Shown: piece after piece, positions 1-34,738 of the stretch
Layout of the letters: each line of letters opens with the position of its first letter
How positions within the stretch are numbered: the stretch's first letter is position 1
Assembly: GCA_017962275.1 (NCBI GenBank)
Contig: JAGCVQ010000072.1
Span: 1-34,738 of the forward strand
Direction of reading: 5' to 3'
Length of the DNA stretch: 34,738 bases
Origin: Bacteroidales bacterium
GTDB lineage: Bacteria > Bacteroidota > Bacteroidia > Bacteroidales > WCHB1-69
Program-made: the position numbers and the translations under genes
The notes under the pieces: generated by a model
The model's database searches: none
What the model saw: the letters and a program-made list of their open reading frames with translations, nothing else
What the model was told of the DNA's origin: nothing

Positions 1-138
1 CCGTCTGATGACGCTCTTCTTGGTGAATTCCTGACGGGCGCGGATTTCTTTCTTCACGCCGATCTTGTCGAATTTCTTTTTCAGTTTCTTGAGCGCTTTG
101 TCGATGGACTCGCCTTCTTTAATGGGAACAATAATCAT
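1..138 (-). CDS. rpsU: Ribosomal protein bS21, C-terminal end cut by the window
   Basis: The reverse strand reads 46 codons from the ATG at 138 to the window edge, starting MIIVPIKEGESIDKALKKLK and continuing with a basic stretch ending KKSVIRR. This is the typical start and basic helix of bS21, a small-subunit protein near the 3' end of 16S rRNA that assists initiation. Bacteroidota bS21 is usually about 63-65 residues, so roughly 18 residues are missing. A TAnnTTTG box lies 47 nt upstream, and an AGAGG-like purine run sits about 7 nt before the ATG, which is a better Shine-Dalgarno than most genes here have. The call is very secure; the true C-terminus cannot be seen. Confidence 0.95.
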   Translation of the reverse strand, partial: MIIVPIKEGESIDKALKKLKKKFDKIGVKKEIRARQEFTKKSVIRR

Positions 139-185
139 AAATAATACCTCTTTCTTTGATTGGTGAATAAATTTTTTTGAGGCGG

Positions 186-193
186 CAAAAGTA
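186..193 (-). promoter_or_regulatory. -7 promoter box of rpsU
   Basis: The reverse strand reads TACTTTTG, an exact match to the Bacteroidota TAnnTTTG -7 box, followed by CCGC. It lies 47 nt before the rpsU ATG. Confidence 0.75.
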
Positions 194-227
194 CACTTTT
201 TTTTTGATATAGCCTGATTTTTTTTTC

Positions 228-299
228 AGCCATTAGCTTTTGGCCTTTGGCTCTTAGCTTTTAGCCAATACCAATAGCCAACAGCCAATAGCTAATAGC
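228..299. repeat. Heptanucleotide tandem array, bipartite and inverted
   Basis: The right half repeats a 7-bp unit close to TAGCCAA (TAGCCAA, CAGCCAA, TAGCTAA, TAGC). The left half carries similar units in the opposite orientation (TTAGCTT, TTGGC), so the whole could fold back on itself. It lies between the ilvE terminator and the rpsU promoter. Confidence 0.7.
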
Positions 300-329
300 A
301 AAAAAGGATGCCCGAAGACATCCTTTTTT
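300..329. terminator. Rho-independent terminator after ilvE
   Basis: The stem GGATG/CATCC, extended by six A-T pairs, surrounds an 8-nt loop. A-run and T-run flanks make it usable from either side. It lies 20 nt beyond the ilvE stop codon on the minus strand. Confidence 0.85.
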
Positions 330-348
330 GTGGGTTTGAGACGATCGG

Positions 349-1371
349 TTAGCAATCCACGATGGTGCACCAGCCGTATTTGTCCTCGATTTCGCCGTAT
401 TGGATACCCATGAGCATCTCGCGCATCTTGATGGACCAGGGACCGGGTTTGCCGTCTTTGGAGATGACATATTCCTTACCGGTCTCTCTGTCCTGAATCT
501 TGTGGATGGGGGAGATGACAGCGGCGGTACCGCAAGCACCCGCTTCATCGAAGGTGTCGATTTCGTCAAGTCTGACGTGGCGTCTTTCGACCACGAGACC
601 GAGTTCCTCAGCGATGGTGCGGAGGCTCATATTGGTGATAGAAGGCAGGATGGAGCCGGAATCCGGGGTCACATACTTGCCGTCCTTGATGCCGAAGAAG
701 TTGGCGGGACCAGCCTCGTCGATGTACGTTTTGGTCTTGGCATCGGCGAAGATAGAGGCGCTGAAGCCTTCCTTGTGGGCGCGTTCGCCGGCGCGGAGGG
801 AAGCGGCGTAGTTACCACCGACTTTCACGTGACCGGTACCCAGGGGAGCTGCACGGTCGTAATCCTTAGCAATCTGCATGTCGGTGGGTTTGAAACCTTC
901 CTTGAAGTAAGGTCCGACGGGCATCACGAAGACGATGAAGAGGTATTCGTCAGCGGGCTTCACACCGATGGTGGCGCCGGTGCCGATGAGCAGCGGGCGG
1001 ATGTAGAGGGAACCCTCGGTGCCGTAAGGCGGGATGTATTCGGCGTTGGCCTTGATCACCATCTCCAATGCGTCGAAGAACAGCTTTTCCGGGATGGGCT
1101 CCAGCATGATGGCGTCAGCGGAATTGTTGATACGTTTCCAGTTCTCTTCCCAACGGAACAAACGCACTTTGCCGTCTTTGCCGCGGAAGGCTTTCATGCC
1201 TTCGAAAGCTTCTTGGCCGTAATGCAAGCAGGAAGCTGCCATGTGCATCGGAATGTATTCGTCAGAAGACAATTCCAGTTTTCCCCATTCGCCGTTTCTG
1301 AAATAGCAGCGGACATTGTAGTCGGTTTTCATGTAACCGAAAGAGAGGTTTTTCCAATCGATATTTTTCAT
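349..1371 (-). CDS. ilvE: Branched-chain amino acid aminotransferase
   Basis: This 340-residue protein is a fold-type IV PLP aminotransferase that interconverts Leu, Ile and Val with their 2-oxo acids, using glutamate/2-oxoglutarate. The PLP lysine is K183 in GHVKVGGNYAASL, equivalent to the AKAGGNY lysine of E. coli IlvE. The PLP-binding glutamate is in DEAGPANFFGI around residue 219, and the GTAAVISPI stretch near 281 is the conserved phosphate-binding segment. The length and the GxxxxxxGWC-type C-terminus fit the longer BCAT group common in Bacteroidota. It follows apt by 26 nt on the same strand with no promoter box in between, so co-transcription is likely. The 412-residue open frame on the other strand is a shadow. 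Confidence 0.95.
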   Translation of the reverse strand: MKNIDWKNLSFGYMKTDYNVRCYFRNGEWGKLELSSDEYIPMHMAASCLHYGQEAFEGMKAFRGKDGKVRLFRWEENWKRINNSADAIMLEPIPEKLFFDALEMVIKANAEYIPPYGTEGSLYIRPLLIGTGATIGVKPADEYLFIVFVMPVGPYFKEGFKPTDMQIAKDYDRAAPLGTGHVKVGGNYAASLRAGERAHKEGFSASIFADAKTKTYIDEAGPANFFGIKDGKYVTPDSGSILPSITNMSLRTIAEELGLVVERRHVRLDEIDTFDEAGACGTAAVISPIHKIQDRETGKEYVISKDGKPGPWSIKMREMLMGIQYGEIEDKYGWCTIVDC

Positions 1372-1397
1372 AAAAAAATGTATTTGATTAGTTGTAT

Positions 1398-1910
1398 TTA
1401 TACGAATAATAAGCTGTCAACGGAATATTGGCTCAGTTTTTTGCGGCCTTCGAGGGCTTCCAGTTCCATCAGGAAGAGCAGATGGATGCTTTCGGGGTGG
1501 AAATGGTTGACGAGCTTGACGGCTGCGGACATGGAGCCGCCGGTAGCCAGAACATCGTCCACGATGAGCACGCGCTTGCCCTCCGGCATGGCGTCGGAGT
1601 GGATTTCCATCGTGGCGGTGCCATACTCCAGAGAGTAGGTCTCTTGGTAGGTTTTGTAAGGGAGTTTGCCTTTTTTGCGCACAGGCACAAACGGCACGCC
1701 TAATTGCAGCGCGAGGCAGGTGCCGAAAAAGAATCCGCGAGATTCGAGGGCGACCACCACGTCGGGATTGTGCTTCTTGGCAATCAGCATCATTTGGTCG
1801 ATCGTTTCGCGGAAAGCGGCTGCATCGTTGAGCAATGTGGTAATGTCATAGAACTGAATTCCCGGTGTCGGAAAGTCAGGAACCACACGTATTTTCTCCT
1901 TGATAATCAT
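1398..1910 (-). CDS. apt: Adenine phosphoribosyltransferase
   Basis: The 170-residue product salvages adenine with PRPP to give AMP. The PRPP-binding loop VLIVDDVLATGGS is at residues 114-126 and the N-terminal PDFPTPGIQFYDIT stretch is typical of Apt. An in-frame upstream ATG at 1940 would add ten residues (MCTFFLDRKV). I chose the ATG at 1910 because the upstream one lies inside the promoter box and because family members begin at about this point. Its own TAnnTTTG box is 27 nt upstream. It is the first gene of a probable apt-ilvE unit. Confidence 0.95.
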   Translation of the reverse strand: MIIKEKIRVVPDFPTPGIQFYDITTLLNDAAAFRETIDQMMLIAKKHNPDVVVALESRGFFFGTCLALQLGVPFVPVRKKGKLPYKTYQETYSLEYGTATMEIHSDAMPEGKRVLIVDDVLATGGSMSAAVKLVNHFHPESIHLLFLMELEALEGRKKLSQYSVDSLLFV

Positions 1911-1937
1911 CACTTTTCGGTCCAAAAAAAATGTGCA

Positions 1938-1945
1938 CAAAAGTA
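1938..1945 (-). promoter_or_regulatory. -7 promoter box of apt-ilvE
   Basis: The reverse strand reads TACTTTTG, an exact TAnnTTTG match, 27 nt before the chosen apt start. It covers the alternative upstream ATG, which argues against that start. Confidence 0.7.
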
Positions 1946-1961
1946 CACTTTTTTTTAAAAC

Positions 1962-1993
1962 AAAAAAGGTGTTCCGAAAAGAACACCTTTTTT
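1962..1993. terminator. Rho-independent terminator after the 2013-2393 gene
   Basis: The stem GGTGTTC/GAACACC surrounds a 6-nt loop, with six A on the left and six T on the right. On the minus strand it ends the lipoprotein gene 2013-2393, 20 nt past its stop codon, and insulates apt. Confidence 0.9.
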
Positions 1994-2012
1994 GTTTGAG
2001 ATAATAGAAATA

Positions 2013-2393
2013 TTATCTTTTCTTCTTGCCACTGTTCACGATTGCGTTGGTGGTTTCCTTCTCGGCTTTGTCGATAGCCGTGTTGGCAACATTGGTGGCA
2101 GCATTCTCGGCGTGTTTCTTCACGGTCGAGTTTTCGTCCACCTTTTGAATGCCAGCTTGCTCGGCTTTGGAAGGAGTGTTGTTCTTCTTGGTGGTCGTGG
2201 TGGTCTTCTTGGCGGGAGTCGTTTGAGCGACGGGCTCTTCAGCGACGGGTTCCTCAACCACTTCTTCAGCGACTTCCTCGACAACTTCCTCAACGGGAAC
2301 GGTGTCCATCAAAGCTTCGGGTTCTTGGGCTTTCTTGTTGCCACAGGCGAAGAAAAGGCCTGCGCAAAGCACTGCTAAAAATACTTTCTTCAT
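2013..2393 (-). CDS. Small Glu/Thr/Lys-rich lipoprotein of unknown function
   Basis: The protein has 126 residues. A type II signal peptide with a lipobox-like FFAC places the acylated cysteine at residue 17. Residues 30-60 are built from imperfect repeats of VEEVVEEVAEE and VAEEPVAQ. A Thr/Lys stretch (TTPAKKTTTTTKKNN) and a charged helical tail ending KKKR follow. The composition suggests an extended, disordered periplasmic lipoprotein rather than an enzyme. It starts 45 nt after the next lipoprotein gene, with no promoter box in the gap, so the two are probably co-transcribed. I do not recognise a family. Confidence 0.7.
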   Translation of the reverse strand: MKKVFLAVLCAGLFFACGNKKAQEPEALMDTVPVEEVVEEVAEEVVEEPVAEEPVAQTTPAKKTTTTTKKNNTPSKAEQAGIQKVDENSTVKKHAENAATNVANTAIDKAEKETTNAIVNSGKKKR

Positions 2394-2438
2394 TTTATTA
2401 AAAATTTTAAGTGATTAATTTCGGATGATTTGATTGAA

Positions 2439-2981
2439 TTACTTGGCGGGAACGTAGGTCAGCATCCACTCGTAAGTGCCCTTGGCGCCGGGAGCATCGT
2501 CGTTCATCGTGTATTTGACTTGCAGAATGTTGTCGTCGAGGGTCACGATTTGGCAAGCGTCCAAATCAACGCCACCTTCATTGTTGAAGACGAACGGGAT
2601 GTACATGTAAAGGAGATCATAGGTTCTGTCGCCAATGGTGACACCTTCCTCAACGCGCCAGTTGCCGAGAGAAGTCTCAGCGGCGAAGCCTTGTTCACCT
2701 TCGGGGCAAACGTGTTTACCGGGTTTCACAATCTGACCGCCGTTCTCATTGAAGACGATGACATAGTCTCTTTCCCACTCGTAGAGGTAATTGTTGTAAA
2801 TGTCGGTGACGAAAGAACCGTCGGACATTTCATAGTCGGGAGAAGAGGTTGCGGCTTGCAGAACCCAACCTTTGGTTTGTTGAGTCAGATACTCAGCATA
2901 GGTTTTCTCTTTGGGTTGGCAGCTTGTGAAAGCCATCAGAACCACGGCTACAACAGCCAGTACGCTTAATACTTTTTTCAT
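2439..2981 (-). CDS. Lipocalin-like lipoprotein, function unknown
   Basis: The protein has 180 residues. A lipoprotein signal peptide ends with the lipobox FTSC, placing the acylated cysteine at residue 21. The mature part is rich in alternating beta-strand patterns. A GWVLQAATSS segment near residue 38 resembles the G-x-W start of lipocalin-like domains, as does the final strand YEWMLTYVPAK. Bacteroidota carry many such short beta-barrel lipoproteins of unknown ligand. The promoter box is 70 nt upstream and the next gene downstream is another small lipoprotein. The lipocalin assignment is by pattern only and is tentative; the lipoprotein call is firm. Confidence 0.75.
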   Translation of the reverse strand: MKKVLSVLAVVAVVLMAFTSCQPKEKTYAEYLTQQTKGWVLQAATSSPDYEMSDGSFVTDIYNNYLYEWERDYVIVFNENGGQIVKPGKHVCPEGEQGFAAETSLGNWRVEEGVTIGDRTYDLLYMYIPFVFNNEGGVDLDACQIVTLDDNILQVKYTMNDDAPGAKGTYEWMLTYVPAK

Positions 2982-3051
2982 TTTTTTGATTTTTTTGGGG
3001 TTAATAAATTATTGTTTTTATAAACTATTCTACACCTTATATTCCAAGGTG

Positions 3052-3059
3052 CAAAAATA
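3052..3059 (-). promoter_or_regulatory. -7 promoter box of the lipoprotein pair
   Basis: The reverse strand reads TATTTTTG (exact TAnnTTTG) followed by CACC, 70 nt before the ATG at 2981. Confidence 0.65.
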
Positions 3060-3099
3060 TACTTTTTTCGAATGGTGGTGTCTTAAAAATTCTTAAAAA

Positions 3100-8120
<5,021 letters not shown>

Positions 8121-8138
8121 AATTCAAATTCTTTGCCG

Positions 8139-8146
8139 CAAAAATA
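8139..8146 (-). promoter_or_regulatory. -7 promoter box of the AAA ATPase
   Basis: The reverse strand reads TATTTTTG (exact TAnnTTTG), 18 nt before the ATG at 8120 and directly after a run of eleven T. Confidence 0.65.
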
Positions 8147-8161
8147 AAAAAAAAAACGACA

Positions 8162-8194
8162 GTTCACAATCTTGTGGACCACAAAATTGTGAAC
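8162..8194. promoter_or_regulatory. 33-bp palindrome: terminator or operator
   Basis: GTTCACAAT pairs with ATTGTGAAC, and inside it TTGTGG pairs with CCACAA, with one central base and one mismatch. On the minus strand it is followed after 5 nt by eleven T, so it may terminate the gene ending at 8247. It also lies just upstream of the ATPase promoter box, so an operator role is possible. Confidence 0.7.
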
Positions 8195-8246
8195 CAACTG
8201 CAATCCCGTATATTAATTAACACATATAAATTTGATAATCAGTTGA

Positions 8247-9299
8247 TTATTTATCTTTTCCGTTTCCGTTAATATACAGCATGAGGTATTTTCGCAAATC
8301 CACTCGCCAAAGCTGCGCGGGAGAGTCGTAGGTAAAGCCCATGTAGGTGGCGTGGAAATGCTCGCAGGTGAGGTAGAAATCCAGGGCATTGGAGGTGGCG
8401 GTGCCCTCTATCTGCGCCTTGACCCCGGAGCCGAAATCAAGCCGCCGTTTATTGCCGGAGAAGAAAAAACCATCTTGGAAGTCATATAACAATACGATGA
8501 AAGGATGGAGAGAAGACAGGATATGGTCTTTGTCATAATCGTAACCACAAAGGGCAATTAAATGGTAATCAGGCATGTATGTTGCTCCAGTAATCAATCC
8601 TTTCACGTCGTAAGTCTCCCGCCGGTGGGCGATATGGGTGCCAGGTGTTTTCGGAAGACTGTAAACGGTGGTCTGCAAGGAGGTCCACTGTTTGGTGAAG
8701 AGGTAGATACTGTCGTCCGTTACAATGAAAGCCTCACAGTCGAAGTCGGTGGTCCGTGAAGAGGCGGTGAAGTCGGTTTGATCCTCGTAGGAGAACCTTA
8801 TCGTATCTATTTTGGGGACTTTGCCCAAAAGGGATTTCTTGCTGATACGCAGGATGTTGAGGTCTTTTCTGTGTCCGCCGTTGTTGCCCACGTCGCCAAA
8901 GTACAGGTACTGCTCGTCTTGGGCGATATCTTCGGTGTCCAGATTTCGGATTCCCTTGATACATAGAGTGCCCAGGGTGGATGCATTGGTGCTGTCGATT
9001 ATGTAGAGGCATCCGTCATTGTGGTCATTATAGGTCCAATAACCGTTGTTCCAATAGAAAAGGGAGGAGGAACCGTTCACAAGGGTGTCCAGTTTGCCTA
9101 TCTCGGTGGCCCTGATTTTGGCGGGAGCGTATTTGCAACTGCCGTCGTTAGTGTTGGCTTTAGGGTCGTAGTTTGAAGCCGCAGGGTCGGTGCAGCCGCA
9201 TATTTGCGCATGGCTACATGACGCACACGCCATCAACAGGCATGTGAAGAGGAAAAGCGTCTGCACAAAGGACAGATAGTTACAAATGCATTTTTTCAT
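8247..9299 (-). CDS. Lipoprotein or secreted protein with a GCTD-type motif and probable beta-propeller
   Basis: The 350-residue protein begins with a long hydrophobic signal segment; LMAC (Cys25) could be a lipobox, or cleavage could follow SHAQ. The mature part starts with CGCTDPAASNYDPKANTNDG, the calcium-binding-looking GCTD..A.NY motif that is common at the start of Bacteroidota surface proteins. Repeated strand patterns (DEQYLYFGDVGNN, DDSIYLFTKQW, ALDFYLTCEHF) suggest a beta-propeller. I do not recognise a specific enzyme. The ATG at 9299 is preferred over one at 9314, because that one lies upstream of the promoter box. The -7 box ends only 4 nt before this ATG. Confidence 0.75.
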   Translation of the reverse strand: MKKCICNYLSFVQTLFLFTCLLMACASCSHAQICGCTDPAASNYDPKANTNDGSCKYAPAKIRATEIGKLDTLVNGSSSLFYWNNGYWTYNDHNDGCLYIIDSTNASTLGTLCIKGIRNLDTEDIAQDEQYLYFGDVGNNGGHRKDLNILRISKKSLLGKVPKIDTIRFSYEDQTDFTASSRTTDFDCEAFIVTDDSIYLFTKQWTSLQTTVYSLPKTPGTHIAHRRETYDVKGLITGATYMPDYHLIALCGYDYDKDHILSSLHPFIVLLYDFQDGFFFSGNKRRLDFGSGVKAQIEGTATSNALDFYLTCEHFHATYMGFTYDSPAQLWRVDLRKYLMLYINGNGKDK

Positions 9300-9303
9300 A
9301 TCG

Positions 9304-9311
9304 CAAAAATA
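9304..9311 (-). promoter_or_regulatory. -7 promoter box only 4 nt before the start codon
   Basis: The reverse strand reads TATTTTTG, then CGAT, then the ATG at 9299. If transcription starts at the usual distance, the mRNA would be leaderless or nearly so. Confidence 0.7.
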
Positions 9312-9353
9312 CATTTTTTTGGCATTGACCCTTGGCTGTTGGAAAAACTTGCT

Positions 9354-9387
9354 TCAATAACCTATAACCCATAACCTATAACCATTA
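9354..9387. repeat. Heptanucleotide array, unit close to TATAACC
   Basis: Units AATAACC, TATAACC, CATAACC, TATAACC follow each other at a strict 7-bp period between the two divergent promoters. Confidence 0.75.
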
Positions 9388-9393
9388 AAATAG

Positions 9394-9401
9394 TATCTTT
9401 G
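9394..9401 (+). promoter_or_regulatory. -7 promoter box of lpxH, 4 nt before a GTG start
   Basis: TATCTTTG (exact TAnnTTTG) is followed by CCGC and then by the GTG start at 9406. Spacing to the start codon is the same as for the divergent gene. Confidence 0.7.
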
Positions 9402-9405
9402 CCGC

Positions 9406-10236
9406 GTGAAAAAAGCGACCCCCTCAACCGACCCTATCGTGCTGCACGGCAACTGTTTGTTCGTGTCGGACGCGCATTTCCGTACCCCGCCGGACGCTGC
9501 CAGCGAGGAGCGCGAACTGCGGTTGGTGCGGCTGCTGAAGGATCAAGGTGCCGACCTTCGACATCTGTTCCTGTTGGGCGACATCTTCGACTACTGGTTT
9601 GAGTATCGCGATGTGGTGCCGAAAGGGTATGTCACCCTTTTCGCCTGTCTGAAGGAATTGAACGCGCAAGGTGTTCAGATCCACTACTTTACGGGTAATC
9701 ACGATATGTGGGTGGAGGATTATTTCACCCAGACTTTCGGGGCGATAATCTACCGGGAGGCACGGCTGATGGAGATCAACGGGCACCGCTGTTTTGTCGG
9801 TCACGGCGACGGGTTAGGCGGGAAACAGCGTAAATACATGATGATCAAGCGCATACTGAACAGCCGGTTTAATTGGCGGCTGTACAGCATGTTGCATCCG
9901 CGGCAGTCGTTCGCCATTGCCCGGTACTGTTCACAGTCCAGCCGCGAATCCCACGACGAGAGCGTGTTTGTCTTCAAAGAGGAGGAAGAGCACCAGGTAC
10001 AATTTGCCCGTGAGCTGTTGCAGACCACGGACGTCGAACTTTTCATTCTCGCGCATCGACACATCCCCACGCGCTACGAGCTCTCACCCGGCCATCTGTT
10101 TTTCAACACCGGCGACTGGTTGGAGAACTTCAGCTACATCACCTTCGATCCGAAAGACCAAGAACCTGTACTACATAACGATTCATCATCAGATTATAAA
10201 CATTCACCTTATCTCGAAGAGATAACATCTCGGTAA
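9406..10236 (+). CDS. lpxH: UDP-2,3-diacylglucosamine diphosphatase family protein
   Basis: This 276-residue metallophosphoesterase most likely cleaves UDP-2,3-diacylglucosamine to lipid X in lipid A synthesis, at the cytoplasmic face of the inner membrane. The two-metal site motifs are all present: SDAHF (21-25), GDIFD (58-62), GNHD (97-100), GHGDG (132-136) and AHRH (216-219). The start is a GTG giving MKKATPSTDP. No in-frame ATG occurs before SDAHF, so the GTG is well supported. A promoter box ends 4 nt before it, suggesting a leaderless message. Era follows after 48 nt that contain a hairpin element. The stop codon lies at the edge of that element. LpxH-like paralogues of other function exist, so the precise substrate is inferred. 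Confidence 0.88.
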   Translation: MKKATPSTDPIVLHGNCLFVSDAHFRTPPDAASEERELRLVRLLKDQGADLRHLFLLGDIFDYWFEYRDVVPKGYVTLFACLKELNAQGVQIHYFTGNHDMWVEDYFTQTFGAIIYREARLMEINGHRCFVGHGDGLGGKQRKYMMIKRILNSRFNWRLYSMLHPRQSFAIARYCSQSSRESHDESVFVFKEEEEHQVQFARELLQTTDVELFILAHRHIPTRYELSPGHLFFNTGDWLENFSYITFDPKDQEPVLHNDSSSDYKHSPYLEEITSR

Positions 10237-10268
10237 CCCCATACAAGCGAAAGTGCCCTATGGGGGTC
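10234..10268. repeat. Hairpin element A, copy 1
   Basis: CCCCATA (10237-10243) pairs with TATGGGG (10259-10265) around an AAGCG..AAAG loop. A related copy in the other orientation lies at 21347-21388. It begins at the lpxH stop codon (10234-10236). Confidence 0.65.
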
Positions 10269-10284
10269 ACCACCCCAAGAAAAT

Positions 10285-11187
10285 ATGGAAAACCCCAATA
10301 CCACCCCGCACCGTGCGGGCTTCGTGAACATCATCGGCAACCCCAACGTGGGCAAAAGCACCCTCATGAACCAACTCGTGGGCGAGAAGGTCTCCATCAT
10401 GACCTCCAAGGCGCAGACCACCCGGCACCGCATCAAGGGCATCGTCAACGGCGACGATTACCAGATCGTCTATTCCGACCTGCCCGGCGTGCTTGATCCC
10501 GCCTACATGATGCAGAAGTACATGATGCGTTTCGTGACCGACTCCCTGCAGGACGCTGACATCATTCTCTACCTCATCGAGTGCGGTGAGACCAAATACA
10601 ACGAGGAACTGGTCGAAAAAATCAACAAGATGGGGATTCCCGTCGTGTTCATCATCAACAAAACCGACAAATACACCGAAGAGCAAGTGGCGGAATCGAA
10701 AACCCACTGGCAGACGATTCTCCCCACTGCGGACGTGTTCGCCATCTCCGCATTGAAGGGCGTGAACATCGAAGCCGTGCGCAACCGCATTATCGAGTTG
10801 TTGCCCGAATGCCCGCCCTACTTCCCGAAGGACGCCCTCACAGACCGCCCGATGCGCTTCTTCGTGTCGGAGCTTATCCGCGAGCAGATTCTGCTCCAGT
10901 ACAAGAAGGAGATCCCCTACAGCGTGGAGGTGGTGGTGGAAAGCTACAAGGAGGAGCCGGATCTCATACGGATAGCCGCGACCCTCTACGTGGAACGATC
11001 CACGCAGAAGGCCATCATCATCGGCAGCAAGGGTGCGGCCATCAAGAAGTTGGGCACCGACGCCCGGATGTCCATCGAGGATTTCCTGCAAAAGCACGTC
11101 TTCCTCGATCTGTCCGTCAAAGTCCTCAAAGACTGGCGCAACAACGAGCTGCAGATGAAGCGTTTCGGCTATTCGTTAGGGGATTAG
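10285..11187 (+). CDS. era: GTPase Era
   Basis: The 300-residue GTPase binds the 3' end of 16S rRNA and takes part in 30S maturation. The GTPase motifs are G1 GNPNVGKS (18-25), G3 DLPG (65-68), G4 NKTD (125-128) and G5 SAL (155-157). The C-terminal KH domain carries IIGSKGAAIKKLG at 245-257. The G3 motif is normally DTPG; here it is DLPG, while the essential Asp and Gly are kept. The gene follows lpxH by 48 nt on the same strand, with no TAnnTTTG box between, so it may be co-transcribed unless the hairpin between them terminates. The length matches the family. Confidence 0.97.
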   Translation: MENPNTTPHRAGFVNIIGNPNVGKSTLMNQLVGEKVSIMTSKAQTTRHRIKGIVNGDDYQIVYSDLPGVLDPAYMMQKYMMRFVTDSLQDADIILYLIECGETKYNEELVEKINKMGIPVVFIINKTDKYTEEQVAESKTHWQTILPTADVFAISALKGVNIEAVRNRIIELLPECPPYFPKDALTDRPMRFFVSELIREQILLQYKKEIPYSVEVVVESYKEEPDLIRIAATLYVERSTQKAIIIGSKGAAIKKLGTDARMSIEDFLQKHVFLDLSVKVLKDWRNNELQMKRFGYSLGD

Positions 11188-11189
11188 TG

Positions 11190-11268
11190 TTGCGGAAATC
11201 TTCGGAAAGGCGGAAAAAGTGCTGAAATATTTCCGCATGTTTCAGCCTTTCCGCATTGTTTTCCGCAA
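11190..11268. terminator. Nested hairpin between convergent genes
   Basis: Three stacked inverted repeats are visible: TTGCGGAAA with TTTCCGCAA (outer), GGAAAGG with CCTTTCC (middle) and GCTGAAA with TTTCAGC (inner). It lies between the 3' ends of era (plus) and the gene 11293-11757 (minus) and could terminate both. No long T-run follows, so termination is inferred from structure and position. Confidence 0.6.
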
Positions 11269-11292
11269 AGATAGTCCAAAACAAAACGGCCG

Positions 11293-11757
11293 CTAATTCT
11301 TCAATTTCCGGACTTTCATGCTGATGAAGGCCTCGGCGACGGTGTCATCGTCGCTGTCATCCTCCTTGTCCTTGTTATCGCAGGCTTCGTCCGATGGTTT
11401 CTCCTCTTTTTCGGAGTCCTTCATTTCCTGTAAATGCACCATGCAGAGGTCCATCAACATGTCGAAAGTCGGGTCTTTCTCGAACTCCCGCAACCGTTTC
11501 TCCAATATGACGATTTCTTTCATCATGTGGAGCAGTTTGGAGAGGAACTCCATAAACTCCTTTCCGGAGGCGTGAATATCGACACAGCCTCCTTCCTCGT
11601 CATCCTGAGGATCCTCTTCCGGGTCATTCCGCTGCTCTTCGGCAGTCTCTTCCTGGACGGTTTCGTTGCTGACAACTTCGTTCGTTGTCTCCTTTTCTAC
11701 GGCAACCTTGTCGCCGCAACCCTGTTCGGGCAAATTTTCTTCATTTTTCTTTTTCAT
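11293..11757 (-). CDS. Acidic protein of unknown function with a helical core
   Basis: The protein has 154 residues. The first 60 are Glu/Asn/Asp-rich and probably disordered. A helical, leucine-rich stretch from about 66 to 110 contains FMEFLSKLLHMMKEIVILEKRL and could form a coiled coil. A second acidic stretch (EKEEKPSDEACDNKDKEDDSDDD) and the short tail MKVRKLKN follow. There is no signal peptide. The three or four cysteines are scattered. I recognise no family. A promoter box 21 nt upstream and an uninterrupted frame support expression; a helical core between two acidic tails suggests a small cytoplasmic binding protein, which is a guess. Confidence 0.65.
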   Translation of the reverse strand: MKKKNEENLPEQGCGDKVAVEKETTNEVVSNETVQEETAEEQRNDPEEDPQDDEEGGCVDIHASGKEFMEFLSKLLHMMKEIVILEKRLREFEKDPTFDMLMDLCMVHLQEMKDSEKEEKPSDEACDNKDKEDDSDDDTVAEAFISMKVRKLKN

Positions 11758-11778
11758 AGCGTTTGAAATTTAGTCCTA

Positions 11779-11786
11779 CAAAAATA
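11779..11786 (-). promoter_or_regulatory. -7 promoter box of the acidic protein gene
   Basis: The reverse strand reads TATTTTTG (exact TAnnTTTG), 21 nt before the ATG at 11757. Confidence 0.6.
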
Positions 11787-11938
11787 CATCGGAAAAACCC
11801 CTTTGTCAAGCGTTTTTTTTAAGTCTGCTACGCTTTGGCTGTTAAACATATATAAAAATCCGTTAACTATTGATTGTTAAAATAAAATGGCGCATTTCGC
11901 AGATTTTGGGAGTTTGCGCCGCAAAACCATAAAAAACG

Positions 11939-11946
11939 TATATTTG
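11939..11946 (+). promoter_or_regulatory. -7 promoter box of pta
   Basis: TATATTTG followed by CCGA, with a TTTG at 11913-11916 that may be the -33 box. The leader to the pta ATG is about 80 nt and contains a heptamer array. Confidence 0.7.
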
Positions 11947-11956
11947 CCGACTTTTT

Positions 11957-12015
11957 GAAACCAGAAACCAGAAACCAAAAACTGTAAACGGTAAACAGTA
12001 AACAGTAAACTAATA
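11957..12015. repeat. Heptanucleotide array in the pta leader
   Basis: Three GAAACCA units are followed by units close to TAAACAG (TAAACGG, TAAACAG, TAAACAG, TAAAC), all in a 7-bp register. The array fills most of the space between the promoter box and the pta start codon, so it would be transcribed. Confidence 0.8.
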
Positions 12016-12027
12016 AACAAACGTACA

Positions 12028-13035
12028 ATGAACATCATCGAGAAAATCAAAGAGAACGCCAAGAAGGCCAACAAACGCATCGTTTTGGCAGAGGGCGAAG
12101 AGGAAAGAAACTTGAAGGCTGCCGACATCATCATTGAGAACGGTTACGCCGCCATCACCCTTTTGGGCAACAAGGCCAACATCGAGGCCAAGGCTGCCGA
12201 GTGGGGACTCAAGAACATCGCGAAGGCCGACATTATCGACCCGCTGAACAACCCCAAAAAGGATTTCTACGCCAACATGCTGTATGAAATCCGCAAGAGC
12301 AAGGGCATGACGATGGAGGAAGCCCTCAAGAAAGTGGAGGATCCGCTTTACTTAGCCACCCTGCTCATCAAGAACAAGGATGTGGACGGTGAAGTGACTG
12401 GCGCACAGCACGCTACGGGCGATGTGCTCCGTCCCGCTTTCCAGATTGTGAAGACTCTGCCCGGTATTTCCGTGGTCTCTGGTGCCTTCATCATGTGCTT
12501 CCAGGACAAGAAGTGGGGTGACGACGGCGTGATGGTTTTCGCTGACTGCGCGGCCGATCCGAACACCGATGAGAACAAGCTCGCGCAGATTGCCGTTGTG
12601 ACGGCCCAGACCGCCCGCACCATCGCCGGCATCGAGCCGCGTGTGGCTATGCTGAGCTTCTCCACCAAGGGTTCCGCTAAGCACGAACTGGTTGACAAAG
12701 TGGTGAATGCCACCCGCATCGCCAAGGAGATGGATCCCAACCTCGTGATTGACGGTGAGTTGCAGGCCGATGCCGCCATCATCCCGTCCGTGGGTGCTCA
12801 GAAGGCTCCCGGCAGCCCCGTTGCTGGTAAGGCTAACGTGCTGGTATTCCCGTCGTTGGAGACCGGTAACATCGCTTACAAGTTGGTGCAGCGTTTCGCC
12901 GGTGCGGATGCCGTTGGCCCCGTCATGCAGGGCATGGCTGCTCCTATCAACGACCTCTCTCGCGGTTGCTCCGTCGAGGACATCGTCAGCCTCGTGGCCA
13001 TCACCGCCTGTCAGGCCGCTGGTAACACGTTCTAA
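12028..13035 (+). CDS. pta: Phosphate acetyltransferase
   Basis: The 335-residue enzyme exchanges acetyl-CoA and acetyl phosphate in the acetate/ATP pathway. This is the short form, containing only the catalytic PTA_PTB domain. Typical segments are KRIVLAEGEEERNLKAADII near the N-terminus, VTGAQHATGDVLRPAFQIV (about 122-140), SFSTKGSAKHELVDKVV (about 210-227) and GPVMQGMAAPINDLSRGC near the C-terminus. Acetate kinase is often next to pta but is not here. The promoter is about 80 nt upstream and the leader holds a heptamer array. After the stop codon there is a large palindrome cluster that may end transcription. Confidence 0.96.
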   Translation: MNIIEKIKENAKKANKRIVLAEGEEERNLKAADIIIENGYAAITLLGNKANIEAKAAEWGLKNIAKADIIDPLNNPKKDFYANMLYEIRKSKGMTMEEALKKVEDPLYLATLLIKNKDVDGEVTGAQHATGDVLRPAFQIVKTLPGISVVSGAFIMCFQDKKWGDDGVMVFADCAADPNTDENKLAQIAVVTAQTARTIAGIEPRVAMLSFSTKGSAKHELVDKVVNATRIAKEMDPNLVIDGELQADAAIIPSVGAQKAPGSPVAGKANVLVFPSLETGNIAYKLVQRFAGADAVGPVMQGMAAPINDLSRGCSVEDIVSLVAITACQAAGNTF

Positions 13036-13050
13036 TGATTTAATCTTCCT

Positions 13051-13107
13051 GTAGAGACGCAATGTAGAGACGCAAAATTTTGCGTCTCTACAATTTCGCG
13101 TCTCTAC
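13051..13107. repeat. GTAGAGACGC palindrome cluster, copy 1
   Basis: A perfect 28-bp palindrome (13064-13091), with arms beginning GTAGAGACGCAAAA, is nested between a further GTAGAGACGC on the left (13051-13060) and GCGTCTCTAC on the right (13098-13107). An identical 28-bp core recurs at 14390-14417. It lies between pta and the permease gene and may also work as a terminator. Confidence 0.9.
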
Positions 13108-13120
13108 ATTTATTATATAT

Positions 13121-14350
13121 ATGTCACAATTTTCGTTCCACTGGCAATTGGCCCATCGCATTCTCCGCGACAAGGGCGACCGGTTTTCCAAACCCATTAT
13201 TCGGCTTTCGGTGTTCGGGGTATCGCTTGGCATGGTCATCATGCTGATTGCCATTGGGATTACGTCCGGCTACAAGCAGGTGATTGAGGACAAAGTGGTG
13301 GCGATGGGACAGCATGTCCGTATTTCCCACTACGACCGCAACTACTCCTACGAACAGACACCTATTACGTTGAATGACACACTTTTGCAGGTTATTCATG
13401 GGAATCCCGACGTGGTCGCGGTGCAGCCATACGCCACCAAAGTAGGCATCATTAAGACCGCGGATCAGGTGGAGGGCATCGTGCTGAAAGGGGTGGATGC
13501 CTCGTTTGACGGACGGCACTTTGCCCATAACATGGTGGAAGGCGACACGTTGCAGCTTGGCGATACGGTGGCGGATAACCATATCATCGTCTCCAAACGG
13601 TTGGCCGAGAAGCTGCAGCTGAAGGTGGGCGACAAGGTGCGCACCTATTTCGTGCAGGATCCGCCGAGACAGCGAAGTTTCACGTTGTCAGGGATTTACG
13701 AAACGGGATTGCCCGAATACGACACCAAGTTTGCGCTCGTGGATTTGCGCCATGTGCAGAAGCTCAACGACTGGGACTCCTCGCAGGTGAGCGGCATCGA
13801 GGTGCTGGCCAGCGATTATAACAAGATGGATGAGGTCGGCGAACAGCTTCACCATCAGATAGATATAAACTTGAAAGCCGAAACCGTGAAACAGATTTAT
13901 CCCGAAATTTTCGACTGGATTGCCCTGTTCGATACCAACGTCTCCGTGCTGTTGATCATCACAACCTGCGTCTGCATGATCACCATGATGTCGGTGTTTT
14001 TCATCATCGTGTTGGGACAGACAAGGCTCATCGGGATTCTTAAAACCTTGGGAATGAAGACAAAACATGTGGTTCAGACCTTCCTTATCGTGGCGGGTCG
14101 CACGTTGCTGAGAGGCTTGCTGATCGGAAACCTTATCGGGCTCGGATTCGGTTGGCTACAGCAACGTTTTCATTTCATCAAACTGAACCCCGATACCTAT
14201 TATGTCAATTTCGTGCCGATTAAGTTCCAGTTTTGGGAGGTCGTGCTACTGAATCTCGGCGTTTTCGCGGCCTGCATGCTGGTGCTCGTCGTGCCCGCAT
14301 GGGTTATCGCGAAGAAGATTTCCCCAGTAAAGGCGGTGCAATTCGAATAA
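13121..14350 (+). CDS. LolC/LolE-type ABC transporter permease
   Basis: The 409-residue inner-membrane protein has the FtsX/LolCE layout: one N-terminal membrane segment (about 27-50, IRLSVFGVSLGMVIMLIAIG), a large periplasmic domain (about 55-270) and three C-terminal segments (about 275-300, 320-345 and 375-400). The closest well-known relatives release lipoproteins from the inner membrane for transport to the outer membrane. No LolD-like ATPase is adjacent, so its partner must lie elsewhere. I cannot separate LolC/E from other MacB-like permeases by eye. The gene starts 13 nt after the palindrome cluster; no clear TAnnTTTG box is seen. Confidence 0.85.
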   Translation: MSQFSFHWQLAHRILRDKGDRFSKPIIRLSVFGVSLGMVIMLIAIGITSGYKQVIEDKVVAMGQHVRISHYDRNYSYEQTPITLNDTLLQVIHGNPDVVAVQPYATKVGIIKTADQVEGIVLKGVDASFDGRHFAHNMVEGDTLQLGDTVADNHIIVSKRLAEKLQLKVGDKVRTYFVQDPPRQRSFTLSGIYETGLPEYDTKFALVDLRHVQKLNDWDSSQVSGIEVLASDYNKMDEVGEQLHHQIDINLKAETVKQIYPEIFDWIALFDTNVSVLLIITTCVCMITMMSVFFIIVLGQTRLIGILKTLGMKTKHVVQTFLIVAGRTLLRGLLIGNLIGLGFGWLQQRFHFIKLNPDTYYVNFVPIKFQFWEVVLLNLGVFAACMLVLVVPAWVIAKKISPVKAVQFE

Positions 14351-14353
14351 TAT

Positions 14354-14389
14354 AGGCAAAAGGCAAGAGGCAAAAGGCAATAGATAAAA
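14354..14389. repeat. Heptanucleotide array, unit AGGCAAA
   Basis: Units AGGCAAA, AGGCAAG, AGGCAAA, AGGCAAT, AGATAAA follow in strict 7-bp register, starting 3 nt after the permease stop codon and running into the second 28-bp palindrome. Confidence 0.85.
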
Positions 14390-14417
14390 GTAGAGACGCA
14401 AAATTTTGCGTCTCTAC
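14390..14417. repeat. GTAGAGACGC palindrome, copy 2
   Basis: This 28-bp perfect palindrome is identical to 13064-13091. It lies between the convergent permease (plus) and gldG (minus) genes, where a hairpin would serve both as terminator. Confidence 0.9.
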
Positions 14418-14437
14418 AAATAAATATTACGTTTCTG

Positions 14438-16201
14438 TTATTTCTTTTTCGAGAATTTCACTTTCCGCATGATAATCAGCACCGTGCCCATCAGCGCGAT
14501 GAGTAACAACGGGATGCCGATGTTCAGCACTGCCAACAGCACTTTGTGGTTGCGGGTCTTCTCGCTGTTCAAGGAACCGATTTTGAAGTTCTTGGCGCGC
14601 AGTTGCAGTAGGTCATCGTCCGCGCACAAGTAGTTGACGCAGTTGACGATAAAGTCCGTGTTGTCGAACGTCTGGCGTGTGTAGATGTCGTAACCGGCGG
14701 GGTAGGGCTGGTTGCGTTTGCTGTCGAACGGGTTGCGGATGATGTCGCCGTCGGAGACGAAAATCTGCCGCGTATATACGCTGTGGTCGCGGTAGTCGAG
14801 CTCCTTGATGGTGTCGAATTCGATAGGCAGGATGCCCTTGAACGCCGACTGGAACTGGCCTTCCACGAGCACGGCGATCGGCACGTTGCGGTAGGAGTAT
14901 TCCTGCAGATTGGGCTTCACCATGCCCACACGCAAGGTCACGATGGACGGTGTGGGCACCACCTTCGTGCGTTCCGAAGTGGTCATCAGCACCGTTTTGT
15001 TGAGGTCGGCGTTAGTGCCCACCAAATCGATACTGCCGGCAAAATCGGACTTGATATCCTTGAGGTTGCGCACGATCGGATGGTTGCCAAAATTCACAAT
15101 ATCAAGACAATAGGGGAATGCCATGAACTTGTACTGCGGTTGGTCGCCGATGACGCTCACCTGCTGCGGCACGGGCATACAGCTCAGATCCTGGATGAGG
15201 TCGGTGTTGAGGCGCACGCCGTAGGTGAAGAACAGGTCGTTGATGTAGAGGGCGCGGGGGGTGGCGAAAAATTCGCCCACCGACTGCAGGCTGTCCAACG
15301 AGGCCGTGGTGTTGTCAATGAGCCACAGCACTTTACCGCCGCGCATGATGAACTGGTCGATGATGTATTTGTCGTATTCCTTGAACGGCTGCGTGGGTTG
15401 TGCAACGATGAGCACATCGTACCGGTTGTCGCCCAAAACCAAGTTTCCGGAGGTGGTGTCGTCGATGGAGATGTTGCGCAGGGCGTTGATTTTGCCGTCG
15501 AGGGTGATGCGCGTGACGTTGTAGAACCGCTGCAGCTGCATGGCGGTCCAGCAGGTACTCCAGAAGTCGAGTTCGCCGTGACCGTCAAGATAGGCAACCT
15601 TCGGTTTCTCGGTCTTCAACAGACGGCGCACGGGAGCCACGAGGTTGTATTCCAACTCCTCGTTGGAGTATTTCAGCCAGTCGGCGCCGGAAGGATCGGC
15701 CACCACCACCTTGGCGGGGTACTCGTGGTTGCGGTAGGAGACGATGGCCCCGGGAATCACCACGTGGGTGGAATATCCGCCCGCATCCTCGCGGCTGATG
15801 GGTATCGGCTCCAGCCCCTTCTTCACGAATTCGCCCAAAATGGCGTTCACCTCCTCGTTCGTCTTGCCCTCAATCGGGTCGATGAACTCGTAATAGACAT
15901 TCTTGGAATAGCTGCGGAAGTTCTGCAGCATCTGCTCCACCTGCTTGGCAAAAAGTTGATAGTCAGCCGGTTGGTCTTTACCTTTGAGATATACCCGGAA
16001 ATAGACGCGGTCTTCCAGATTCTTCAGCATCTCGATGGTGCTCTTCGACAGCGAATGGCGCTTGTCTTTGGTCAGGTCGATGCGGTAAAAGAAGAAGGAG
16101 GAGAGTATGTTGACAAGGACAACGGCGACGATGACGGCCAGCAACCCAAGCAGGGTGCGTCTCTTGAACTGTTTGCTCTGTATATTGGTTTTCTTGCTCA
16201 T
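14438..16201 (-). CDS. gldG: Gliding-motility-type ABC transporter auxiliary protein GldG
   Basis: The 587-residue protein has an N-terminal membrane segment (about 15-37, LLGLLAVIVAVVLVNILSSFFFY), a large periplasmic domain with the conserved start RIDLTKDKRHSLS, and a C-terminal membrane segment (about 553-577) followed by a basic tail. This is the GldG layout; with GldF and the ATPase GldA it forms an ABC transporter required for gliding in Flavobacterium johnsoniae. It starts 9 nt after gldF, so the two form one unit. GldFG also occur in non-gliding Bacteroidota, where the role is unclear. No gldA is adjacent. The 482-residue antisense frame is a shadow. Confidence 0.92.
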   Translation of the reverse strand: MSKKTNIQSKQFKRRTLLGLLAVIVAVVLVNILSSFFFYRIDLTKDKRHSLSKSTIEMLKNLEDRVYFRVYLKGKDQPADYQLFAKQVEQMLQNFRSYSKNVYYEFIDPIEGKTNEEVNAILGEFVKKGLEPIPISREDAGGYSTHVVIPGAIVSYRNHEYPAKVVVADPSGADWLKYSNEELEYNLVAPVRRLLKTEKPKVAYLDGHGELDFWSTCWTAMQLQRFYNVTRITLDGKINALRNISIDDTTSGNLVLGDNRYDVLIVAQPTQPFKEYDKYIIDQFIMRGGKVLWLIDNTTASLDSLQSVGEFFATPRALYINDLFFTYGVRLNTDLIQDLSCMPVPQQVSVIGDQPQYKFMAFPYCLDIVNFGNHPIVRNLKDIKSDFAGSIDLVGTNADLNKTVLMTTSERTKVVPTPSIVTLRVGMVKPNLQEYSYRNVPIAVLVEGQFQSAFKGILPIEFDTIKELDYRDHSVYTRQIFVSDGDIIRNPFDSKRNQPYPAGYDIYTRQTFDNTDFIVNCVNYLCADDDLLQLRAKNFKIGSLNSEKTRNHKVLLAVLNIGIPLLLIALMGTVLIIMRKVKFSKKK

Positions 16202-16210
16202 AATACAATT

Positions 16211-16942
16211 TTACCATTTACGACTCAATAATACTAACCGTGTGGCATAGAGGAAAATGAAAATCACACTGCCGAAGTAAATCACGTCGCGGGTGTCGAT
16301 AACGCCCTGACTGATAGAAGAATAGTGGTGCTCAATGCCGAGGGTTTTCAGATAGTAGCCGAAATTGCCGAGCGCGTCGAAGGAGTAGATGAACGCGAAT
16401 CCGAAAGTGAGTACGAAACAGAAAAGCGCGGCGATGATGAAGGCCACGATCTGGTTGTTGGTGAGGCTCGACGAGAAGAGGCCGATGGCGATGAACGACG
16501 CGCCGAGGAAGAGCAAGCCGAGGTAGGAACCCCACGTGCTGCCCATGTCGATGTTGCCCACGGGATTGCCTATCCAATAGACCGTTACGACATAGACGAG
16601 GGTCGGAATCAGCGCGATGACCAGCAGGGTGAGGCAGGCGAGGAACTTGGCCCACACAATCTGCATGTCGGTAAGCGGGAGCGTGAGCAGGAAGTCCATC
16701 GTGCCGGTGCGCTTCTCCTCCGCGAACGACCGCATGGTGATGGCCGGCACCAAAAAGAGGAACAGGAACTGCGACAGACTGAAAAGTCCTTGTAAGTCAG
16801 CGAGTCCCGATTCCACGACGTTGTTCACGTTCGGGAAGACCCAGATGAAAAGCCCGGCGACAATCAGGAAGACCCCGATGAAAATATATCCGATGATGGA
16901 GCTTAAAAACGCTTTTAGTTCTTTGATGTATAGACTGAACAT
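16211..16942 (-). CDS. gldF: Gliding-motility-type ABC transporter permease GldF
   Basis: The 243-residue permease belongs to the ABC-2 group and has about six membrane segments, starting with IIGYIFIGVFLIVAGLFIWVF (about 15-35). The segment FAEEKRTGTMDFLLTLPLTDMQIVWAKFLA (about 74-103) is the cytoplasmic coupling region typical of the family. It is the first gene of gldF-gldG. The start has an AAGGT run 2 nt upstream and a TAnnTTTG box 20 nt upstream. It would form the membrane channel with GldG and an ATPase encoded elsewhere. Confidence 0.93.
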   Translation of the reverse strand: MFSLYIKELKAFLSSIIGYIFIGVFLIVAGLFIWVFPNVNNVVESGLADLQGLFSLSQFLFLFLVPAITMRSFAEEKRTGTMDFLLTLPLTDMQIVWAKFLACLTLLVIALIPTLVYVVTVYWIGNPVGNIDMGSTWGSYLGLLFLGASFIAIGLFSSSLTNNQIVAFIIAALFCFVLTFGFAFIYSFDALGNFGYYLKTLGIEHHYSSISQGVIDTRDVIYFGSVIFIFLYATRLVLLSRKW

Positions 16943-16962
16943 ACCTTGCTAAAAAAATTTGG

Positions 16963-16970
16963 CAAAAATA
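16963..16970 (-). promoter_or_regulatory. -7 promoter box of gldF-gldG
   Basis: The reverse strand reads TATTTTTG followed by CCAA, 20 nt before the gldF ATG. Confidence 0.7.
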
Positions 16971-17013
16971 CAAAATTTGGGCAAAGGCAGAGTCGCGTAA
17001 AGGCAATAAAAAA

Positions 17014-17032
17014 GCCCCGAAATTTTCGGGGC
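17014..17032 (-). terminator. Terminator of tRNA-Phe
   Basis: GCCCCGAAA and TTTCGGGGC form a near-perfect stem; on the minus strand it is followed by TTTTTTATT. It starts 4 nt beyond the tRNA 3' end. Confidence 0.85.
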
Positions 17033-17035
17033 CTG

Positions 17036-17108
<73 letters not shown>

Positions 17109-17126
17109 AGCGTTGGTTTGAGGGTG

Positions 17127-17134
17127 CAAATATA
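17127..17134 (-). promoter_or_regulatory. -7 promoter box of tRNA-Phe
   Basis: The reverse strand reads TATATTTG followed by CACC, 18 nt before the tRNA 5' end. Confidence 0.75.
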
Positions 17135-17221
17135 CACTTTTTTCTTACACTCGGTCGCTTTTTGAAAATTTTTTATAATCAACTGTTAGTCAATGATGTA
17201 TAGAAGCATTCAATCTGATTT

Positions 17222-17986
17222 TTACCAGAATTTGGATACCGGGAAGAGCTCTCTTAGGGGATTTAGGGTGCAAAAGTCGCAAGAATGAATCAAAATCTGC
17301 TCTTTCTCGTCCGTGGTTTGAGCCTCGATTTCCCCGTGCGGATTGATGACGGCGCAACCGCCCGCGTACTTCCGTCCGTGACCGTCAATGCCGGTGCGGT
17401 TCACCACAAGGGCGTAGGATTGGTTCTCGATGGCGCGGGCGCGGGCTAATGTGATTAGCTCGTTCTCCCGTGGCGACGGGAAGTTGGCCGTATAGACGAG
17501 GCAGTCGTAGTCGAAATGGCCGTTCACCACGTGGTTGCGGCTCCAATCCGGGAATCGCACATCGAAGCAGATGAGCGGCAAGAACTTGTGTCCTAAGGTG
17601 TTAACGATGGTTTTGGTGGTTCCGGGGGTAAAGAACTCCTCCTCGCCCATGAAGAGGTGCCGTTTGTCGTAGCTGCCCAAGATGCGGTCGCGGGAGAACC
17701 AGACCAGTCGGTTATAGAGCTTTCCGTCCTTCAAAATCGGCAGCGTGGCCACCACGTCGCACTGGAATTTGTACGCCGTCATGTACAGGAAATAGATGCT
17801 GTTGCCGTTGTCCGGCTCCGCATCGTGCATGATGTCCGGCGAAAACCCGCAGTGAAACATCTCGGGAAATACCAACAGATGCATGGGCTCCCGAATCTCT
17901 TCCTCCAGCCATTGGGCATAATGCGCCAAGTTCCCTGCCTTGTCGCCCGGCTTGATGTTCGCCTGAATCAGTCCTACTGTGAACAT
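17222..17986 (-). CDS. Nitrilase-superfamily amidohydrolase, omega-amidase-like
   Basis: The 254-residue protein has the Glu-Lys-Cys triad of carbon-nitrogen hydrolases: E42 in FPEMF, K108 in SYDKRHLF and C140 in ICFDVRFPDWSRN. The motif YDKRHLF with the MGEEEFFTPG that follows is typical of the Nit2/YafV omega-amidase branch, which hydrolyses 2-oxoglutaramate or 2-oxosuccinamate to the oxo acid and ammonia. An in-frame ATG at 18070 would add 28 residues that overlap the upstream gene; the start at 17986 (MFTVGLIQANIK) fits the family and comes 1 nt after the upstream stop. It is therefore likely translated with the SAM hydrolase gene. Confidence 0.9.
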   Translation of the reverse strand: MFTVGLIQANIKPGDKAGNLAHYAQWLEEEIREPMHLLVFPEMFHCGFSPDIMHDAEPDNGNSIYFLYMTAYKFQCDVVATLPILKDGKLYNRLVWFSRDRILGSYDKRHLFMGEEEFFTPGTTKTIVNTLGHKFLPLICFDVRFPDWSRNHVVNGHFDYDCLVYTANFPSPRENELITLARARAIENQSYALVVNRTGIDGHGRKYAGGCAVINPHGEIEAQTTDEKEQILIHSCDFCTLNPLRELFPVSKFW

Positions 17987-17987
17987 C

Positions 17988-18758
17988 CTATTCGTATTTG
18001 ATGAAGATTTTGTCTCCCGGTTCCAGGTCGGCCAAGATGGACACATCCGACTGATAACCCGTGATTTCAATAAGGCCTAAGGCGTTGTGGCAGAGATACA
18101 TCTCGTCGTCTAACGGCTTGTAGGAATCGGCATGGGCGGTGATGGTCCACATGCCTTTCGACTGAATGGTGGCGGTAAAATCCCTATTCCCGACCGCCTT
18201 CTCGAACATGGCCACGGGGATGTCGGTGATGGCGTTGTAGAAAGCATCGATATAGATGATGGTCCCTTCAATCTGTTGGTTTTCAGCAGAATGCTCGGCA
18301 GTTTCGGTGAACATCCGTTTGAAGTTCAGGTACTCATTGGTGTTCCCCGACAGTTGGTCATCGGCAATCAATCGGATCAGCTGAAGGATTTGGCTGAGAC
18401 TGTTTCCCTGAGTCTTAGCGAGTTGGTATCCTTTGAGGGCAGCTTCCTGACCGAACATCAGGAAGAAGATTCCGTTGTCTTCCCCGATGAACCAGTGCCC
18501 GTTGTGTTGAAGCACTACCGGCGCGAAGGTGGAGTTCAGCGACATGTTGGTCAGCAGCAGGTGAATGCTGCCTTCCGGGAACGACGTGTAGCTGGTTTTC
18601 ATCAGCAGGGCCGTTTGCGGCAGGTTGAACTTATCGACATAGTGGGTGATGTCGAGGATTTGCGCGTCGGGTTGCGCCTTCCATAGCTCGCCTTTGAGCA
18701 TGGCAACGTACGGGTCGCGCAAACGCCAGTCGCTGAGGAGGGTAATGATTTGGTTCAT
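17988..18758 (-). CDS. SAM hydrolase/SAM hydroxide adenosyltransferase family (DUF62)
   Basis: The 256-residue protein resembles the DUF62 family, which splits S-adenosylmethionine to adenosine and methionine using water. Family landmarks, some divergent: TLLSDWRLRDPYVAMLKG at 7-24 (family LTDFG..DPYVG..KG), DITHYV (about 35-41), FIGEDNGIF (about 90-98; family GPDNG) and IYIDAFYNAITDI (about 168-180; family IDRFGN.ITN). The usual Phe-Gly after LTD is replaced by Trp-Arg, so activity is likely but not certain. The nitrilase gene follows at 1-nt spacing. A heptamer array begins 5 nt upstream of the ATG; I see no standard promoter box. Confidence 0.85.
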   Translation of the reverse strand: MNQIITLLSDWRLRDPYVAMLKGELWKAQPDAQILDITHYVDKFNLPQTALLMKTSYTSFPEGSIHLLLTNMSLNSTFAPVVLQHNGHWFIGEDNGIFFLMFGQEAALKGYQLAKTQGNSLSQILQLIRLIADDQLSGNTNEYLNFKRMFTETAEHSAENQQIEGTIIYIDAFYNAITDIPVAMFEKAVGNRDFTATIQSKGMWTITAHADSYKPLDDEMYLCHNALGLIEITGYQSDVSILADLEPGDKIFIKYE

Positions 18759-18763
18759 CGTTC

Positions 18764-18825
18764 TAATTGATAATGGATAATTGATAATGGATAATTGATA
18801 ATTGATAATTGATAATGGATAATTG
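18764..18825. repeat. Heptanucleotide array, units TAATTGA/TAATGGA
   Basis: Nine consecutive 7-bp units alternate between TAATTGA and TAATGGA. The array lies directly upstream of the SAM hydrolase start codon. Confidence 0.92.
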
Positions 18826-18857
18826 TGTGGAAGTACTTTTTTCTTTTTATTCTATTC

Positions 18858-18987
18858 TCCTAAATCCTAATTCCTAATATCTAACATCTTACTTCTTACT
18901 TCTTACGTCTTACATCTTACTTCTTACGTCTTACATCTTACTTCTTACGTCTTACATCTTACATCTCACGTCCCACGTCTCACGTCA
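18858..18987. repeat. Heptanucleotide array with 21-bp higher-order repeat, ending in the anmK stop
   Basis: Units such as ACTTCTT, ACGTCTT, ACATCTT and ACGTCTC follow in strict 7-bp register. In the middle, the trio ACTTCTT-ACGTCTT-ACATCTT is repeated three times without change. The right end includes the TGA stop codon of anmK. The units resemble those at 3100-3237 on the complementary strand. Confidence 0.92.
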
Positions 18988-20055
18988 AAGATAGAGGCCG
19001 CCGCCGCAGGAGTCTTTGCGGGCGCCGGTGACGCTGCGCAGACAGTTGTTCTCGCCGTTCAGTCGTAGCAGTCCCAAAAATGCGAAAATCAGGGCCTCTT
19101 TGTAATCGACAATCAACTTGTCGGGAACGACAACTTTCAATGTATCTCTTTGATTCTGAATTTGTTGTATCAAGAAAGAATGATGGGCGCCGCCGCCGGT
19201 GACCAACATTGTCCGTGCGTTTTCCGGCACATTATCTACAATCTGCGTGGCGATGTGCTCCACAACCGTTCGTGACAAATCGGCGACGCTGTTGTCGGAT
19301 GAGAACGAGGATAAAACGGGTGAAAAGACCTCGTCAAACCACTCTTTTCCTAACGATTTCGGCGGTTTCTGATGATAATAGGCCAAATTGTTAAGTCTTT
19401 GCAGCAATCCGGGAAGGATGCTGCCTGTTTTGACAAGTTCACCGTCTCTGTCGTATGGAAGTCCGACCCGATGGGCCAAAGTGTTCAACGCCATATTGCA
19501 GGGTGAAATATCGTAGGCAATCCGCTGACCGTCAGCGCGGTACGAGATGTTGGAGATGCCGCCGAGGTTCAGACAGGCATCGAATTCACTGAACAGCAGC
19601 TCGTCGCCGATGGGCACTAACGGCGCTCCCTGACCGCCCAACGCCACGTCCGTGGTACGGAAATCGCAAACCGTCGGGATTCCCGTGCGGGCGGCGATGA
19701 CAGCTCCGTTGCCGATCTGCGTGGTCAGCCCGATTTCCGGCTGGTGGAAGATGGTGTGCCCGTGCGAGGCTAAGAAGTCGGGACGCGCCCCGTCTCCTAA
19801 CCATCCGTTGACGGCATTCGCGATAGCTTCGGCCACATCGTTGTTCAGCTTCGCATACTCCAATGCAGAGAAGTGAGGGGAGGTGGCGTTGCCAAGCCGA
19901 TCCTTGAGCGCTTCGTCGTAAGGTACCGTCACCGCCTTGTCGATACGGTAGTCCCACTTCCCATCTTCGTTTTTGGAAAAGTGACACCACGCCAGATCAA
20001 TCCCGTCCAAGGAGGTGCCGGACATCACGCCTATGCCGTCAAACTCGTTTTTCAT
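18985..20055 (-). CDS. anmK: Anhydro-N-acetylmuramic acid kinase
   Basis: The 356-residue kinase recycles cell-wall 1,6-anhydro-MurNAc to MurNAc-6-phosphate. The signature GVMSGTSLDGIDLA lies at residues 8-21, followed by family segments SHGHTIFHQP (about 94-103), LNLGGISNISY (about 166-176) and the nucleotide-binding VTGGGAHH (about 291-298). The length fits the family. The ATG at 20055 overlaps the murF stop as ATGA, indicating translational coupling with peptidoglycan synthesis. The stop codon lies in a heptamer array. Confidence 0.96.
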   Translation of the reverse strand: MKNEFDGIGVMSGTSLDGIDLAWCHFSKNEDGKWDYRIDKAVTVPYDEALKDRLGNATSPHFSALEYAKLNNDVAEAIANAVNGWLGDGARPDFLASHGHTIFHQPEIGLTTQIGNGAVIAARTGIPTVCDFRTTDVALGGQGAPLVPIGDELLFSEFDACLNLGGISNISYRADGQRIAYDISPCNMALNTLAHRVGLPYDRDGELVKTGSILPGLLQRLNNLAYYHQKPPKSLGKEWFDEVFSPVLSSFSSDNSVADLSRTVVEHIATQIVDNVPENARTMLVTGGGAHHSFLIQQIQNQRDTLKVVVPDKLIVDYKEALIFAFLGLLRLNGENNCLRSVTGARKDSCGGGLYL

Positions 20056-21305
20056 TCGCCCAAGATAGAGGTTAATTTGTTGAGATGTATGCTGTTGGAA
20101 CCCTTGACCAAAATCATGGCGTTCTCTATCGGATGGGCTGCAAAATGGGTGTTGGCTTCGTCAACATTTGCGAAGACATTCTCGGAAGTGACTTTGGCAA
20201 ATTCCGTTCCCACGAAGTACGCTTCAATACCAAGATTCTCAATCAGTTGGAAGATTTCCGTATGCGCTTCGACACTCAAATCACCGAGCTCGCGCATGTC
20301 GCCCAAGATCGCCACTTTGTGCGGATGCTCCAGCTGTGCCAGATTCTTCAGCGCGGCGGTCATGCTGGTGAGGTTGGCGTTGTAGTAGTCGGAGATGATG
20401 ACGTTGCTGCCGATGCGGTTCACCTGCGAGCGGTGGTTGGAGGGCACGTAATCCCCTAACGCTTTGGCGATTACGCTGTCTGCGATATGGAAGTATCGAC
20501 CGATGGCGGCGGCACCGAGGAAGTTCCAGATGTTGTAACTGCCGGTCAGATGGGTCTCCGCCGTCTCCTCCCCGATGCGAATCGTGAGGTACGGGTTCAT
20601 CGAAACAATCTGGTTCTCCGCATCTTTACCGTAGAAGACCACCTTGTCATACGTGAGACCCTCGCGCAGAATGGTGTCTGTCTCGTTGACGAACAGCGTG
20701 CCGTTGTTGGCGATAACGTGCTGATACAGCGCCTTTTTCGTCTTGATGATGTTCTCCTTCGAGCCGAACCCTTCGATGTGCGCCACCCCGATGTTGGTGA
20801 TGAGTCCGAAGGTGGGTTCGGCAATCTTGCAGAGCGCGTCGATCTCCCCGACGTGGTTCGCGCCCATCTCCACGATGGCCATCTCGTCCGTCGGTTTGAT
20901 GGAGAGCAGCGTGAGCGGCACCCCGATGTGGTTGTTGAGGTTGCCCTTCGTGCAGGTGGTCTTGTAAGTGGTTGACAACACGGCGTTTATCAGCTCTTTC
21001 GTGGTGGTTTTGCCGTTCGTGCCAGTGATGCCGATGACGGGCATCTTCAGCTGCCGGCGGTGGTAGTTCGCCAATTGTTGCAGCGTTTCCAGTGCGTCAT
21101 CCACGACCACGGCCCGTGGGTTGTCGCGCAGCTCGGGGTTTTCGGTGATGACGTATTTCGCGCCCTGTTCCAGCACATCTGCCGCGAACTGGTTCCCGTC
21201 GAAGTTCGCGCCTTTCAGGCACACGAACAGACACTCCGGCACCAGATTCCGGCTGTCGGTGCAGACGCATGAGGATTGTTGGTATTTTTCGTATATCTTT
21301 TCCAT
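20052..21305 (-). CDS. murF: UDP-N-acetylmuramoyl-tripeptide:D-Ala-D-Ala ligase
   Basis: The 417-residue Mur ligase adds D-Ala-D-Ala to the UDP-MurNAc-tripeptide in the cytoplasm. The ATP-binding loop GITGTNGKTTTKEL is at residues 92-105; the carbamylated-lysine region (IVEMGANHVGEID) and the NIGVAHIEGFGS segment follow, and DYYNANLTSM lies in the C-terminal half. The N-terminal domain is short (about 85 residues), beginning TDSRNLVPECLFVCLKG. It is the first gene of the murF-anmK pair. No clear TAnnTTTG box is seen directly upstream; a 200-bp hairpin-rich spacer lies there. Confidence 0.96.
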   Translation of the reverse strand: MEKIYEKYQQSSCVCTDSRNLVPECLFVCLKGANFDGNQFAADVLEQGAKYVITENPELRDNPRAVVVDDALETLQQLANYHRRQLKMPVIGITGTNGKTTTKELINAVLSTTYKTTCTKGNLNNHIGVPLTLLSIKPTDEMAIVEMGANHVGEIDALCKIAEPTFGLITNIGVAHIEGFGSKENIIKTKKALYQHVIANNGTLFVNETDTILREGLTYDKVVFYGKDAENQIVSMNPYLTIRIGEETAETHLTGSYNIWNFLGAAAIGRYFHIADSVIAKALGDYVPSNHRSQVNRIGSNVIISDYYNANLTSMTAALKNLAQLEHPHKVAILGDMRELGDLSVEAHTEIFQLIENLGIEAYFVGTEFAKVTSENVFANVDEANTHFAAHPIENAMILVKGSNSIHLNKLTSILGE

Positions 21306-21346
21306 AGCGGTTCTTTAGCTTTTGATACTGCGGCTATCGCCTTGTG

Positions 21347-21388
21347 TCCGCCCCACACTGCGCTCCTTTCGTCGCTTATGTGGGGTTA
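21347..21388. repeat. Hairpin element A, copy 2
   Basis: CCCCACA (21351-21357) pairs with TGTGGGG (21379-21385). Compared with the copy at 10234-10268 the stem reads CCCCAYA/TRTGGGG, so the C-G pair here is T-A there. The loop shares CTTTCG and GCTT. Confidence 0.65.
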
Positions 21389-21389
21389 T

Positions 21390-21436
21390 TAAGCTCTACC
21401 GAGCCCTTGTCCCTTCGGGACTGCTTAAGGAAGCTG
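21390..21436. repeat. Hairpin element B, copy 1
   Basis: The segment begins AGCTCTACC and ends CTGCTTAAGGAA, with the stem GTCCC/GGGAC (21409-21413 and 21417-21421). A second copy in the other orientation is at 29931-29976. Confidence 0.75.
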
Positions 21437-21443
21437 TTTATAT

Positions 21444-21491
21444 GACCACCCCGCCCTTCTGGCACCCTCCTAAAGGAGGGGAATGGGGGTC
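21444..21491. repeat. Hairpin element with CCCTCC/GGAGGG core
   Basis: CCCTCCT pairs with AGGAGGG (21465-21480) and an outer GACCACCCC (21444-21452) can pair with GGGGGTC (21485-21491). With elements A and B it fills the 211-bp spacer between murF and the HAD gene. Possibly a terminator of the HAD gene. Confidence 0.65.
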
Positions 21492-21496
21492 GCCCG

Positions 21497-21530
21497 TAAC
21501 TACTAACTGCTAACTTCTAACTTCTAACTG
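21497..21530. repeat. Heptanucleotide array carrying the HAD stop codon
   Basis: Units TAACTAC, TAACTGC, TAACTTC, TAACTTC, TAACTG follow at 7 bp. On the minus strand the array encodes the last residues (TVRS) and the TAG stop of the HAD phosphatase. Confidence 0.9.
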
Positions 21531-22398
21531 TTCCAAGTTCCCGGTACTTGATGTTCAGCAGGTCCTGCTCCATCGAGATTTTGTCGATGACCTTCTTGAG
21601 GATGATGTCGAGCTCGCTGTTCTCGGTGTAGTCGGCGGGACCGATGTAGTCGGCGCGTTTCTGCCGGATGAGGTTGATGCATCTCTCCTTCGCGCTCACG
21701 GGGCGCTCGGGGGTGGCCACGGAGTTGGGGTTATAGACGGCGATGGTGGTGCCGCCGTAGAGGTTGACCATCTTCATCGCCGGCACGTCGGTCTCCCCGT
21801 CGCCGATGTAGATGAAATTGGAGAAGGGCACGGCGCGTTCGTCTTCCGGCATCGACTTGTTAATCAGGGTGTTGTCATACGAGTTGTAAATTCCCTTGTT
21901 GATGCGGAACAGGAACTGCGTCTTGTTGGTGTAGTTCACGCCGAGGGCAGGCCAGCAGGCGATGCCGTTGTCATCATATTGAAAACCAGAGGCATAAACG
22001 GTCTTGAAATGTTTGGCGATGCGCGTTCCTCTCACGATTTCGCGCAGCCCCGACGAGATGATGAAGTGCTCCAAGTGGAGGTTTTGCGAGGCGGCGTAGG
22101 CGTTGATACGGTCGAAATAGGTCTCCACCCCTTCGAAAAAGGTGATTTTCTCCCCGTATTTCACAAACGTGCCTTCCCGGATGTCGAGGTTCTGCTCCTT
22201 GGCCTTGATCAGCATCAGGTGCATATAGGCGAGCACTTCGTCCATGTCGTGCCGTTTGGCCATTTCGTTGGCCGCCTGCCAGAACTCCCCCTTGTCCATG
22301 TTGAGATCGGGGATGAAGTTGTACTCCTGCATGTTGCCAGGTGCCAAAGTCCCGTCGAAGTCGTAAGCGATGGCCACGTTTCTGTTTTCTGTAATCAT
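21517..22398 (-). CDS. HAD-superfamily phosphatase
   Basis: The 293-residue cytoplasmic protein has the HAD motifs: motif I DFDGTL (13-18, nucleophile D13), motif II in FIISSGLRE (about 113-121), a lysine in the region after NYTNKTQF, and motif IV IGDGETDVPAMK (about 194-205). A large cap lies between motifs I and II. The substrate is not evident; the cap and the SSG motif are like those of the phosphoserine phosphatase-like branch. The last four residues and the TAG stop are formed by a heptamer array, which suggests that the original C-terminus has been replaced or altered. The promoter box is 48 nt upstream. Confidence 0.85.
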   Translation of the reverse strand: MITENRNVAIAYDFDGTLAPGNMQEYNFIPDLNMDKGEFWQAANEMAKRHDMDEVLAYMHLMLIKAKEQNLDIREGTFVKYGEKITFFEGVETYFDRINAYAASQNLHLEHFIISSGLREIVRGTRIAKHFKTVYASGFQYDDNGIACWPALGVNYTNKTQFLFRINKGIYNSYDNTLINKSMPEDERAVPFSNFIYIGDGETDVPAMKMVNLYGGTTIAVYNPNSVATPERPVSAKERCINLIRQKRADYIGPADYTENSELDIILKKVIDKISMEQDLLNIKYRELGTVRS

Positions 22399-22446
22399 AT
22401 ATCTATCAGTATGTTATAGAATTATTTCCTTCGTTTTATCAATGTG

Positions 22447-22454
22447 CAAAGGTA
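22447..22454 (-). promoter_or_regulatory. -7 promoter box of the HAD gene
   Basis: The reverse strand reads TACCTTTG followed by CACA, 48 nt before the ATG at 22398. Confidence 0.65.
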
Positions 22455-22464
22455 CATAATAATT

Positions 22465-22488
22465 GGTTACATGGTCACATGGTTACAC
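22465..22488. repeat. Three 8-bp tandem units GGTTACAT
   Basis: GGTTACAT, GGTCACAT, GGTTACAC follow each other. The period is 8, unlike the 7-bp arrays elsewhere in the window. Confidence 0.7.
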
Positions 22489-22513
22489 TCGTATCGTTGT
22501 CGGTTGTTCAAAC

Positions 22514-22543
22514 AAAAAAGGTCCGCGGATTGTTTCCGGGACC
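22514..22543 (-). terminator. Rho-independent terminator of the small lipoprotein gene
   Basis: GGTCC/GGACC with inner CGG/CCG forms a stem; on the minus strand it is followed by TTTTTT. It lies 22 nt after the stop codon at 22566. Confidence 0.85.
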
Positions 22544-22565
22544 TCGATGATAACACGTATGCTGT

Positions 22566-22967
22566 TTATTGCAGCTTTTCCAACGTCATCCTTTGCTCCA
22601 AATGAACCACGCTGCTGGTGTAGGCGTAATAAAGGACCATTTGGTGTTCATCTAACTCTTCAATATCGTACGGACGGGAAGCGAACATGAGTTTATCCGC
22701 ATCTTGATCGTACGACCAACTACCCGCACCTGCTGATGACCCATTGACGTACGCTACCACTGAGCCGTCTTCTTTAAATTCATAATCAATGTTCTGATTA
22801 TAAAGCGCATCGTGCCAATCCCCACCGGCGGAGTTAATCTCCATGATACTGGAGACATGCCATTTGCCAATGATCTTTGACTCCACGGACTTAGTTTTGG
22901 AACATGAAATAAGCATAACCGACAAGGTCATAGCCAACAAAATAACTGATAAACGTTTGATTTTCAT
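22566..22967 (-). CDS. Small lipocalin-like lipoprotein
   Basis: The protein has 133 residues. A lipoprotein signal peptide ends with LISC (acylated Cys22). The mature domain starts IIGKWHVSSIMEI, the G-x-W motif of lipocalin-like proteins, and continues with short strands (YEFKEDGSVVAYV, GSWSYDQDADKLMF) typical of Bacteroidota lipocalin-like domains. Ligand and role are unknown. It has its own promoter (98 nt upstream) and terminator and is therefore a single-gene unit. Confidence 0.8.
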   Translation of the reverse strand: MKIKRLSVILLAMTLSVMLISCSKTKSVESKIIGKWHVSSIMEINSAGGDWHDALYNQNIDYEFKEDGSVVAYVNGSSAGAGSWSYDQDADKLMFASRPYDIEELDEHQMVLYYAYTSSVVHLEQRMTLEKLQ

Positions 22968-23065
22968 TGCTTTTTATCATTAGGGCTTCAGATTTGTATT
23001 ACTTATGTGACGTTTTAAAGGTTCGAGTGAAGCCCATCATACCCCGTTCCTCAAAAACGTCGGGG

Positions 23066-23073
23066 CAAAAGTA
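23066..23073 (-). promoter_or_regulatory. -7 promoter box of the small lipoprotein gene
   Basis: The reverse strand reads TACTTTTG followed by CCCC, 98 nt before the ATG at 22967. It diverges from the box at 23130. Confidence 0.65.
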
Positions 23074-23129
23074 CAAAAAATAGCGGATAATCACAAGTGT
23101 GCAACCGCTCACTGTTCACTAAAAAAAAG

Positions 23130-23137
23130 TATTTTTG
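23130..23137 (+). promoter_or_regulatory. -7 promoter box of the FAD dehydrogenase gene
   Basis: TATTTTTG followed by CCGC, 15 nt before the ATG at 23153. It overlaps a possible upstream TTG start (23135), which therefore is not used. Confidence 0.75.
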
Positions 23138-23152
23138 CCGCAAATTAGGACT

Positions 23153-24712
23153 ATGGTACAACTTAAACTCTCGAATATCAGCGTGCCGGTGGAATCTTCG
23201 CGGAACGTGAAGAACTTCGTCTGCAAGCAGTTCAGGATAAGAACGGAAGATCTGAACGGTTTTCGGATTGTGCGGCAGTCGGTGGATGCGCGGAAGAAGA
23301 ACCGCGTGCAGTACAACTTCCAGGTGGAGGTGACGCTGCCCGACAAATACCGTTCCCTTATCGGATCTCCCGGTGTGGCTGAACCAACTCCCGCGCCAGA
23401 CCTAACCTACCCGAAATGGACGCACGATCTCCAGCCTGTGGTGGTGGGGTTCGGGCCCGCAGGCATGTTCGCCGCGTTGTACCTTGCCCGTTGCGGCGCC
23501 CGGCCTGTGGTCATTGAGCGTGGCGAGCGTATCGAGGATCGGCAGCAGTCGGTGCAACGGTTCCTCCAGACCAAAGTGCTGAACCCCGAATCCAATGTCC
23601 AGTTTGGCGAGGGCGGCGCCGGCACTTTCTCCGACGGAAAGCTGAATACCAACGTTAATAGTGAATACAATCAGTTTATCCTCAACGAGTTCCATGCACA
23701 TGGGGCGCCGGAGGAGGTGACCTACCAGCAGAATCCTCACGTTGGCACCGACTACCTCTCCAAAGTGGTGAAGAACATCCGCACGGAGATTGAGACGTTG
23801 GGCGGAGAGTTCCATTTCAGCACCCTCTTCGACCGTTTCGAGAAAAACGGGGAACGTCTGATGGCTCATTGCCAGAACGGCAAGACGTTCACCACCCGGC
23901 ATTTGTTGATCGGATTGGGACATTCGGCCCGCGACACGATTCGCATGTTGCACGCCAACGGGCTGCTGATGGAGGCCAAGGGGTTCTCCATCGGGGTGAG
24001 GATGGAACATCTGCAGCGCGACATCAACCGGATGCAGTACGGCCCGTCCGCCAATCTGTTGCCGCCGGCCTCCTACAAGGGGGTTGTGCATTTGCAGAAC
24101 CGGGGGGTCTATACGTTCTGTATGTGTCCCGGCGGTACGGTGATGGCATCCGCGAGTGAGAAGGGGACGATTGTCACGAACGGCATGAGCGAGCATAAGC
24201 GCGACAAGGCCAATGCCAACAGCGCCCTGTTAGTGAGCGTTACGCCGGAGGATTTCCTGCAAGGTTCAGTGCTGGATGGCCTTGACTATCAGGCGAAATA
24301 CGAGCAGTTAGCTTTTCGGATGGCCGGCGACGGACGTGCGCCGGGCAACCTCGTGGGCGAGTTCCTGAAAGGGCAGATTGCCGAGCGTCACCGCAAGGTG
24401 GTGCCGTCCTACCCGCACGGCCTCTACTACGGCGACTTCTCCCGCTGTCTTCCCGATTATGCTGTACACGCGTTGCGCGAAGCGTTGCCGTTGCTCGACC
24501 GCAAACTGCCGGGCATCGCGAATGTGGATACGGTGCTGACGGGAGTGGAGACGCGCTCCTCCTCGCCGGTGCGCATTCTCCGCAACGACGATAGAATGTC
24601 CTCGGTGTCAGGGATTTACCCGATAGGAGAGGGGGCCGGTTACGCCGGCGGCATCATGAGCGCCGCCATCGATGGATTGAAAACGGCCATTCAGATTACC
24701 CTTGCGAAATAA
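23153..24712 (+). CDS. FAD-dependent dehydrogenase of the COG2509 type
   Basis: The 519-residue flavoprotein has a dinucleotide-binding motif VVVGFGPAGMFAALYLA (96-112) followed by VVIERG, a FGEGGAGTFSDGKLNT segment (about 153-168) and the C-terminal GEGAGYAGGIMSAAIDGLKTA typical of this family. An N-terminal domain of about 90 residues (LKLSNISVPVESSRNVKNF) precedes the FAD domain, as is usual. The substrate of these proteins is unknown. An ORF could start at a TTG at 23135, but that lies within the promoter box; the ATG at 23153 is preferred. The gene stands alone, with a convergent gene downstream. Confidence 0.9.
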   Translation: MVQLKLSNISVPVESSRNVKNFVCKQFRIRTEDLNGFRIVRQSVDARKKNRVQYNFQVEVTLPDKYRSLIGSPGVAEPTPAPDLTYPKWTHDLQPVVVGFGPAGMFAALYLARCGARPVVIERGERIEDRQQSVQRFLQTKVLNPESNVQFGEGGAGTFSDGKLNTNVNSEYNQFILNEFHAHGAPEEVTYQQNPHVGTDYLSKVVKNIRTEIETLGGEFHFSTLFDRFEKNGERLMAHCQNGKTFTTRHLLIGLGHSARDTIRMLHANGLLMEAKGFSIGVRMEHLQRDINRMQYGPSANLLPPASYKGVVHLQNRGVYTFCMCPGGTVMASASEKGTIVTNGMSEHKRDKANANSALLVSVTPEDFLQGSVLDGLDYQAKYEQLAFRMAGDGRAPGNLVGEFLKGQIAERHRKVVPSYPHGLYYGDFSRCLPDYAVHALREALPLLDRKLPGIANVDTVLTGVETRSSSPVRILRNDDRMSSVSGIYPIGEGAGYAGGIMSAAIDGLKTAIQITLAK

Positions 24713-24714
24713 AA

Positions 24715-24743
24715 AACGGGCGAACCTTCATGATTCGCCCGTT
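24715..24743. terminator. Bidirectional terminator between convergent genes
   Basis: AACGGGCGAA pairs with TTCGCCCGTT over a 9-nt loop. On the minus strand it is followed by a T-run, serving the gene at 24771. It starts 2 nt after the stop codon of the FAD gene. Confidence 0.9.
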
Positions 24744-24770
24744 GTCATATATACAATATTGTATCCTGTT

Positions 24771-26597
24771 CTATTTCACTAACTGTTTGAAGCGGTCGGA
24801 GTGGCGATAACGCTTGAACTCGGCATCGCGCTTGGCCGTTTTCTTGTAGGAAGCGTCCAGTTCGATGGCGGTGGCGAGGTTGCTGTAAACACCTTCCTCC
24901 GCTTTCATGCGAGCGGCGAGGACAGCTTTCAGATAGGCGGTCTTGGCATCCACATCGGTGATGCAGTCGAGGGTGGACTTGGCGGCGTTGTAGTCTTTTT
25001 GCAGCAGCTGCACTAATGCGGTGTTGTAATCGCAGCTCTGGTTGCTCATCAGCTGGGCGGCTTTGGAGTAGTCGCCGTTGAGGATGCTGAGCGCACCGGT
25101 GTTGTAGTTCTGGTTCACGGGTTGCACGGAAGCGTTAGCGGAAGCTTCGAAGTTAGCCTGTGCGGCAGCGAGATCACCGCTGAGATAGTCGGCGATGGCC
25201 ATGTTGTTGAGGATGATGCCGTTGTTCGGGGAGAGGGCCGCGGCCTTCTGCAGATAGTTGAGCGCTTCTTCCAGATCAGCTTGGTTGCCGCTCTGGTAGT
25301 AGTCGTTGAGCTTCATGGCGCCGAGGTTGTTGTAAGCGCGCCAGTCGTTCTCCGTTTTCTTGTTGTTGATGAGGGCTTTGTAGATGCTCTCCTTCACGGA
25401 CATGTCGGTGGCCACGGAAGCGGCGTACAGACGCTCGTTGACGGAGAAGTCGTTCGGGTTGGACTGCACCAGACGGATGAGCTCGGCATCGGTGTAGGTG
25501 TCGTGCTTTTTGCAGACCATCTGGATTTCAGCACGGCGCAGCGGCGGCAGGATGGCATCGGCGATTTCGGGATAGATGTCCGTCATCTCGCGGATTTTCT
25601 GCTCGCGCATGTCGTTGTTGGATTGGGAGCGCACCACGTTGAGAATCTGGTTCTTCTGAGGGATATTCGATTTCTCGATAGCTGCCTCAAAGCCGTCCCA
25701 GTCCTCACCCTTGGCGTTGTTCACATATTCGAAGACCGGCTTCTGCAATTCTTTCATCTTGATGTTGTTGCGCTTGGCGTAATCTTTCAGGTATGCGTTG
25801 AATTTGTCGGCGAACCATTTTTTACCGACTTGGAAACGGCGTTCGGAAAGACCCTGGTTGTTGGTCTCTTCGCCCTCGGGGGAAGCCCAGCCGGAAATCA
25901 CCACGCGGTCGATGATGAAGTCGTTGTTCATGAAGTTGATGAACTCCTTGATGGAATCCTTGGCCGCCTGGGTCTTGTTGTTGGGGTTGCTCCAGTTCAT
26001 GTTCGAGCTGTTGAGGTCGAAGTAGAGGGTGGCGGTGCGTCCGATGAACTCGGCCTTGAAGTTGTGGGGCGCGAGCAGGAACGCGGTGCCGCTGTTGGCG
26101 TTGTCGGTCAGCCGCGGGGTGAGGTTGGCGCGGGCGCTGGTGTTGCTGATGCCCTCGCCGAGGTTGCGGTCGCCGAAATCGTGGTGTTTCTTCTTCAAAT
26201 CCGCCTGAGCACCGGTGACGATCTCCGCCATCTCGTACTTCTCGTCGAATTTGAACGTGCCGGTCTTGGTGAAAGTGCCGCCCGTCTTGTAGGGGATGGT
26301 GACGCCTTCGCCCTTGGCCTTCTCGCCTTTCAGCGTGATGGTGGTGAAGGGAGGCGTAACTTTTTCGCCGTCAACAGACAACGACGGGGTGAAGGTCATC
26401 GTGGCCTTCTTATTCATGTATTTGGGAGGGATGGTTCCCTTGATGGTGTAGGCAACTTCGCCGCCCTTGTTTTCCAAGTCGGGGTTGTCTAAAGTCACCG
26501 TCACTTCGGGGTACTTTTTGACCATCTTCCCGAGTCCGCAGCTGCTCATCAGGAGAACGACGGCCATAGCCATGCTTAATGCAACTAATTTTCTCAT
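24771..26597 (-). CDS. Lipoprotein with OmpA-like domain and TPR repeats
   Basis: The 608-residue protein has a lipoprotein signal peptide (lipobox MSSC, Cys20), a beta-rich N-terminal domain (about 28-185), an OmpA-like peptidoglycan-binding domain (about 188-300; TLYFDLNSS, VISGWASPEGEE, NQGLSERRFQVGKKWF) and a helical C-terminal half with TPR-like repeats (about 415-540; LEEALNYLQKAAALSPNNGIILNNMAIADYLSGDLAAAQANFEAS is one repeat pair). It would sit at the outer membrane and bind peptidoglycan. The two functions in one lipoprotein suggest an envelope scaffold. It stands just downstream of the large outer-membrane protein gene but has its own promoter box. Confidence 0.85.
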   Translation of the reverse strand: MRKLVALSMAMAVVLLMSSCGLGKMVKKYPEVTVTLDNPDLENKGGEVAYTIKGTIPPKYMNKKATMTFTPSLSVDGEKVTPPFTTITLKGEKAKGEGVTIPYKTGGTFTKTGTFKFDEKYEMAEIVTGAQADLKKKHHDFGDRNLGEGISNTSARANLTPRLTDNANSGTAFLLAPHNFKAEFIGRTATLYFDLNSSNMNWSNPNNKTQAAKDSIKEFINFMNNDFIIDRVVISGWASPEGEETNNQGLSERRFQVGKKWFADKFNAYLKDYAKRNNIKMKELQKPVFEYVNNAKGEDWDGFEAAIEKSNIPQKNQILNVVRSQSNNDMREQKIREMTDIYPEIADAILPPLRRAEIQMVCKKHDTYTDAELIRLVQSNPNDFSVNERLYAASVATDMSVKESIYKALINNKKTENDWRAYNNLGAMKLNDYYQSGNQADLEEALNYLQKAAALSPNNGIILNNMAIADYLSGDLAAAQANFEASANASVQPVNQNYNTGALSILNGDYSKAAQLMSNQSCDYNTALVQLLQKDYNAAKSTLDCITDVDAKTAYLKAVLAARMKAEEGVYSNLATAIELDASYKKTAKRDAEFKRYRHSDRFKQLVK

Positions 26598-26636
26598 AGG
26601 TTATTAGGTTTTATATTTGATTATTCAAAAACGGTG

Positions 26637-26644
26637 CAAAGATA
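26637..26644 (-). promoter_or_regulatory. -7 promoter box of the OmpA/TPR lipoprotein gene
   Basis: The reverse strand reads TATCTTTG followed by CACC, 39 nt before the ATG at 26597. Confidence 0.7.
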
Positions 26645-26656
26645 CGTTTTTTTTGG

Positions 26657-29600
26657 TTAGAAATCTGTGCCTAACGAGAACATGAACATGCCTTTTTTGT
26701 TCTCAATGTGGAAATCTTCGACGCCCCAGGCGTAATCGAAGCGCAGGAAGTAACCGAGGACGGAGATGCGCGCCCCGATGCCGATGCCGCCAACCCACGG
26801 ATCCACTTGCCGTTTGACCTCCGCATGGATGGGACCGCTGTCGATGTAGCGGGTGTAGAGACAGTTGTCTTCGGAATAGGGCGTGAAACCGGTCCAGGCT
26901 GTTCCGACATCGCCGAACAGATTGAGCTGTAGGGAATTGAGGAGGTTCCAAGCCACTTTATGACCGGCAATCAGCTGTACGATGGGCACCCGCAGCTCGC
27001 CGTTGAAGACAAAGAAGGAGGTGCCGTTGCGGATGTTCTGCCGGAAACCCCGCATGTTGGTGGCCAGCGTCTGGTAGGCGTAATTCTTGGTCTGATCCAC
27101 CGAGATGTCGCTGTTGAACTTCGCGCCCATCCAGTTATCCACGCCGCCCATGTAATAGACTAACCGGGCCGAACCGGCGTTGGTGCTGCCGGCCAACCGC
27201 AGCGCGAGGGTCATGTTGCGGTAGAGCTTGAAGGAACGGCGGGCATCGAAACCCACGACAAGCAGGTTGAGGGATTCGCGTTCCAGACGATGCTCGTATT
27301 CGGCGAACAGTTTCAGCTTGGTGCCGCGCCAGAGGTTGGTGTACAGCTCTTTGGAAGTATCGAGAATGTATTCTAACTTTGCGCCCGCCCATACGTGATG
27401 CGCGTCGGCCGCCTTCAGGGTCTGGTCGTTCAGCGCGGTAACGATGTTGTTTTCATAACGGCCCGTCAGCGTCAGCCGCACGCAGTTGGTCTTGTTGAAC
27501 GGCAGCTTCAGCGTGTAGAAGAGGCTGTTGGAGTTCTGCCGATAGACGTAGCCGCCCACATCGGAGGTGATGGATTGCCGGTAAAGCGTGATTTGCCGGT
27601 CTAACCGCCGCGCCAAGTTCTCGTAGCTGAACATGAACTCGTAACTGTTCAGGTTCCAGCCGATTCGGAAGCCGCCGGTGATGCGGTAATCCTCAAACAG
27701 GTCGTTGATGCCCAACATGAACAGCGCGTTGAAGCCGGTGTTGAGGTAGATGGGCGAACTGCCGCCCTCGAACTGCTGGTAAGAGGTGTTCAGGAAGCTG
27801 AAGTCAGCCTGAGTAATCACTTGGTCGATAGAGTACTGTACCCGATAGGGCAGACCGACGGGGATCTGGAAATCACGCCCCGTTTTGGCAGATGTGTAGG
27901 AGGTGTCCCCGTCGAAAGAATCCGTCTCCTTGACCGGTTGCTCCGAAGGCAGTCCGAAGCCGTGTTTCTGTTGTCCGGTCGTGGCCGCGACACTGTCTTT
28001 AGCCGCTTGTTTTTCCGATTGTAGAATACTTTCTTGCCGAATGTACTGATGAAATTTGGAGGGGGTGATTTCCGGATGGTACAGCGAGTGGAATTCGGTG
28101 AACCAGATGTGTTTGCCCTTGTCTTTCAGCGAGATGTCGGCTAAGGTGTTGGTGGCGGGGTTATAGGCCTGCTCCACGATATTGTAAGCCCGGTCGGTAA
28201 GCGGCTGGGTGGTCGCGAAGTACATGTAATGCACCGCAGTATCGATACGACTGATGCTGCTGTCGAAAACGGCCTCGTAACGATTGACCACGCCGTCCTC
28301 GTCGCTTAGGAACAGGATGCGCTGGTTGTCAGCGACTTGTATGTCAAATTCATCGGAGTAGGGGGAATCGGTTATGCGCAGCAGGGCGGTGTCTTTGGTT
28401 TTGTAGTTATAGACAAAGAGATTGTATTTCCGTTGTTTAGAAGCGTCCATCATATTGTCTTTCAATAAGATGGAATCCACCGGACGGTTGGAGGCGAACA
28501 CCACCTGCTGCGGGTTCATGAAGACGGGGTTGTAGTCGTCGTAGAAATCGTTGGTGAGGTTCTGGAACGAGCGGGCCATGAAGCTGTAGAGGAACAGGTC
28601 GGACTGCCCGTTCTTGAATCCGGAGAAGAGCATCATCTGTCCGTCGGGGGAGTACTGCCAGGATGTGATTTTCTCCACATCCACTAACAGTTTCTTGCCC
28701 CAGCGTCGCTTCTCCAAGTCGTAGGGCATGAAGAGGCAGTCGCCTTTGGATTCGAGGGTGAGGCCGAGGATTTCGCCGGAGGGGTGCCACGCGATGAGCG
28801 GGTAGGAGAGGTCGGGATTGTCCTCCGTTTTGGCGTATTTCTTGAGGATACACCTCGGGTTTTTCCAGTCGGGGGTCTTCAGCCACACGCGCACCTGTCC
28901 GGCCTCGTTGGTGACGTAGGCGTATTTGTCGCCGTCGGGGGCGAAGCAGAAACGGGCGTAGTCGCGCTTGGGGTCGGGCTTGCGGAGAATCTCCTCCCCG
29001 GCGGGCATCTGTTTGCTCATGTCGGGGTGGAACATCACCACATAATATTTGTACCATTGCGTGGCCAGCGCCTTGAAGGGGGTCATGGTGGCGCGTGCCA
29101 TGCCGTTTTCGAGGCTCTTGCCGGAGCGTGTGTAGTAGAGCGTTTTCGAGATGACATCCTCGCCATAGACATCAACGAGATACTTCCAGAAGGAGTGGCC
29201 GGCGTAGGTGGCGTCCACGGGGGAGAGCTCTTCGAGACGTTTGTAACTGCCTGTGAGAATGCCGTTTTTGACGTGCGTTTCGATGTCGCTGCTCCAGTGC
29301 TCCCCGAAATAGGAGGCCAACCCGCTGTAATACCAAGCCGGCACGTTCATGAGGTAGTCGTAGGAGATATTGGACCCGACAGTCGCGCCTTGCACCACCC
29401 AGTGGGCATAGACGTTCATGATGCCGGCGCGGATCATCTTGTCAAGATGCGCCCGGTTGCCGTCGAAGTAGATGTAAATCTTGGTGCCGTAAATGTTGGT
29501 TACGCCGCCTTGGTTGTAGAAATCCTCGTAGTCGTAGGCGAAGTTCGATTCGCGGAAGTCGGCCTGCGTGTTATAGACGATGATCTGCAGTTTCTTTTTG

Positions 29601-29851
29601 GAGGTATAGTTCAGCAGTTTCTCGATCTCCGCAACGATTTCGGGGGTCTTATAGAAGACGTATTGCGCCAGCGCTCGGCCGGTGGGGTAGTAGTAAACAT
29701 CGTATTGTTCCGCCCGCAGGTATTGCCAGTTGAAGTTTTGGTGCTGCACGCGGCTTTTCCCGAAGGTGAGCTGCGAACCGTTGTAGAACTGCGCGTGGGA
29801 CGTCAGGAACAGGCACAACAACACCCCGATTGTCACGATTCGTCGCGACAA
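26657..29851 (-). CDS. Outer-membrane protein: dead peptidase MA-like domain, PD40 propeller and Omp85-like barrel
   Basis: The protein has about 1064 residues from a TTG at 29851, which gives the signal peptide MSRRIVTIGVLLCLFLTSHAQ. No ATG exists at this end; a TTG at 29887 would add 12 residues read from a repeat array. Residues about 30-230 resemble a peptidase-MA (gluzincin) domain, but the HExxH motif is VYAHW (147-151) and the downstream Glu is lost (WYYSGLASYF, 173-182), so it should not be catalytic. Residues about 290-560 show repeated PD40/TolB-like propeller motifs (FAPDGDKYAYVT, WQYSPDGQMMLFSG). From about 650 a beta-rich part contains NMRGFRQNIRNG, resembling the Omp85 VRGY motif, and ends with LRFDYAWG and a terminal Phe. 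The function is unknown; a role in secretion or assembly is a guess. Confidence 0.8.
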   Translation of the reverse strand: MSRRIVTIGVLLCLFLTSHAQFYNGSQLTFGKSRVQHQNFNWQYLRAEQYDVYYYPTGRALAQYVFYKTPEIVAEIEKLLNYTSKKKLQIIVYNTQADFRESNFAYDYEDFYNQGGVTNIYGTKIYIYFDGNRAHLDKMIRAGIMNVYAHWVVQGATVGSNISYDYLMNVPAWYYSGLASYFGEHWSSDIETHVKNGILTGSYKRLEELSPVDATYAGHSFWKYLVDVYGEDVISKTLYYTRSGKSLENGMARATMTPFKALATQWYKYYVVMFHPDMSKQMPAGEEILRKPDPKRDYARFCFAPDGDKYAYVTNEAGQVRVWLKTPDWKNPRCILKKYAKTEDNPDLSYPLIAWHPSGEILGLTLESKGDCLFMPYDLEKRRWGKKLLVDVEKITSWQYSPDGQMMLFSGFKNGQSDLFLYSFMARSFQNLTNDFYDDYNPVFMNPQQVVFASNRPVDSILLKDNMMDASKQRKYNLFVYNYKTKDTALLRITDSPYSDEFDIQVADNQRILFLSDEDGVVNRYEAVFDSSISRIDTAVHYMYFATTQPLTDRAYNIVEQAYNPATNTLADISLKDKGKHIWFTEFHSLYHPEITPSKFHQYIRQESILQSEKQAAKDSVAATTGQQKHGFGLPSEQPVKETDSFDGDTSYTSAKTGRDFQIPVGLPYRVQYSIDQVITQADFSFLNTSYQQFEGGSSPIYLNTGFNALFMLGINDLFEDYRITGGFRIGWNLNSYEFMFSYENLARRLDRQITLYRQSITSDVGGYVYRQNSNSLFYTLKLPFNKTNCVRLTLTGRYENNIVTALNDQTLKAADAHHVWAGAKLEYILDTSKELYTNLWRGTKLKLFAEYEHRLERESLNLLVVGFDARRSFKLYRNMTLALRLAGSTNAGSARLVYYMGGVDNWMGAKFNSDISVDQTKNYAYQTLATNMRGFRQNIRNGTSFFVFNGELRVPIVQLIAGHKVAWNLLNSLQLNLFGDVGTAWTGFTPYSEDNCLYTRYIDSGPIHAEVKRQVDPWVGGIGIGARISVLGYFLRFDYAWGVEDFHIENKKGMFMFSLGTDF

Positions 29852-29874
29852 TGCGTGAATGCGGGGGTGTTTGG

Positions 29875-29992
29875 GTTCAAAGTTCAAGGTTCAAAGTTCA
29901 AAGTTCAAGGTTCAAAGTTCAAAAAACATATTCCTTAAGCAGCCCCATAGGGGCAAGAGCTTGGTAGAGCTGACAGGTTCATCAAGGTTCAA
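29875..29992. repeat. Heptanucleotide array GTTCAAA/GTTCAAG, interrupted
   Basis: From 29875 to 29931 seven units of GTTCAAA or GTTCAAG follow in strict 7-bp register. After hairpin element B, remnants of the same unit (GGTTCATCAAGGTTCAAC) appear at 29977-29992 and include the TGA stop of the phosphohexomutase gene. Confidence 0.9.
29931..29976. repeat. Hairpin element B, copy 2, inside the heptamer array
   Basis: On the minus strand it begins AGCTCTACCAAGC and ends CTGCTTAAGGAA, with the stem GCCCC/GGGGC. It shares most positions with the copy at 21390-21436, and the stem differs by a paired change (T-A there, C-G here). Confidence 0.8.
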
Positions 29993-31338
29993 CGTATCAT
30001 ATACGGTTTTAAAATCTCTTCAATAAATTTTCGCTTTTCGGCAAGCAATGCCTCCGTGCGGGCCTCCATGAGGAGCCGCAGATACGGTTCCGTGTTCGAC
30101 GGGCGGATGTTGAACCACCAGTCGGGGAATTCCACGCGGTAGCCGTCGAAATCGAGAATCTTCTCGGGCTTCTCCTGCGCAATGGCCGTGTTCACCACCG
30201 CCTCCATCGCCGCCTTCTTCTCCTCGATGGTGAAGTTGATCTCGCCGGAGTTGGCATAACGTCTGATCTGCCCGATTAATTGTGATACGGAGATCCCTTT
30301 CTTTTTCATTTCGGCGAAGACGTGCAGCAGCACTTGGGCGGCAATCATCGCGGAGTCGGAATAGAAGAAGTCGCGGAAGTAGTAGTGGCCGGCATATTCC
30401 CCGCCGAACGCGCCGTCTATTTCGCGCAGCTTCATGGCGGCGTAAGCGCGGCCAACCCGCCAGATGTACATTTCCCGACCCATCTTCCCCAGGTATTCCG
30501 CCACCGATTTTGAGGTCCGAATATCCTGGATAACAAGACCTTGGACGTTTTTCTCTTCGATGAAGTAATGGCCTAAGACGGCAATCATCAGATCCGGGGG
30601 AATGAAGTCGCCGTGCTCATCCACGAACATCACGCGGTCGGCATCGCCATCAAACACCACCCCGATGTCGGCCTTGGTTTCGCGCACCTTCTCCTGCAGG
30701 GCGACGATGTTTTCGGGTTCCAGCGGGTTGGCTTCGTGGTTCGGGAAAGTGCCATCCAACGTGTCAAACAGGTAGAGGGGCTGGTTGCCGAAAATCTCCT
30801 TCACCAGGATGGAGGCCATGCCGTTGGAGCAGTCCATCACCAGGTTCAGGTTGTCAATATTATAATGATATTGCGACTGGAATTGCAGGTATTCCTCTTT
30901 GACCGGATAATCGACCACCTTGCCTTTCGGGGCGGTGATAACCACCTCCTCGTGCAGCACCTTCTGTTCCAGTTCGCCCAGACCGGTGTCGTAACCGACG
31001 GGTAGCGCATCCTTTCTGGACACCTTCAACCCGTTGTATTCCTTGGGGTTATGGGACGCGGTAATCATCACGGAAGCCTCGAATCCGTACTTCGCGGTGA
31101 AGTAATAGACCATCGGGGTGGTGGTGAGCCCCATGTCATACACGTCCGCGCCCGCGTCGGTGATGCCGCGTGCGAGGGCGTGGAACATGTCGTCGGAGGT
31201 CAACCGCATATCCCTGCCAATCAGCACCTTGTCGGCGTGAAGCAGTTCCGGCAGGAAGAACCCGAACTTGTAGATGGTCTCCAGATCGAAATCTTTGCCG
31301 AAGATCCCGCGAAAGTCGTATGCTTTGAATGCGCCCAT
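29989..31338 (-). CDS. Phosphomannomutase/phosphoglucomutase family
   Basis: The 449-residue alpha-D-phosphohexomutase interconverts hexose-1- and hexose-6-phosphates for sugar nucleotide synthesis. The phosphoserine loop is TASHNPKEYNGLK (93-105, Ser95), the metal-binding loop DGDADR (230-235), the sugar-binding loop GEYAGH and the phosphate-binding loop RPSNTEPYLRLLMEA near the C-terminus. The sugar loop GEYAGH fits PMM/PGM rather than GlmM, but substrate preference is not settled by sequence. The promoter box is 23 nt upstream. The stop codon lies in a repeat remnant. Confidence 0.93.
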   Translation of the reverse strand: MGAFKAYDFRGIFGKDFDLETIYKFGFFLPELLHADKVLIGRDMRLTSDDMFHALARGITDAGADVYDMGLTTTPMVYYFTAKYGFEASVMITASHNPKEYNGLKVSRKDALPVGYDTGLGELEQKVLHEEVVITAPKGKVVDYPVKEEYLQFQSQYHYNIDNLNLVMDCSNGMASILVKEIFGNQPLYLFDTLDGTFPNHEANPLEPENIVALQEKVRETKADIGVVFDGDADRVMFVDEHGDFIPPDLMIAVLGHYFIEEKNVQGLVIQDIRTSKSVAEYLGKMGREMYIWRVGRAYAAMKLREIDGAFGGEYAGHYYFRDFFYSDSAMIAAQVLLHVFAEMKKKGISVSQLIGQIRRYANSGEINFTIEEKKAAMEAVVNTAIAQEKPEKILDFDGYRVEFPDWWFNIRPSNTEPYLRLLMEARTEALLAEKRKFIEEILKPYMIR

Positions 31339-31361
31339 AGTAGTCCTAAATTTACGAGCGG

Positions 31362-31369
31362 CAAAGGTA
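31362..31369 (-). promoter_or_regulatory. -7 promoter box of the phosphohexomutase gene
   Basis: The reverse strand reads TACCTTTG followed by CCGC, 23 nt before the ATG at 31338. Confidence 0.75.
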
Positions 31370-31452
31370 CATTTTTTTGGGGAACGGGCAGCCCGTCAAT
31401 TCAAGTTTTGTGTAGTTTCTACCTTTTGCGGCGGTGTTGTTTTCTGATGATT

Positions 31453-32172
31453 CTATTTCAACCCGCCATAACTCTTCGCCGCCTCTTCCAGCGCCTCCTC
31501 GGTGGTGTACTGCTCGTAAACCTTGCAGCGGGTGACGATGCCCTGTGGCGAGCAATTCTTCCCCTGCACGCGCACCAGGGCCCAGCCCTTCATCTCGTCG
31601 GCGAAGTCGCTGTCCACCAAGGCCAGACATCCGTCCACTAAGGCAAACTCGTCCGGCTGCACCACACGCACCTTAAATTTTACCTCGGGGCAGTTCATGT
31701 GGCCGGTACCTTGCTCGGCGGTATAGAGCAGGAAGGCACTGTAAGGCAGGCTATTGTCGGCCTTCTCGTCGGTGATGAGCGCCGGGGTGCCGTCCACCTC
31801 GCCCAGTGTTTGCTGCAGGGGCCGCAGGATGCCGTCGCTCACTGGGATGCCGGGCATCAGCAGCGAACCTTCGACCTTCCACTTGTTTTTAGGCATATAA
31901 ACCACGGGCAGTTTGTTGGCCAACGAGAGGAAGCCGAGGTAGTTGGTCTTCCCTTGGGTGAACATGGGACTGCAGGGAGACAACGCTTTCCACAAGGCAA
32001 TGCTGTGGCGCATGCGCTGCCGTTGGATGAACTGCTTGAGGCTGTTGCTGCGCCTGCCGTCAGAGGTGGATACGCGCGTGACGATCGATCCGTTCCGGAT
32101 GTACTTGGTCACCCCAAGCGAAGGTATCCGTCCGATAATCTCCACGCCCATTTTCGGTTGTTCAATTTTCAT
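31453..32172 (-). CDS. Unknown protein behind a repeat-rich leader
   Basis: The 239-residue protein starts MKIEQPKMGVEIIGRIPSLG. The ATG at 32172 is chosen because AAGGAA lies about 6 nt upstream; a longer frame begins at 32253 without such a site. There is no signal peptide or membrane segment. The first third is basic (VSTSDGRRSNSLKQFIQRQRMRH), the middle has short hydrophobic strands, and the end has EALEEAAKSYGGLK. I do not recognise a family. A conserved-looking repeat region in front of it, with 11-bp units able to form a long hairpin, and a -7 box 285 nt upstream suggest regulation in the leader, or that gene and repeats form one mobile or repeated unit. Confidence 0.7.
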   Translation of the reverse strand: MKIEQPKMGVEIIGRIPSLGVTKYIRNGSIVTRVSTSDGRRSNSLKQFIQRQRMRHSIALWKALSPCSPMFTQGKTNYLGFLSLANKLPVVYMPKNKWKVEGSLLMPGIPVSDGILRPLQQTLGEVDGTPALITDEKADNSLPYSAFLLYTAEQGTGHMNCPEVKFKVRVVQPDEFALVDGCLALVDSDFADEMKGWALVRVQGKNCSPQGIVTRCKVYEQYTTEEALEEAAKSYGGLK

Positions 32173-32223
32173 AATAGTTCCTTTCTTTATTATATTAACT
32201 GTTTGTTTCGTATCTGCGTCATA

Positions 32224-32370
32224 GTTGCACCGTAGCAGAACCGTAGTAACCAAGTACTAAGCTTACTATTTGTTCGATAGTTCTACGTTACTTCTTCGAT
32301 AGTTCTTCGATGTTTTATCGGAGAACTATCGAACAACTATCGAAGAACTATCGAAGAACTATCGAAGAAA
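32224..32370. repeat. 11-bp direct repeats and inverted copies in the leader of the unknown gene
   Basis: At 32330-32369 units of CGAAGAACTAT follow with an 11-bp period. At 32273-32310 the same unit appears in reverse. The 19 bases TTCTTCGATAGTTCTTCGA (32292-32310) can pair perfectly with those at 32351-32369. Nearer the gene, AGCAGAACCGTAGTAACC-like units with ACCGTAG are repeated at 32224-32250. Confidence 0.85.
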
Positions 32371-32457
32371 TGGCGACTCAACTTGCTGGCAAGTGCTTCG
32401 CAACTGCTTGGTTAGTAGATGGTTGTTCCTTGCATATACGATAGCAAATCCGATATG

Positions 32458-32465
32458 CAAACATA
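32458..32465 (-). promoter_or_regulatory. Possible -7 box of the unknown gene
   Basis: The reverse strand reads TATGTTTG (exact TAnnTTTG) followed by CATA, 285 nt before the ATG at 32172. An inverted repeat TGCATAT/ATATGCA (32431-32437 and 32453-32459) overlaps the expected start of transcription and could be an operator. Confidence 0.5.
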
Positions 32466-32483
32466 CATAAAATTTTGCAATAA

Positions 32484-32514
32484 AACGGGCGCGACCGCAT
32501 TGGCCGCGCCCGTT
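32484..32514 (-). terminator. Terminator of the Fib_succ_major gene
   Basis: AACGGGCGCG pairs with CGCGCCCGTT around an 11-nt loop; on the minus strand TTTTATTG follows. It begins 33 nt after the stop at 32548. Confidence 0.8.
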
Positions 32515-32547
32515 ATTCTACATTTTTCACTTTTCATTCTACATTGT

Positions 32548-33840
32548 TCAGTCTCGCACACAGCGGACGGAATAGCCGTCGCCCTTGCCCGTCTCGGTAG
32601 AAACCAATTCCTGGTAATTGAAATACAGTGAGATATGGTAAGCGAAATAGCTGCTATATTCGTTGGGACCCTCAGTAGTAGTCCAAAAGTAACCTCCATC
32701 GCCTGAAGCGGTAAATAGAGAGCCGTTGAATTCGCCTGCGGGCACCCCACTGAAACCAGTGGCATTGTTGGTACTCTGGTTGTTACCCACGGCACATTCG
32801 TATGAGCCACTACTAATAGTCCATCCCGTTGTGGTTGCAAGTGACTTTGCGTGAGCATAAAAAATCCCAGTATCGCCGCACAAATATTGAATATGACTAT
32901 TCAAATAGTCCGTCAGCACTGTCCATTCCGCATTGCTTGGCACATGCCAACCTGTGGGACAGATGCCCTGCACCCCGCTCGGAACGGCATTGCTGGAAGA
33001 TGCCCCACCCATCACAGCAGCCCAGTTATACAGATAACCCCGTTCCGTCAATGGAAAATTTGAGTTGCTATAATCAAAACAGTATGGTGTGGTATAACTT
33101 TGGTAGTTGGAATTGCCACTTACGAGGGCGATTGCGGTGCTGTCGCTGTAATGTGTGGTTCGCAGGTTGTCCCGCATCCAGCACTGGCTGCCGATTTTCA
33201 CGGTCCGATAGACGTTTCCTTCAACATCGGTCATGGTCGGTGCCTCGGGACAGGACATAACATCGATATTTTCGGGAGCGACCATATTGAGTAGTGTTTG
33301 CAAACTGTCGATGCGGTTGTTCAAGGCGGAAAGTAACGCCGTCAGCTGGGCGTTTGTGATGTATTCGGCGTCATTGTTGAACACGCTGACATTCTGTGGT
33401 TTGTTTGTCAAATCGTTGTAGTCTCCGCTGAACCCGTTCTCGGCCGTTTTCGCGTACAGGGCATACGGCACGCTCAGCAGCTGCTGGGTGGTGGTGATGG
33501 TGTAGTTGCTGCCGCCGTTCGGGTCGGTTTCGGTCTTCAGGTAGAAGGGACCGTTCCCCCAGTCGATGTTGGCGAAGGTGCCCTGCTGCACGCTCCCGCC
33601 ACCGATGCTGAGGGTCACCAGTCCGTTGGCGTTCGTGGTGCCCGTCTGGGTCTCCACATACACCGCGCTGCCGCTGGCACTCCCTTGCAGGATGCTAACG
33701 CGCATGCCCACCTGAGAATTGGCCACCAGACTGTTGTTGGCGTTGCGTACTACCGCCTGGTAGGTAAATTTCTCCGGTGCCTGCGCGAAGAGGGAGACGG
33801 CGCAGAGGAGGAGGGTGATTAAAGAGGAAATCTTTTTCAT
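32548..33840 (-). CDS. Secreted protein with a Fib_succ_major domain
   Basis: The 430-residue protein has a signal peptide (MKKISSLITLLLCAVSLFAQ). The first part (about 20-135) is a beta-rich domain that starts PEKFTYQAVVRNANNSLVAN, as in many Bacteroidota surface proteins. A coiled-coil-like stretch of about 30 residues (ITNAQLTALLSALNNRIDSLQTLLNM, about 160-185) follows. The C-terminal half carries the Fibrobacter succinogenes major paralogous domain: TDVEGNVYRTVKIGSQCWMRDNL (about 205-227), GICPTGWHVPSNAEW and the end SVRCVRD. The coiled coil suggests an oligomer on the cell surface. No T9SS sorting domain is seen. Function of the domain family is unknown. Confidence 0.88.
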   Translation of the reverse strand: MKKISSLITLLLCAVSLFAQAPEKFTYQAVVRNANNSLVANSQVGMRVSILQGSASGSAVYVETQTGTTNANGLVTLSIGGGSVQQGTFANIDWGNGPFYLKTETDPNGGSNYTITTTQQLLSVPYALYAKTAENGFSGDYNDLTNKPQNVSVFNNDAEYITNAQLTALLSALNNRIDSLQTLLNMVAPENIDVMSCPEAPTMTDVEGNVYRTVKIGSQCWMRDNLRTTHYSDSTAIALVSGNSNYQSYTTPYCFDYSNSNFPLTERGYLYNWAAVMGGASSSNAVPSGVQGICPTGWHVPSNAEWTVLTDYLNSHIQYLCGDTGIFYAHAKSLATTTGWTISSGSYECAVGNNQSTNNATGFSGVPAGEFNGSLFTASGDGGYFWTTTEGPNEYSSYFAYHISLYFNYQELVSTETGKGDGYSVRCVRD

Positions 33841-33918
33841 ATTGCTATAACTTTCGGTTTTTTCTTATTGGTGTTCTTTAGGGGTTGGTGAAAATTACGG
33901 GTGTTAAAATTCAGGAGG

Positions 33919-33926
33919 CGAAGATA
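33919..33926 (-). promoter_or_regulatory. Weak -7 box of the Fib_succ_major gene
   Basis: The reverse strand reads TATCTTCG, one mismatch to TAnnTTTG, 78 nt before the ATG at 33840. Confidence 0.4.
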
Positions 33927-33931
33927 CAAAA

Positions 33932-34600
33932 TTATTTGGTCGAACCCTCGTTGTTCTGCAAAAGAAACAACAGTTCGCGGCCTTTTTCGGTAAGCGAATA
34001 TTTCTGCCGGGGATGGCGCGGATTGTTGGGGAATGTCGGGGCGATAATAGTATCCGTTAAGAGTGGTTTCAGAACATCTCTGTCGAACGTCATCCGGGAT
34101 AGGATGCCACTGGTTTCCATCATCTTTTTTACAGAAACAGCATCCTCACATAGAAAGAATAACGAAACCATTGTTTGGCCCACTTTATCCTGAACTTTAC
34201 CAATGTTTGGGCAAGTTTGGTAAAGCTTGTTTATAAATAATTCATATTCAGACCGTTTAACTTTACCATTGTCGGGAACACTTATTGTGCTATCTTGTTC
34301 CTCAGACATGTTCACCACCACGCTGAATGCGGTGAGGTAGCTGACATTGAACTCGGCTGGCGGGTTCTCGTTCTCGCGTAGTTGGTCTTGCACTTCGCCA
34401 ATGCCGTGGTTGAACATGTTGACATAGTTCAGAGCACGCATCATCTCGGCCACCACCCCGTTTCGGTAGTCGTTGACATGGGGGAAGTTCTCGGGACGCG
34501 CCTGTCCGTACAGTCCTCCAGGATTCATGATCTCAATATGACCGTCATACTGGTACAGCCGAGTTGGCATATTCGACTGGTAGTCACGGTGCATGACGGC
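33932..34600 (-). pseudogene. 3' remnant of an AlbA_2/HATPase_c_4-type ATP-binding regulator
   Basis: The frame reads AVMHRDYQSNMPTRLYQYDG, then IEIMNPGGLYG, NDYRNGVVAEMMRALNYVNMFNHGI and NENPPAEF. These are the central and C-terminal parts of Schlafen/AlbA-type, RecG-like ATP-binding proteins, in which NAVMHRDY is internal. A winged-helix-like end (YSLTEKGRELLFLL) follows. The usual N-terminal AlbA_2 domain (about 200-300 residues) is absent: a TAA stop directly precedes the codons for AVMHRDY. At that point (34601) an inverted-repeat element begins. Beyond it, 33 nt of the window do not resemble the missing part in any frame. The 220-residue frame from the ATG at 34594 is open, but I regard it as a truncated gene. 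Confidence 0.8.
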
Positions 34601-34705
34601 TTATGTAAAGTCCAATATTATGTCAAGTTTTACCAAAGCCGCATAACATTCGATATTGACTGTCAATACCTTAGGGTTATAACGGCTTTGGTGAACTTTA
34701 CGTAA
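34601..34705. mobile_element. 105-bp MITE-like element with terminal inverted repeats
   Basis: The ends are TTATGTAAAGT (34601-34611) and ACTTTACGTAA (34695-34705), inverted repeats with one mismatch. Inside, ACCAAAGCCGCATAAC is matched by an inverted GTTATAACGGCTTTGGT, and the centre is TATTGAC-T-GTCAATA. The left arm holds about 15 extra bases. It starts exactly at the broken end of the ATPase gene. No target duplication is obvious. Confidence 0.75.
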
Positions 34706-34738
34706 CAGATAGTCAGTATTTGGTTTGCAAGTCTTTCA

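Follow-up and report, generated by a model that had tools for sequence, protein, structure and literature searches.

Cyanobacterial STRR sequences are tandem repeats of heptamers with several units. According to PMC4679880 and PMC4692102, of which we use parts throughout, work published in 2007 found heptamers to be the most abundant or over-represented long simple repeats in many bacterial genomes, and Mrazek et al. (2007) proposed that they arise by slippage with a 7-nt ruler. Rehm 2015 (PMC4692102), in the parts used here, reports a polarity similar to the one described below for the quadruplex-forming heptamers GGGAATC of Xanthomonas and GGGGA(C/T)T of Nostoc, and convergent inverted pairs in Xanthomonas. 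MacGregor 2015 (PMC4679880) describes TAACTGA repeats in Beggiatoaceae, cyanobacteria and five Bacteroidetes. As given in the parts of that paper used here, those of Maribeggiatoa and Flexibacter litoralis are mostly forward and lie just upstream of starts, and one F. litoralis set is reversed right past a stop. A Microcystis sample is mixed in orientation (6 forward, 8 reverse and 8 between stops) and thus does not fit a universal polarity. The five Bacteroidetes overturn the original prediction that no equivalent description was known for Bacteroidota.

Two accounts of bacterial heptamer peaks stand, namely polymerase slippage of a set length and a quadruplex-forming function. Here we compare these systems with the heptamer arrays of a rumen Bacteroidales genome (G000; a draft of 105 contigs, 94% complete). 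Our window is the whole stretch of 34,738 nucleotides that was analysed from this genome (contig JAGCVQ010000072.1).

The period-7 peak and the arrays of the window

We found 119 arrays of period 7, with a median length of five units, in 700,622 sampled bases (25% of the window's genome). The runner-up, harmonics aside, was period 8 with 21 arrays; period 6 had 3, periods 14 (23 arrays) and 21 (17) are harmonics of 7, and each remaining period in the range 3-24 had at most 10. One local Markov-1 shuffle of the sample gave no period-7 match, and 50 kb of E. coli K-12 gave no period-7 array. Thus, the tandem units of 7 run longer than chance would allow. Genes were called by the longest-ORF rule without a gene finder, which leaves 5' ends uncertain and places 3' ends better; by this rule 16 of the 119 arrays lie inside ORFs, 13 further arrays lie at contig or stretch edges, and the arrays are mostly noncoding. 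The sharp, mostly intergenic 7-bp peak that had been predicted is therefore present in the quarter of the genome that was sampled. Of single stretches of 17-20 kb, 18 of 30 taken from further genomes in the genus show it as well, as do 2 of 10 that represent other genera in the order; copy number differs between species.

A peak this sharp is what slippage in place would give if the 7-nt ruler were a property of the polymerase, the words came from the local sequence and selection purged coding copies. The abundance of heptamers in many bacterial genomes (PMC4679880, PMC4692102, in the parts used here) fits this reading as well. However, period 8 is not random either, since TAACC/GGTTA underlies each of its 21 arrays, and this limitation to one word type counts against slippage in place.

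The window had been predicted to hold nine places with a strict 7-bp register. All nine carry 7-bp arrays, but several boundaries and structures needed correction. The array placed at 228-299 is two adjoining imperfect arrays (233-299, strand not assigned), one TTAGCTT-like at 233-265 with 76% matches and one of AGCCAAN at 262-299 with 84% matches and 6% indels; a terminator-like hairpin (300-329) follows directly. Likewise, 3100-3237 is two arrays of opposite orientation: GACGTAA/GATGTAT at 3100-3160 (+) and GACGTRN at 3176-3240 (-), the latter overlapping 21 bases of the 3' end of a GH2/LacZ-like ORF (3220-7020, -). The last place, 29875-29992, keeps register only to 29923. Its array of seven TTTGAAC/CTTGAAC units (GTTCAA[A/G]; 29875-29923, -) lies between a phosphoglucomutase ORF (29989-31338, -) and the next ORF, whose called TTG start it overlaps by 13 bases (26657-29887), and within 29924-29992 lies a dispersed hairpin element in decayed form.

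Three arrays lie upstream of genes. An ATAACCN array (9357-9383, +), whose interior side bears the shared cap GCTTCA, is 5' of the ORF at 9406-10236 (+). The leader of a phosphate acetyltransferase (pta) ORF (12028-13035, +) contains an array that changes from GAAACCA to TAAACAG (11957-12010, +). An ATTATC[A/C] array (GATAAT[T/G] on the other strand; 18764-18823, -) is 5 bases upstream of a SAM hydroxide adenosyltransferase ORF (17988-18758, -); strong arrays in this slot were found only in the window's genome, and of the other loci L205 and L209 have short ones. Three more lie at gene 3' ends. AGGCAA[A/G] (14354-14380, +) begins 3 bases past the stop of the ORF at 13121-14350 (+) and is followed by a GTAGAGACGC palindrome. 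The 18 units at 18858-18986 (-), which change from GACGTGA to GATGTAA and form a 21-bp higher-order repeat, overlap the 3' end of an AnmK ORF (18985-20055, -) by 2 bases. AGTTAGN (21497-21529, -) overlaps a HAD hydrolase ORF (21517-22398, -) by 13 bases and provides its stop codon; the orthologous slot holds AGTTAGN in L030 and L231 and about two units in L033. The arrays of the window are thus intergenic for the most part, as predicted, except that 3176-3240, 18858-18986 and 21497-21529 overlap ORF 3' ends and 29875-29923 overlaps a called start.

Several side features of the window were examined. The pta leader array directly follows a -7-type box, TATATTTG (11939-11946), and so sits between this box and the start codon. 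A promoter link is not the rule: among 30 5'-nearest arrays, a TANNTTTG box was upstream of the array in 3 and lay between the array and the start in 3. The same word stands inverted on both sides of an intergenic region at 3100-3240, at 14566 in L110 and at 5579, 11198 and 14090 in L115; such pairs occurred in 22 of 75 regions, which is not above chance (16.1 expected, maximum 26). In Rfam at gathering thresholds tRNA was the only match in the window. A plasmid search with the TAATTGA array gave no match, which low-complexity filtering may explain.

Words, caps and shared slots

The units had been predicted to be specific to each locus. Instead, most recur elsewhere: the 119 arrays use 49 units, against about 109 expected (mean 108.8 and minimum 100 in 500 draws of random intergenic heptamers). 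Most units belong to a few words, each with one strongly variable base. AGTTAG is followed by T (48%) or C (41%) at 17 loci, GATAAT by T (56%) or G (44%) at 10 loci, and GTTCAA by A (50%) or G (46%) at 16 loci. Our unit matrices admit only units within two mismatches of a core that we defined, so these fixed columns look better than they deserve, and a second variable column, present in several words, counts against a picture of one variable base.

Two words were counted over 60 genomes, as overlapping pattern matches rather than arrays. AGTTAG[C/T] was matched in 23 of the 60 (the window's genome included), all of the same genus, whereas AGTTAGN backwards was matched in none and a scramble in 3; within the genus, 13 of 36 genomes had no (AGTTAGN)3 match. 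GTTCAAN was matched in 20 of 60 genomes, against a backwards control that was not empty: it matched three times in the window's genome, and 15 of the 60 genomes showed some matches. For both words, the main alternatives at the variable base are the same across species of the genus.

Arrays also resemble one another at their ends. In 57 of 83 AGTTAG arrays from four species the interior end stops 4-5 bases inside the following core (about 30% expected), and in 48 the opposite end begins exactly at a core (23% expected); the phase is weaker in G025 (11 of 21). Of 19 AGGCAA arrays, 17 stop 2-3 bases inside the following core. GTTCAA end phases are not fixed. Additionally, unrelated loci share caps: GGTTAT is followed by TGAAGC at 4 of 8 GGTT loci, AGTTA by a CGGGCGACCCC-like sequence at 3 of 15 AGTTAG loci, and a further shared cap joins GATAAT to a TGTGGGG-like sequence. 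In 9 of 28 long arrays, neighbouring units resembled each other more closely than they did once the order was shuffled, and a lag-3 (21-bp) order was significant in 5 of 28. The caps and end phases that arrays have in common suggest that arrays are copied from common seeds and also slip.

Slippage in place would explain the 21-bp blocks, the similarity of neighbours and the loose GTTCAA phases. However, it would not lead us to expect a vocabulary far below chance, words that recur in many species with their main variants unchanged, fixed end phases in AGTTAG and AGGCAA arrays, or caps common to loci. We consider it unlikely that slippage in place is the explanation. One half of the original prediction, a sharp genome-wide peak at 7 bp in mostly intergenic DNA, is upheld; the other half, that sequence is free and only length is set, fails on the small vocabulary, the two counted words common to species, and the caps and end phases of several families. 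Taken together, these three features favour several words that have spread and share descent, amplified by slippage.

Units with a single two-state base and the fixed end phases also resemble templated addition. A telomerase-like reverse transcriptase might write such arrays, in which case the variable base would mark the junction of the template. RVT_1 (PF00078) had no match in the window's genome, a 94% complete draft, nor in the array-rich genomes G010, G012, G025 and G026; array-rich G009 and G019 had one match each. We regard templated writing as extremely improbable.

Slots were compared as well. Among unselected orthologous 3' ends, an array was present in 5 of 48 that correspond to an array in the window's genome and in 16 of 231 that correspond to an array-free end (p = 0.38); counted per gene, the figures were 5 of 20 and 10 of 80 (p = 0.17, not significant). 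Slot conservation was suggestive only for loci picked for their AGTTAG arrays (5 of 8). In the pta leader, 7 of 11 genomes with a Pta at least 96% identical (the window's own included) carry arrays, built of at least five words; that one slot holds different words counts in favour of the model proposed below. On the other hand, these arrays all begin with a similar, GTTTGACT-like local sequence and contain stretches of 6 bp, which resembles growth in place from a local seed and speaks against copying.

We also considered whether the arrays derive from mobile elements, as their ends or as products of their decay; candidates are a dispersed three-hairpin element and REP/RAYT systems, which occur in these intergenic regions too. 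A TTCCTTRAGCAGTCCCGAAGGGACAAG element often follows directly downstream of AGTTAG, AGGCAA and AAGAAT arrays, 700 kb contain 43 REP-like palindromes, and Y1_Tnp genes are found in 53 of 60 genomes, G000 included. The three genomes of the genus without a Y1_Tnp match (G015, G033 and G034) also lack (AGTTAGN)3. On the other hand, ten genomes of the genus have Y1_Tnp yet no (AGTTAGN)3, several TTCCTTRAGCAGTCCCGAAGGGACAAG copies have no array in the preceding 70 bases, and the word found before this element varies. Because the heptamers repeat directly and are not palindromic, they do not belong to REP/RAYT; REP-like palindromes and Y1_Tnp genes exist separately. An origin from mobile elements thus seems very unlikely to us, and the RAYT genes, present in most relatives, offer a weak lead.

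Polarity at gene ends

Arrays that touch the 3' end of a gene point in one direction. Counted over 90 of the 119 arrays (29 that lie within ORFs or are not flanked by genes on both sides were excluded beforehand), the purine-rich strand was the sense strand in 41 of 42 such arrays in the window's genome, and in 12 of 12 without ORF overlap, whereas non-repeat DNA at 3' ends showed no purine bias (91 to 98). G exceeded C on the sense strand at 3' ends by 39 to 1, that is, the G-rich strand points outward, and when every array no farther than 40 bp from a gene end is counted, the outward bias is 59 to 12 with 4 ties. Because arrays within a family depend on one another, p-values come out too small. 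AGTTAG arrays at 3' ends in three other species had the same polarity in 43 of 47 (20 loci per species, at listed places; 61 arrays, 10 of these over 40 bases away from any gene end). The bias was weaker in wider relatives (purine-rich 27 to 12, G over C 29 to 10), a set of 55 loci (L030-L041, L055-L067 and L129-L158) picked partly for containing arrays; it omits L029, L042-L054 and L068-L108, and L030-L067 are placed only as Bacteroidales or Bacteroidetes.

This rule applies to arrays in contact with a 3' end. In the window's genome, where the nearest end was a distant 3' end, the sense strand was purine-rich in 1 of 4 arrays at 10-40 bases and in 0 of 8 beyond 40. At 5' ends the outward purine bias was 8 to 6 within 10 bases, 13 to 2 at 10-40 and 2 to 5 beyond; AGTTAG arrays in the three other species were split 2 to 2 near 5' ends and 1 to 4 farther away. 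Divergent gene pairs held 11 of the 90 placed arrays on 22% of intergenic length.

What could orient the arrays? Quadruplexes are ruled out as the general cause, because all 36 of the 3'-end arrays without a quadruplex pattern obey the polarity (25 to 10 in wider relatives). Over the whole sample, 2 of 119 arrays fit the G3 type with at least four G3 tracts and 26 fit a looser G2 pattern. Stop codons are rejected as the sole cause: stops are present in AGTTAG as well as in its complement CTAACT, and still the orientation is 43 to 4.

A broader functional reading is that the arrays are transcript elements placed and oriented by selection, giving three-frame stops and C-poor, Rho-resistant RNA past stops, and G-poor, unstructured leaders. 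Three-frame stops are present on the sense strand of 34 of 42 3'-end arrays compared with 18 of 42 on the antisense strand, AGTTAG arrays often supply the stop codon of the adjoining gene, at -6, -13 or -20, and 73 of 506 gene 3' ends in the sample carry an array. Against this reading, the other 433 ends have none, 4 of 42 3'-end arrays have no sense stop, (AGTTAGN)3 is unmatched in 13 of 36 genomes from the genus, slot conservation is not significant, and the stops carried by both AGTTAG and CTAACT leave their orientation unexplained. We therefore doubt that function in the transcript is what accounts for the arrays.

A satellite library and its place among known systems

Based on these results, we propose a model in which the arrays are members of a satellite library, that is, heptamer words common to the lineages of the genus and amplified to different degrees. 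We hold the chance that it is correct to be about even. The model draws on the limited vocabulary, words and variants common across species, caps and fixed phases in several families, multi-unit blocks, anchoring at gene ends and polarity. A small shared vocabulary placed at gene ends, with an almost uniform polarity beside stops, resembles a bacterial form of satellite DNA, not random stutters. The words of the library mostly have one strongly variable, often two-state base. We believe that an array may begin when a seed of about 12 bases from an existing word, such as AGTTAGNAGTTA, is copied beside a gene end. The array could then lengthen or shorten in 7-bp steps through slippage or unequal exchange, and drift of units along it may give rise to new words. 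Arrays would be retained mostly in noncoding DNA and when they point outward, through a constraint on the transcribed strand that may keep leaders poor in G and RNA past stops poor in C.

If any of this affects termination or the annotation of gene ends, the effect would be widespread, as about one in seven of the sampled gene 3' ends is involved. The polarity provides a simple test for any bacterial genome, and a genus with array-rich and array-poor species offers, through genome comparison, a direct route to the responsible process. G019, G026 and G000 are among the array-rich genomes, and in G014 and G033 none of our counts gave an array. The term library comes from eukaryotic satellite DNA, where related species amplify shared words to different degrees. 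Here, by comparison, the units are 7 bp, the arrays are very short and they lie at bacterial gene ends.

Among bacterial systems, the arrays share with Mrazek et al. (2007) the dominance of heptanucleotides as the long period; as PMC4679880 and PMC4692102 report that work, in the parts used here, it concerns a length effect of the polymerase and includes no vocabulary, caps or polarity. The Xanthomonas and Nostoc heptamers, like our arrays, are fewest between divergent genes (PMC4692102). They differ in that one word per genome was chosen for its quadruplex potential, whereas here many words coexist, arrays are anchored on stop codons and inverted pairs are not above chance, a comparison that holds for the parts of that paper used here.

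The TAACTGA repeats (PMC4679880) likewise have period 7 and are mostly intergenic. TAACTGC and TAACTAC, which differ from TAACTGA by one or two bases, are common here, and TAACTGA itself is absent among the 49 sampled units. AGTTAG arrays nearest to a 5' end point outward, which equals forward CTAACT, in 3 of 4 cases in the window's genome and 2 of 4 in the three other species. As described in the parts of that paper used here, the TAACTGA system has one dominant word, with related heptamers rarely repeated in Maribeggiatoa; our genome has many words, many of them at 3' ends. It is conceivable, although we think it improbable, that the heptamers of Bacteroidota, Xanthomonas, Nostoc and Beggiatoaceae form one satellite class, in which a transcription-tied, orientation-sensing process would write or copy words at gene ends with the G-richer strand outward. 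Quadruplexes would not be the cause in such a class, because words that cannot form them obey the same rule.

In sum, this genome speaks against both slippage and quadruplex formation as full answers, because many words coexist, the counted words are shared between species, and one polarity holds past stops, words that cannot form quadruplexes included. What is new here is the polarity of arrays touching gene 3' ends (41 of 42).

Heptamer arrays and their vocabulary

The original prediction placed seven-base tandem repeats at nine places between positions 228 and 29992, and Tandem Repeats Finder and a lag scan confirmed heptamer arrays at all nine. The part of the last place at 29924-29992 had to be given up: this stretch is not part of an array, and one of the dispersed hairpin elements lies in it in decayed form. 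The predicted 7-bp peak was borne out in the window's genome, a 2.77-Mb draft of 105 contigs in which the window is contig 27. In the window and 40 further stretches (700,622 bases) we counted 119 arrays of period 7, 21 of period 8 and 3 of period 6, and harmonics appeared at periods 14 (23 arrays) and 21 (17 arrays). No period-7 array was found after one local shuffle or in 50 kb of E. coli K-12. Extrapolated from the 119 arrays, the whole genome would hold about 470.

All 21 period-8 arrays are based on TAACC/GGTTA, for example TAACCGTGTAACCATG (L011 17673, L109 5288, L112 16524, L117 14527 and other loci); thus, the second period peak consists of one word type. Period-11 arrays were also seen, with recurring units AACTCCTGTGT and TGCTCCGACCC (L018 5460, L019 15486, L125 7334, L023 5850, L118 9674) and, at 32273-32409 in the window, the unit TATCGAAGAAC.

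Relatives were found through the window's phosphoglucomutase and are mostly metagenome-assembled Bacteroidales, the nearest coming from ruminant rumen or gut where an origin is stated. Among 40 stretches from relatives (17-20 kb each), period-7 arrays occurred in 18 of 30 from the same genus and, for other genera in the order, in 2 of 10. The contrast between lineages is sharp: loci L042 to L048 have no arrays, whereas L060 to L067 have two to six apiece, with different words.

The 119 arrays use 49 distinct units (up to rotation and strand), compared with about 109 expected from random intergenic heptamers, and the majority fall into a few words. In unit alignments of AGTTAG[T/C] (17 loci) and GATAAT[T/G] (10 loci), six bases are almost invariant and the remaining one takes two states. 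GTTCAA[A/G] (16 loci) and AGGCAA[A/T/G] (12 loci) each have one base that varies strongly and another that varies weakly, and AAGAAT[G/T] (13 loci) and GACGT (18 loci) are looser words, although we defined these families from the same data and the unit filter favours fixed columns. A family-free test on 83 arrays placed 66% of mismatches in the most variable column, compared with 49% if random.

Genome-wide, overlapping pattern matches were counted in 60 genomes including the window's own. The pattern (AGTTAGN)3 had 204 matches in the window's genome and was present in 23 of the 60, all of the same genus; its backwards control had no match, and a scrambled core had none in the window's genome and was present in 3 of the 60. 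The pattern (GTTCAAN)3 had 193 matches in the window's genome and was present in 20 of the 60, one of them (G046) outside the family; the backwards control, which also forms a heptamer pattern, had 3 matches in the window's genome and was present in 15 of the 60. The 38 pattern matches in G046, from another family of the order, belong to GTTCAAT-rich arrays of its own, which could reflect independent origin or transfer.

Polarity at gene ends

In the sample, 73 of 506 gene 3' ends had an array starting -25 to +40 bases from the stop. Polarity was counted on the 90 of 119 arrays that could be placed between genes. Related arrays are not independent and p-values are a guide only, so the argument for polarity is carried by agreement across words and species. 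For arrays lying between -30 and +10 relative to a 3' end, the sense strand (the coding strand of the adjoining gene) was purine-rich in 41 of 42, with G exceeding C by 39 to 1. In contrast, non-repeat DNA at the same positions was balanced in purines (91 to 98) and favoured C over G (112 to 81). The 3'-end arrays without ORF overlap were purine-rich in 12 of 12 (G over C in 9, C over G in 1, ties in 2). Arrays farther out whose nearest end was still 3' did not follow the rule (1 of 4 and 0 of 8 purine-rich); many of these pertain to the following gene, on its 5' side, or are the inverted second array. With the four gene arrangements summed, purine-rich cases led by 31 to 9 in left intergenic halves, and pyrimidine-rich ones by 38 to 12 in right halves. 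At 5' ends there was a weak mirror-image trend (8 to 6, 13 to 2 and 2 to 5 as distance grows).

In three other species, the sense strand carried AGTTAG in 43 of 47 arrays of this word near 3' ends, often providing the gene's own TAG at -6, -13 or -20; near 5' ends the count was 2 to 2. At 3' ends of the remaining relatives, purines were favoured by 27 to 12 and G over C by 29 to 10; within 10 bases of 5' ends, outward G over C prevailed by 13 to 1.

Possible growth and origin of the arrays

Across four genomes, the window's among them, 48 of 83 AGTTAG arrays began at the first base of the core (about 23% under uniform phases) and 57 of 83 finished 4 or 5 bases inside the next core (about 30%). 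Of 19 AGGCAA arrays, 17 ended 2 or 3 bases inside the next core; GTTCAA arrays had no single end phase. Unrelated loci also have one-sided flanks in common: GGTTAT then TGAAGC at 4 of 8 GGTT loci, AGTTA then, at 3 of 15 AGTTAG loci, sequence resembling CGGGCGACCCC, and GATAAT then TGTGGGG-like sequence. Such common phases and flanks are not expected of arrays that grew independently out of local sequence. Signs of local growth are the 21-bp blocks within 18886-18962, the similarity of neighbouring units in 9 of 28 long arrays, and the leader of the phosphate acetyltransferase gene pta (window array at 11957..12010, + strand), where 7 of 11 close genomes have arrays, with a common local start and differing units. 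At this one orthologous place, arrays in L170, L171, L172 and L178 alternate 6-bp (ACTATG, ACTTAG) and 7-bp units.

We propose that a library of words is probably inherited down the genus, that short seeds may be copied onto new gene ends, and that arrays would then lengthen or shorten through slippage or unequal exchange. Drift of units along arrays could create new words, as in L012 and L119, where GACGTGA units give way first to GATTTGA and then to ACCTTGA-like ones. Orientation may be fixed by selection or by a transcription-linked process. A reverse transcriptase is unlikely as the writer because none was found in the window's genome. Function, if any, is putative; the best leads are G-poor leaders and three-frame stops, which 3'-end arrays contain in 34 of 42 on the sense strand compared with 18 of 42 on the antisense strand.

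Two other dispersed elements were observed. One measures about 75-110 bp, contains three hairpins (consensus TTCCTTRAGCAGTCCCGAAGGGACAAG..AACCCCACATAAGGCGAAGCCGCAGTGTGGGG) and often immediately follows a heptamer array; 23 of its 26 matches in 700 kb are apparently genuine. Its window copies (~21340-21435, - strand; ~29930-29965, + strand) had no Rfam match at gathering thresholds, and others lie in L010, L014, L018, L025, L027, L109, L110, L113, L114, L115, L117, L122, L123, L125, L127 and L128. The second comprises REP-like palindromes (GTAGAGACGC..GCGTCTCTAC; window 13050-13108 and 14390-14420), with 43 in 700 kb and Y1_Tnp (RAYT-type) genes in the same genome.

Quadruplexes and known heptamer systems

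We compared the repeats with the quadruplex-forming heptamers of Xanthomonas and Nostoc, for which Rehm et al. (2015; PMC4692102) describe a similar polarity. A G3 quadruplex pattern was present in 2 of the 119 arrays and a G2 pattern in 26. The 3'-end arrays with neither pattern were purine-rich on the sense strand in 36 of 36, and thus polarity extends beyond quadruplexes; in relatives, 3'-end arrays without a quadruplex pattern were purine-rich by 23 to 12. Among the titles and abstracts listed by full-text searches of open-licence papers, none stated this polarity rule, either for Bacteroidota or for words outside the quadruplex class. MacGregor (2015; PMC4679880) describes TAACTGA arrays in Maribeggiatoa and Flexibacter that lie mostly forward before starts, with one set reversed after a stop, and mixed orientations in a Microcystis sample.
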